A DNA stretch of 64,000 nt from Sipunculus nudus (Eukaryota > Annelida > Sipuncula > Golfingiida > Sipunculidae): assembly GCA_026874595.1 (NCBI GenBank), contig CM049317.1, positions 43,052,401 to 43,116,400 of the forward strand. The letters are read 5' to 3'. The notes under the pieces were generated by a model. That model worked only from the letters and a program-made list of their open reading frames with translations. It was not told the origin of the DNA and searched no databases. The position numbers and the translations under genes were made by a program. Below, one piece after another: positions 1 through 64,000 of this stretch; positions within the stretch are counted from its first letter, which is position 1, and each line of letters starts with the position of its first letter.

Positions 1-1755
1 AAAAACATGCTGTGAAAATTAAATCCACAGTACTTACAGGTAAAAAATGTGCCATGGTCAAAGTTGGGCAAAATTTAAGGTACCAATTTTTTATTTTTAT
101 TAATATTTTAGAAAATTTAAAAGATTTTCATCTAATTTTGGGTATACAATTTAATTTTGATTAATTAAAGTTATATTACTGGAAAAAAGGTTGATAGCTT
201 AAACATTTTTTGTGTTAAGTGATCAAATATCTTTCCTGATTTATTACAAAATGCATTATGTTTGGGCCCATTACTTTTTTAAATTAAATAATACAGACAT
301 AATTTCTGGCATGTACATAGGAAATATACAGAGGAATATTTATGGTAAATATGAGGAAAAACAGATGAGTGGTTTTGATATTAGGCTGTCCTGAAGTGTG
401 AAAATAGGTTTTTAATAAAAAATTGAGGTTTATCCTTAATTTCTCAAAGGAACGAAGTTGCAAAGACCCAGTTTTCGGCTTGGTAGGAGATCTTGGGGAC
501 ATCTAACATTATGCCGAATTTTGGATTCCTAGGTCTTACGGTTTCAAAACGTGCCACATCTACGGACGGACGGACGGACAGACGGACGGACGATAGACAA
601 TGGACCACAACTATAGCTCAGATGACTTATAGTCAGCTGAGCTAAAAATCATTAACTAGCTTAATTTTCAAGCTTTTATTTTCAAATTTAAGATTTACAC
701 AAACTAAATATTTATGTTTACATGCTGTGAAAATTAAATCAATGGTGCTTACAGGAAAGAAACATGCCATGGTCAAAGTTGGGCAAAATTTAAGGTTCTG
801 ATTTTTATTTATGCTAATAACTTAAAAAATTTACAAAATTCAGATCTAATTTTGGGTAAACAATTGAATCTTAATTAAACATAGTTATATATTTGAGAAA
901 ATAGACTCTAGTTTCAAAATTTTTAATGTTAAGTGAGTTATTATTTTTCCTGATTTTTTAAAAAGTCCATTATGTTTGGGCCCATAACTTAAAGAATTTA
1001 TACTTTACAGACTTTAAATTTCTGGCATGTACATAGGAACTATATAGAGGAATATTTATGGTTAATATGAGGAAGAACAGATGAGTGGTTTTGATATTAG
1101 GCAGTCCTGAAGTGTGAAAATAGGATTTTAATAAAAAATTGAGGTTTTTCCTTAATTTCTCAAAGGAATGAAGTCGCAAAGACCCAGTTTTCGGCTTGGT
1201 AGGAGATCTTGGGGACATCTAACATTATGCTGAATTTAGGATTCCTAGGTCTTACGGTTTCAAAACGTGCCACATCTACGGACGGACGGACGGACAGACG
1301 ACGGACAATGGACCACGACTATAGCTCAGATGACTTATAGTCAGCTGAGCTAAAAAAGTCTCTTGTGTCAACAATTTTCATGCCAGGTGAGTAAGTATCT
1401 TTCCTGATTTTTTAAGTGCATCATGTTTGGGCCCAAAACTTCAAAACAGTATGCAATACTGACCTAATGTTTGGTATATATATAGAAAATGTAAAAGAGA
1501 AGATGTATACTAAATATGATAAAAAAAAATCAGTGGTTTTGATATTAGGCATTCTTGAATTGTAACAATGGGTTTTAATGGAAAACAGAGGTTTTTCCTT
1601 AATATTTCGAAGGAATGAAGTTCTAGTGACCCAAATTTCATTATGGTAGGAGATTTTGGGGACATCTAACTGTATGCAAAATTTTGGATTTGTGGGTCCA
1701 ACAGTTTCAAAAGGTGCCAGTTTAACGGATTGACGGACAGCCAACGAGCTAAAAA
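1..1755 (+). mobile_element. A-family element, three tandem modules
   Basis: Three related modules in direct order end at 648, 1356 and 1755, each with GAGCTAAAAA. The first two contain a GGACGGAC tract and the hairpin TAGCTCAG...CTGAGCTA just before the end; the third is shortened and lacks the hairpin. The modules share the segments GTGCCATGGTCAAAGTTGGG and TTTGGGCCCATAAC. Other copies or fragments lie at 11270-13876, 18420-18613, 39746-40290, 42036-42552 and 57900-58516. No transposase is seen. Open frames of 70-107 codons on the minus strand are copied along with the element and are not credible genes. Confidence 0.75.
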
Positions 1756-3344
1756 CAATTATTAACCAGAAGAAAATGACATTGAATCTAGTGAAGGCAG
1801 CTGCCCCAAATGAACTGGAACAAATTGCCAGCTGCAGCTACTGCACTGAGTGAACTCTTGACCTGTACTTGGCTGTACTGACTGAACTCTTGACCTGATG
1901 CCTAATCTGTATATACAGTTGGCGGTCAGCCAATGCTATAAATAGGTCCAGACTGAAACCTGGCCTGTTGACAAATCTGAAATAGTTGGCAGTCTGCCAT
2001 GCTATTTATAGACACAGACACAATCTTGGCCTGTTTGAAAATCTGTTTACACATACTGAAAGACTGGCTACTTTTTCAAGCTGACATATTCATAGAATTT
2101 TTTTATTAATATGTTTAGAAAAATAAAAGGCGCCTACTGAAAGGAAAATCAGAATACAGATATATTTTATTCACTTTTATCATATTATCTACTCATACGC
2201 TGGATATGGAACAAATTTTCTATGTTGCCTATACAGCCCTGCCTCTATACCCAAGGAACTCAGTTTGTGAATACAATAAATCTACTAGATTTGTTTACAT
2301 AATTATCTCACAGTCATGTTAATTAATGTTCATTGTTAATTAAGGTCCAATAGTTCTGCCAAATATGATTTCGGTAAACTTGAACAAAGGCCACCTTGTA
2401 AATTTTTGTGCAATTTTACAGACGTTGAAACAACAGTTTTGCAGAAGAAAACTATTGTGGCCTTCAGTTTGAAATAGGCTTACTAATGGCTACAAGACCA
2501 ACATCAGCTTTCTATGGCTCTACCAAAATCAACGAACCCAATCTATTCTTATACAATTGAAGGAACCCTACCCTAGAATAATTCTTGTGAAAAATTAACC
2601 ATCCAGCTTGACAGTTTTACCATGAAACATTTTTAGCAAACCTGTGAGCTTGATGCAGGTGGCTCCACCAATTTCATATATGACTCATGTGACCAACATT
2701 TGCATTAAATTTGGTAATGAAAGCTCCAGCCATTTCTGATACTATAATTTTAGTATACTTTTTTGGCCAAATGACTAAGTTCAGCTTCTTGTAACTTGGC
2801 CTAAATTCACCCAACTGAAACCAGAACCGAATCCAGGGGGGGGTCCAGGGGGTCCCGACCCCCCCTTTTTCATCAGAAACAACAATTTTTTAAGGGCTTG
2901 AGGCAAAATTTTGCATCCTGGACCCCCCCTTTTCCAGACCTGGGGATCTTTTTTTTTTTAGGGTTTTCATTTAGTCATCCTGGGTTGGACCCCCCCCCCT
3001 TTTCCTAAATCCTGGATCCGCCCCTGGAAACCGTTTGAACAAACTTGAAAGAAATTGTTTCAGGGATTATTTCTGTGAAATATTAAACAATATTTCTGGA
3101 CAGTATCGGAGAATAAGATTTTTAAAAGTTTTTTTAAGCTTTTCCCCTATAAAATTTAATTAAATGCACTAAACAAAAATTAAAGCAAAATCTGATAGTG
3201 TTTTAGATGACTGATTTTTTGTGTGTAAAATTGGTGATACTAGCTCCTGCCATTTTTGAGATAGTATGGGTTAATGTACAGACGACAGAGAACACCGTAC
3301 GGACGATTCCACACCATCGCATAAGCTCACACATTTGCTAAAAA
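1756..3344 (+). mobile_element. G-type element 3' portion
   Basis: Begins with degenerate modules carrying GTGAACTCTTGACCTGTA, repeated around 1850-1900 and again at 53580-53630 and 55150-55330. It continues with segments shared with 22500-23241 and 56850-57604. The end is CGCATAAGCTCACACATTTGCTAAAAA-like at 3316-3344, matching the 3' ends at 23241 and 57604. A MITE interrupts it at 2821-3029. The 5' end (see 21060 and 52959) is not present here. Confidence 0.6.
2821..3029. mobile_element. MITE with poly-G/C blocks inside the G element
   Basis: The ~200-bp insert separates two halves of a sequence that is continuous at 22910-22930. Its right end reads CTGGATCCGCCCCTGG and its left end CCAGAACCGAATCCAGGGG, which are imperfect inverted repeats (CCAG, six variable bases, ATCCAGG). 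A GAAACC is found on both sides, compatible with a short target duplication. The interior is runs of C and T. The superfamily is not assignable with certainty. Confidence 0.55.
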
Positions 3345-3475
3345 CACCCTACTAACTTATTAATTGTTAACAGGCAGGTATAACACACAAGAATCTGTAT
3401 GTGGAGGTAGCTGTACATGTGCAAGTTTGAGGAATAATTGATATGGTTTTTAGGACATTTGGTGGCAGCACTTAC
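3345..3475. other. Intron sequence next to the GKAP exon
   Basis: AT-rich sequence directly downstream of the donor at 3475 on the minus strand. No repeat or gene recognised. Confidence 0.5.
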
Positions 3476-3567
3476 AAGATTTTTTTCACAGAGGCCTCGA
3501 AACTGCTTGAACTTCTTTCCAACCAGCAGATGTGCTTTTCCTATTGCAGCTCGTAGCTTGCCATGGG
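3476..3567 (-). CDS. DLGAP: DLGAP GKAP-homology domain exon, second part
   Basis: 92-bp exon. The acceptor is TTTTCTCTTCAG|CCC at 3568/3567 and the donor is CTT|GTAAGT at 3476/3475, both near consensus. After two bases that complete a split alanine codon it encodes HGKLRAAIGKAHLLVGKKF followed by KQFRGLCEKNL. This is the signature core of the GH1 domain in DLGAP proteins (G-K-hydrophobic-R-x-A-hydrophobic-G-x-A-x-LL, then KKFxQFRGLC). It follows directly on the Ser-Glu-Glu end of the 9244-9346 exon, as in the family. The end is on a codon boundary. The remaining GH1 segment (usually a Phe-Trp-containing helix pair) is not seen in 1-3475, which is all repeat, so the next exon is probably outside the window. 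Confidence 0.9.
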
Positions 3568-3820
3568 CTGAAGAGAAAATGATAAAATTGATACATGCAT
3601 CTCCAATCTGGTATTTAAAGCCAAAGTGAAAATAATCTCTCTCTTAAACTGTAAATATATTATGCAATCCCGTAAGAGATGTAAATATAGCATAATAAGT
3701 GGGACTGATGATCCCATTTCAATACCATTCATTAAATTAAATTCTAAATAAATTTAAAGAAACATGAAGATTTCACACTTGCAAATATATGGTTTCATTT
3801 CTACAACTGAGTAGAATGTG
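3568..3820. other. Intron; 3701-3820 is the left copy of a duplicated satellite flank
   Basis: Intron sequence upstream (minus strand) of the exon ending at 3567. From 3701 to the start of the array it is nearly identical to 6368-6487, with a few base changes such as GAAGATTTC against GAAGCTTTC. Confidence 0.8.
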
Positions 3821-6364
3821 AGACATATTGACTGTAAGTTTCGAAATTTGTGTACTGTGGGACATTTTGACTGTACGTTTCTAAATTTGTGTACTGTGGG
3901 ACATTCTGACTGTAAGTTTCGAAATTTGTGTACTGTGGGACATTCTGACTGTAAGTTTCTAAATTTGTGTACTGTGGGACATTTTGACTGTAAGTTTCTA
4001 AATTTGTGTACTGTGGGACATTTTGACTGTATGTTTCTAAATTTGTGTACTGTGGGACATTTTGACTGTACGTTTCTAAATTTGTGTACTGTGGGACATT
4101 TTGACTGTATGTTTCTAAATTTGTGTACTGTGGGACATATTGACTGTACATTTCTAAATTTGTGTACTGTGGGACATTTTGACTGTATGTTTCTAAATTT
4201 GTGTACTGTGGGACATATTGACTGTACGTTTCTAAATTTGTGTATTGTGGGACATTTTGACTGTACGTTTCTAAATTTGTGTACTATGGGACATTCTGAC
4301 TGTAAGTTTTGAAATTTGTGTACTGTGGGACATTCTGACTGTACAATTCTAAATTTGTGTACTGTGGGACATTTTGACTGTACGTTTCTAAATTTGTGTA
4401 CTGTGGGACATTTTGACTGTACGTTTCTAAATTTGTGTACTGTGGGACATTTTGACTGTACGTTTCTAAATTTGTGTACTGTGGGACATTTTGACTGTAC
4501 GTTTCTAAATTTGTGTACTGTGGGACATATTGACTGTACATTTCTAAATTTGTGTACTGTGGGACATTTTGACTGTACGTTTCTAAATTTGTGTACTGTG
4601 GGACATTTTGACTGTACGTTTCTAAATTTGTGTACTGTGGGACATTTTGACTGTACGTTTCTAAATTTGTGTACTGTGGGACATTTTGACTGTACGTTTC
4701 TAAATTTGTGTACTGTGGGACATTTTGACTGTACGTTTCTAAATTTGTGTACTGTGGGACATTTTGACTGTACGTTTCTAAATTTGTGTACTGTGGGACA
4801 TTTTGACTGTACGTTTCTAAATTTGTGTACTGTGGGACATTTTGACTGTATGTTTCTAAATTTGTGTACTGTGGGACATTCTGACTGTACGTTTATAAAT
4901 TTGTGTACTGTGGGACATTCTGACTGTACGTTTCTAAATTTAAATACTGTGGGACATTTTGACTGTACGTTTCTAAATTTGTGTACTGTGGGACATTTTG
5001 ACTGTACGTTTCTAAATTTGTGTACTGTGGGACATTCTGACTGTACATTTCTAAATTTGTGTACTGTGGGACATTTTGACTGTACGTTTCTAAATTTGTG
5101 TACTGTGGGACATTTTGACACATTCTGACTGTACATTTCTAAATTTGTGTACTGTGGGACATTTTGACTGTACGTTTCTAAATTTGTGTACTGTGGGACA
5201 TTTTGAGTGTACGTTTCTAAATTTGTGTACTGTGGGACATTTTGACTGTACGTTTCTAAATTTGTGTACTGTGGGACATTCTGACTGTACATTTCTAAAT
5301 TTGTGTACTGTGGGACATTTTGACTGTACGTTTCTAAATTTGTGTACTGTGGGACATTTTGACTGTACGTTTCTAAATTTGTGTACTGTGGGACATATTG
5401 ACTGTACATTTCTAAATTTGTGTACTGTGGGACATTTTCACTGTACGTTTCTAAATTTGTGTACTGTGGGACATTTTGACTGTACGTTTCTAAATTTGTG
5501 TACTGTGGGACATTTTGACTGTATGTTTCTAAATTTGTGTACTGTGGGACATTTTGACTGTACGTTTCTAAATTTGTGTACTGTGGGACATTTTGACTGT
5601 ACGTTTCTAAATTTGTGTACTGTGGGACATTTTGACTGTACGTTTCTAAATTTGTGTACTGTGGGACATCTAGACTGTACGTTTCTAAATTTGTGTACTG
5701 TTGGACATTTTGACTGTACGTTTCTAAATTTGTGTACTGTGGGACATCTAGACTGTACGTTTCTAAATTTGTGTACTGTTGGACATTTTGACTGTAGGTT
5801 TCTAAATTTGTGTACTGTGGGACATCTAGACTGTAAGTTTCTGAATTTGTGTACTGTGGGACATATTGACTGTACGTTTCTAAATTTGTGTACTGTGGGA
5901 CATTTTGACTGTACGTTTCTAAATTTGTGTACTGTGGGATATTTAGACTGTACGTTTCTGAATTTGTGTACTGTGGGACATTCTGACTGTACGTTTCTAA
6001 ATTTGTGTACTGTTGGACATTTTGACTGTACGTTTCTAAATTTGTGTACTGTGGGACATTTTGACTGTACGTTTCTAAATTTGTGTAATGTGGGACATTT
6101 AGACTGTACGTTTCTGAATTTGTGTACTGTGGGACATTCTGACTGTACGGTTCTAAATTTGTGTACTGTTGGACATTTTGACTGTACAATTCTAAATTTG
6201 TGTACTGTTGGACATTTTGACTGTACGTTTCTAAATTTGTGTACTGTGGGACATTTTGACTGTACGTTTCTCAATTTGTGTACTGTGGGACATCAAGACT
6301 GTAAGTTTCTAAATTTGTGTACTGTGGGATATTCTGACTGTACGTTTCTAAATTTGTGTACTGT
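3821..6364. repeat. 39-bp tandem satellite, block 1 (~65 units)
   Basis: Head-to-tail 39-bp units, key parts GTGTACTGTGGGACATTTTG and ACTGTACGTTTCTAAATTT. Variable sites recur: TTTT/TTCT/TATT/TTTAGA after GGACA, ACGT/ATGT/AAGT after CTGT, and TGTTGGACA late in the block. A 10-bp insertion at about 5117 shifts the reading frame. As 39 is a multiple of 3, open frames run for hundreds of codons on both strands (13-residue periods). Three frames are open at once, and none has a start, domain or splice context suggesting translation. The block lies in the 5.7-kb intron between the two GKAP-domain exons. Confidence 0.97.
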
Positions 6365-6367
6365 TGT

Positions 6368-6487
6368 GGGACTGATGATCCCATTTCAATACCATTCATT
6401 AAATTAAATTCTAAATAAATTTAAAGAAACATGAAGCTTTCACACTTGCAAATATATGGTTTCATTTCTACAACTGAGTAAAATGTG
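6368..6487. repeat. Duplicated unique flank between the two satellite blocks
   Basis: About 120 bp almost identical to 3701-3820, at an offset of 2667 bp. It shows that one original array plus its left flank was duplicated in tandem. Confidence 0.93.
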
Positions 6488-8376
6488 AGACATATTGACT
6501 GTAAATTTCGAAATTTGTGTACTGTGGGACATTTTGACTGTACGTTTCTAAATTTGTGTACTGTGGGACATTCTGACTGTAAGTTTCGAAATTTGTGTAC
6601 TGTGGGACATTCTGACTGTACAATTCTAAATTTGTGTACTGTGGGACATTTTGACTGTACGTTTCTAAATTTGTGTACTGTGGGGCATTTTGACTGTATG
6701 TTTCTAAATTTGTGTACTGTAGGACATATTGACTGTACATTTCTAAATTTGTGTACTGTGGGACATTTTGACTGTATGTTTCTAAATTTGTGTACTGTGG
6801 GACATTTTGACTGTACGTTTCTAAATTTGTGTACTGTGGGACATTTTGACTGTATGTTTCTAAATTTGTGTACTGTGGGACATATTGACTGTATGTTTCT
6901 AAATTTGTGTACTGTGGGACATATTGACTGTACATTTCTAAATTTGTGTACTGTGGGACATTTTGACTGTATGTTTCTAAATTTGTGTACTGTGGGACAT
7001 ATTGACTTTACATTTCTAAATTTGTGTACTGTGGGACATATTGACTTTACGTTTCTAAATTTGTGTACTGTGGGACATTCTGACTGTACATTTTTAAATT
7101 TGTGTACTGTGGGACATTTTGACTGTACGTTTCTAAATTTGTGTACTGTGGGACATTTTGACTGTATGTTTCTAAATTTGAGTACTGTGGGACATATTGA
7201 CTGTATATTTCTAAATTTGTGTACTGTGGGACATTTTGACTGTACGTTTCTAAATTTGTGTACTGTGGGACATATTGACTGTACGTTTCTTAATTTGTGT
7301 ACTGTGGGACATTTAGACTGTATGTTTCTAAATTTGTGTACTGTGGGACATTTTGACTGTACGTTTCTAAATTTGTGTACTGTGGGACATTCTGACTGTA
7401 CGTTTCTAAATTTGTGTACTGTGGGACATTTTGACTGTACGTTTCTAAATTTGTGTACTGTGGGACATCTAGACTGTACGTTTCTAAATTTGTGTACTGT
7501 TGGACATTTTGACTGTAGGTTTCTAAATTTGTGTACTGTGGGACATATTGACTGTACGTTTCTTAATTTGTGTACTGTTGGACATTTTGACTGTACGTTT
7601 CTAAGTTTGTGTACTGTGGGACATTTAGACTGTACGTTTCTGAATTTGTGTACTGTGGGACATTCTGACTGTACGTTTCTAAATTTGTGTACTGTTGGAC
7701 ATTTTGACTGTACGTTTCTAAATTTGTGTACTGTGGGACATTTTGACTGTACGTTTCTTAATTTGTGTAATGTGGGACATTTAGACTGTACGTTTCTGAA
7801 TTTGTGTACTGTGGGACATTCTGACTGTACGGTTCTAAATTTGTGTACTGTTGGACATTTTGACTGTACGTTTCTAAATTTGTGTACTGTTGGACATTTT
7901 GACTGTACGTTTCTAAATTTGTGTACTGTGGGACATTTTGACTGTACATTTCTCAATTTGTGTACTGTGGGACATCAAGACTGTAAGTTTCTAAATTTGT
8001 GTACTGTGGGATATTCTGACTGTACGTTTCTAAATTTGTGTACTGTTGGACATTTTGACTGTACGTTTCTAAATTTGTGTACTGTGGGACATCAAGACTG
8101 TAAGTTTCTAAATTTGTGCACTGTGGGATATTCTGACTGTACGTTTCTAAATTTGTGTACTGTTGGACATTTTGACTGTACGTTTCTAAATTTGTGTACT
8201 GTGTGACATTTAGACTGCATGTTTCTAAATTTGTGTACTGTGGGACATTTTGACTGTATGTTTCTAAATTTGCGTACTGTGGGACATTTAGACTGTATGT
8301 TTCTAAATTTGTGTACTGTGGGATATTTTGACTGTAAGTTTCCAAATTTGTGTACTGTGGGACATTTAGACTGTAC
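6488..8376. repeat. 39-bp tandem satellite, block 2 (~48 units)
   Basis: Same unit as block 1. Its first units (with CGAAATTTG) match the first units of block 1, and a late series of variants around 7610-8050 matches 5930-6360 in the same order, including the GTGTAATG variant (6083 and 7765). From start to that marker there are 32 units here, against 57 units plus 10 bp in block 1, so copy number changed after duplication. The block ends in a dispersed-repeat-like sequence (AAGTCAAGTTTGAAATCCAT). Confidence 0.97.
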
Positions 8377-8532
8377 GTATTTAAGTCAAGTTTGAAATCC
8401 ATGTGTCAATCTGACCTGGAGTTATCATCTGGAAACAAATTTGTGTGGATGGACAGATGGACAGACAGACAGATAGACAAACAGACAGACAGACAGGGTG
8501 ATTACTATAGGGCATTCACTTGTGATAAAATT
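8377..8532 (+). repeat. Dispersed-repeat remnant with GACA-rich tract
   Basis: The start resembles the D-family segment AAGTCAAGTTTGAAATCCAT and TATCATC...GAAAC found at 19330-19400. It is followed by a GGACAGATGGACAGACAGAC tract at 8447-8495. Confidence 0.6.
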
Positions 8533-8660
8533 AGATGTGTCAGAATGACACAAATGCCCCCTCCTGGAGTAAATTAGAACTAGAATACGGGTAGTCGACA
8601 AGCCACTGTGTATCCACCGAAATCAGAGCAGGACGGGTGAAGTAAGGCATGGATTGAGTT
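8533..8660 (+). mobile_element. Truncated H 5' end followed by truncated C 5' end
   Basis: 8533-8575 carries GTGTCAGAATGACAC and ATGCCCCCTCC, as at the H start near 35338. 8578-8660 carries CTAGAATACGGGTAGTC and GGACGGGTGAAGT, as at the C starts 16451, 21232 and 40620. Neither continues. Confidence 0.65.
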
Positions 8661-9243
8661 CAATATACTTCATCAATTTTAGTCCAGAAATGGGATGCGT
8701 ATAATACACAGGGTTGTTGGTTTTTCCATAAAAACTGTGGCTCTAAATGGGGGTGCAGATTATCTAGGATAGCAAATTACCTTTGGTGAAGGACGGTATG
8801 CTGTCTTGAAGGGGTGTATAATATGGAACATTTTGGGTATTCTCTCCTGAAAGTGTATAAAGTGGGACATTTTGGTTAATTTTTTTTAGAGGTGAATAAT
8901 GTGGGATACTTTAGATATGTTTTTCTGAAGGGGTGTATAATTAGGGTCATTTTGGCTATAATAATAAGGTTATGCATTTCTGAAGAGGTGATTATTTGAT
9001 TGTTTCTGCCATGTCATATATATTCTAGATGCAGTTCTTTTAGATATATTTTGCATGGTATCACATAGATGAAACATAGTTTTTTCATCAAAATTCAGAA
9101 CTGCAGCATAGTGTCATATAAATATGGCCTTCCTGAGTATCCACTGATACCAAGCTCAAAACTTGATCCTCTACCTGGCCAGTATGACTGTATGCTGACA
9201 GATTCAGATACACTGTATGTACTGTGCACAACCTGCATCTCAC
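8661..9243. other. Intron with a degenerate ~60-bp tandem repeat
   Basis: 8805-8990 holds about four diverged copies built on GAAGGGGTGTATAAT followed by GGGACATTTTGG. The rest is AT-rich intron without a recognised feature. Confidence 0.55.
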
Positions 9244-9346
9244 CTTCCTCTGAAAGGTCCTGAGTTAAATCTGCCTCTGCCTGAGAACACATATTTTCTA
9301 TTTTCTCTTGCTCCTGGTCAGCTTGTGCCAAAAAATATTTACCATC
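9244..9346 (-). CDS. DLGAP: DLGAP GKAP-homology domain exon, first part
   Basis: 103-bp exon with a good acceptor (pyrimidine-rich TTTACAG|GAT at 9347/9346) and donor (GAGGAAG|GTGAGA at 9244/9243). It encodes DGKYFLAQADQEQEKIENM, then CSQAEADLTQDLSEE. This matches the start of the GKAP-homology domain, where a hydrophobic-x-x-E-x-x-R/K-hydrophobic helix and a C-x-x-x-E segment lead into a Ser-Glu-Glu turn. Phase is 0 in and 1 out, so it fits both the exon at 25723-26348 and the exon at 3476-3567. The upstream intron (~16.4 kb) holds the J, B, C, D, E and F elements. The downstream intron (~5.7 kb) holds the 39-bp satellite. Recognition is from memory of the family without an alignment. Confidence 0.82.
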
Positions 9347-9603
9347 CTGTAAACATACAGTAAAAATACAACTCATTTGTTAATAAAAATGCATCAGAGG
9401 ATGCAAGTAAATACTGGAGGTAGAGAGTCAAGTTACCACACATCATACTGACACTGAGTACAGGGGTTTGCTAGGCTAAAATTTTGAAGAGTCAAGGACC
9501 CATAGGTACAAAATTTCAAGGGTCCTATCAAAATTGTCAAGAGTCCTGCATAAATTATGGAGTCCTGATGGTCCTGGCAAAGGAAAGCTATATATAGCAC
9601 CTG

Positions 9604-9659
<56 letters not shown>

Positions 9660-9675
9660 TTATATAGACATATGT
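9347..9675. repeat. Intron with (TG)n(TA)n microsatellite
   Basis: About 30 bp of TG followed by TA repeats at 9607-9660, directly left of the J element. The remainder is unremarkable intron. Confidence 0.85.
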
Positions 9676-12600
9676 CACAGGCGAAATTAGAATCCAGGCA
9701 GATTTTAATTCCGCCTAAGCGAGATTGAAATTTTGATTTCGCCTTGGCCAGATTAAAATTTCAATCTCGCCTAGGCGGATTTAAAATCTGCCTAGGCAAG
9801 ATTGAAATTCTGATTCTGCCTAGGCAAGATTATGATTATATGTAGGATTTCAATCTCGCCTAGGCAGATTTTAAATCAGCCTAGGTGAGATTGAAATTCT
9901 GATTTTGCCTAGGCCAAATTAAAATCCTAGCTATAAATCTGCTTCATTCAATTCTTTGGTTTAATCATGCTGATTGTTTCGTAATAATTGCAATTTATTC
10001 TCACATTTGGTGTGGAAAGGTTAAACTGTTGAGAACTGTATATCTGAACATCTTAATGAATAGGACTATTTTAGGAATTTAAGATCTGCCCCAGCCAACA
10101 AGACGGAAATTTTGATTTTTCTTTGTTTTAAGTGTAAGTCTTACAGAAACTATGGATTTTGAAAGATTATAGTTTATTAAGAACACTATATTTTAATGAA
10201 CATAAAAAATAAATGGATTTTTATAATCACTGATGCTAAAGAATGCTTAACAGAAGTAATGGAGTCTTTTCTGACAGGTGGGTAAAATTTTTAAAAAATA
10301 CGTCTTGTTTGTTACTCTCAGAATATACATTTCCTAGTCTGTTTAATTCCCTCATTTATTTATAGGTTAATATTTGTAATTTTTCGCAGCTACACAATGT
10401 CCACATAAAAGAAATAGGGGAAAAAATACATCTCAACAATAAGGTTATTCTTAAGTAGATTAGTGTATTTCAGGATATTTTAAAATAAACTGTTTCTCTT
10501 GGTAACATCTAAACTATAATATTCAGATATTCTCATGTAAACTAGTGTATTTCAGGATATCCGAAAGTGAACTGGTTGACTTCTGGATTTCCCAATGTGA
10601 ACTAGTGTACATTGGAATATTCACATCTCAACCGTGACTAGCCCCATCTCAACCGTTTAGATGGGAATTCCCATCTCAACTAGTTAAGTTCCGAACTCAA
10701 CTGGAAAATATTTAGTACACTACCAGTTTTACAGATTTGTACATTAACATATTTCATGGGGTTTTTTTTGTCTGCTAAAATCAAATTGCTATTAAAAAAT
10801 GTTAAAAAATAAAAGACAACTCCATTAAACCCATGAGTGTAATAATTCAGAATTTAATCTAAGCTCAAGTAACTTGTTTTAGGCACTAATATTATTATGT
10901 TATCGTTAAATATTAAGATTATACTTTTTAAGATATACATTATTATGAAGCAATCAGCATGAGTAAATCAAACAACTGAATGAAGCAGATTAATAGCTAG
11001 GATTTTAATATGGCCTAGGTGAAACAGAATTTCAATCTCGCCTAGGCAGATTTTAAATGCTTCTAGGCGAGATTGAAATCTGACATATACTCATAACAGG
11101 ATTTCAATCTCACCTAGATGGAATCAAAATTTCAATCTCACCTGGGCGGATTTTAAATCCATGATTAGCATGATTTTTTTTTTTTAAAATCCAATGTTAT
11201 CATTAAATATTAAGATCATACTTTTTCAGATAAACATTATTATAAAACAATCAGCAAGATTAAACCAAAACAAGGGACCCATGGGTCATGGCGCTCAGCT
11301 GTCACATGTGATAAAAAAATATGATTTAGAAATGAGGCACATGCTTGTTTTGTGTGGAAATAAATATAAGCTGTATTATGAGTTGTGGGTGTTTAGCTTA
11401 TGTATGATTTTGATAGTACCTTTGGAGACAGGGAAGAGGATTGATTTCATTTATTTTATTAACAAATGGAGTGCTATTGTCACACAGATTTTGACTTGGC
11501 CATATAACTTATAAGCAGAACATATAATATAAGAGTTTAACTATTTATTAAAAATAATTACAAATTGTCCCAAATATAATTTTTATTAAAAATAATAAGA
11601 GAATTGTATGATTTTTTAAAATAAAATACAACTGAAATGACTATTAAAATAATATCAAAGAATATATTCATGAATGCATTCATTAATACATTTTGAAAGT
11701 ATTTGCACTTGTATTCATATACTTTCATTTTTACCTGAATTCCCATTCTTATGCATGAAATTTTATAATGGAGTACATATTCATATTCATATTCAAATAC
11801 ATTTGCAAAGTATTCGCACCATGTCTGGTATTTATTCAGTTTTCACCAAACAATGATGTTGAGAATCCAGAATATACAAATTTCACACATTTAAATAATG
11901 ATCATAAGTACCTGGTTTAATGGCTTTTATTCATATTAAAAAAAATCAATGTAATATATTCATTTTGGACTAATTTCACATCAATGTACACAATAGACAC
12001 AGCAGGAATCTAGATTAATATTATCAACTGCATCTTTGTCTATCATTAATTTCCTTTGTATGATCCCTAATGATTAATAATGAATAATATGATTTATTTT
12101 TTTATCATTAAAATTGAACTGAAAAATACCATAGGTGACTGCATGGTGTTATTTGGAATACGTGACATTCTATCAATCTATACAAGATTCTTATATCATC
12201 AGTAACTGCAAGTTAATTTCCTGTTATTATCAACTAACAAATTCCTTTTCCATTTTTCTTTACTTTGTTATTAAAAACCAATAAAAATCTATTAATTTAT
12301 TGTTTATTGTTATGTTGTTAGTTAAAACTACTAGATGAGTTGGGTTGGACACCTGGATCAACTGTGGCTGGCCATAAGCTACCTGGCTGCCCCAGTGTAT
12401 GCCTCGCGTCAAGCGTGCATAATTTGATGAAAGGTCAACAAGGTCAACTTACAGGTGACTCAAGAGGGGCTGGGGAGAGCCAAAGTCTGACAGGGTCTCA
12501 TAAAAAACATTAATAAAAGCTACAATTTTTGGCCAATTTCTTTCAGCTTTCTAAACTACAAAGATGAAATCCTTATGTGTGCATGATATGAAAATTATAT

Positions 12601-14103
12601 CAACAGTGCTCACAGGAAACAAACGTGCCATGGTCAAAGTTGGGCAAAATTTAAGGTACTAATTTTATATTTATACTTATAACTTATAAAAATTCAGAAC
12701 TAATTTTTGGTATTCAATTGAATCTTGATAAAATAATGTTACATTCCTGACAAAAAATCTCTAGCTTCAGCGATCCTCTTGTTAAGGGAGTAAATATATT
12801 TCTTGATTTTTTACAAAGTGCATTATTTTTGGGCCCATAACTTAAAACAATTACGCAATACTGACATCATTTCTGGCATGTGCATAGACAATGTGTAGAA
12901 AAATATGTATATTATATATGATTAAAGTCAGATCAGTGGTTTTGATATTAGGCAGTCTTGAAGTGTAACAATGGGTTTTTAATGGATAAATGAAGTTTTT
13001 CATTAATATCTCGAAGGTATTAGGTCCTAGTGACCAAATTCTTGGCATGTGGGGGGGATTTTGGAGACATCTAATTGTATGCCAAATTTTAGGAACTGAG
13101 AGCTGAAGCTGGGGAGCTGAGCTCTTGCAAACTGCATAACACTAGCTTCATGTAAACAATATGTTACATGGTGCTTGAAAACTTGAATAAAATCTACAGT
13201 TTTTGATCAACTAGTTTCAAATTTTGATGTTAACAGACAAAATGCTAACAAAAACATGCTGTAAAAATTAAATCCACAGTACTTACAGGAAAAAAACGTG
13301 CCATGGTCAAATTTGGGCAAAATTGAAGGTACCAATTTTTTATTTTTGTTAACATTTAAAAAATTTAAAAGATTTTCATCTAATTTTGGGTATACAATTT
13401 ATTTTGATTAATTAAAGTTATATAACTGGAAAAAAGTCCATAGCTTTAACATGTTTTGTGTTAAGTGATCAAATATCTTTCCTGATTTTTTACAAAATGC
13501 ATTATGTTTGGGCCCATAACTTTTTTAAATTATATAATACAGACATAATTTCTGGCATGTACATAGGAACTATATAGGGGAATATTTATGGTAAATATGA
13601 GGAAAAACAGATAAGTAGTTTTGATATTAGGCAGTCCTGAAGTGTGAAAATAGGTTTTTAATAAAAAATTGAGGTTTTTCCTTAATTTCTCAAAGGAATG
13701 AAGTTGCAAAGACTCAGTTTTCGGCTTGGTAGGAGATCTTGGGGACATCTAACATTATGCCAAATTTTGGATTCCTAGGTCTTTCAAAACGTGCCACATC
13801 TACGGACGGACGGACAGACGACGGACAATGGACCACGACTATAGCTCAGATGACTTATAGTCAGCTGAGCTAAAAATGAATGAAGCAGATTAATAGCTTA
13901 GGCAAATTTTAAATCCGCCTAGGCAAGACTGAAATCCTACATATAATCAAGACAGGATTTTAATCTCGCCTAGGCGGAATCAAAATTTCAATCTCGCCTA
14001 GGAAGATTTTAAATCCGCCTAGGCCAGATTGAAATTTTAATCTTGCCTAGGCGAAATCAAAATTTCAATCTCGCCTACCGCCTGGATTCTAATTTCGCCT
14101 GTG
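9676..14103. mobile_element. Foldback/hAT-like element J, with nested insertion
   Basis: The ends are inverted: CACAGGCGAAATTAGAATCC at 9676 and its reverse complement ending at 14103. The flanks ACATATGT (9668-9675) and ACATATAT (14104-14111) suggest an 8-bp duplication with one mismatch, though the flank is TA-rich. Terminal arms (9676-9990; 13877-14103) are internally repetitive, made of CGCCTAGGCG-type palindromes alternating with GATTTTAAATC and GAGATTGAAAT. An extra right-arm copy at 10965-11165 and a direct repeat of the inner segment (10893-10960 against 11196-11267) show a duplicated right end. Element A (11270-13876) sits inside. No coding capacity seen. Confidence 0.75.
11270..13876 (+). 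mobile_element. Complete A element inserted in J
   Basis: The 5' end is ACAAGGGACCCATGGGTCAT, with the palindrome GACCCATGGGTC and then GCTCAGCTG. The 3' end is the hairpin TAGCTCAG...CAGCTGAGCTA followed by AAAA. CAGCTGAGC at the 3' end is the reverse complement of GCTCAGCTG at the 5' end. J sequence resumes at TGAATGAAGCAG (13877), which is continuous at about 10979 in the uninterrupted J copy, so the borders are directly visible. No target duplication is evident. The interior has two A modules (about 12590-13100 and 13250-13876). Confidence 0.82.
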
Positions 14104-15402
14104 ACATATATATATATATATATATTGGCAATTATGATATATATTTAAAACAAATATTTTTTATGGTTGCTTTGTCCTTAAGAAAATGTCATATATTATC
14201 ATTAGTGCTCCATGCCACTTAATTAAATAGGATCTTACACTTGGCTTTGGCAAAATATTCCTTTTAAAAAACATATTTGTACTCTTGTGTTATGTGTAAG
14301 CATGCAGGTATACATATTACTGATAGGGAAAAATACACAAGCTTGTTCCAAATACTCTTTTAATTGAATGAACTTCTTAGTATCTGAAATCAAAATTGCT
14401 TAGTCATACTGTTCATGTTTATCACCATGTTATGTACACAAAAAACTTGTTAAGAGACACACTGAACCGTAAATAAACCCCCTTAATTCAACTTCAATAC
14501 ATTTATAAGTAAATTTCTTGTTCAAGGTATCTTAACTGCATATTTACAATAAATGTAAACTAAAACTTTGGTTATTTTCATAATCAACAACAAAGCAGAA
14601 GTGGTTTTCCAACTCATTTCAAAGCTGGCTATTAACGATGATAATGCTGACGAGCTCTAAAGAACGTATTTCTGACATCCAACTGTCACCTGGCTCCATC
14701 ATAAACTTGTGTAACCTTTAAATAATAATCACAGATTATGACGTGTTCATCAGAGCTGGCCTATCACCATCAGCATAAACCCTGTATTCACTAAAACATT
14801 ATAGTAAATACGTGGTAATAACAGCACGCAGTGAACAAGGGACCCATGGGTCATGGCGCTCAGCTGAAGTTTGAAATATTTGTAAATGCAAAATATGCAA
14901 ACAATTCTATTGTAATGTTTTTCACATATATATAAGCATATGAGTAGCTAAGAGGAAAGGGGCCCTCCTACTTGGTTATAGTATAGTTCTAAATACATGA
15001 TTGCTAAACTACTACTCTGACAAGATTGTCATGAATGAAGAAAAACAGTAAATGTTTTGAGATACTGTGATGCATAACAATAATTTACAGATGGACAGGC
15101 AAGTGGACAGAATGGACTAATACCATTATTTCACTTTCAAGGGAATAATGCATTTAAGTTTAAATTAAAGCCTATTTTTTTAGCATATCCACTTTTTCCA
15201 TTAATAGTTTTTATTAGATTTATTTTTTTTATTTACAAGTTTTATAAATTTGTAATAAAAAAAAAATCTGAAAATATCAGCTAAAATATCAGAATTCTAA
15301 GTTGCAATCATTATTTATCAAGAGTGTAGCTCATATCAGGTCATATTATGCATACACATATATTTTATTATTTTTAAATCACAAATGTTTAAACTGAATT
15401 TA
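14104..15402. other. Intron, mostly unremarkable; solitary A/F 5' end at 14835
   Basis: AT microsatellite at 14106-14125. At 14835-14870 the 5' terminus ACAAGGGACCCATGGGTCAT with GCTCAGCTGA occurs without an adjacent matching 3' end. The rest is AT-rich with no gene seen. Confidence 0.5.
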
Positions 15403-16450
15403 AACTAGAATATCAGCAGAAGCTGACAAAAGCCCTCAGCCAAAAGAACAGTGTTAAGAGGTGGTAACAGTAACAAGTACTAAATATCTGTTCTCACATG
15501 GATGTATATCCGTACATGTCTCAGTTATAAATTTAAAATGGAGAGGTATGCACCATGATTCATAACAATCCACCAAATGCTTCCTGAAAAATAAGCTTCT
15601 AAGTTTTATTCTATTACAAGCTCTGTGACCTTGAAAAGTAGGTCAAGGTCACCCATCTTCGAACTTGACTTAGATTTTGTCGATATACATCTTCACCAAA
15701 GAAATAAAATTCCTATTGTGAATCCTTTTAGAGATATCCTGCTCACAAGGCCAAAATTGAAAAATTAAAGAAAAATTAATTAAAAATCAGAAATTGTAGG
15801 TGGCACCCCCAAACTTGGGCAGCAGTAAAAGACCATCAGTCCCTATGATCATAGTAAGTATTGTGAAAATCTACCCAATGGTTCATGAGAAATAAGCTTT
15901 CAAATGTTTTTTCTATAATCAGCTCTAAAACGTAGAAAAATAGGTCAAGGTCACCCATCTTCGAACTTGACCGAGATTTTGTCAATATACATCTTCACCA
16001 AAAAAAATAAAATTCCTACATTGAATCCTTTTAGAGTTATCCCGCTCACAAACCCAAAGTTGAAAAATCCAATAAAAATTCTTTAAAAATCAGAAATTGT
16101 AGGTGGCGCCACCAAACTTGTGTAGCAGGTACAGACTATCAGTCCCAATAATCATAGTAAGTTTTGTGAAAATCCACCAAATGGTTCCTGAGTAATAAGC
16201 ATCTAAGTGTTTTTCTATAATCGGCTCTAAAATGTAGAAAAATAGGTCAAGGTCAACCATCTTCTAACTTGACTGAGATTTTGTCGATATACATCTTTAC
16301 CGAGGAAATAAAATTCTGACGGTGAATCCTTTTCAAGATATCCCGCTCACTAGGTAAAAGTTAACGGACGCCGGACTGACGGATGGACGGATGGACGGAC
16401 AGCTTGGGTGACGACAATAGCCCATCAGCCTAAGGGCTGAGGGCTAAAAA
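15403..16450 (+). mobile_element. Complete B element
   Basis: Starts ACTAGAATATCAGCAGAAGC (palindrome CAGC-AGAA-GCTG) and carries GCCCTCAGCC at 15432-15441. Ends with hairpin TAGCCCATCAGCC...GGGCTGAGGGCTA and AAAA. GGCTGAGGGC is the exact reverse complement of the 5' stretch. Three internal modules of about 300 bp carry AGGTCAAGGTCACCCATCTT, and GGTGGCGCCACC lies at 16102. A GGACGGAC tract precedes the hairpin. Second copy: 35723-36412. Confidence 0.8.
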
Positions 16451-17836
16451 AAACTAGAATACTGGTAGTGGACAAGTGACAATGTGTATCCGCCGAAATC
16501 AGAGTGGGACGGGTGAAGTGAGGCATGGATTGAGTAACATGGGGAAATTAAGTGAGGTGTGTTGTATATTAGCATGGATGTCTGCAGCCGAAATGTGTAT
16601 GTAGGTTGTGCCACCTACCACAAAATCCAGAAAGCTATCAAAGTGGTATACAAATGCAAAGTCAAACCACTGCCGAGTGATTTTATCCCACGGCAGCCAA
16701 ACAGACGGACGCGGTGTAAAAATGGTTGCAGGTGGTGCCACCACCGTATGATAAAAGAGCTATGTGAGATCTATACACACGCAAAATTTTGGCCCAATTG
16801 GTCAGACGGTTCCAGAGATATGAGCTTGGATGTCTGCAGCGTAAATGTGAATGCAGGTGGCACCACCTGTCATAAAATCAAGAAAGCTATCCATGATGTA
16901 AAAACCTGCAAAATTTTAGGCAGATAAGTCAAACCAATGCAGAGATATGAGTGATTTTATCCCACGGAAGACAAACAGACGGACACTGTGCAAAAATGGT
17001 TGCAGTTGGCGCAACTAGTTTTGCATATGATAAAGAGCTAAGTGAGATTTATACACATGCAAAATTTTGGCCCAATCGGTCAAACAGTTGAAGAGATATA
17101 AGCCTGGATGTCTGCAACATAAACATAAATGTAGGTGGCGCCTCCTGTCATAAAACAAGAATGCTGTCAAGGATGTATAAACCTGCAAAATTTCAGGTGG
17201 AGAAGTGAAACCACTGTCGAGATATGAGTGATTTTATCCCAAGGCAGATGAACAGACGGATGCTGTGCAAAAATGGTTGCAGGTGGCGCCACCAGTTTTG
17301 CGTATGATAAAGAGCTATGTGAGATCTATACACATGCAAAATTTTGGCCCAATCGGTTTATCAATGAGATATGAGCTTGGATGTCTGAAGCGTAAACGTG
17401 AAAGTAGGTGGTGCCACCTGTCATAAAATCAAGAAAGCTGTCCAGGATGTATGCACATGCAAAATTTCAGGTGGATAAGTCCAACCAATGCAGAGATATG
17501 AGTAATTTTATCCAAAGGCAGATGAACAGATGGACGCTGTGCAAAAATGGTTGCAGGTGGCGCCACCATTTTTATGTATGTTATAAAGCGAAGGGCTACA
17601 TTTGTGCAAAATTTTTTCCGGATCGGTCAAACGGTTCCCCAGATATGGGTTAATGTGTCAAAACAGACCCACAGATGGACGGACTGTAGATAGGAAAGGT
17701 CAGAGTCAATACAAAATCGGGGCGTAGCAGTTCACATGTGACCCGAACATATTCCTGGGTGTCGTTAAATTCCGCCCAGTGGTTAATGAGGAGTTCTCCG
17801 GACACCTACACGGCGGCGGTGATGTCCGGCTAAAAA
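16451..17836 (+). mobile_element. C element with ~280-bp tandem modules
   Basis: Begins ACTAGAATACTGGTAGTGG directly after B. Modules repeat GGTGGCGCCACC, GATCTATACACATGCAAAAT and GAGATATGAG. Near the end is the palindrome TTCACATGTGAC, then a hairpin CCGGACA (17798-17804) / TGTCCGG (17823-17829), then CTAAAAA. The 5' partner of the hairpin arm is not clear in this family. Other copies: 21232-22484 and 40620-42035. Confidence 0.72.
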
Positions 17837-18613
17837 CAGTATCTGCAAAACTCTGTTTTAGCGGATACAATAATGCCAAAACATGGCATCTTCAAGATTA
17901 TTTCTTGAATCACTATTGAAAAGTTTTGCACATTGGAGTTTTCAGTACATGCTTCATTTTATTCACCGAAATAAAAGATTCAGTGAATTTGATCAAATAA
18001 AAACATCTTTTCAAATAAAGTAAACACACTGTTAGTTGAATGAGGGACAAACAATATCATTGTGCTAATTACTTTCTCAGCTATGATTTATTACTCGAAT
18101 TAATAGTCAATTTTCACCTGGTGAAGCTTTTACTCTTCTGAAGTAAGGAATTACTTATTTGATGAACATCCACACTTTCATAGCAAAACCCAATTTTGTT
18201 GACACAATTAAATGTGCACTTTAATCCTTAGCAGAGGAGAAGCCTGCTAGTAGTGGCCAAGCTGAACCAAGGCAAGCTGCCTGGAGGGGGGTTACATAAT
18301 ACAAGTGAAGGCTGTACTGTTGGGTGGGCTAGATGTAAACAACATTTGACATGGTGTATTTAAACTTGAATAAAAGCTGCTCTTTTCAATCTATTCCTTT
18401 GAAATAGATTCTAAAAGATTAAATTCTTATGTATATATGCTGTGAAAATTAAATCAACAGTGCTTACAGGGAAAAAGGTGCCGTTGCCAAAGTTGGACAA
18501 AATTTAAGGTATAGATTTTTTATTTATGCTAATAACTTGAAAAATTTGCAAAATTCAGATCTAATTTTAGGTAAACAATTGAATCTTGATTAAATAAAGT
18601 TATATCCCTTAAA
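17837..18613 (+). mobile_element. A-related fragment
   Basis: 18005-18613 is similar to 57605-58085 (shared GAGGGACAAACAATATCATT and AAGCTGCCTGGAG). It is cut at 18614 by the start of an E 5' end. 17837-18004 is unassigned. Confidence 0.6.
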
Positions 18614-18790
18614 ACAAGGCCTACAGGCCTAATGCCAACCAGTGCATTGGGAAATACACCAGGTATAATGCTTCAATGCTGGACCATGACTTCTCATGTA
18701 TATGACCAATGCAGGTACTAAAGATTTTGAATTAGAAACAATTACACAAACATCACTTCTGAAATTCTGGCATGGATGCACACAACACAA
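18614..18790 (+). mobile_element. E/G element 5' end fragment
   Basis: Starts ACAAGGCCTACAGGCCTAAT (inverted AGGCCT). The same 5' end is at 21060, 34629 and 52959. It is interrupted by a D element. Confidence 0.7.
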
Positions 18791-20817
18791 CTAGACATTT
18801 CTTGGCACCGCAGGTGCCAGACTATCCCCAGACATAGTAGCCCCCCCCCCCTTTAAGAATAGACCCCATTTTTAGCAGCATATACTGACACTTGGCATAT
18901 TCATTGTTTCTTCCATCTATCAATCCACAATCTTGTTGAAGATGTTGGTCCTGTGACCTTGATCTTTTTAAAGATGTGTCCTGTGACCTTGACCTTTGAC
19001 CTCATGACCCCAAAATCAATTTGGGTCTTGCTTTTCCAATGGGACATATACAAGTCAAGTTTGAAATCTATACATCAATGAAGCAGGAATTATCATCCAG
19101 AAACTAATTTTTGGACAGATGGCTCCTGTCACCTTAACCTTTGACCTTGTGACCTCAAATTTGATAGGGTTCTTCCTCTCTTGGTAGGTGAACTATATGT
19201 ACAAGATGAAAGACATGAAATGAAATGTTTGGCTGAAAATGCATCCACATCTATTTAAAGATGTGTCCTGTGACCTTGACCTTTGACCTCATGAGCCCAA
19301 AATCAATTCTGGTCTTGCTTTTCCAATGGAACATATACAAGTCAAGTTTGAAATCCATACATCAATAAAAGCAGGAATTATCATCCAGAAACTAATTTTT
19401 GGACAGATGGCTCCTGTGACCTTCATCTTTGACCTTGTGACCTCAAAATTGATAGGGGTCTTCTACTCTTTGCAGGTGAACTATATGTGCAAGATGAAAG
19501 ATCTGAGATGAATTGTTTGGCTGAAAATGCATCCACCATCTTTTTAAAGAGGTTTCCTGTGACCTTGACCTTTGACCTCATGACCCCAAAATCAATTCTG
19601 GTCTATCTTTTCCAATGGGTCAAATACAAGTCAAGTTTGAAATCCATACATCACTCAAAGAAGAAATTATCACCCAGAATCTAATTTTTGGACAGATGGC
19701 TCCTGTGACCTTCACCTTTGACCTCAAAATTGATAGGGTTCTTTCTCTCTTGGCAGGTGAGCTATATGTGCAAGATGAAAGATCTGAGATAAAATGTTTG
19801 GCTGAAAATGTATCCACATCTTTTTAAAGATGTGTCCTGTGACCCTCTACCTTTGACCTCATGACCCCAAAATCAATTTGGGTCTTGCTTTTTGAATGGG
19901 ACATATATAAGTCAAGTTTGAAATCAATACATCAATAAAAGCAGGAATTATCATCCAGAAACTAATTTTTGGACAGATAGCTCCTGTGGCCTTGACCTTT
20001 GACCTTGTGACCCCAAAATTGATATGGATCATAAACTATTGGCAAGTGAGCTATATATTCAAGATGGAAGACCTGGGATGAAAGTTTGGCTTAAAATGCA
20101 TGGCTTAAAATGCATCCACAGTATCTTTTAAGATGTGAGTCCAGTGACCTTGACCTTTGACCTCATGACCCTAGAACCTATAGGGTTCTTACTTTAGTGG
20201 TGGGCCATACATAAGTCACGTTTGAAATCCATATGGCTATCAACACTGGAGATATCATAAGAGGTGTGTGATTTTCACCAAATATGGACACATTAAAGGT
20301 CAAGGACACTCATGGTAAAGGTCATGACCCAAATGTAAACAGACCTCATCCCATAACCCATTTCTCTACATGTGCATAATATGAAAGAAATCTGCCCATT
20401 AGTTTTTGACTTATAATGCTTACAGTACTGTTAAGTGGCAATTATGGGGGTATTAAAAGGCGCAAAAAACAAGAAAAGGATAATAGGTGGCGCCACCAGT
20501 TTCCGGTATATCACAAGGCTATCCAAGATCTTCGGTCACCTTGATTTTTGGACCAGTCCATGCAAGCTTACTTGAGATATTTAAGAATTTGTGTTATTTT
20601 CAGCAAAAATGGACCTATTCAAGGTCAAGGTCACTCTCCTAGCATAGGTCATAACCCCATTTTAAATAGGCTTCGTCCCCTCACCTATATCTATACAAAT
20701 GTAAAGTTTGAAAAAGATCAGTGATATATTTTTTGAGTTATCCTGCTCACAAGGTTTTTCTGCGATGGGACCGTCGTGAAACCATAGTATCCATGACTTT
20801 GTCCGGGGATACAATTA
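18791..20817 (+). mobile_element. D element with nuclear-receptor-like repeats
   Basis: The 5' end has CTAGACATTTCTTGGCACC, the inverted repeat GGCACC-GCA-GGTGCC, then TATCCCCAGACA. A poly-C tract follows. The 3' end is a hairpin with GGGGATAC near 20810. The interior is tandem ~145-bp modules containing TGACCTTGACCTTTGACCTC, with GGTGGCGCCACC at 20486. Compare the better preserved copy 28836-30850. Confidence 0.75.
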
Positions 20818-21059
20818 TCAAGATATTGGAGGTTTTGTATTACATTTTAGAATATTCTGGGGGGTACCATAGCTCAGAGGATATAGGTTGCAGTGACCTA
20901 ATTTCAGGTTTCCAAGGAGATTAAATTTATTGACCTCCCTGGATAGTCCAGCAGTTACGATTTGTGACCTGCTGGCTAACAGATGGCCGGACGGACGACG
21001 GACAAAGCGCAATTCCTATACCTCAGTTGACTTACAGTCAGCTGAGCTAAAAAAAAAAA
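20818..21059 (+). mobile_element. F element 3' fragment
   Basis: Contains GGGGGGTACCATAGCTCAG and GATTTGTGACCTGCTGGCTA. Ends with the hairpin arm GTCAGCTGAGCT and a run of A at 21048-21060. Confidence 0.7.
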
Positions 21060-23241
21060 ACAAGGCCTACAGGCCTAATGCGAACCTGTGCAAAGTTTAG
21101 GAGTATGAATGGAGGTTTATTATTAAAATTTAATATTGATCCTCCTAAGTCCTGCATATCTACCTTTGTCATTATGATTTCAGCAAAATGGACGTTTCTG
21201 ACCTGCAAGTTTTGGGCTAGGATATTTTAAAACCAGAATATGGGTAGTCAACAAGCCACTATGTGTATCTGCAGAAATCTGAGTGGGACGGGTGAAGTGA
21301 GGCATGGATTAAGTGGCAAGGGGAATACAGCGTGGTGTGTTGCATATTAGCATGGATGTCTGCAGCTTAAACGTGAATGTAGGTGGTGCCACCTGTCATA
21401 AAATCGAGAAAATTGTCCAGGATGTATAAACCTGCAAAATTTCAGGTGGATAAGTCAAACCACTGCTGAGATATGAGTGATTTTAACCTAAGGCAGATGA
21501 ACAGATGGACGCTGTGCATAAATGGTTGCAGGTGGCACCACCAGTTTTGCCTATGATGAAGAGCTATGTGAGATCTAGACACATGCAAAATTTTGGCCTA
21601 ATCTGTCAAACGGTTCCCGAGATATGAGCTTGAATGTCTGCAGAGTAAATGTGAATGTAGGTGGCGACACCTGTCATAAAATCAAGAAACCTGTCCAGGA
21701 TGTATAAAACTTCAAAATTTCAGGTGGATAAGTCAAACCACTGCTGAGATATGAGTAATATTATCCCAAGGCAGGTGAACAGATGGACGCTGTGCATAAA
21801 TGGTTGCAGGTGGCACCACCAGTTTTGCCTATGATGAAGAGCTATGTGAGATCTAGACACATGCAAAATTTAGGCCCTATCGGTCAAACGGTTCCCGAGA
21901 TATGAGCTTGGATGTCTGCAGAGTAAATGTGAATGTAGGTGGCGCCACCTGTCATAAAATCAAGAAAGCTGTCCAGGATGTATAAACCTGCAAAATTTCA
22001 GGTGGATAAGTCAAACCACTGCTGAGTTATGAGTAATATTATCCCAAGGCAGATGAACAAATGGACGCTGTGCAAAAATGGTTGCAGGTGGCGCCACCAT
22101 TTTTATTGTATGTTATAAAGCTATCAAAGGGCTACATTTGTGCAAAATATTTAGCCTGATCGGTCAAACGGTTTCCGAGATATGTGGGTTTATGTGTGGA
22201 AACAGACACACAAATGGACACTGGGCAGCAAGGAAAGGTCAGATGTCAACCAAAAATGAAGGCACAGCAGTTCACATGTGACCTGATGATAAACCCGATT
22301 TGCTTAAAATGCAACCCAAATTTTTTTCAAACAGTTGAAAGATATAGTTCCAATAATCTGGGAATTCTGCATCTAAACATTGTATCCAGACGTCTAGACG
22401 CTGTGTCTAGATGTCTAGACACATTGTCAAGAACCCCCCCCCCCCCCCCCCCGCCAGGTCAGTTGCCATGGTGATGTCTGGACCCCACCTGTTTGTACTG
22501 AGTGACCTCTTGACTTGGCTGCATGAAGTCAAATCTGTTTTCAAATACAGAAGCCTTTTTCAATTGGCTACAATGCTTTTTTAAAACTGTATTTACCCAA
22601 TATATTCTTATAAAACTGGCAGAACCCTACCATAGAATAATTCTTGTAAAGTTTAAACCAATCAGCTGAACAGTTTCATCATAAATCAGTGTATAAGCTA
22701 GAAGAGTTTAAAATTACATTTTCGCTTGTAAAAAACACATCAATATAGGTGGCGCCACCAATATCTCAAAATCAGATATGACATATGTGACAAACATTGG
22801 TAAAAAATTTGGTCATAATAGCTCTAGCCGTTTCTGAGATTTTAATTTTAGTGTGCTTTTTTGGACAGATGACTAAGTTCAACCTCCTGTAACTCAGCCA
22901 AAAATCTCCGAACTGGAACCATTTGAACAAACTTGAGAGATATTGTTCCAGAGATCATTTCTGTGAAATATTGTACAATTTGGCTGGACAGTTTCAGAGA
23001 AGAAGATTTTTAAAGGTTTTTAAGCTTTTTCTCTATAAAATCTAAATTAATGCAGATACCCAATAATAAGCTCCAGGCCACCAAGTTTCACATGTGACGA
23101 ATTCTTACATGTAATTTGGAGCTGCTAGCTCCGACAGTTTTCTGACTTACAGCCATGGACGGCGGAAAGCCAGCCCTGGACGGCGGACGGCGGATGGACG
23201 ACTCTGCGCCATCGCATAAGCTCACAGGTTCGCTAAAAAAA
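21060..23241 (+). mobile_element. E/G element, complete ends, with nested C
   Basis: The 5' end is ACAAGGCCTACAGGCCTAAT followed by GCGAACCTGTG. The 3' end is CACAGGTTCGC followed by TAAAAA. The last two 11-mers are exact reverse complements, which joins the former E and G pieces into one element. A C element occupies about 21232-22484. A GGACGGCGGACGG tract precedes the 3' end. GGTGGCGCCACC is at 22748. Confidence 0.75.
21232..22484 (+). mobile_element. C element nested in E/G
   Basis: Starts CCAGAATATGGGTAGTC and ends near GGTGATGTCTGGAC, a decayed form of the C hairpin. GGTGGCGCCACC lies at 21938 and 22087, with diverged forms at about 21379, 21531, 21661 and 21810. A poly-C tract is at 22435-22452, preceded by a stacked GTCTAGAC palindrome at 22390-22420. 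Confidence 0.65.
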
Positions 23242-23811
23242 GATAATGAAGCACAGAGGCGATACCCGCATGGCTATTCATATAAAATATGATATACCTA
23301 TAAATCAACACTTCTGGTATTATCTTCTCTTCTTACACTAATTTTTTTTTCTTTTTTTTTTTCAAGACTTTTCGTTTATGTTAAAGGGTCAATTAACTGA
23401 AGTATCCCCAGGACTCATCAGTTGATGAGATTTCATGCGGCCCAACTTCAACAAAAAAATCTTTATTTTTATCTTATCTTTCTTTTCTTATTTTTTTTAT
23501 CTATTTGTTTGTAAATATCTAATTTTGAATAAATGTTTTCTGAAATTCATGTTTAATAATGCCATCACATCAAAAATATTTTAGTTATTAGTGCATAAAA
23601 ATACAACTCATTCTGTTAGTAAATGATCATGGAATTTTAATTGTAAACATTTAAATTATGGTTATTAATTATATTACAATATAAGTTAATCTTTTGACCT
23701 TATGTGTAAACACTTTTCACCTAATACTGCACAGAAAGGTAAAATATACCCTACAGAACAATTTAATGATATATTCATGAATTAGAGAGGAAATTTTAAC
23801 ACTTTAATTTC
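23242..23811. other. AT-rich intron
   Basis: Poly-T and TTTTTCTT stretches at 23340-23520. No gene or assigned repeat seen. Confidence 0.5.
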
Positions 23812-24650
23812 AGGTGAGTGAATCACTCACCTTAACTCCACGAGGGGAGTGATTTTTCACTCCCTTGCCATTTTCAAAAGGCAAGGCCTGATGTTGACAA
23901 TGTCCTTGTACAGGCGACTAATTAAGAAAATGTAGGTGGCACATCATTCATGCATATTAGCTTAAATTCATCAAGACCCATAAGCCCACTAAATTTGATG
24001 ACCATCCATTCAGCCATTCATGAGGAATCTGGCAATTTTTGTGTATTTTGTATTATATCTGGAAATTATGCCCCTTAACTCAGAGAATATAGGTCACAGT
24101 GACCTAATTTCAGGTTTTTCAGGAGAACTTTTGAGGAACTCTCAGGATGTCAAGTTAGAAGATTCTAGGTCAAATGGTTATGATTTGTGCCCTGCTTTGG
24201 TATCAAATTTTCAATTATTCTGGGGGGATGGGGGGTAGCTTATAAGCCCCATAGCTCAGATAATATGGGTAACAGAGACCTTTTGTAATTGTAAGGTTTC
24301 CAAGGGGACTGTTCATGAACCTCCCTGCATGTCAAGGTAGAAGAATTTAGGTTCAGTGGTTACGATTTGTGCGCTATTAACAGAAGACTGCACCTTTAAA
24401 GATCTCCAAAATAAAGAAGTAATGGGTAAAAATCTAAAAATTCATGTTTGTGCCAAAAGTCTGCAGAAACTCATGAAAAGCTCAAAGATCAATATGCATG
24501 CAAAGAATCATGAAGATCAATGCATTAGTTGTTTAGATACTTGAGCTTTTGTATCATAGTTTCCATTATTCTGGAGGGTACTTCTAAGCCCCACAGCTCA
24601 GAGGATTTGGGATGCTTCAAGCATACAGACGGCCATCCGATAAAAAAAAT
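23812..24650 (+). mobile_element. F-related element with double-hairpin start
   Basis: Starts with a 9+3+9 palindrome AGGTGAGTG-AAT-CACTCACCT (23812-23832) and a second hairpin GGGAGTGA-TTTT-TCACTCCC (23845-23864). It then follows the F interior (GCATATTAGCT; CCATAGCTCAGA; GATTTGTGCCCTG), similar to 34860-35340. The 3' hairpin is missing. Confidence 0.6.
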
Positions 24651-25722
24651 TACCAAAAGCAGCTTATTTCATCCTGAATTTTCATAATCACAACCTCGCA
24701 CATGTATTCACATGTTTGCAGCCATTTTAACGAAGATAAATTGTCTTTTTCTGCCTTCGGCCAAAGGAGTCCCCGTCGAGGATTTTCCACACGATGTAAA
24801 GAATGTCACAATAGTTCATGACCCTGCGTGGAGGTTGCATCCGAAACTTAGCTGGGCAGAACCATTCAAAAGCTGGACATTTTCGGACACCTTGTGGAAA
24901 ATATTACTAACCCCGCTGGTATAAATAATACATTACAGTCTGCACCTTGAATTTTTTCGAAAGTAAGTGGTCCATCATTACAAGAAGAAAACTGTTTAAT
25001 ACATAAAACTGAAATCAGGTAAGATAGTGATGAAGCGTGAAAGTGGGAGGGAGAATATTTGAACGGTTTGACTTGATGAAGATCTCCGATGAAAATCCTT
25101 ATCCCCGCAGATCCTTAGATTTTAGATGGTCTCCAAAAAGACAAGGGGAAATGTTTCACTAACATTAAGCATGGGCATGGCAGATGCTGTGACTTTAAAA
25201 TATGACCAACTCAGCAGTTTAGGTCGCATTTTGTTAGCCGTGACAAACACGACTCAGTTAGGACCCCTACTGAGTCGTGACACAAGCCAAATTTAGAACC
25301 ACCCTGCAAGTCCACGCCACGCTTTATAACCGTATCTCCGCATACAGTCACATATGCCTTTTTTCAGACATTTGACCCCGTGACACAGACATTATGTCAC
25401 TTTCTGTTGGCAAGTTACCTTTATGTCAGTTACTTCTACACAGCTACTCTGGCACAAAACACTGCATGAAATGAAGTGTCAGGCCAGGTGAACATAAATA
25501 TTGTGCAATATCAATATCCATAAACTTTTATGTTTTCTCTTTACTGTTTATTTATTTAATACCATGTAAGACATGACCCATCTTGTGTGACTAAAAAAAC
25601 TGTGATTATGAAGCCAACATAATATCATATCCTGACTATTGTCATAATTTTATACTGTTTGGGTGACATGACATTAAGCGGGCTTGACTGTACACAATAA
25701 TTATGAGGTAATATGTCCTTAC
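24651..25722. other. Intron between the linker exon and the GKAP-domain exon
   Basis: Non-repetitive as far as I can see. A plus-strand open frame of 70 codons at 24712-24924 has no recognisable motif. Partial inverted repeat GATTTTCCACACGATGT (24781) / CACCTTGTGGAAAAT (24890). No gene supported. Confidence 0.45.
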
Positions 25723-26348
25723 CTTACTAGGAGTACCTACATCATCTGTAGAAGCAGATACACCATTACAAGGCCCCTGCTTGTTGCCAGGTTTATCAGA
25801 GTGTGACACTATATCTTCACTATATGTCCTAACTACACTGCTATCAGTTTGGTCATGGGATGGACCAGCACCATTGGTTATTCCTAATACTGAATGCTCC
25901 CGGTCAGTGGAAGTCCTGTTATCTACATGAGGACCAACAAGCCCGGCCCTGCCTGGCTGTTTATCATCACAGGATTCATTGTTATTATCATGTGGCACTC
26001 CATTTTGCATATGAGCCTTCCTCTGTTCTGATGTGTCCTTTTTCTCGGGTGTCTGTCGGGACACCTTGACTGTCCTGGAGTCCCGATCAGGTGTGTAAGT
26101 GCTGTATTTGTTATAACCACTCACTGCACAGCTCAGCTTAAGGTACGAAGGCAGTTTGGTTGGAGCAGACTGAGTTTCCATGCTGGGGTCTGCTATGTCT
26201 CCCTGTTTTAAAGGTTTTTGATCTTGTAAATCTTCTGATCCCAACTGATGTGAAACTCCAACAATATTGTCCTGGCTGGTTATTGTCCGCTTGGACATGG
26301 TCATCGCTGACTGTCTCCCGCTGCCATTGTTCAATGATCCCACACTCC
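25723..26348 (-). CDS. DLGAP: Internal coding exon, disordered linker of the DLGAP-like protein
   Basis: 626-bp open exon on the minus strand. The acceptor is TTGTAG|GG at 26349/26348 and the donor is AAG|GTAAGG at 25723/25722. It starts with two bases of a split codon and ends on a codon boundary. The ~208 residues are rich in Ser, Thr, Asp, Asn and Gly, as expected for a disordered scaffold linker. One more ordered stretch reads SYLKLSCAVSGYNKYSTY; such Ser-Tyr-Leu motifs may be phosphorylation-dependent binding segments, but that is inference. The segment ends GTPSK and joins in phase to the exon at 9346. The open frame continues past both borders without stops (25642-26400), so the borders rest on the splice signals. 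It is not recognisable as any enzyme. Confidence 0.68.
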
Positions 26349-27013
26349 CTACAACGAACAAAATCACAATATCACCATGCTGTATCAACAGTGTACACAA
26401 TCACAATATTATTATGGTGTATCAACAGTTACTGTATACAATCACAATATTATTATGCTGTCTCTCATCAACAGTTTGTCGCCACAGTCAAAATATTACC
26501 ATGCTGTATCAACAGTAAGTGTACACAATCACAATACTGACATGCTGTATCAACAGTTTATGTACACAATCACAATATCACCATGTTGTTTTAACAGTTT
26601 GTGTACACAATCACAATACTACAATGCTGTATCAACAGTTTGTGTACACAATCACAATACCACCATGCTGTCTCTCATCAACAGTTTGTGTACACAATCT
26701 CAGTTGTGTACAAAATCTGCTATTTCTTATCCACAGTTAGTGTACACAATCACAATACAACCATGCTGTCTCTCATCAACAGTTTGTGTACAAAATCATA
26801 ATACTATCACGCTGTCTCTAATCAACAGTTTGTGTACGCAATCACAATACTACCATGCCGTCTCTCATCAACAGTTTGTGTACAAATCACATTACTACCA
26901 TGCTGTCTCTCATGAACAGTTTGTGTACAAAATCACATTACTACAATGCTGTCTCTCATCAATAGTTTGTGACAAAATGACAATACTACCATGCGGCTCT
27001 CATCAACAGTTTT
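26349..27013. repeat. ~40-46 bp minisatellite in the intron next to the linker exon
   Basis: From 26365 units alternate between a short form (CACCATGCTGTATCAACAG then TTTGTGTACACAATCACAAT) and a longer form with CTCTCATCAACAG. About 15 copies are seen, diverged. It starts some 20 bp upstream of the acceptor at 26349 (minus strand), so it may crowd the branch-point region. Confidence 0.9.
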
Positions 27014-27510
27014 GATATGCACAGGTTTTGCCTAAAATTAAAATCAGGCAAGTTAAATTATTGGTTAAATTCACACTGATTTTCAGCAAAACCCATCAAA
27101 TTCCTGGTTAGAATAATAAAGACATTTCATGTGCATTAAGTACAATAAATTCTCTTTGAGACAAATTTTTCACTTTTACAGATGACTCCATCTTCCTGCA
27201 GTATGTGATGAAGTGTCTCTGTTTTTTTTGGGATGGAGACCCTGCCACTTTATTACTCATGTAATACAGATAAGTGAGCATGGGTAGAGAGGCATGTACA
27301 CATAAAATCAGCATGACCAGTGGCAGACTAATCATCAGGGCAGGTCAACTACAGGCCTGCTCCAGATACCAGACAGAACTGGATACTAATCTAGTCTGGC
27401 AATCAGAAAACCAGCAGCCAATACATGGTTTCCCAGGAGCAAAAGGAAGGCTATTTTTTATAAACTTGTTGCTATGGTTGCCTGGAGTAAGTGAATCTAC
27501 ATGAGCTTAG
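27014..27510. other. Intron between two minisatellites
   Basis: A plus-strand segment beginning after CTTTTACAG at 27181 reads DDSIFLQYVMKCLCFFWDG but is not recognised and lacks a convincing donor. Nothing else supported. Confidence 0.4.
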
Positions 27511-28785
27511 CCCTGAAACAGATCTACTGCTGGTACCAGCCATGACAGCTTCAGGAGCAAGCTGACCACCATCATCAGATCTACAGCTGGTACCAGCCAT
27601 GACAGCTTCAGGAGCTAGCTGACCACCATCATCAGATCTACAGCTGGTACCAGCCATGACAGCTTCAGGAGCAAGCTGACCACCATCATCAGATCTACAG
27701 CTGGTACCAGCCATGACAGCTTCAGGTGCAAGCTGACCACCATCATCAGATCTACAGCTGGTACCAGCCATGACAGCTTCGGCAGCAAGCTGACCACCAT
27801 CATCAGATCTACAGCTGGTATCAGCCATGACAGCTTCAGGAGCTAGCTGACCACCATCATCAGATCTACAGCTGGTACCAGCCATGACAGTTTCAGGAGC
27901 AAGCTGACCACCATCATCAGATCTACAGCTGGTACCAGCCATGACAGCTTCAGGAGCTAGCTGTCCACCATCATCAGATCTACAGCTGGTACCAGCCATG
28001 ACAGCTTCAGGAGCTAGCTGACCACCATCATCAGATCTACAGCTGGTACCAGCCATGACAGCTTAAGGAGCGAGCTGACCACCATCATCAGATCTACAGC
28101 TGGTACCAGCCATGACAGCTTCAGGAGCAAGCTGACCACCATCATCAGATCTACAGTTGGTACCAGCCATGACAGCTTCGGGAGCAAGCTGACCACCATC
28201 ATCAGATCTACAGCTGGTACCAGCCATGACAGCTTCAGGAGCAAGCTGACCACCATCATCAGATATACAGCTGGTACCAGCCATGACAGCTTAAGCAGGA
28301 GCTGACCACCATCATCAGATCTACAGCTGGTACCAGCCATGACAGCTTAAGGAGCTAGCTGACCACCATCATCAGATCTACAGCTGGTACCAGCCATGAC
28401 AGCTTCAGGAGCAAGCTGACCACCATCATCAGATCTACAGCTGGTACCAGCCATGACAGCTTCGGGAGCAAGCTGACCACCATCATCAGATCTACAGCTG
28501 GTACCAGCCATGACAGCTTCAGGAGCTAGCTGACCACCATCATCAGATCTACAGCTGGTACCAGCCATGACAGCTTAAGCAGGAGCTAGCTGACCACCAT
28601 CACCAGATTTACTGCTTGTACCAGCCATGACAGCTTCAGGAGCCAGCTGACCACCATCATCAGATCTGATGCTGGTACCAGCCATGACACCTGCAGGAGC
28701 TAGCTGACCACCATCATCAGATCTACTGCTGGTACCAGCCATGACAGCTTCAGGAGCTAGCTGACCACCATCACCAGATGACTGA
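27511..28785. repeat. 57-bp minisatellite, ~22 units
   Basis: Unit key parts are CCAGCCATGACAGCTTCAGG, AGCAAGCTGACCACCATCAT and CAGATCTACAGCTGGTA. On the minus strand it reads a 19-residue period MAGTSCRSDDGGQLAPEAV. Several units carry length changes (TTAAGCAGG at 28290 and 28573) that break the frame, so a coding role is unlikely. The first and last units are the most diverged, as usual for arrays homogenised from the middle. Confidence 0.95.
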
Positions 28786-28835
28786 AAGGGAGCTATGTCA
28801 ACCTGCAGAATATATGGCCATGACCAACCATATAA

Positions 28836-30850
28836 CTAGACATTTCTTGGCACCGCAGGTGCCAGAGTATCCCCAGACATAGTACGCCCCCCCCCCCCCC
28901 TTTTAAGAATAGGCCCCAATTTTTAGCAGCATATACTGACACTTGACAAGCAATTATTGTTTCTTCCATCTATCAATCCACAATCTTTTTGAAGATGTTG
29001 GTCCTGTGACCTTGACCTTTTGGCACATCACAAGGCTATCCAAGATATTGACAGGGGTCTTCCTCTATTGGCAGGGGAACTGTATGTGCAAGATGAAATT
29101 TTTGGACAGATGGCTCCTGTGACCTTCACCTTTGACCTTGTGACCTCAAAATTGATAGGGTTCTTCCTCTCTTGGCAGGTGAACTATATGTGCAAGATGA
29201 AAGATCTGAGATGAAATGTTTGGCTGCAAATGCATCCACATCATTTTTAAAGATGTGTCCTGTGACCTTGACCTTTGACCTCATGATCCCAAAATCAATT
29301 CAGGTCTTGCTTTTCCCAATGGGACATAAACAAGTCAAGTTTGAAATCCATACATCAATAAAAGCAGGAATTATCATCCAGAAACTAATTTTTGGACAGA
29401 TGGCTCCTATGACCTTCATCTTTGACCTTGTGACCTCAAAATTGATAGGGGTCTTCCACTCTTGGCAGGTGAACTATATGTGCAAGATGAAAGATCTGAG
29501 ATGAATTGTTTGGCTGTAAATGTATCCACAATCTTTTTAAAGATGTGTCCTGTGACCTTGACCTTTGACCTCGTGACCCCAAAATCAATTGGAGTCTTGC
29601 TTTTTCAAAGGGACATATATAAGTCAATTTTGAAATCAATACATCAATAAAAGCAGGAATTATCATCCAGAAACTAATTTTTTGACAGATAGCTTTTGTG
29701 GCCTTGACCTTCACCTTTGACCTTGTGACCCCAAAATTGATATGGATCATCCACTATTGGCAAGTGAGCTATATATTCAAGATGGAAGAACTGGGATGAA
29801 AGTTTGGCTTAAAATGCATCCACAGTATCTTATAAGATGAGAGTCCAGTGACCTTGACTTTTGACCTCATGATCCTAGAACCTATAGGGTTCTTATTTTA
29901 GTGTTGGGCCATACATAAGTCACGTTTGAAATCCATATGGCTATCAACAATGGAGATATCATAAGAGGTGTGTGATTTTCACCAAATATGGACACATTAA
30001 AGGTCAAGGCCACTCTCATGGTAAAGGTCATGACCCAAATGTAAACAGACCTCATCCCCTAACACCATCTCTCTACATGTGCATAATATGAAAGAAATCT
30101 GACATTAGTTTTTGACTTATAATGCTCGAAGTACTGTTAAGTGGCAATTATGGGGGTATTAAACGGCGTAAAAACAAAAAAAGGATAACAGGTGGCGCCA
30201 TCTGTTTCCGGTACATGACATTACTATCCAAGATCTTCAGTCAAGTTGATTTTTGGACCAATCCATGCATCCCTTATTGAGATATTAATGATTTTGTGTG
30301 ATTTTCACCATATATGGCAATATTCAAGGTCAAAGCCACTCCCATAGGAAAGGTCATGACCCCAATTTAAATAAACAACATCCCATAACCCATATCTATG
30401 TATATGCATAATATAAAAGAAAGCTGTCCATTTGTTTTTGACTTATAATGCTCACAGTACTGTCAAGTGGCAATTTTGGGGGTATTAAACGGCACGAAAA
30501 CAAGTCAAGAATAATAGGTGGCGCCACCAGTTTCTGGAACATGACAACCCTATCCATGATCTTCCATCAACTTGATTTTGGGATCAATCCATGCAAGATT
30601 TCTTGAGATATTTAAAAATTTGTGTGATTTTCCCCAAATTGGACCTATTCAAGGTCAAGGACACTCTCCTAGTACAGGTTATGACCTCATTTTAAATAGG
30701 CGTCGTCCTCTCACCCATATCTATACATATACCAAGGTTGGTAAAGATCCGTGAAATATTTTTTGAGTTATCCAGCCAACAAGATTTATATGCAGCAGCG
30801 GGACCGGTATGAAAACATAGTATCCCCCGACTTTGTCTGGGGATACAATA
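28836..30850 (+). mobile_element. Complete D element
   Basis: The 5' end has CTAGACATTTCTTGGCACC, GGCACC-GCA-GGTGCC, then GTATCCCCAGACA at 28867-28879. The 3' end is the hairpin GTATCCCC (30820) ... TGTCTGGGGATAC (30834-30846) followed by AATAA. The last 13-mer is the exact reverse complement of the 5' stretch. The interior has ~145-bp modules with TGACCTTTGACCT, then two or three ~300-bp modules with GGTGGCGCCAYC (30190, 30517). No coding sequence. Other copies: 18791-20817 and 55761-56840; a 3' part at 48361-48815. Confidence 0.85.
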
Positions 30851-31494
30851 ATCATAAACTAAAGCAGATGTAAATAGTGTACAGGTAATAAATAGCTAAA
30901 AATAATACACCTTAAAGTACTTAGTCTAAAACAAAGAAAATTATATCTTTATAACTGCATGGCAAATATAGATAGCTTTGACTGCCAGGCCAAACTTAAA
31001 CCAGGAACCAGCTTCTTTTTAGGAACATACAACCTGTCATGCCCAGATTTAGCAAGTCTATAGGAGGAGAGGTGGCCATTTGTATTGTGAGCAATACAAA
31101 TATATAATTCTGTCAACAACTGATTTGGGCATTTTAAAGCCAAAGTGTCCTCTGTTAGGAAATACACATACAGCAGATAGGGTGCCCAAAACCTACATTT
31201 TATAGTTTATTTTAACCTCCCTCAATGGGAACTTTAATATTTTTTTAAAAGAAAATAAGACCTATATGTACCAACTATTTACTATTAGGTAATCTAACAC
31301 CTCAGATACAGAATAACATCAGGCAAGATTTTCACCTGCCAGCTTATGAATGATAATTTAATTCTATTACATAATTATAAACTTGTGTTCCTTAGTGTGA
31401 TTAAAGATAGTTAGGTGGATCTTAGATCCTGCCATGGCCACCCAAATCTCCTCTGAATTTTGCAGTTACAATTACATGTGATCTGATCTGTCCA
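30851..31494. other. Repeat-poor intron
   Basis: AT-rich sequence without a recognised gene or element. Confidence 0.45.
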
Positions 31495-31988
31495 CGTAGA
31501 TATTAAATGATAACCTCACATTACCCCACACATATTGTTTCATACTCCCAGTACAGCTGATTTGGATTGATTTTAAGAGATCCTAATCAATAACATGACA
31601 GACTCTCTCAAAAATTACATAATCACACATTTACAGTTAGAGAACATGGCGGCAGTCATCGTAGATATTAAATGATAACCTCACATTACCCCACACATAT
31701 TGTTTCATACTCCCAGTACAGCTGATTTGGATTGATTTTAAGAGATCCTAATCAATAACATGACAGACTCTCTCAAAATTACATAATCACACATTTACAG
31801 TTAGAGAACATGGCGGCAGTCATCGTAGATATTAAATGATAACCTCACATTACCCCACACATATTGTTTCATACTCCCAGTACAGTTGATTTGGATTGAT
31901 TTTAAGAGATCCTAATCAATAACATGACAGACTCTCTCAAAAATTACATAATCACACATTTACAAGTAGAGAACATGGCGGCAGTCAT
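31495..31988. repeat. 165-bp unit in three tandem copies, each with a YY1-like site
   Basis: CGTAGATATTAAATGATAAC recurs at 31495, 31660 and 31824 (periods 165 and 164). The copies are almost identical, so the triplication is recent. Each copy ends with GAACATGGCGGCAGTCAT, containing ATGGCGGC, the core of the YY1 consensus. Confidence 0.95.
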
Positions 31989-34628
31989 TACACAGAGTAT
32001 CACTGAGGCCTTTATTCAGATAATCACACCAGTGATATAATAAATAAATAGAAACTGGTGGGATTTTACCAAAGATTAAAAGACAGGGTAGCAATTTAAG
32101 AGGAGAATTTGGTACTCTAATCATTGCAAATGTACAGCAGAGGCCAAGGCCATTTTTAACCAAGTAAATAGTTTAGTGGACCATGCCATTTTTTTAAATA
32201 ATGATCCCAGTTATCACTGATGACATTCACAGGCAATTATCATTGTGTACATTAACAGCTTTGATCACAAACAATCTCTCGCCATTTATGGAAACAGTTA
32301 ATATATTTCTCTAAATTTCTGGAAGGAATGAGGTCAAAGTGATCTAGTTTCTGGCTTGGTAGGAGATAATACATTCAATAATGTTTTGTATTTGAAAAAT
32401 TAATGTAGTTTTAACAATTGTGATTTGTGCCTTGTAAACAGATACAAACATGGACAGACAGACAATTGTAAATGGTCATCATGAAGGCTCAAATTAGACA
32501 GCCAAGCTTAAATTTATATAAAAATGGTTCAATATGGGAAGTCATCCATGAGCTTGTGTATACACTACATCCTCTAAAGAAAGCCTGCCCTGATTGACAT
32601 ATCTTAATATGAATCATATCACACCAGCTCACTGATCCTGCCATTCATGGTAAGTGGTATTAACAGAGCATGATCCAATTATTGACTGGTGGGTTTACAC
32701 AATACAGCAGTCAAATATTACAGGCTGTGTGAGTTTCCTTGGACAGCAGCTTTATATAGCATACACCTGTTCAGTGCTGTCAATATACTACTTCCAGCAG
32801 ACACCAGGATACAGAAAACCAACCTGGTTGGCGCAGGACCTCTTCTCGCCACTTGCGGTACATGATGGCTGACTGAGCTCAGTACCATCTACAGTAACAG
32901 TTCTTCAATATAATATCCAATGTATATAACAGTAAACCTCTCTCTGAGGTCCCAGCAAGCCTGGCTGCTAGATGTGCCTGGTGCTGTGCTGTCCACAAGA
33001 CAATATTGACTGGCAGCTCCCTGGTACTGCTGATGGTAGCGTGACATTTGGGTTGGCTGCAGGGACTCCATCCATCACAAGGCATAGAAACTGTATGGTT
33101 ACAGCTCCAACCAATCAAATGTCCACCCTTTACCAGTTTACCAAACAAAAACCATAAGCTGGTAGTCAGGACCACACTCATCTGTTTGAGCTCAGTACAT
33201 ATCAGTGATCATCAGTCTATATTTGGTCTTAGTGTCTGTTGAACTCTGACACTTCATTACGTGTATCTGTTTTCTGTTGTGTACAGACACACAATCACTT
33301 CCTTGTATAATTATATGTACACATAAACCATGCAGTATCCGGCAGAGGAAAACCAATTATCTCCTGGATAACCACACAATCCCAATATGACACAAACTCA
33401 TCTTCATTGTCTAAATATATCAGTATGATACACCTTGATCTGATGTAAGTAGGACGTCTTGTTCACCCAACTCTCACTCCCCACATGTAACCAGGGAAGT
33501 CACTCATCACCAGTCAATCGATGACCGTCACAGTTCAAATCACACCACATAGGACCATGTTCAGTTGGTGAAGGAGCCCATGTGACAGATCCTTGTACCT
33601 TTACCTTCAGAACAGCACACAGGTGCTTATGGTGCAAGATTGACCCAACCCCTTGACCACTGTCAACCAAACAAAACCTAGTGGGGTGTCAGTTAACAGT
33701 GGTGAGTCAGTCAGAATGGCAAGCTTAATCAAAGAGAATACACAGCAGTATTTGGAACAAGCACCACATCATGGAATTTCTATGTATTTAATATTTATGG
33801 AGATTCTTATATTAAATGTTCACAAATAAGACTTGAATGACTTGTCTCCAACTATATAGCAATCAAATGGCTCAATCTAGGCCTCAATCTAGAACGTTTA
33901 GATTATTTTGCTTTAGGATGGTATACACCTGAACAATTAGGTGAAAACTGTTGGAGATGAACTCTATATTAAAATCTAATTTAGACTCTAAATACTCATG
34001 AAGTGAGAGCTGCTGGTAGTTAACTACTCTGCTTACATCCTTTAACAAGACTAGACGTATGTCCTTTGTGGTTTCTATCATGACTAATAAGTATTATCAA
34101 AATCATCACTGTATTATTAACAGGATATTGGTATATTATCAGAGAAGTTGTTTCCCAACTGTACCAATAGACAGTACATCAAGGCCAATCATATACACCA
34201 GGAACTATAACTAAATGGTTATCAGAGTTTTGATCTAACAAGGCCATCATGAACAAGATGTAAATATCTAGATATGATAATTCGCCCCTTAGATGAAAAT
34301 TTGTATGGGAAATTTAACTGAACTTAAATTCAAATGGTTCAAAACTCATCAAAGACTTGGCATAGAAATGGTCATAATATAATCTTATATGAAATTTACA
34401 TTCTACATGGCAAATGCTTCCCTTTCAAACAGTGTGTTGAATGAAATGGACCAGTAGGAATGTAATGAGATATCTGCATAAGAAGTGTTTTGGGATATTT
34501 TCACCCAACAAGAACCATTTGAAGCCCATGCAAGGCCACCCAATCAAGGCGATTCTCATAGAAAAGTTTATGACCTCATTTTAAGTAGGCTTTATTCTCT
34601 GACCAAAACCTATGCATATATAAAATAA
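31989..34628. other. Repeat-poor intron
   Basis: More balanced base composition than the flanking repeats. Holds the weak alternative exon 32824-32863 and a MITE-end-like AGTAAACCTCTCTCTGAGGT at 32932. Open frames on both strands at 32879-33242 overlap each other and show no motif. Confidence 0.4.
32824..32863 (-). CDS. Possible alternative N-terminal exon (weak)
   Basis: A minus-strand ATG at 32863 opens 13 codons reading MYRKWREEVLRQP, plus one base, up to a CAG|GTTGGT junction. The phase would fit the exon at 26348. The donor is poor (GTTGGT) and the stretch is short, so chance is a serious alternative. It lies in a repeat-poor part of the intron. Confidence 0.15.
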
Positions 34629-34831
34629 ACAAGGCCTACAGGCCTACTGCAAACCTGTGCAATGGGATATACATCAGGTATAATGCTTCCATGCTGGACC
34701 ATTTCTTTTCAAGTACATTTGTGTTGTGTATATGTACAATGCAAGTACTAAACATTTTGAACCTGAGTACAAGCACCAATTACACAAACAATATTGCTGA
34801 AATACTGGCATGGGTGCATACAACAGAAAAA
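34629..34831 (+). mobile_element. E/G element 5' end fragment
   Basis: ACAAGGCCTACAGGCCTACT followed by GCAAACCTGTG, the partner of the CACAGGTTTGC 3' end at 57590. It stops where an F element starts. Confidence 0.7.
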
Positions 34832-35337
34832 ACAAGTGACTCATGGGTCATAACCCTCAGCTGACTGACATGTTGTCATTATGTCCTTGCACACTGCACA
34901 GGCAACTAATTAAGATCATGTAGGTGGCATCATCGTTCATGCATATTAGCTCAAGTTCATCAAGACCCATAAGCACACCAAATTTGATGACAATCCATTC
35001 AGCCATTCCTGAGGAATCTGGCAATTTGTGTGTACTTTGCATTATTTCTGGGGTGCTCAAACATGGCCTGTAACTCAGAGAATATAGGTCACAGTGACCT
35101 AATTTCAAGTTTCTGAGGAGAACTTTTGAGGAACTCTCAGGATGTCAGTAAGAAGATTCTAGGTACAACAGTTATGATTTGTGCCCTGTAAAGTGCCATT
35201 AGAGAAAAAATGCATAAAAATTCGAAAAAAATCCAGATGGCCACCAGTCTACAGGAACTGATGAAACACTCCATGATCAATGCAAAAAAGCATGGTGATC
35301 AATGCATAAGTTGTTCAGATACTGGAGCTTTTGTAAA
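34832..35337 (+). mobile_element. F element 5' part
   Basis: Starts ACAAGTGACTCATGGGTCAT, then CTCAGCTGAC. The interior is as in 23890-24550. It is cut at 35338 by H; no 3' hairpin. Confidence 0.7.
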
Positions 35338-36800
35338 CTAGATGTGTCGGAACGACACAAATAACCCCGCCTGGGGCAAATTAGAAACATTTGTTAAATT
35401 TTGTAAAATTTTTGAAGTTCAGGAGGTGTTGTATGGTCAAAAGTAGGTCAACAAGGGCAAAATGCAAACTCGATCTGTAAAGGGTCATTATCAAGCAACA
35501 CACCAAAAATCAGGCCAGTATATGCAGGCACTGTGAAAAAAAGTCCATATATGTGCATTTTTCATGAAAATTTCTGTCTTTCATGAAATTTTCTATGTTC
35601 AGGATCTGTCATATGGTGAAAAATGGGTTAACTGGGACAAAACGCGAACTCGATCTGTAAGTGGTCATTATGCGCCCACAGACCAAACATTAGGCCAGTA
35701 TCTGTTAGCATTGCATTGCGAAACTAGAATATTAGAAAAAGTTGATAATCATTTATAAATTTAAATTGGAGAGGTATATACCATGTTTCATAACAATCCA
35801 CCAAATGCCTCCTGAGAAATAAGCTCCTAAGTTTTTTTTCTATACTAAGCTCTGTAACTTTGAAAAGTAGGTCAAGATCACCCATCTTTGAACTTGACCA
35901 AGATTTTGTAAATATAATGCAATAGCACTGAAGAAATGAAGTTCCTGTGTTGAATACCTTTGGAGATATCCTGCACAAAAGGCCAAAATTAAAAAAATCC
36001 GATAAAATTTCATTAAAAAATCAGAAATTGCAGGTGGCGCCACCAAAATTGTGCAGCACATACAGACCATCAGTCCCAATGACCAAAGTAAGTTTTGTGA
36101 AAATCCACACAATGGTTCCTGAGATATAAACTTCTGAGTGTTTTTCTATAATCAGCTCTAAAATGTAGAAAAATGGGTAAAGGTCACCCATCTTCGAACT
36201 TGACTGAGATTTTATCGATATACATCTTCACTGATGAAATAAAATTCCAACGGTGAATCCTTTTAGAGATATCCCGCTCACAAGGTAAAAGTTAACAGAC
36301 GTGGAACGGACGGACGGACAGACACCGGACAGACAGATGGACGGACGGACAGACAGACAGACAGCTTGGGTGATGACAATAGCCCATCAGCCTATGAGCT
36401 GAGGGCTAAAAACGGCTGTACATGTGTATTTGTCATGAAAATTTCTATTTTTCATGAATTTTTCTAAGTTTAGGAGCCGTAAAACGGTCAAAAGTAGGTC
36501 AACTGGGACGAAACGCCAACTCGATCTGTAACTGATCATTATCTGCCCACACACCAAAAATCAGGCCAATATCTGCAGGCACTGCGAAAAAAAAGTCCGT
36601 ACATGTGTATTTGTCATGAAAATTTCTATTTTTCTTGAAATTTTCTAAGTTTAGGATCCGTAAAACGGTCAAAAGTAAGTCAACCGGGACGAAACGCCAA
36701 CTCGATCTGTAACTGGTCATTATCTGCCCACACACCAAAAATCAGGCCAATATCTGCAGGCATTGCGAAAAAAAGTCTGTACATGTGGCGGGGGCATAAA
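35338..36800 (+). mobile_element. H element with 181-bp modules and nested B
   Basis: Starts CTAGATGTGTCGGAACGACAC (inverted GTGTCG/CGACAC), then ACCCCGCC. Four modules carry CAAACTCGATCTGTAA or CCAACTCGATCTGTAA; neighbouring modules are 180 bp apart (35490, 35670) and 181 bp apart (36541, 36722). The 3' end GGCGGGGGCAT matches the reverse complement of the 5' stretch (best in the copy at 8560, ATGCCCCCTCC, 10 of 11). B is inserted at 35723-36412 in an A-rich site. Confidence 0.65.
35723..36412 (+). mobile_element. B element inserted in H
   Basis: Starts ACTAGAATATTAG and ends GCTGAGGGCTAAAAA. The H sequence TGCGAA...CGGCTGTACATG resumes after it, compared with GCGAAAAAAAAGTCCGTACA in an uninterrupted module. 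It lacks the 5' part of the full copy (internal deletion after ~25 bp). No target duplication seen. GGTGGCGCCACC is at 36033. Confidence 0.8.
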
Positions 36801-37990
36801 ACAAGTGACCCAGGGGTCATGACGCTCAGCTGACCAGGAAGACATTGACAAAAGTAATTTTATCATCTGAATGTCAAATTTGAATGAAATACTTTTTCCA
36901 AGCTTGACCTTTTGTATAAAATCATCCAATATTCATTGGGGTACTATGGAGCTCTGTAGCATGAAGGATATGGGTAACAGACACCTATTTTCAAGGTTTA
37001 CAAGATGACTTTTCAGGGGTCTCCCAGCATGTCAAAAAATAAAATTCTAGGTCCAGTTATTATGATTTGTGCCCTGTTAACAGATGACCAAATGTTTATT
37101 CTGGGGGGTATTTCAAAGCCGCATAGGATGAAGGATATGGGTAACAGAGATGTAATTTCAGGTGCACAAGGAGACTTTTCAGGGGCCTCCCAGCATATCA
37201 AGAAAGGAGATTCTAGGTCAAGTCATTATAATTTGTGCTCTGTTAACAGATGACCGAATCTTTATTCTCGGAGCCATAGCATGAAGGATATGGGTAACAG
37301 AGACCTAATTTCAGATTTCCAAAGAGACTTTCCAAAGGCCTCCCTGCATGTCAAGAAAGAAGATTCTAGGTCCAGTCATTATGATTTGTGCCCTGTTAAT
37401 ATATGACCAAATCTTTATTCTGGGGGGTACTTCAGAGCCCCATAGCTCACAGAATATGGGTAACAGGGACCTTATTTCGGGTTTCCATGTAGACCTTTTA
37501 TGGGCTTCCCTGGAGGTGAGGACAGAAGATTCTAGGTCGAGTCATTATGATTTGTGCCCTGTTTACAGATGACCAAATGTTTAAAGATCACAAAAGTAGA
37601 GAAAAAAAAATCGTAAAAAATAAAAAAAATATAGCTGGCGCCACCAATCTCCAGAAATTGATGAAACACTCCATGATCAATATCCATGCAAAGAATCATG
37701 GTGATTAATGCATTAGTTGTTCAGATACTTGAGCTTTTGTATTAAATTTTGCATTATTCTGGGGGGTACTTCAGAACCCCATAGCTCGAAGAATATAGGT
37801 CACAGTGACCTAATTTCAGGTTTACAAGGAGAATTTCCATAGACCTCCCAGGATGTCAAGTAAGAAGATTCCAGGTCTAGCGGTTACGATTTGTGCCCTG
37901 TTAACAGACAGACACCTGGATGGCCGGACGGACGACGGACAAAAGGTGATCCCTATTGCTCAGATGACTTTCAGTCAGCTGAGCTAAAAA
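36801..37990 (+). mobile_element. Complete F element
   Basis: The 5' end ACAAGTGACCCAGGGGTCAT is followed by GCTCAGCTGAC; the 3' end GTCAGCTGAGC is followed by TAAAAA, giving an exact 11-bp subterminal inverted repeat. Modules of 150-370 bp contain GGGGGGTACTTC, CCCCATAGCTC and GTTACGATTTGTGCCCTGTT. A GGACGGACGACGGAC tract precedes the end. Confidence 0.82.
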
Positions 37991-39745
37991 TTGAAAAAAT
38001 ACAGGTGGGGCCACCAGAATGCAGAAACTGATGAAACATTTCATGATCAATATCCATGCAAAGAATCATGGTGATCAATATAATAACTGTTCAGATACTT
38101 GAGCTTTTGTATCAAATTTTCCATTATTCTGGGGGGTACTTCGGAGCCCCATAGCTCAGAGGTTATGGGTAACAGAGACCTAATTTCAAGTTTTTAAGGA
38201 GACTTTTCATGGGCCTCTCAGCATGTCAAGAGAGAAGATTCTAGGTCCAGTTGTTACGATTTGTGCCATGTTAACAGATGACCACATCTTATGAGGTCTA
38301 AAAAATAGAGAAAAAAATTCGTCAAAATAAAAAAAATACAGGTGGCGCCACCATACTGCAGAAACTGATGACACATTCCATGATCAATATCCATGCAAAG
38401 AATCATGGTGATCACTGCAATAGTTGTTTAGATACTTGAGCTTTTGTATCAAATTTTCCATTATTCTGGGGGGTACTTCGGAGCCCCATAGCTCAAAGGT
38501 TATGGGTAACAGAGACCTAATTTCAGGTTTCCAAAGAGACTTTTTATGGGCCTCCCTGCATGTCAAGAGAGAAGATTCTAGGTGTAGTCGTTACGATTTG
38601 TGCCCTGTTAACAGATGGCCACATCTAAAGGTCTCAAAAATAGAGAAAAATATTGTTAAAAATCAAAAAATATAGGTGGCGCCACCAGTCTGCAGAAACT
38701 GATGAAACACTCCATGATCAATATCCATGCAAAAAATCATGATGATCAATGCATTAGTTGTTCAGATACTTGAGTTTTTGTATCAAATTTTCCATTATTC
38801 TGGGGGGTACTTCGGAACCCCATAGCTCGAAGAATATAGGTCACAGTGACCTAATTTCAGGTTTACAAGGAGAATTTCCATAGACCTCCCAGGATGTCAA
38901 GTAAGAAGATTCCAGTTCTAGCGGTTACGATTTGTGCCCTGTTAACGGACATACGCCCAGACGGCCGGACGGACGACGGACAAAAGGTGATCCCGATAGC
39001 TCAGATGACTTACAGTCAGCCGAGCTAAAAACTTAATTATTCTGGGGTATTTCTGAGCCCCATAGCTTGGATAAAATATGGGAAACACAGACCTAATTTC
39101 AGGTTTCCAAGGAGACTTTTCATGGGCCTCCCTGGATGTCAAATTAGAAGAATCTTGGTCCAATGGTTATGATTTGTGCCTTGCTTTAGTATCAAATTTT
39201 CAATTATTCAGGGGGGTACTTCTGAGCCCCATAGGTTGGAGAATATCGTTTTCAAGGAGATTTTTCATGGAGCTCCCTTGATATCAAGTGAGAAGATTCC
39301 AGGTCCAGTGGTTACGATTTGTGCCCTGTTAACAGATGACCCCATCTTTTGATGTCTCAAAAATAGAGAATAAAATGCATAAATATAATCCAAAAAATGC
39401 AGGTGGCACCATCAGTCTGCAGGAACTGATGAAACACTCCATGATCAATTTGCATGCACAGAATTATGGTGATCAATGCTTAAGTTGTTCAGATACTTGA
39501 GCTTTTGTATGAAATTTTTCATTTTTCTCGGGGGGGGGGGGGCACTTTTGAGCCCCATAGCTCAGAGGATATGGGCAACAGAGACCAAATTACAAGTTTC
39601 CAAGGAGATTTTCATGGACCTCACTGCATGTCAAGTTGCAACATTCTAGGTACAGCTGTTACAGTTTGGGCCCTGTTAATGGACAGACGCCAGACAACCA
39701 GACGGTCAGACAGACGACGGACAAAGAATGATCGCTATAGCTCAA
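37991..39745 (+). mobile_element. Tandem F modules with two further 3' ends
   Basis: GGGGGGTACT recurs at 38131, 38468, 38802 and 39211 (intervals 337, 334, 409), following one at 37761 in the complete F element, and again in decayed form near 39530. 3' ends lie at 39031 (CAGCCGAGCTAAAAA) and 39745 (TAGCTCAAAAA, shortened). GGTGGCGCCACC at 38341 and 38675. Poly-G at 39531-39542. It looks like repeated end-to-end copying or slippage of one element. Confidence 0.75.
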
Positions 39746-40436
39746 AAACGTGCCATGGTCAAATTTAAGGTACTGATTTCATATTTATGGGAATAACTTA
39801 TAAATTTGAAAAATTCAGATCTAATTTTGGGTATACAATTGAATCTTGATTAAATAATGTTATATCCCTGAAAAAAGTCTCTAGCTTCAGCAATTTCCAA
39901 GTTAAGGGAGTAAATATATTTCCTGGTTTTCTACAAAGTGCATTATGTTTGGGCCAATCAGTTCGACAAATTATGCATTACTGACCTAATTTTAAATATG
40001 TACATAGGAAATGTATGGAAAAATATGCATACTTAATATGATCAAAAACAGATTAGTGGTTATGATATTAGGCAGTCTTGAAGTGTAACAATGGGATATT
40101 AATGGAAAACAGAGGTTTTTCCTTAACAACTCAACGGAACATAGTACTAGTGACCTAATTTTTGGTATGGTAGGAGATTTTGGGGACATCTAACGGTAGG
40201 CAAAATTTGGATTTGTAGGTCCAACGGTTTTAAAATGTGCCTTGTTGATGGACATAGGATGGACAAAGGACCATGACTATAACACTTAAATAAAATGCTG
40301 TAAAAAAATTCAAATGAGCATAAACTAAATTTCTATGAGCACTTTTGTTAGATCCTAATATTTTATATCATTAAGGATTCAAATCCTGATAATTTTTTTT
40401 TTGTTGAAAAAAAATTTTAAATTGTTAAAGTCTAAA
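39746..40436 (+). mobile_element. A fragment without ends
   Basis: 39746-40290 follows the A module (CGTGCCATGGTCAAATTTAA; GTTTGGGCC). The hairpin end is lost. 40291-40436 is unassigned AT-rich DNA. Confidence 0.6.
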
Positions 40437-42552
40437 ACAAGTGACCCATGGGTCATGACGCTCAGCTGACTGGGAAGAGATTCACAAAAGGAAATTTTAT
40501 CATCAGAATGGTAGTATATACCCATTAAGCTGAAGCATCAAACAGAATAACCAACAGGCCAAGATTTAGTCTGTATTTATATATCTCAAAAATAGAGAAA
40601 AAATGTGTAAACTTTAAAAACTAGAATACAGGTAGCCAACAAGTGACTACGTGTATCCGCCAAAATCAGAGTGGAACGGGTGAAGTGAGGCATGGATTGA
40701 GTGGCAAGGGGAAATAGAGTGAGGTATGTTGCATATTAGCATGGATGTCTGCAGCCTAAATGTGTGTGTAGGTTGTGCCACCTACCACAAATTCTGAAAG
40801 CTGTCCAAGTTATATACATATGCAAAATTTTAGGCAGAAAAGTCAAACCACTACATGTATATGAGTGATTTTAGCCCACGGCAGACAAACAGACAGACGC
40901 AGTGCAAAAATGGTTGCAGGTGGCCCCTCCAGTTTTGTGTATGATAAAGAGCTATGTGAGATCTATACACATGCAAAATTTTGGCCCAATCGTTCAAACG
41001 GTTCCTGAGATATGAGCTTGGATGTCTGCAGTATAAACTAGAATGTAGGTGGCGCCACCTGTCATAAAATCAAGAAAGCTATCCAGGATGTATAAAACTG
41101 CAAAATTTTAGGCAGATATGTCAAACCACTGCCAAGATATGAGTGACATAATCCCACGGCAGACAAACAGAATCTGTGCAAAAATGGTTGCAGGTGGCGC
41201 CACCAGTTTTGCGTATGATAAAGAGCTATGTGAGATCTATACACATGCAAAATTTTGGCCCAATCAGTCAAATGGTTCCCGAGATATGAGCTTGGATGTG
41301 ATCAGCGTGAACGTGAATGTAGGTGGCGCCACCTGTCATAAAATCAAAAAAGCTATCTAGGATGTATACGCATGCCGAATTTTAGGTGAATTAGTCAAAC
41401 CACTGCAGAGATATGAGTGATTTTAACCCAAGGCAGATGAACAGATGGACAGTGTGCAAACATGGCTGCAGGTGGCGCCACCATTTTCGTGTATGTTATA
41501 AAGCTATCCAAGGGCTACATTTGTGTATAAGTTTTTTCCTGATTGGTTGAACGAGTCCGGAGATATAAGCATGGATGTCTACAGCGTGAACGTGAATGTA
41601 GGTTGCGCCACCTGTCATAAAATTAAGAAAGCTATCTAGGATGTATACGCATGCCGAATTTTAGGTGAATTAGTCAAACCACTGCAGAGATATGAGTGAT
41701 TTTAACCCAAGGCAGATGAACAGATGGACACTGTACAAACATGGTTGCAGGTGGCGCCACCTTTTTTGTGTATGTTATAAAGCTATCCCAGGGCTACATT
41801 TGTGTAAAAAATTTTTCCTGATCGGTCAAATGATTCCCGAGATATGTGGGTTTATGTGTGGAAACAGACGCACAAATGGACGCTGGGCAGAGAGGAAAGG
41901 TCAGAGGTCAAGGTAACTTGGTTAAGCACCAGTTCACATGTGACCTGATAATTTGTATAAGTTTCGGAAAAATCCATCTGGTAGTCTCAGAGGAGTTCAC
42001 CGGAAACGAACCCAGCGGCGGAACCCTGTCAAAAATATACAATTATGATCTAATTTCAGGTATACAACTAAAACTAAGTTGAATATAGATCTATATATGT
42101 GTTTGAATTAAGCTCTCTAGCTAAACAAATTATCATGTTAAGTGAATAAATATATTTCCTGATTTTTGACAAAGTGCATTTTGTTTAGGCCCATAACTTC
42201 AAAGATTTATGCAATATTGAGCTAATTTCTGGCATGTACATAGGAAATATAAGCTTGAATAGTTATTTCAAATATGAATAGATTAACTGTGGTTTTCGTA
42301 GTGGGCAGTTTTGAAGTGTAATGTACAATAGGTTTTTACTGAAAAACTAGATTTTTTTCCTTAATTTCTCAAAGGAACGAAGTCACAGTGACCCAGTTTC
42401 AGGTTTTGAAGGAGAAATTATGGACATTAACTCAATGTTGAATTTTTGATTGGTAGGTCTAATGGTTTCAAAACGTGCCCTGTTAACGGAAGGACGACAA
42501 ACAAAGGACCATGACTTTAGCTCAGATGGCTTATAGTCAGCTGAGCTAAAAA
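40437..42552 (+). mobile_element. A/F element with nested C
   Basis: The 5' end is ACAAGTGACCCATGGGTCAT, then GCTCAGCTGAC. The 3' end is GTCAGCTGAGC, then TAAAAA at 42552. C occupies 40620-42035. The left arm is F-like and the right arm A-like, so the two families share termini. Confidence 0.72.
40620..42035 (+). mobile_element. C element with regular palindrome spacing
   Basis: Starts CTAGAATACAGGTAGCC. GGTGGCGCCACC lies at 41048, 41193, 41322, 41471 and 41750, with a one-base variant at 41601. Intervals are 145, 129, 149, 130 and 149 bp, so the real unit is a dimer of ~278 bp. The end is near CAGCGGCGGAACCCTGTC, a decayed hairpin. Confidence 0.75.
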
Positions 42553-42852
42553 TTGGCTAAGATTACAGATAAACAAAGGTTAAAGGTAACATTTTCCATT
42601 TCATTCCTGACACAGCCTGAGCAATGTAATGCCGTTTGAAACATTAATCCATGGAAACTAACAAAAACATTTTCATGACATTACCATAACAACTGCCACA
42701 ACTCCATTCTCTTAAATCTATCTATCTGTGATTTGGTCCTGAAGCCCAAAAAACAGCACTGGCTGTGGCTAAGCCTGCCCACAGCAGCCCCACAGCAGAT
42801 TTACATCTGCTCAGCAGGAAGCTGGTAAGATTATTCTGAGCTGGTGCAGTAG
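42553..42852. other. Intron before the satellite
   Basis: Nothing recognised. Confidence 0.4.
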
Positions 42853-45800
42853 AACTTAGCTCCAGTGACCTAGAAGCCACAGTCAGTCCTGCTCTGGTCA
42901 CTCTGTTAACACTTAGCTCCAGTGACCTAGAAGCCACAGTCAGTCATGCTCTGGTCACTCTGTTAACACTTAGCTCCAGTGACCTAGAAGCCACGATCAG
43001 TCGTGCTCTGGTCACTCTGTTAACACCTAGCTCCAGTGACCTAGAAGCCACAGTCAGTCGTGCTCTGGTCACTCTGTTAACACTTAGCTCCAGTGACCTA
43101 GAAGCCGCAGTCAGCCATGCTCTGGTCACTCTGTTAAAACTTTGCTCCAGGGACTTAGATGCCACAGTCAGTCGTGCTCTGGACTCTCTGTTAACACTTA
43201 GCTCCAGTGACCTAGAAGCCACAGTCATTCAAGCTCTGGTCACTCTGGTAACACTTAGCTCAAGTGACCTAGAAGCCACAGTCAGTCGTGCTCTGGTCAC
43301 TCTGTTAACACCTAGCTCTAGTGAACTAGAAGCCACAGTCAGTCGTGCTCTGGTCACTCTGTTAACACATAGCTCCAGTGACCTAGATGCCACAGTCAGT
43401 CGTGCTCTGGTCACTCTGTTAACACTTTGCTCCAGTGACCTAGATGCCACAGTCAGTCATGCTCTGGTCACTCTGTTAACACTTTGCTCCAGTGAACTAG
43501 ATGCCACAGTCAGTCATGCTCTGGTCACTCTGTTAACACTTTGCTCCAGTGACCTAGATGCCACAGTCAGTCGTGCTCTGGTCACTCTGTTAACACTTTG
43601 CTCCAGTGAACTAGAAGCCACAGTCAGTCATGCTCTGGTCACTCTGTTAACACTTAGCTCCAGTGACCTAGAAGCCACGATCAGTCGTGCTCTGGTCACT
43701 CTGTTAACACCTAGCTCCAGTGACCTAGAAGCCACAGTCAGTCGTGCTCTGGTCACTCTGTTAACACTTAGCTCCAGTGACCTAAAAGCCGCAGTCAGCC
43801 ATGCTCTGGTCACTCTGTTAAAACTTTGCTCCAGGGACTTAGATGCCACAGTCAGTCGTGCTCTGGACTCTCTGTTAACACTTAGCTCCAGTGACCTAGA
43901 AGCCACAGTCATTCAAGCTCTGGTCACTCTGGTAACACTTAGCTCAAGTGACCTAGAAGCCACAGTCAGTCGTGCTCTGGTCACTCTGTTAACACCTAGC
44001 TCTAGTGAACTAGAAGCCACAGTCAGTCGTGCTCTGGTCACTCTGTTAACACTTTGCTCCAGTGACCTAGATGCCACAGTCAGTCATGCTCTGGTCACTC
44101 TGTTAACACTTTGCTCCAGTGAACTAGATGCCACAGTCAGTCATGCTCTGGTCACTCTGTTAACACTTAGCTCCAGTGACCTAGAAGCCACAGTCAGTCA
44201 TGCTCTGGTCACTCTGTTAACACTTTGCTCCAGTGACCTAGAAGCCACGATCAGTCGTGCTCTGGTCACTCTGTTAACACCTAGCTCCAGTGACCTAGAA
44301 GCCACAGTCAGTCGTGCTCTGGTCACTCTGTTAACACTTAGCTCCAGTGACCTAGAAGCCGCAGTCAGCCATGCTCTGGTCACTCTGTTAAAACTTTGCT
44401 CCAGGGACTTAGATGCCACAGTCAGTCGTGCTCTGGACTCTCTGTTAACACTTAGCTCCAGTGACCTAGAAGCCACAGTCATTCAAGCTCTGGTCACTCT
44501 GGTAACACTTAGCTCAAGTGACCTAGAAGCCACAGTCAGTCGTGCTCTGGTCACTCTGTTAACACCTAGCTCTAGTGAACTAGAAGCCACAGTCAGTCGT
44601 GCTCTGGTCACTCTGTTAACACTTTGCTCCAGTGACCTAGATGCCACAGTCAGTCATGCTCTGGTCACTCTGTTAACACTTTGCTCCAGTGAACTAGATG
44701 CCACAGTCAGTCATGCTCTGGTCACTCTGTTAACACTTTGCTCCAGTGACCTAGATGCCACAGTCAGTCGTGCTCTGGTCACTCTGTTAACACTTTGCTC
44801 CAGTGAACTAGAAGCCACAGTCAGTCGTGCTCTGGTCACTCTGTTAACACCTAGCTCCAGTGACCTAGATGCCACAGTCAGTCGTGCTCTGGTCACTCTG
44901 TTAACACTTTGCTCCAGTGACCTAGATGCCACAGTCAGTCATGCTCTAGTCACTCTGTTAACACTTTGCTCCAGTGACCTAGATGCCACAGTCAGTCGTG
45001 CTCTGGTCACTCTGTTAACACTTTGCTCCAGTGACCTAGATGCCACAGTCAGTCATGCTCTGGTCACTCTGTTAACACTTTGCTCCAGTGACCTAGATGC
45101 CACAGTCAGTCGTGCTCTGGTCACTCTGTTAACACCTAGCTCCAGTGAACTAGATGCCACAGTCAGTCGTGCTCTGGTCACTCTGTTAACACTTTGCTCC
45201 AGTGAACTAGAAGCCACAGTCAGTCGTGCTCTGGTCACTCTGTTAACACCTAGCTCCAGTGACCTAGATGCCACAGTCAGTCGTGCTCTGGTCACTCTGT
45301 TAACACTTTGCTCCAGTGACCTAGATGCCACAGTCAGTCATGCTCTGGTCACTCTGTTAACACTTTGCTCCAGTGAACTAGAAGCCACAGTCAGTCGTGC
45401 TCTGGTCACTCTGTTAACACCTAGCTCCAGTGACCTAGATGCCACAGTCAGTCGTGCTCTGGTCACTCTGTTAACACTTTGCTCCAGTGACCTAGATGCC
45501 ACAGTCAGTCATGCTCTGGTCACTCTGTTAACACTTTGCTCCAGTGAACTAGAAGCCACAGTCAGTCGTGCTCTGGTCACTCTGTTAACACATAGCTCCA
45601 GTGACCTAGATGCCACAGTCAGTCATGCTCTAGTCACTCTGTTAACACTTTGCTCCAGTGACCTAGATGCCACAGTCAGTCGTGCTCTGGTCACTCTGTT
45701 AACACTTTGCTCCAGTGACCTAGATGCCACAGTCAGTCATGCTCTGGTCACTCTGTTAACACTTTGCTCCAGTGACCTAGATGCCACAGTCAGTCGTGCT

Positions 45801-46042
45801 CTGGTCACTCTGTTAACACTTTGCTCCAGTGAACTAGAAGCCACAGTCAGTCGTGCTCTGGTCACTCTGTTAACACCTAGCTCCAGTGACCTAGATGCCA
45901 CAGTCAGTCGTGCTCTGGTCACTCTGTTAACACTTTGCTCCAGGGACTTAGATGCCACAGTCAGTCATGCTCTGGTCACTCTGTAAGCACTTTGCTCCAG
46001 TGACCTAGATGCCACAGTCAGTCATGCCCTGGTCACTCTGTT
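42853..46042. repeat. 57-bp satellite, ~56 units, with higher-order repeats
   Basis: Unit key parts are GCTCTGGTCACTCTGTTAAC, ACTTTGCTCCAGTGACCTAG and ATGCCACAGTCAGTCGT. A distinctive series containing CACAGTCATTCAAGCTCTGG and CTCTGGTAACACTTAGCTCA recurs at offsets of 684 bp (12 units) and 570 bp (10 units): 43222, 43906, 44476. The minus strand reads a 19-residue period (ASRSLELSVNRVTRARLTV) interrupted by stops every few units, so it is not a gene. The unit is unrelated to the other 57-bp array at 27511. Confidence 0.96.
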
Positions 46043-48360
46043 ACTGGTAGAATCTTCGATCCTCCTAGTAAAAAGCCTTATTAAGTTGTGGTAATTTATC
46101 GATTAGAGTTTGTCCTAGCAGAGACTACAATTGGAGTTTGTCCTACTCGTAGAAAGTGTGATGGGAGTTTCTCCTAGCAGAAAGTCTGACCAGACTTTGT
46201 CCTAGTAGGATGGATGATTCTACTGGATAGGAGTTTGTCCTGTGACATTAACATAACCAAGATTAAGAAACAATAAGATAACGCTTTAGTTAATCTTTCA
46301 AGATTATGATGAGTTTGAATAATTAAGATTTTTTATGGACATATGGGAAAAGTGTGGAACAACACAGGTTTATCTATGTGTAAGTCCTGCCACTCTTGGT
46401 CAATCAGTCAATGACTTTAATGACCCAATCAATAATTCATATAATGGCCTCATAAACAAATATTAATTGCAGTTTTTCATGGATGCTTATGTCCTACGCC
46501 TTGAACCTTGACATCTGGCCACAGCAGGACTGACCCCCTCTGAGGAGGACACCCGCTATAACAGACAAATCATCCAGTGCTATGACTGCCTGCTACTGAG
46601 AGGTTTCCCTGTATTTAACTTTTATCAGTGCCCAGACAACCATCATTTCTGAGTATGTGACACCCTTAGAGCACAAATTTGCCCACCTTTGTAAAATGAC
46701 ACAGTGAAGGTATGATGGATCAGTTACCCAACAATGTCAAATCTGAATCATGTATTCATGGTCTCCTTTTGGATTTTGGGGCATGAGCACTTATTGGGTG
46801 GAATACAGTGATACAAAAACATTCTAAAATAGCATATCAATACAGGTAAACAGAGGAGTCTCACAGAATATGTTAGGATTCTTCTGATCGTCCCCAGTAA
46901 GGACTAAGACAGTGTACCAGATCTGTACTAGACCAAGTATTGATTCTACATACATGCTTTTCTTCCCTGAAGACCCCTCTGCACTGACACTTCAGGTAGG
47001 TATTAGCATTTTATATATGACTATATATATGCAGTGAAAACTGGTCTAACAGACACCGAACTTAGGCTAACAACTGGCTATAATGGACAAGATAGTGAAG
47101 TCCCTTCAAAATTCCCTATATGTTAATTGTTATGTATAAGTGTAACCTCTATAAGGCGGTCCTCTTCTGCAGACAACTGACAGCAAATTTCATCTCAAAT
47201 GTCCATTCTAAAAGTAAATGAACCTGACATGATAGGCCATATCTGGCGGACACTGATCACGCCCCCCCCCCCCCCCCCAGGCAACATTAAGAGCCACGTG
47301 TACTGTTGCTGTTCCTGGGACAGGAACACAAAGGATTATGCAATCCCAAGTTTTTACCTTAATGCTTGTATGTGCTCATGTCACGGTGCTCATAAGATAA
47401 ACACAGCAAGTGTGAAGCGGTAAACATCATGTAACTTTATTTCACAGTTGATCATTCACATGTTGCGAAGCTGCATATTATTTGCTCAATTGCAGGGTCA
47501 TTAAATTGATTAAACTGCTGCTGATTACCCAGGCATCCCTGATCTCACCACGCAATATCTAACTGTACACTTAGCCACTTTGTTGTAGCAGGCTGTTATT
47601 AATTAATTAGTTTTGCTCAATATATCTCAAACTGATCTGCTCAGAGTCAAACATATGCTCGCTCTGTAGTTGTTTGTACTATGCAAAAGCTCCACAGCAG
47701 TTTTATCTCTGGTGACTTCAACATCAAAGCAAATCAAACCAAACCACCATCATAAAAAAAAAGTTTATTTAAGGCTGAAGCTACATTCACCTATAAAAAG
47801 GAATGTTCCCAGGTTCGTAGCCATTACAATCTTCGCATTATCAACATCGTCATTATTTTTGAGATTATCGCATTGGGACAGCTGAACCAGGATAGTTTTT
47901 AGACAATGCCGCCAGGTGGCACCACCAGTACTCCTAGGCGAGAGCTTACGCTATCTGAGAATTCCAGTTTATTTGACTGATTGATTCAGCGAATAAGAGC
48001 AGAGTATCTGACAGCTCATGAGGAAAATGTGTCTTATAGTAATGTGTTTTATAGAATACATAAAGTGTGCCCATTCAACATGCTACATTTTATATCAGAG
48101 TATATGAACATTGTTTTTACGGATGTCTTCGTAGAGTTTTCTCCTTATATTGTTCACTACTTGAGATAAGTAAAAAGAATCACAGTTTTTATATGACTAC
48201 TGTTGTACATGTACATGAAATCTGATATAATACAATAAATACGTTCTTGCAGCTGTTCGTTATCTTTATTTAGAATTGATCAGTTATCAACCAAGGTCAA
48301 CCTGCCTAATAAGGACACCTCACTATTCAGGACAAAATGATTGGGTCCCTTGACTGTACA
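46043..48360. other. Repeat-poor intron with MITE remnants
   Basis: 46540-46620 ends ACTGAGAGGTTTCCCTGTA and 47034 begins GCAGTGAAAACTGGTCTAAC with GACACC; both resemble CAGTGAAACCTCTC-type MITE ends. Poly-C at 47261-47278. 46080-46240 holds three diverged GGAGTTTGTCCTAG repeats. No gene supported. Confidence 0.45.
47909..47922 (+). promoter_or_regulatory. CTCF-like core match
   Basis: CCGCCAGGTGGCAC fits the known core CCNNNAGRKGGCRS at nearly every position. It lies in repeat-poor intron. Binding is inferred from motif similarity only. Confidence 0.25.
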
Positions 48361-48815
48361 CTTTGACAAGTTTCACTGTATATGCATAATATGAAAGAAA
48401 TATGTCTATTATTTTTTTTACTTATAATGCTCACAGTACTGTTAGGTGGCAATGATGGGGGTATTATAAGGCACAAAAACAAGATAACAGGTGGCACCAC
48501 CAGTTTCTGGTACATGACAACACTATCCAAGATTTAGGTCAACATGATTTTTGGATCAATCCTTGCAATATTTCTTGAGATATTTAAGAAATTATGTGAT
48601 TTCCCCCCAAAACTGACCTATTCAAGGTCAAGATCACTCCTAGTAAAGGTCATGACCTCATTTTAAATAGGCTTCGTCCTCTCACCCATATCTATGCACA
48701 TGTCAAGTTCAGTAAAGATCTGTAAAATATTTTTTGAGTTATTTGGAAGACAAGATGTATCTTCGGGGCTGGGACCATCATGAAACCTAGTACTCCAGAC
48801 TTTGGGTATACAATT
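48361..48815 (+). mobile_element. D element, 5'-truncated
   Basis: Matches the second half of D (ATAATGCTCACAGTACTGTT; AGGTGGCACCACCAGTTTCT) and ends CAGACTTTGGGTATACAATT, a decayed hairpin. Confidence 0.7.
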
Positions 48816-51379
48816 ATATATATATAAAATTTTTAATGTCAATTTCAGATACAATTACAACCATGAATGAAAGAGGTTTATTTAACCAAATCTACTATTG
48901 CTTTGTTTCCAGAGTTCCTCATTTGTTTGAAATAATGAAACCGTTTGAAATATAACTATATTTTCACATTAAAACTTAAATTTTAAAATTTAAAATTTCA
49001 GAAATGTAATCAGCAGAAGCAGATATATGATTTTATTTGTACAACATGTATATCTTGGGTAATAATTTTTATCAGAGGTTTTAAATAGTATATATTTTGG
49101 TGTACTATAATAATTATACATTAATAAGTGCCCTGGGCACCCTCAAAATTGATTTTACAATGTTCATTTTGTGCCCTAACAAGTCTACCTGATTGATTGA
49201 TCCAAAGATGCCACTCAGAAAAACAGTGAGCCAAACAGGAACTCATGGGAAAGTACACACCCTCCACAGTCAATATCAATGATCAAATCTGAAGATGAGA
49301 AAGATATTCTATTACTCTGCCAACATTTTGAGCATACAATGGAACCTCTCCTTATGGGCACCTCTGTACTAAGGACACCAATTTACGGCCTTTATGGGCA
49401 GTCCCTTGAAAGGAGGTCCCAAAATCAATAACCTCCCAACTGAGGACACTTCTCTTTTGCAGGCAAAATGTCTGGTCCTCAGTGTCAGTGTCCTTAATTC
49501 TGATGGTTCTACCATATTATATTTTTTTCAGCAATGACATGATGTTTAACTGATACTCACTGACGACATACCATATTTTAACAGAGTTTCTGTCAATTGA
49601 AAAGTATTAACGTACCTTGATTTATCTAGGGGGTGCCACACATAAGATGTGACAGCCAGTGAATAAACTCAAACAAGGACCAGGCTTAGTAACAGCCAAA
49701 CTTATCCCAAGTAAATTAGAGTTACTAAAATATGAACTCTCTGTTGAAATGGTCAAACAGAAGTACATACAAAATATTTCCAAACATTTCTAAGCAACTT
49801 TGTGGTCTGACATCCACTGTCATTAATAATGTCATTTGTGAAGAACCTAATACTGTTTCAAAACAAAAGTTAACGTGACCTGGAACAGGAAGGTGCTGGC
49901 AGGTTTCAAACTCCGATAATTCTTATAACGACACAATTCTTGTCAATACAGCTTGAAAAACTTACATATTTTGATGTTGCATTCAACAAAATTCAGCCTA
50001 CATGAACTATATGGCTCAATTTTCTAAAACCTTAATGCAATCAGCCTGCCCAGAATACTGACAAGTATGCACAAGATCATATTCCCCTTCTATGGTACAG
50101 ATGGTTTAGACATATTTAGGATGAAAAGCGACAGTGTTATTAGTAACAACGATAATACCATTAACTGACAATTACATTGTATTAATTGGCTGAGCGTTGT
50201 TCTAGGATAAGATAGGCAGTGTGTAAAACTGCCCCCATGGATCATGTACCCCAAAATCCAATTTATATATTTTCCATTATTTATACTGATAAAAACATCT
50301 CTGTTACTGATATAAGTACGGAGCAAAGTCCCTCAGTGTTGCAGCTTCATAAATGACTGATTCAATGAAAGCTTTAAGTATACAAAGATATTTTGGTGAA
50401 AACAGACCCCAAATTAACAGCTTGAATTTGATGACAGTTCCCTTTTAATGGATCCCTGTAACCGCAACTCTTTTTATTATTTATGACTCAAAGAGAAGAG
50501 AATTAGCACTCATGCCACACACTAAATATGATTATTTGTTATTTTAAGTAGAATTTTAATAGTGTGGGCATATCACAGGAGATTTATTTGAAATGTGCCA
50601 CCAGTCATTGGGACCTGAGACTGATATCAGAGCTCTTCACTTAACATAACAGATGTTTTATGTTCTATTCCTCAACAAACATGCGATTTAAAGTTGGTAA
50701 TAATATAAACTAGCTGCTCCTGTGGAAAATCCACGGCTCTATCTGGTGCATATTTTTGTAATGAGCTGATAGGAACTAAACGACACATATTTTAATCCTA
50801 AGGTTTTTTCAGGAACATTTGTCATGTGTTTCACTTATATGTTAAAAAGGTTATTCTGCTAGAATTTTCCAGGAACACCTTCTCCAAATATATATCAACA
50901 TAGAAAGAAAAATTATTCTATTCCAGAAATCACCCATAAAATATTTTTATCCCCCGATCAACAACATAGGTCCGACAGCTTCATTGCTTGGGAAATATCG
51001 TAGATATAACGATTGTATAAAGAAGCATTTTACCGTGAAATTATATGAAAGATGCTTTGTATTATTTGAAGCTCAGGCGACATCATAAATCAAGATGTTT
51101 ATTCAATGTAGTAAGTTGAGGGTATAGTCTAAGGCATGTTTACAGACATGCGTTATTTGTATACACTTGCATATGTCGCTGAAGTCTCTTGTACGTGAAA
51201 TGTATAGCAGCCCATGTGAAAAAGATAGGCCCAGAAAAATATATTCCAACAGTATTAAATTTTTGGTTTAAGTACTGTAAATTGTCATGCAAAATTTACC
51301 ACTCTCCCAGATAAAAAGAAAGCAGTATGATATATTTCGATGAAAGCTTTTAGCAAAGAAACCTCCTCAGCCTTGGTTC
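48816..51379. other. AT-rich intron with one MITE
   Basis: About 49339-49519 has inverted ends CAATGGAACCTCTCCTTATG / GATGGTTCTACCAT and inner GGACACC/GTGTCC, suggesting a ~180-bp pogo-type MITE. No gene seen elsewhere. Confidence 0.45.
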
Positions 51380-52600
51380 GTTGCATTGTCATTCAGCAAA
51401 TTTACGCAAACTGTAATATACAGATTTTGCTGAAAATTTGTAGAGGGGTAAAGTAAAACTGCATCCCGTGTTTCTGAACCATGACAATGGTTTACATGAA
51501 TGTGCACATATGAACAAACGACTGATTTGTAGATTCTGGCAGGGGTTTCTAAGTCCCCAAGAGACTGAGGACGCTAAGAAGTGTGTGCATCCCCCCCCCC
51601 CCCCCCCAACCAGGGCTTTCTCTTGAAAAAATCTTTCAAACAACCCATAACTCGGCCGAACTATTAAAACCATGATTATCATGGAAAGATACTTCTGAAT
51701 GCATAAGAGTCAACATACCCGTAAACCTATAAAACGATGATCGTGTAAAGGGTCTCGGCTCTTTTGTGTCCACTCAACGGAAAAGTGCTCCCTATTAAAA
51801 GATTCATGTGGACATGTGTTCCGCGCTTGAATTTAAAATCTTTACTTCCTTTTGACAGAGTAAAATTCCTTATGATATAATTCCAGGCAATATAATGGAA
51901 ATGGGGTTCAGTGGGGATTACAGTTCGCCTCCTGAAAAAAACAAGACAGACGAAAAATGTTTTGCTGAACATTAGTGAAGGGTTGGGGTAAAGACATATC
52001 AATAGTCCATTTTATTTTGGAGTTAATAAGAATCACCACAATATATATTTTCTTATAAAACCAATATGACAAAGGACCATTCCTTTGTCCCCGAGTGGAA
52101 GCCACCCAGTTGTATTTATTTGTTCTGCCACTTACAAGGTGAACTCGTGTTACTGAAGCATGACAGTATTCACACATGAAACGCATACATGTGAACACAT
52201 GACTTATATAAAAGGAGATTCTGGTGGAGGTCTGTACACCCTGACAACAGATTCTAGTTTGTTATCAATTTAAAGATGTACTGGTGATATTTTTTCATGT
52301 TTCACCATCCCTACAGACAATGGTTCTTAACAAATATCTGTGAACCCCCGCCCCCGACCCCACCCCCCACCCAACCCGAATGATAATTAAGTCGGGGGCT
52401 TCTTCTTGAAAAAAAAAAACTTCATAGAACACATGACTTGGCCGGACTTTGGAAACAATGGTTATCATGGAAAGATATTTTTGAATGTATAACAATCAAC
52501 CTGTAACCCATAAAAAAATTGTCAAACAGTGGTCACATCTAATGACTCAGTGCCCAGTGTTGACCAAACAGAAAATCCCTCGCATTGAAAGCGGAGTCAT
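51380..52600. repeat. Two diverged direct copies of an unnamed repeat (K)
   Basis: 51440-51720 and 52140-52510 share, in order, a long poly-C tract, CTTCTTGAAAAA-like sequence, GGCCG, ATGGTTATCATGGAAAGATA and TGAATG. Copy spacing is about 780 bp. No coding capacity recognised. Confidence 0.6.
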
Positions 52601-52958
52601 GCGGTCTTTGGATTAGAAACCTCTACAGGCGTAGAGGACCTTGCAGCACAAAATAAATAGGGGCACCTAATGGGGAAATATTAAAATTATTAATTATTCA
52701 GCTTAATAGGGCATAATACCGCGAAATAAAACAAACTTGTCCTAGAAAAGCATACCATCGATATGTCTGCCGAATTTGGAGAGTCAAATCAGAACGGAAG
52801 CAGGTAAACCATGGTCTAGAAATGACCCAACTCCATATTAATTATATAGATTACCTGAAGGAATGGTTCATAATCTGCATTCCAAGCAATGCCAGGTAAA
52901 AACTATGATGTTATCAATTTTAACGATAGACATTATATGGAATAAATAGCAAATATAA
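52601..52958. other. Intron, nothing recognised
   Basis: No gene or repeat identified. Confidence 0.4.
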
Positions 52959-53634
52959 ACAAGGCCTACAGGCCTAATGCAAACCGGTGCAATAGCATAT
53001 GCACCAGGTATAATGCTTCAATGCTAGACCATTACTTTTCAAGTTTGTGTAATATGTACATGAACAACGCAAACACTAAACATTTTGAACAAGAACCAAT
53101 TACACAAACATCACTGCTGAAATACTTGCATTGGTGCACACAACACAAAAATTATTGTAGGTGGCGCCACCAGTCTTGTATACAAAAAAGCTATCTGAGA
53201 TGTATACATATGCCCAATTTCAGGCTGATATATCAAACCCCTCCTGAGAAATAAGCAGGCACATACACTGTGCAAAAGTCATTGTAGGTGGCGACAATAG
53301 CTTGTGAATGAGAAAGCTATCTGTTATGTATTAATATGCCCAATTTCAGGCTGATATATCAAATTCCTCAGTAGAATTAAGCAGGCACATACACTGTGCA
53401 AAAGTAACTGTAGGTGGCGACACCTATCTTGTGAACGAGAAAGCCATCAATGATGCATAGACAGGTCAAAATATCAGGCCAATACACCAAACTTCCCTTG
53501 AGTTTGATGCACTGGGCTTAGGTGAGAAGGGCAGTTTCCCGAGTGAACTGTGACAAATTGCTGGCTCAAGCTACTGCACTAAGTGAACTCTTGACCTGCA
53601 CCTGGCTAGACTGAGTGAACCTTTGACCTGTATC

Positions 53635-55149
53635 CAGGGTTGGCAAGTTTTAGGCAGGAAGGTTTTAACCACAGGTTATAACCTGGTTAAAACTGCCCCG
53701 CCTAAAACAGGTTTTAGGCACCAAAAGTGCCTAAAACCTACATTTGTTTAAATTTTTAACTTAAAGATTTATAAAAGGTCAAGTTAATGCAGTCACAAGG
53801 CTTATTTGCAGGGCTTCTGGAAGGTTACAGGTACTGGTATTAGCAATGCATGATTTCCTGTTGGCTGGCATTATGCAGTCTTCAAAGAGCCTCTATAGGT
53901 TTCTTGAGCATGAGACCATGTTTGTGTGGCACACAGTTTCATTGGCCAGGGTAATTTTATTATCAGGGCCCTTTGGGTTTCCTGCTACCTGGAATGATGT
54001 AATACAGCCTCCAGTATGCCTCTAGTAAGGCAGGGTATTAGAGGGGGAGGACTTGCTTGATCAGACCAGTTAATGACTATTTTTCAGGGTGATGGGGTTA
54101 AAAGACCCAATGGTCATAAATCCTACTGCTGTGTCCTAGTAGATGTTCATGTGAACTTTCATACATGACTAGGATGATGCAATCAAAGCCTTTGCCCTGA
54201 AAACTGTTCTTCAGCCAACTTCTACTGGGTTATGCATGAAGGTTTTTCAGGCGCTTAAGGCTGAATATGGCCCAAAAGTGATTGGTTTGTAACATATTCA
54301 CTGCAATATATTTTCGCATTTTTCAGTTTTATAATAATTACAGTGTTTCATGAGGGTTCCATTTTCACAATCTCATCATACAGTTAACAGAGCATTTCCA
54401 GCATTATGTAGACAACATGTATGACTTATGTCAAAATCTTAAAATTTGAAAAGGGATGACCTAGCTAAGGGAATAAAAAACTAGTGGAAATTCTTGTTCA
54501 TTATCAGATAATGTAAAAGATATTATCATATTTTTAGTTTATGGCTAGCATAAAAGATCTGTAATAATTTATAGAATCAATCCTTTGCTTTTTGCTATTT
54601 GAAGATACAGGCATTCAAAGCATACATGATATGTTAGTGTGACTACTCTACAGTATATATGACTATTCATCAGTACAAATAGAACAACTTTTTTCAATTA
54701 AGAAAAACATCATCGCATATATCACAAAATTTAATCTCTTGTGATCAAAAATCCAATCAAAGTATCTGGTTACAAGCTTACAGTATAAGCATATGCAAAA
54801 TGGAAGACCTGAGAACATAATTTGGGGACACAAGCTAAAACTGTCAGAGAACTGTGTTAATATGGAAAACCTGAAGTGTTTGTTTCTTTTTTTGTGTGTC
54901 AGGGTTTAATTTGTTTAGTTTGAATAAAGTGTTCCTCACTTTTTAATTTGCTGAGCATATTTTTTTAATGCATTCAGCTGTGTAACAATAAAACATAGTT
55001 AAAGTTCATGTCGTAGGTGAGGGTCAGTAAGGTTTTAGGCAGTTAAAGGCAGTTTTAGGCAGGTTATAACCTATTTTAGGCAGTTAAAGGCAAGTTTTAG
55101 GCTCTGCCCTGTCAAAAACAGGTTTTGGGCAGCCTAAAGCCCAACACTG
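53635..55149. mobile_element. hAT-like non-autonomous element M
   Basis: The ends are CAGGGTTGGCAAG and ...CCAACACTG, with flanking CCTGTATC (53627-53634) and CCTGTACC (55150-55157), an 8-bp target duplication with one mismatch. The host sequence without the insert (TTGACCTGTACCTGGCTG) occurs elsewhere in G. The subterminal arms are dense in TTTTAGGC/GCCTAAAA and GGTTATAACC. hAT elements typically have CAG.GTTGGC-like ends and 8-bp duplications. No transposase. Confidence 0.82.
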
Positions 55150-55760
55150 CCTGTACCTGGCTGCAATGAGTGAACTCTTGACCTGTTGCATAATCTGACA
55201 CAGTTGGTAGTCTGCCAAAGCTTTTGGGGCCAAATCTGATGCAGTGGGCAGTCTGGCAAAACTATAAACTGCACTGAGTGAACTCTTGACCTATACCTGG
55301 CTGCACTGAGTGAACTCTTGATCTGTTGCCTAATCTAATACAGTTGCCAGTCTACCAAAGCTATAAATAGATCCAGGCTGACCTTTTGCCTGTTATCAAA
55401 TCTGAAATAGTTGGCAGTCTGCCAAGCTATTTAACCTAAAATCTAAATATCTAGTGGCATGATGTAAGAGAAGTTGATAAACTGGTGCCAGGCTAGATGT
55501 AACTGCTTCACACAGCTAACATATATGGTAAAATGACTCAATTCAATCTCCATAACACAGTCAAAAATCATTCATGTGGAACCATTAAAACAATTATTAT
55601 AAGAATTATTGTGGGGATTAGTGGTGTCAGTCGTTTTGCAGGTTTATAACTCATATAGGAAGATACAGCAAAATGGCTAAGTTCAGCCTCCATAACTCAG
55701 CCAAAAAGCACTGAACCAAAATCATTTGAATAAACTTAAATTATCAACATCTAAGGATAA

Positions 55761-56840
55761 CTGGATATTTCTTGGCACCGCAGGTGCCATAGTATCCCCA
55801 GACAATTACCCCCCCCCCCCCCCAGCCTTGAAGAATAGGATCCCATCTTGAATTCAGATGCAGAGACTGACACTTGGCAAGCCACCATGGTTTCTTATAA
55901 GTATGGGCATATTTAAGGTAAAGGTCACTGTCATAGGAGAGGTCATGAACCAAAGATGCATCTAACTTGTGGGTTTGGTGACTGTACCTCAAATTCTTTT
56001 TGAGTTATTGCCCTAATATCATTTTAGCATAATCGCTGCTGTGACCTTGAAAAATGCATCTTGAAAAAATGCATCAAGGTCATCCATGTTCTAACTTGAC
56101 CTAGCCTTTGATAGGATGCATCAAACCTCTGGGTTTGGTGACTGTACCTCAAATTCTTTCAAAGTTTTTGCGTTAACATCATTTTAACAAGAAAACAACA
56201 CAAGGTGGCGCCACCTGTCTTCTGCAAAAGACAAAGCTATCCAAGATCTTTGGTCAATTTGATTTTTGGATCATTCCATGTATCCCTTACTGAGATATAA
56301 AAGATTTTGTGTGAATTTCACCAAATATAGGAATATTCATGGTCAAGGCCAATCTCATAGGAAAGGTCATGACCCCAATTTAAATAAACATCATCCCATA
56401 ACCTATATATATGTATATGCATAATTTTAAAGAAATTCTGTCCATTAGTTTTTGACTTATAATGCTCACAGGACTGTCGAGGAGCAATTTTGGGGGTATT
56501 AAAAGGCACGAAAACAAGTAAAGAATAATAGGTGGCGCCACCAGTTTCTTGAACTTGACAACCCTATCCATGATCTTCGATCAACTTGATTTTGGGATCA
56601 ATCCATGAATTTGTGTGATTTTCCCCAAAATTGGACCTATTCAAGGTCAAGGACACTCTCCTAGTAAAGGCCATGACCTCATTTTAAATAGGCGTCTTCC
56701 TCTCACCTATATCTATACATATACCAAGTTTGGTAAAGATCTGTGAAATATTTTTTGAGTTATCCCACCAACAAGATTTATATGCGGCGGCAGGACTGTC
56801 ATGAAAACATATTATCCCCCGACTTTGTCTGGGGATATAA
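55761..56840 (+). mobile_element. D element, internally deleted
   Basis: 5' GGCACC-GCA-GGTGCC and TATCCCCAGACA; 3' hairpin with TGTCTGGGGATA, an exact 12-bp partner. Lacks the DR1-rich modules of the longer copies. GGTGGCGCCACC at 56204 and 56531. Confidence 0.82.
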
Positions 56841-57604
56841 TTAATGTGTGAGATTGACCCAAGAAATTGGACCAGTGGTTTTTGAGAAGAAGATCTCTGT
56901 AGCCACTGAGCTTAAATGGGCTGTTATGGCATATGACTAAATTCAGCTTCTCATAACTTGGCCAAAAGTCACCAAACTGAGACCATTTGAACAAACTTCA
57001 GAAAGGACTACCCTAGGATTATTTCTGTGCGATATTAAACAATTTGGCCATAAGGTTTCAGAGAAGAAGTTTTTTGTAGCCCTCAATATGATACGGGCAC
57101 TGATGACCCCCGTACAAAAAAGCCGATGCAGGTGGAGCCACCAACACCTCAATTTCAGATATGACTCATGTGACCAACACTGGCATAAAATTTGGTGATG
57201 ACAGCTCCAGCTGTTTCTGATATTGTAATTTTAGTATGCTTTTTTGGACAGATGACTAAGTTCAACTTCCTGCAACTTGGCCAAAAATCACTTAACTTGA
57301 ACTATTCGGACAAACTTGAGAGAGATTGTTCCAGGAATCATTTCTGTGAAATATTGGACAATTTGGCTGAACAGTTTCGGATAATAAGATTTTTAAAGGT
57401 TTTTTAACTTTTTCCCTATAAAATCTAAGAAAATGCATTTAGCCAAAAAATAAGCAAAGTCTGACAGAGTTTTTTATGACTAATTTTTTGCATAAAATTT
57501 GGTGATGCTCACTCCTGCCATTTTCAAGATAGTTGGGTTAAAGTACAGAGGAAGGTCACCGGACGCCAGCACACCAATGCATAAGCTCACAGGTTTGCTA
57601 AAAA

Positions 57605-58516
57605 TAAAGCATACCCACTGTTGGTTAAATGAGGGACAAACAATATCATTATGCTAATTGCTATCTCAGTTATAATTTATTACTGGAATTAATATTCAAC
57701 TTAACACCTGGTGAAGTTTTTACTCTTCTGAAGAAAGGGGGGGGGGGGGGGTGTAGTGGCCAAGCTGAGCCAAGGCAAGCTGCCTGGAGTGAAGACTGTA
57801 ATAGGTGGGCTTGATGTAAAAACACTTGAAATGGTGTATGAAAACTTGAATAAAAGCTACTCTTTTCAATAAATTCCTTTTGAATTTTAGATTTTATTTT
57901 AAAAGATTAAATCCTTATGTATATATGCTTGGAAAATTAAATCAACAGTGCTTATAGGGAAAAAATGCGGACAAAATTAATTTTTTTATTTTTCAATTAT
58001 GCTAATAACTTAAAAAATTTGAAAAATTCAGATCTGATTTTGGATAAACAATTGAAACTTCATTAAATAAAGTTATATCCCTGAAAAAAGGTCTCTAGCT
58101 TCAGCAATTCTTATGTTAAGTGAGTAAAAAATTATTTTCTTACAAGGTGCATTATGTTCCAGCCCATAACTTCAACATATTATGCAATACTAACCTAACT
58201 TTTCGTATGTATACAAGAAATATATGGAAATAAATGCAAACTAAATATGGTCAAAAACAGATCAGTGGTTTTGATATTAAGCATATTGTAGGATATTAGG
58301 ATATTAAAGTGTAATAATGGGATTTTAAAGGAAAACTGAGGTTTTCTGGTCCTAGTGACCCAATTTTCTGAATGATATGAGATTTTGGGTATATCTAACT
58401 GTATGCAAAATTTTTCATTTGTAGGTCTAACAGTTTCAAAACGTGTCCTGTTAACAGTCGGACGGCCAGATGGACAAAGGACCACTGCTATAGCTCAGAT
58501 GACCTATAGTCAGCTG
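57605..58516 (+). mobile_element. A fragment
   Basis: 57605-58085 resembles 18005-18613. 58085-58516 completes the A module, ending CAGCTGAGCTTTAAA, a mutated end. Poly-G at 57737-57751. Confidence 0.65.
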
Positions 58517-58744
58517 AGCTTTAAAGTCTATACATACCTTTCTGATAAAATGTCTCGACAAATTAAGATATTTTAAAGTCTTTTAGATTTTTCTTGGGGT
58601 CTGGGATCCTGGGTCCGTGTTTTACACACTGCCGCTAAGATATGACCTCTATGGTCTGTTATTTATATATATATATATATATATAAATATATATATATAT
58701 ATGTATATAATATATATATATATATATTAATATATAAGGATATA

Positions 58745-59876
58745 CAGTCGTGACTTGATAATCTGACACTAAATGTAATACGCTAATTTACGTCGGATTG
58801 CAAGGCTGTCGGACTGTCAAATCAATAAAGGTGACGGAGGGTAAAGATACAATGTGACCTAAATGTTTGGAGGACTTGTTATAATTCATTAAGTATTTTG
58901 TTATAATAAACTGAGTATATGATATTGTTATGATTAATGTGAATTAAAAAATAAAAACATCCGTCATGGAGTACTGCTTTTATTTCTTATATGCGTGTCT
59001 ATATATACTACGCTCGTCAAGATTGACGACCTTTGCAGATTCTACAATTATGAGATATGCTTATATTTCTGAACAAACATTAACTAAATGTATATTTATA
59101 TGAACCAGCGGTTAATCTACTAAGTTCATGTGCGTCAAAAGAATGCAAGCATATCTGTCTGGTATCTTGTTCTTTTATTTTTTCATTTTCACGGACTCTT
59201 CTAAGCGGTCGGCATCAACGTCCCCTGCAGCGAAGCCCTACTCCTCAATATACCATAGCCCTGTTTCCATTCCCCCAATCGTGTCTGTGAGAGTTACTAG
59301 TTTAGGAGGACCATTTTCTCCCTCAGACTCGCTGTCACTGTCGCCCCCATCTTCTTTGACCATTGACACAATATCAGCGGCCGTCGGCATTGCTTCCGTG
59401 GGCTCCATGTTGTCTAATACAAGGTGTCGCTCCGCGGTCACGTGGTCCATGCAGTTGAGTGCCTGGAAAAGGTCCCTAACACCGTTTTCCACCTCCGCAT
59501 ATTCCACACACTGAGAGGTTCATGTTTGCCACATTCGGATGTAAACTGACTTAATTAGTTAGCCATATTGACTCAATAATTGGTTCTCGTGTACAGTTAG
59601 AACAATACGCATCGCTGCATTTCACGCCTAATTGATCAGGGTGCTGTGTGCACGAGCCCGACGACTGACATCAAAGGACAATATACCAGTCAGATTGTCA
59701 AGTCCGAAAATACGTCGGTATCCTTGTTTGTGTCAGGAAATGTCATGTCGGAGTCGGAATCCAAGGCTGTCGGTTTGTCAAGGCAAATTTCTATGGGTCC
59801 TGTTCGTTTATTGCAAATTACCGTCAGATTGCAAGGTTTCTGGATTGTTAAGGGTCGGAATGTCAAGTCACGACTG
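58745..59876 (-). mobile_element. Tigger/pogo-like element with TA duplication
   Basis: The inverted ends are CAGTCGTGACTTGA (58745) and TCAAGTCACGACTG (ending 59876), each flanked by TA. Imperfect pairing extends inward (GTCGGATTGCAAGG-like segments near both ends). At 1132 bp it is far shorter than an autonomous element (~2-3 kb) and keeps only the tail of a transposase. AT microsatellite borders it on the left (58660-58740). Confidence 0.85.
59175..59515 (-). pseudogene. C-terminal remnant of a Tigger-like transposase
   Basis: Minus-strand frame with EPTEAMPTAADIVSMVKEDG, an acidic Asp/Ser/Glu stretch, and LTDTIGGMETGLWYIEE. The pattern (ADIV..V, acidic spacer, then a helix ending in GL.Y.EE) is what I know from the C terminus of Tigger/CENP-B-type transposases. 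A TAG at 59240-59238 interrupts the helix, after which the frame continues 20 codons (GFAAGDVDADRLEE...) to a TAA. The catalytic DDE core is absent. It lies in the matching orientation inside an element with pogo-type ends, which supports the call. Family assignment is by pattern only. Confidence 0.5.
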
Positions 59877-59937
59877 TATATATGTTTTTTTTTTCTAGGG
59901 TTTCTTATAGATCAAAAAGTGGGTTTTATATATTTAT

Positions 59938-59941
<4 letters not shown>

Positions 59942-60019
<78 letters not shown>

Positions 60020-60140
60020 GTACTGATCATATATACTGGTGATACTGATGGTTGTTTCAGTGTAATTTAAGTGTATTTCAGTGCTATTTCAGTGTATTTC
60101 GGTGTGATTTCGGTGTTTTTCAGTGTATTTCAGTATATAG
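59942..60140. repeat. (AT)n microsatellite and TTTCAGTGTA minisatellite
   Basis: About 75 bp of AT at 59942-60016. At 60055-60140 an 11-bp-like unit TTTCAGTGTAT is repeated with variants (TTTCGGTGT). Confidence 0.9.
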
Positions 60141-60632
60141 TCCAGCCCCATTTGTAACATGCCATAAAGAGTATTGGGCTTTGTCCATGGTTGTGGGAAG
60201 GGGGTTTACACCTCACGATATTATGGGGGTACCATCAATATATTAGAATAAAACCTATATCACCTCCATGCTGACATTAATTAGTTCATCAACATAATCC
60301 TTGTAGTACCCTGATCGGTTACCAATAAAATCAAGACCAGTATTTCACCGGGGGGAGGGGGGGGGGGGGGGGAGATTGTGGATCATCAGTGCCCTTTGTA
60401 CTAGCTGGCAGCTTGTATAATAGTGAACCACAGACAAATATTCTCATACATGGCCAAGATATGAAATATGATATAAAAAAATAATTTTTACACAATACAA
60501 CAGTTAAGTATTTTATAATAAAAAATCAAACCTTTAAGCAGCATCACTGGTGAACATATCAAGGTATCTCTCTCACACACACTCACACACACACACAGAT
60601 ATAGGGATAACTGTTGAGTAGACTGTACATAC
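60141..60632. other. Intron next to the candidate first exon
   Basis: Poly-G tract at 60350-60371 and CA-rich stretch 60572-60598. No other feature. Confidence 0.5.
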
Positions 60633-60735
60633 CTTGGGTTTGTTTACTCTGGGAGGGGGATACTCGCCTAAAACATGGCACACACGCCAAGCATCCAAAT
60701 GTAGGTTCCAGAATGTAAGTGTTGAGGGTAGCCAT
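60633..60735 (-). CDS. Candidate first coding exon of the DLGAP-like gene
   Basis: Short open segment of 34 codons plus one base. The ATG at 60735-60733 is in strong initiation context (A at -3, G at +4). The donor is AAG|GTATGT at 60633/60632. The peptide begins MATLNTYILEPTFG and has a cysteine cluster, CLACVPC, followed by arginines, which would suit palmitoylation near the N terminus (inference). The single trailing G completes a GGG glycine codon with the GG that opens the exon at 26348. A longer overlapping open frame (60573-60827) reads through the donor and is less likely. Other N-terminal exons may exist, and a second candidate lies at 32863-32824. I do not recognise the sequence itself, so membership is by phase and position only. 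Confidence 0.42.
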
Positions 60736-61761
60736 ACTGTGTTCGCTGGGTGGTGGAGGACAGGCGTGTGAGTCAGGCCTCCGTGCTTAATCCTACCATG
60801 TGACTGGACCATGCACAGCTTCACCACACCATGTGGTGTTCAGGCAATTCTAGTAAGCACAATATGTTCACTGATCCAGTCACAAGCCAGTGCATGTCTC
60901 AGGAATTCACACAGTCCTAATTAATCCATTAACATTTGACAAACTGTTGTGTTCTCAACAGTGACATCTGAGGAGTCTCCTTGTGAGTCCATGTATGGTA
61001 ATCCACTTTGGAACCTCCTTAAATATTTCAATTAAGTATTTTATTAACTGTGCAATAATACTATGAAAAGCTAATTTAGATGAAGGCTGAAAACGGCTAA
61101 TCCTGGCACCACTAGTCTTCAATGTGAGGGTACAGTATTCCTGCCATGTAGATATCTTACAGACTGACAGCACTGTCAGTGAATGTGACTCATCTTTTTC
61201 TATCACTGAAGCAATATCCAGCTCTTGTACCTCACTGGTTCTGCCACTTCATTGTAACTCTCCAAGACAAAGTTTCCACATGAAGATTATAAATTTCCAT
61301 GAACTGCGCTGGGTCACATCACCAGGACTAGATCTGGTGGCTGTGTAAGACCGTGCTGGGTCACAGCACCAGGACTAGATCTGGTGGCTGTGTGAGAAGC
61401 GAGTGACCTTTACACACTCCTCCTTCAGACTGTCTGCCATGCTCTGTTCAGTAAAGATCCATGACTGCTAGCAACAGGCAAAGCCAGCAGTAACCAGCTA
61501 AATTAATATTTGAATCTGGGACCAATAATTCTGCCCCAGCAGGCCAGGTTGATGTCCAGAGAACATTAAGCTGTTTAGGCAGCCAGTAGACAGCCCACCC
61601 TCACCAGCACAGGCAAACCAAGCAGTCTGAAGCTGGGCTAAATCAGGCACAGGTCATGCAGTCAGCTGGCAGCCCCTGCTGTGCTGGTGGTGTCTTGGGA
61701 GTAGGCTGGGTAGTGTTATCACCAGGGATGTGTGGTATTGTTACCAGCAGATCAATCCTAC
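60736..61761. other. Upstream of the candidate first exon
   Basis: Would hold 5' untranslated sequence or promoter if the exon at 60735 is first. A 47-bp direct duplication (GCTGGGTCACATCACCAGGA) lies at 61308-61401. No TATA box is convincing. Confidence 0.35.
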
Positions 61762-62609
61762 TTAAAGGCCAAGCACTCACATCCCTGGTTTGCCTGGCAG
61801 AATCTACCCTGTTTACTCCCTGAAGACATCAGGTAATTAGCCACACCTCATTATTATCTAATCAAGTGATCACCCTGCTGTGTCACTGGTGTCCAGTGCT
61901 CTCCTGTCTGAACTCAGGCCCTGGACAGCAAGAAATCTGTGCATGGGTAGCTAAGCCAGTGTCCAGTGCTTCCACAGCTTGGGCTTTAGCTGCCAGTGTC
62001 CAGTGCTTCTACAGCTTGTGCCTGAATCTGGGGCATTTTTATGAGTTGGTTCGATTTGTAAGGAATATTCTCTGTCCGTCTGTCTGTCTGTCTGTCTAAA
62101 AAACTTTCACTAACAGTTGAATGCAGACGGTTTATCATAATATTTATCATACAACCAACTGAATTTTACATATTTTTTAGCAGCCATGTCATCCAGTGTT
62201 GAAGAATTTTATATATATATATATATATATATAAATCTCCCTGACACACATACAGACACACACTCTCTCTCTTTGACCAGACACACACCCACTCTCTCTT
62301 TCTCTGACACACATACACAATTTTCTCTCTCTCCTGCTCTCTCTCTAATAAACACAAAGACATTCTCTTTCCATTTCTGACATTGCAAAACTCATTCTCT
62401 TTGTAAATATCTCTAATTGCCAGTCATATCAATTAACATATTTATATACTATATAAATATACTTGTCCAGATATCAACACACGTAAGAAAAATAAAAAAT
62501 TCAATATTCAGTTGGTCTTTTTTAGTATTTCCTGAAAATAGTTTGCCTTATAGTTTGCCCTGAAAATAAATGTTCATGAGTCTTTAGAGGCAATGCTGAT
62601 ACATTTTGC

Positions 62610-62653
<44 letters not shown>

Positions 62654-62876
62654 CATATACATATACATATAAATACACCTTAAAAACTATTCCTTCCAAT
62701 AAAATTGCCAGAAAACAATATATATACCTCTTCATTATTTTATGCATTAGTTTGATGAATAGTTTCCAATATATTGCTTTGTGGTAGGTTCCAGAGAGAA
62801 AGAGAGAGAGACAGAGAGAGAGAGAGTGAGGGTGTCAGAGAGAGCGAGCGTATGTGTGTGTCTGTGTGAGTCTGAG

Positions 62877-62920
<44 letters not shown>

Positions 62921-63289
62921 ATAATAAATAGCACGTTAAACTGTTTGCATTCAACTGTGAGTCTTTCTGACAGACAGATAGACAGACAAAGATTATTACA
63001 TGCAAGTCTGAACAAAATCATAAAAATGCCCCACTCCGATCCCTGGCACAAGCTGTGGAAGCACTGGACACTGGCTTAGCTATACTGGACACAGGCTTAG
63101 CTATGCAAGCACAGACTTCTTGCTGTCCAGGACCTGAGTTCAGGCAGGAGAGCACTGGACACCAGTGACACAGCAGGGTGATCACTTGATTAATTAATAA
63201 TGAGGTGTGGCTAATTACCAGATGTCTTCAGGGAGTAAACAGGGTAGATTCTGCCAGGCAAACCAGGGATGTGAGTGCTTGGCCTTTAA
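61762..63289. repeat. ~1.5-kb inverted repeat bordered by TTAA
   Basis: Left arm 61762-62100 (AAGGCCAAGCACTCACATCC; GTGATCACCCTGCTGTGTCA; CAGTGTCCAGTGCTTC) is the near-perfect reverse complement of 62950-63289. The centre (62100-62940) also mirrors itself in kind: AT repeats at 62210-62233 and 62884-62916, CT-rich 62260-62345 and AG-rich 62797-62850. Both outer ends have TTAA next to AGGCC/GGCCT, compatible with a TTAA-targeting (piggyBac-like) MITE, but TTAA is itself palindromic. Another AT run is at 62622-62652. Confidence 0.88.
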
Positions 63290-63484
63290 TAATGCCTGTG
63301 TGAGAACAGATCATAAAATGTCACAGGATGATGTAGTTATTCTTAGATACACCCAGCAATAGGTCAACCACTGTTTAACATCCCTTATCATTAATAATAT
63401 GGCCACCAGGGGTCAGGTTCTTTGACAAACCAGCAAACTTAACCAGTGGCAGTGGCATATAATATACCGTATCTGATGTAATAA

Positions 63485-63847
63485 GTGCCCCTCCCTAATA
63501 ACTCCCCCCCCCCAAACTGGAAAACTAGGGGATGGGTTATTATGAGTGTCACACAGAAGAATCTGAGATATACCGCAGTGCATGATTTTACTCCTGTGCT
63601 GGAACCCGGAGGTGTTTGTGTTCCTAGTTTTGAGAATCCTGATAGTAATAGTAATACATGTTGTCTGAAAGATAAATCGGTTGTACCAGTATCTCAGAAA
63701 GTTACAGTGAACACCACTATAGATACTCAGGAATCTGTTAGTTCAAGTGAAATTGTGAGTGATACGAGTGTTTGTATTGACATCAGGGTTACGCCAGAAC
63801 GTTATCCTACGAGAAAATGTAAACGGAGAAAGATTATGGACTTGTAA
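63485..63847 (+). CDS. Unrecognised open frame, possible retroelement polyprotein tail
   Basis: 120-codon plus-strand frame; the first part is low-complexity. It ends VTPERYPTRKCKRRKIMDL and a stop. A basic RYPTRxxxR tail shortly before the stop is common at the C terminus of LTR-retrotransposon polyproteins, but no integrase or RT motif precedes it here. A host exon or chance are alternatives. No long terminal repeat seen before the window ends. Confidence 0.25.
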   Translation: MPLPNNSPPPNWKTRGWVIMSVTQKNLRYTAVHDFTPVLEPGGVCVPSFENPDSNSNTCCLKDKSVVPVSQKVTVNTTIDTQESVSSSEIVSDTSVCIDIRVTPERYPTRKCKRRKIMDL

Positions 63848-64000
63848 CTCAGAGTTAATTGTACATACTGGATACATGGTTTCAGAGAGACAGTTCTAGT
63901 ATTAGGTTCTTTGATTTTTATATCTAATAGTAAACAGACTATAACACCTCATTCCTGTGTTTCAAATGCCGATGTTAGTAATCACATAATATCAAGTTAA

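Follow-up and report, generated by a model that had tools for sequence, protein, structure and literature searches.

The repeat families in the window, a stretch of 64,000 nucleotides from Sipunculus nudus, are very probably non-autonomous Helentron elements (HINE) of the Helitron2 group, which is the best overall explanation, and 35 of the window's 36 termini share a strand. The terminal design is a known one (HINE, as Cg_HINE of oysters), of which the families here are further members. The main point of interest is that three families with unrelated ends (A, E and D), strand-balanced over the whole 1.43 Gb of the animal's own genome, largely agree in strand block by block along the examined part of contig C1. 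Coordinates are collected in Table 1.

Table 1. Elements, element ends and gene exons in the window.
Feature	Position	Strand	Remarks
Exon of GKAP/DLGAP-like gene	3452..3562	-	profile 193-229
Probable further exon of this GKAP/DLGAP-like gene	9098..9379	-	profile 151-190, under Pfam cut-off
A family palindrome end (Helentron 3′ end)	11269..11303	-	palindrome GACCCATGGGTC + subTIR
A family hairpin end (Helentron 5′ end)	13843..13876	-	TTTTTA + subTIR + internal inverted repeat
B element, both ends	15403..16450	-	303-bp central repeats
X element adjoining B end	16452..17836	-	TAAAAA end; without demonstrated subTIR pairing
G palindrome end	18613..18789	-	AGGCCT-AC-AGGCCT
D element	18790..20816	-	~289-bp central repeats
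E element, both ends	21059..23239	-	begins in A-run adjoining F end at 21020-21053
X element nested in E element	21231 to ~22300		
D element, both ends	28835..30848	-	
G palindrome end	34628..34830	-	F palindrome end (34831) directly adjoining
H element	35336..36797	-	contains B fragment 35749-36412
F palindrome end	36800..36834	-	abuts H end
F/A element, both ends	40436..42552	-	nested X element 40619 to ~42035
G/E element, both ends	52958..57604	-	nested D element 55760-56840
A family hairpin end	58492..58525	-	

By motif search, each end motif quoted in the original prediction is present at least once in the window. In A/F, E/G, B and D, one end consists of a palindrome and a short repeat, and the other end carries the reverse complement of that repeat. 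The proposed paired-end design is upheld for these families by the motifs and by pairing scores, more weakly for H, and does not extend to a further family, X, which has a TAAAAA end without subTIR pairing. The Helentron-type class that had been suggested also stands, the layout matching the Helitron2/Helentron ends described in the available parts of PMC3627910, PMC4067079 and PMC7492417, with its direction reversed: the supposed 3′ hairpin is the Helentron 5′ end, the supposed 5′ palindrome is the Helentron 3′ palindrome, and the Helentron direction is the minus strand of the window.

Read in this direction, the elements start with Ts, which in A, E and B read TTTTTA, and the subTIR at the 5′ end measures about 8–13 nt. 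The 5′ hairpin of HINEs, in which the subTIR pairs with a nearby internal inverted repeat, is found in A, B, D and at least one copy of H (at locus L030), with fold z-scores of −4.65 to −5.98; the E/G hairpins are weak (z −0.94 and −1.21), and the H copy in the window has no hairpin and a fold energy of 0. A, D and one H copy have one imperfect hairpin geometry in common, their sequences being unrelated. The microsatellite inside the 5′ end and the central tandem repeats of HINEs are likewise found, the former as a GACGGA-like (ACGG-like) repeat at the ends of A, B and E, with none seen at the D and H ends, and the latter as arrays of 126–337 bp units in most families. At the 3′ end, except in X, another subTIR, the complement of the 5′ one, is followed by a 12–15 nt palindrome, usually with CTTG or CTAG adjoining TT; the last letters are CTTG in A and E/G, and CTAG in B, D (two of three), H (one of two) and X (three of four). 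Element flanks are T-rich on the element strand. The interiors, described earlier as unrelated, are not wholly so, since GGTGGCGCCACC occurs 19 times and recurs within B, D, E, F, G and X.

Canonical Helitrons (Helitron1), defined by a 5′ TC, a 3′ CTRR, a single 3′ hairpin and A/T insertion, were rejected as a class, since the families lack the 5′ TC, carry a hairpin at their 5′ end as well and are flanked by TT. The CTTG ends of A and E/G are also unlike CTRR, whereas the CTAG ends of B, D, H and X fit it. An origin of the ends as terminal inverted repeats of a cut-and-paste or foldback transposon is barely credible: inverted repeats are present at both ends, but they are asymmetric, one being terminal and the other lying about 20–30 nt inside behind the palindrome, with differing outer sequences. 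The many paired-end families had been taken as a sign of several transposases or of structure recognition; since co-resident families with different subTIRs are already on record, with seven in a mite and eleven elements in the Pacific oyster, their multiplicity alone calls for no new explanation.

Pairing was scored for nine elements (B, E, F, G, H, X and three of D) by comparing each element's own other end with 2000 random 60-mers of the window, a draw that includes the families' own ends. For eight of the nine, the element's own other end outscores almost every random 60-mer, 0–9 of the 2000 being as good for seven elements and 20 for H; pairing in X is not above random (695 of 2000 as good). 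In a matrix of 17 palindrome ends against 18 hairpin ends, scores within families were 9–13 for A (6–10 against the mutated end at 39026), 9–10 for B, 13–14 for D, 7–8 for H, 4–11 for E/G and 6–7 for X, and scores between families were 3–7, with the exception of the A end at 34831 against B (8 and 9). A family-blind search for a hairpin followed by TAAAA yielded 27 on the plus strand, 10 of them ends of A, B, E or X, and 14 on the minus strand, compared with 2–7 in Markov shuffles, a lenient control because the minus-strand count also exceeds the shuffles. Covariation of the 5′ and 3′ ends, put forward earlier as a check, receives no support within the E/G family, where four of seven elements agree at the sole variable position.

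The animal's own genome contains at least 143 Helitron_like_N matches, and a scan of both open frames shows that its Helentron proteins carry Helitron_like_N, PIF1, OTU and Exo_endo_phos domains. No proteins of these families are shown in the window. At 30 Rep loci, where nearly all of the sequence is genic and just two loci extend 0.7–2.0 kb past the gene, the sequence words of E, B and D were absent and a search for an autonomous copy bearing these ends gave none. A Helentron Rep-helicase-endonuclease would nick at the 5′ hairpin, after which a single strand would be peeled off; the second subTIR and the palindrome would signal the end of the element, the second subTIR perhaps pairing with the first and opening its hairpin, as proposed in the available part of PMC3627910, and the peeled strand would enter between Ts with one polarity. 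Scans of viral contigs with two end patterns and a tblastn search of one window ORF against phages gave no match.

Strand coherence beyond the window was assessed from the first 100 listed places each of A, E and D, all on contig C1, other chromosomes being represented by the window alone. These places lie mostly in shared same-strand blocks of 7 kb to 1.06 Mb, the longest of which holds 72 places with nearly complete coherence, and short blocks of 7 and 40 kb exist. Short blocks could also be mimicked by small inversions. Between blocks that hold three or more places the strand switches seven times, in both directions, over gaps of 12–82 kb. Coherence decays over about 0.5–1 Mb (E–E, D–D, D–E and A–D pairs) and is incomplete, with 29 of 42 D–E pairs agreeing at 20–50 kb and 26 of 43 E–E pairs at 50–100 kb; mixed-strand stretches occur on C1 at 2.06–2.23 Mb and 7.9–8.8 Mb. 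The tRNA-like B boxes on C1, all those listed lying beyond the first 3 Mb, are not oriented with the blocks (11 of 24 match the nearest element within 50 kb). There are thus hints that some chromosomal property decides the insertion orientation of unrelated families. No work on strand blocks of Helitrons was found among the titles and abstract openings searched, most subscription papers falling outside the search.

The favoured cue, as a lead, is germ-line transcription of the host gene. Tentatively, and somewhat short of probable, a strand cue on the chromosome, with germ-line transcription the likeliest, would set the insertion strand, and unrelated families with the shared imperfect hairpin geometry would enter the exposed strand, leaving a fossil record of which strand was open. 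A GKAP-like gene on the minus strand reaches into the left 9.4 kb of the window, and the elements are sense to it. At gene-linked loci, the element strand is the gene strand in seven of nine (p 0.18), and transcription as the cue is therefore a lead only. This sample is mixed, comprising loci inside genes (the window, L070, L084, L078 with a 42-bp match, and L081, which is contrary) and loci linked only by a coding exon nearby (C1:11.19 at 6.5 kb, C1:17.78 at 4 kb, L062, which is weak, and C1:7.29, contrary at 21 kb). Of 30 intronic stretches, each flanked by exons presumably of the same gene, four contain elements. The kinase, ion-channel, phosphatase and RRM lists hold at least three genes on the covered part of C1; three more RRM rows near C1 1.19 Mb were dropped as probably LINE-like from their spacing and repeated scores. 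From the E loci, 40 of 147 ORFs, chosen by length and complexity, were run against Pfam, with a weak best result, Hydrolase_6, at E 0.0016, below the cut-off; five other matches (0.016–0.1) were taken as chance. A strand-composition test was discarded, the introns being without clear skew and the skewed 'non-element' DNA of the E loci being largely repeated E interior.

Strand-random insertion followed by selection against antisense intronic copies is a somewhat doubtful alternative. Other transposons are known to show a strand bias within introns, and the sense orientation of the window elements to the GKAP-like gene agrees with such selection. The mixed stretches of C1 are as expected of intergenic DNA under such selection. 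Against it stands the near-complete coherence, as selection usually leaves less than is seen in the 35 of 36 termini or the block of 72 places.

Orientation by the direction of the replication fork at insertion, the element strand entering one fork arm, is unlikely. Its bacterial precedent is IS200/IS605 (PMC5371812), and the decay of coherence over 0.5–1 Mb is consistent with it; however, termination zones should be broad, which argues against fork direction given the 7 and 40 kb blocks and the sign changes of both kinds across 12–82 kb.

Self-seeding, in which new elements enter the T-runs of their predecessors and so take on the same strand, would account for the head-to-tail joins of E with F (21059), F with H (36800) and X with B (16452), but is improbable: self-comparison separates about ten element runs in the window by other DNA, yet the 35 termini agree, and plus-strand A-runs and T-runs of at least 4 are about equal (576 and 563). 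Runs of at least 2 are somewhat commoner for A than for T on that strand (3668 and 3186); target composition as the source of the blocks was set aside on these run counts. An assembly or inversion artefact would suit the sharp block boundaries but is very improbable, as coherence cannot arise by rearrangement alone and the B boxes of C1, though listed only beyond the first 3 Mb, are oriented independently of the nearest element.

If the cue behind the blocks were found and they proved genome-wide, they would tell the strand and the process by which rolling-circle transposons insert in animals, and old insertions would document germ-line transcription or the direction of replication.

Several known systems resemble the families described here. 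The Helitron2 group (PMC3627910) has asymmetric terminal inverted repeats and a hairpin at both ends, as here, and its Chlamydomonas examples insert after TTTT; the difference is that no protein is seen within the window for the present families. DINE-1 and the mite HINE (PMC4067079) likewise have subTIRs, a 3′ palindrome, families set by subTIR identity and tandem repeats in some copies, and they insert at TT, which usually adjoins the ends here too, but partner Helentrons with matching ends were found there and not here. The Pearl elements of bivalves, CvA, CvE and CvG (cited in PMC7492417 and PMC11136912), are alike by description only, with a tandem-repeat core between short conserved ends. 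Cg_HINE of the Pacific oyster (PMC7492417) integrates in both orientations, with no local strand blocks reported in the available text. Its likeness, by description and not by sequence, extends to an 11–12 bp 5′ subTIR with a complementary internal repeat, a GTCC-type microsatellite, satellite-like central repeats, a 3′ subTIR followed by a palindrome, T-rich insertion sites and, as in S. nudus, several unrelated families within one genome.

All motifs quoted in the original prediction are present in the window, and its claim of one terminal design across several unrelated repeat families stands with exceptions (H is weak, E/G folds poorly and X lacks pairing), since the end-by-end pairing matrix is approximately block-diagonal and, in eight of nine elements tested, the two ends match each other more closely than almost any random 60-mer taken from the window does. 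The ninth element, X, falls short of this. A fuzzy end-signature scan places 35 termini, including four X starts, on one strand; the single terminus on the other, near 2630, is a minus-strand hairpin end of E type. Another ten rows, in which the A and D hairpins had been picked up from the complementary strand, were dropped. The direction in which the elements had been read was wrong, as the reversed order gives the Helitron2/Helentron layout: Ts, a subterminal inverted repeat (subTIR), an internal repeat, a microsatellite, central repeats, a second subTIR and a palindrome, usually with CTTG or CTAG beside TT. The description of the interiors as unrelated fails for a 12-bp palindrome, GGTGGCGCCACC, found at 19 places (window 16102 to 56531) in families B, D, E, F, G and X; the interiors therefore have a module in common, with CTATCCA about 30 nt beyond it in some copies. 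Other window repeats are included in the table.

Folded as single-stranded DNA, one copy each of A, D and a complete H element (from locus L030) form hairpins of 8 bp followed by one mismatch, a further 3-5 bp and a loop of 3 nt, although their sequences are unrelated; B forms two 6-bp stems separated by a one-base bulge and closed by a loop of 4 nt. With one representative modelled per family, this common geometry fits recognition by shape but may be due to chance. The two subTIRs match without a break for 10-14 nt in F 40436, B 15403, D 28835 and E 21059, although the hairpin itself is interrupted. Covariation of the 5′ and 3′ ends within the E/G family is unsupported: of the seven elements whose two ends could be paired by position, four carry at the far end the counterpart of the variable subTIR base, which lies at a CpG and is mostly C or T. 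At locus L001 (G000:C7:80671245), a pattern search matched GCTCAGCTGACTAAAAAACAAGGGACCC, apparently two A-family ends joined directly head to tail, the product expected of tandem insertion or a circle junction.

The source genome (1,426,538,692 bases, 153 contigs) contains at least 143 Helitron_like_N matches, and seven open frames longer than 2200 aa occur among the matches listed. Both proteins scanned (2235 and 2426 aa) carry Helitron_like_N, PIF1, OTU and endonuclease domains, a set that is a Helentron hallmark. Each of thirty Rep loci covered 3.4-3.6 kb including the Rep domain, almost wholly intragenic; two of them were also taken as 10-kb stretches extending 0.7-2.0 kb past the frame. 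No E, B or D words occur in these nearly all intragenic loci or the two longer stretches. Allowing one mismatch, the loci hold two X words and eight A words; the six A words listed all sit at almost the same position next to the Rep domain, so that they are not element ends. One H element adjoins a Rep gene in L030, a link of adjacency alone.

Genome-wide, hairpin-end patterns are evenly divided between the two strands for A (10561 and 10256), E (2599 and 2668) and D (1685 and 1652), with reversed controls of 0 and 0. Locally, the strands of the first 100 places listed per family, all on contig C1 (A to 3.24, E to 16.3 and D to 19.2 Mb), are poorly mixed and form blocks (table). Different families agree in strand in 21/22 pairs closer than 5 kb and 78/83 pairs at 5-20 kb; at 20-50 kb, agreement is 45/50 for A-E, 40/46 for A-D and only 29/42 for D-E. 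Beyond 0.5-1 Mb, agreement drops to about one half for E-E, D-D, D-E and A-D, and holds at 63-76% for A-A and A-E, where the A list is short and made up mainly of plus places. D shares the strand of the nearest E within 50 kb in 30 of 37 cases, against a mean of 20.7 and a maximum of 29 in 99 rotations of the E strands. Around E anchors (30 loci of 3 kb, two overlapping), all library matches of every family except two lie on the anchor strand. Mixed stretches also exist; in one, at C1 7.9-8.8 Mb, E and D places separated by 11 kb lie on opposite strands. Within the 14-place minus block, five D ends on one strand, spaced 2.6-2.8 kb apart, are probably one local tandem array, and three RRM matches between the first plus and first minus blocks appear LINE-like.

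Strand blocks, exons, repeats and E/G elements (window positions unless a contig or locus is named)
Feature	Position	Strand	Detail
Plus block	C1 0.096 to 1.155 Mb	plus	72 places, A + E + D combined
Minus block	C1 1.237 to 1.471 Mb	minus	14 places, A + E + D combined
Next blocks, in order	C1 after 1.471 Mb		4, 4, 11, then three runs of 2, 1, 1
Following blocks, in order	C1 to 3.26 Mb		21, then 4, 3, 5
Five D ends	G000:C1:1407723-1418656	one strand
Three RRM matches	G000:C1:1186094-1201421	minus	7.7 kb apart
GKAP-like gene exon	C12:43043044	minus	profile 228-272
GKAP-like gene exon	C12:43055852 = window 3452-3562	minus	profile 193-229
GKAP/DLGAP-like gene, probable exon	9098-9379	minus
39-bp satellite	3817-8378		about 117 copies
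57-bp array	27519-28779
57-bp array	42854-46043		leaves a 1048-aa open frame
CCTAGG-rich inverted-repeat family	9700-11160; 13896-14077	both
E/G variable base matched	21059; 52958; L049; L058
E/G variable base unmatched	L039; L062; L070

tRNA-like B boxes served as a comparison (4416 places; reversed control 201). They share the strand of the nearest element in 6/9 cases within 20 kb, 11/24 within 50 kb and 21/45 within 100 kb, and, with near-duplicates and one alternating array removed, that of another B box in 7/11 pairs at 5-20 kb, 8/9 at 20-50 kb and then about half; the B boxes listed all lie beyond the first 3 Mb of C1, so that the comparison excludes the largest element block.

The GKAP-like gene enters the window from the left and runs to position 9379 or beyond; the segments nearer the start of the protein would be expected still further right. 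Read in the Helentron direction, the window elements are sense to this gene, and element strand equals gene strand in seven of the nine loci for which the strand of a coding exon is known (two-sided p 0.18). Transcription is the favoured candidate for the strand cue and would act through insertion or through selection, given that short blocks and sharp boundaries, with sign changes of both kinds and gaps of 12 to 82 kb, argue against a reflection of replication zones. Target composition is unlikely to suffice in setting the strand: A-runs of two or more exceed T-runs in the window (3668 vs 3186), but runs of four or more are about equal (576 vs 563).

A literature search, which reached few subscription papers, found no report of Helitron strand blocks, and the portions consulted of PMC5371812, PMC13286980, PMC5148889 and PMC11136912 do not mention them. 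The ends themselves are already known in kind. Bao and Jurka report terminal inverted repeats that are asymmetric, hairpins at both ends, and two Culex elements with compensatory changes (PMC3627910); Thomas and others define Helentron-associated non-autonomous elements through subTIRs and a 3′ palindrome (PMC4067079); and Vojvoda Zeljko and others report eleven such elements, some mutually unrelated, in the Pacific oyster (PMC7492417). Resemblances of this kind would suggest a bivalve source for the window. Once their direction is reversed, the window elements match the layout of Helitron2/Helentron.
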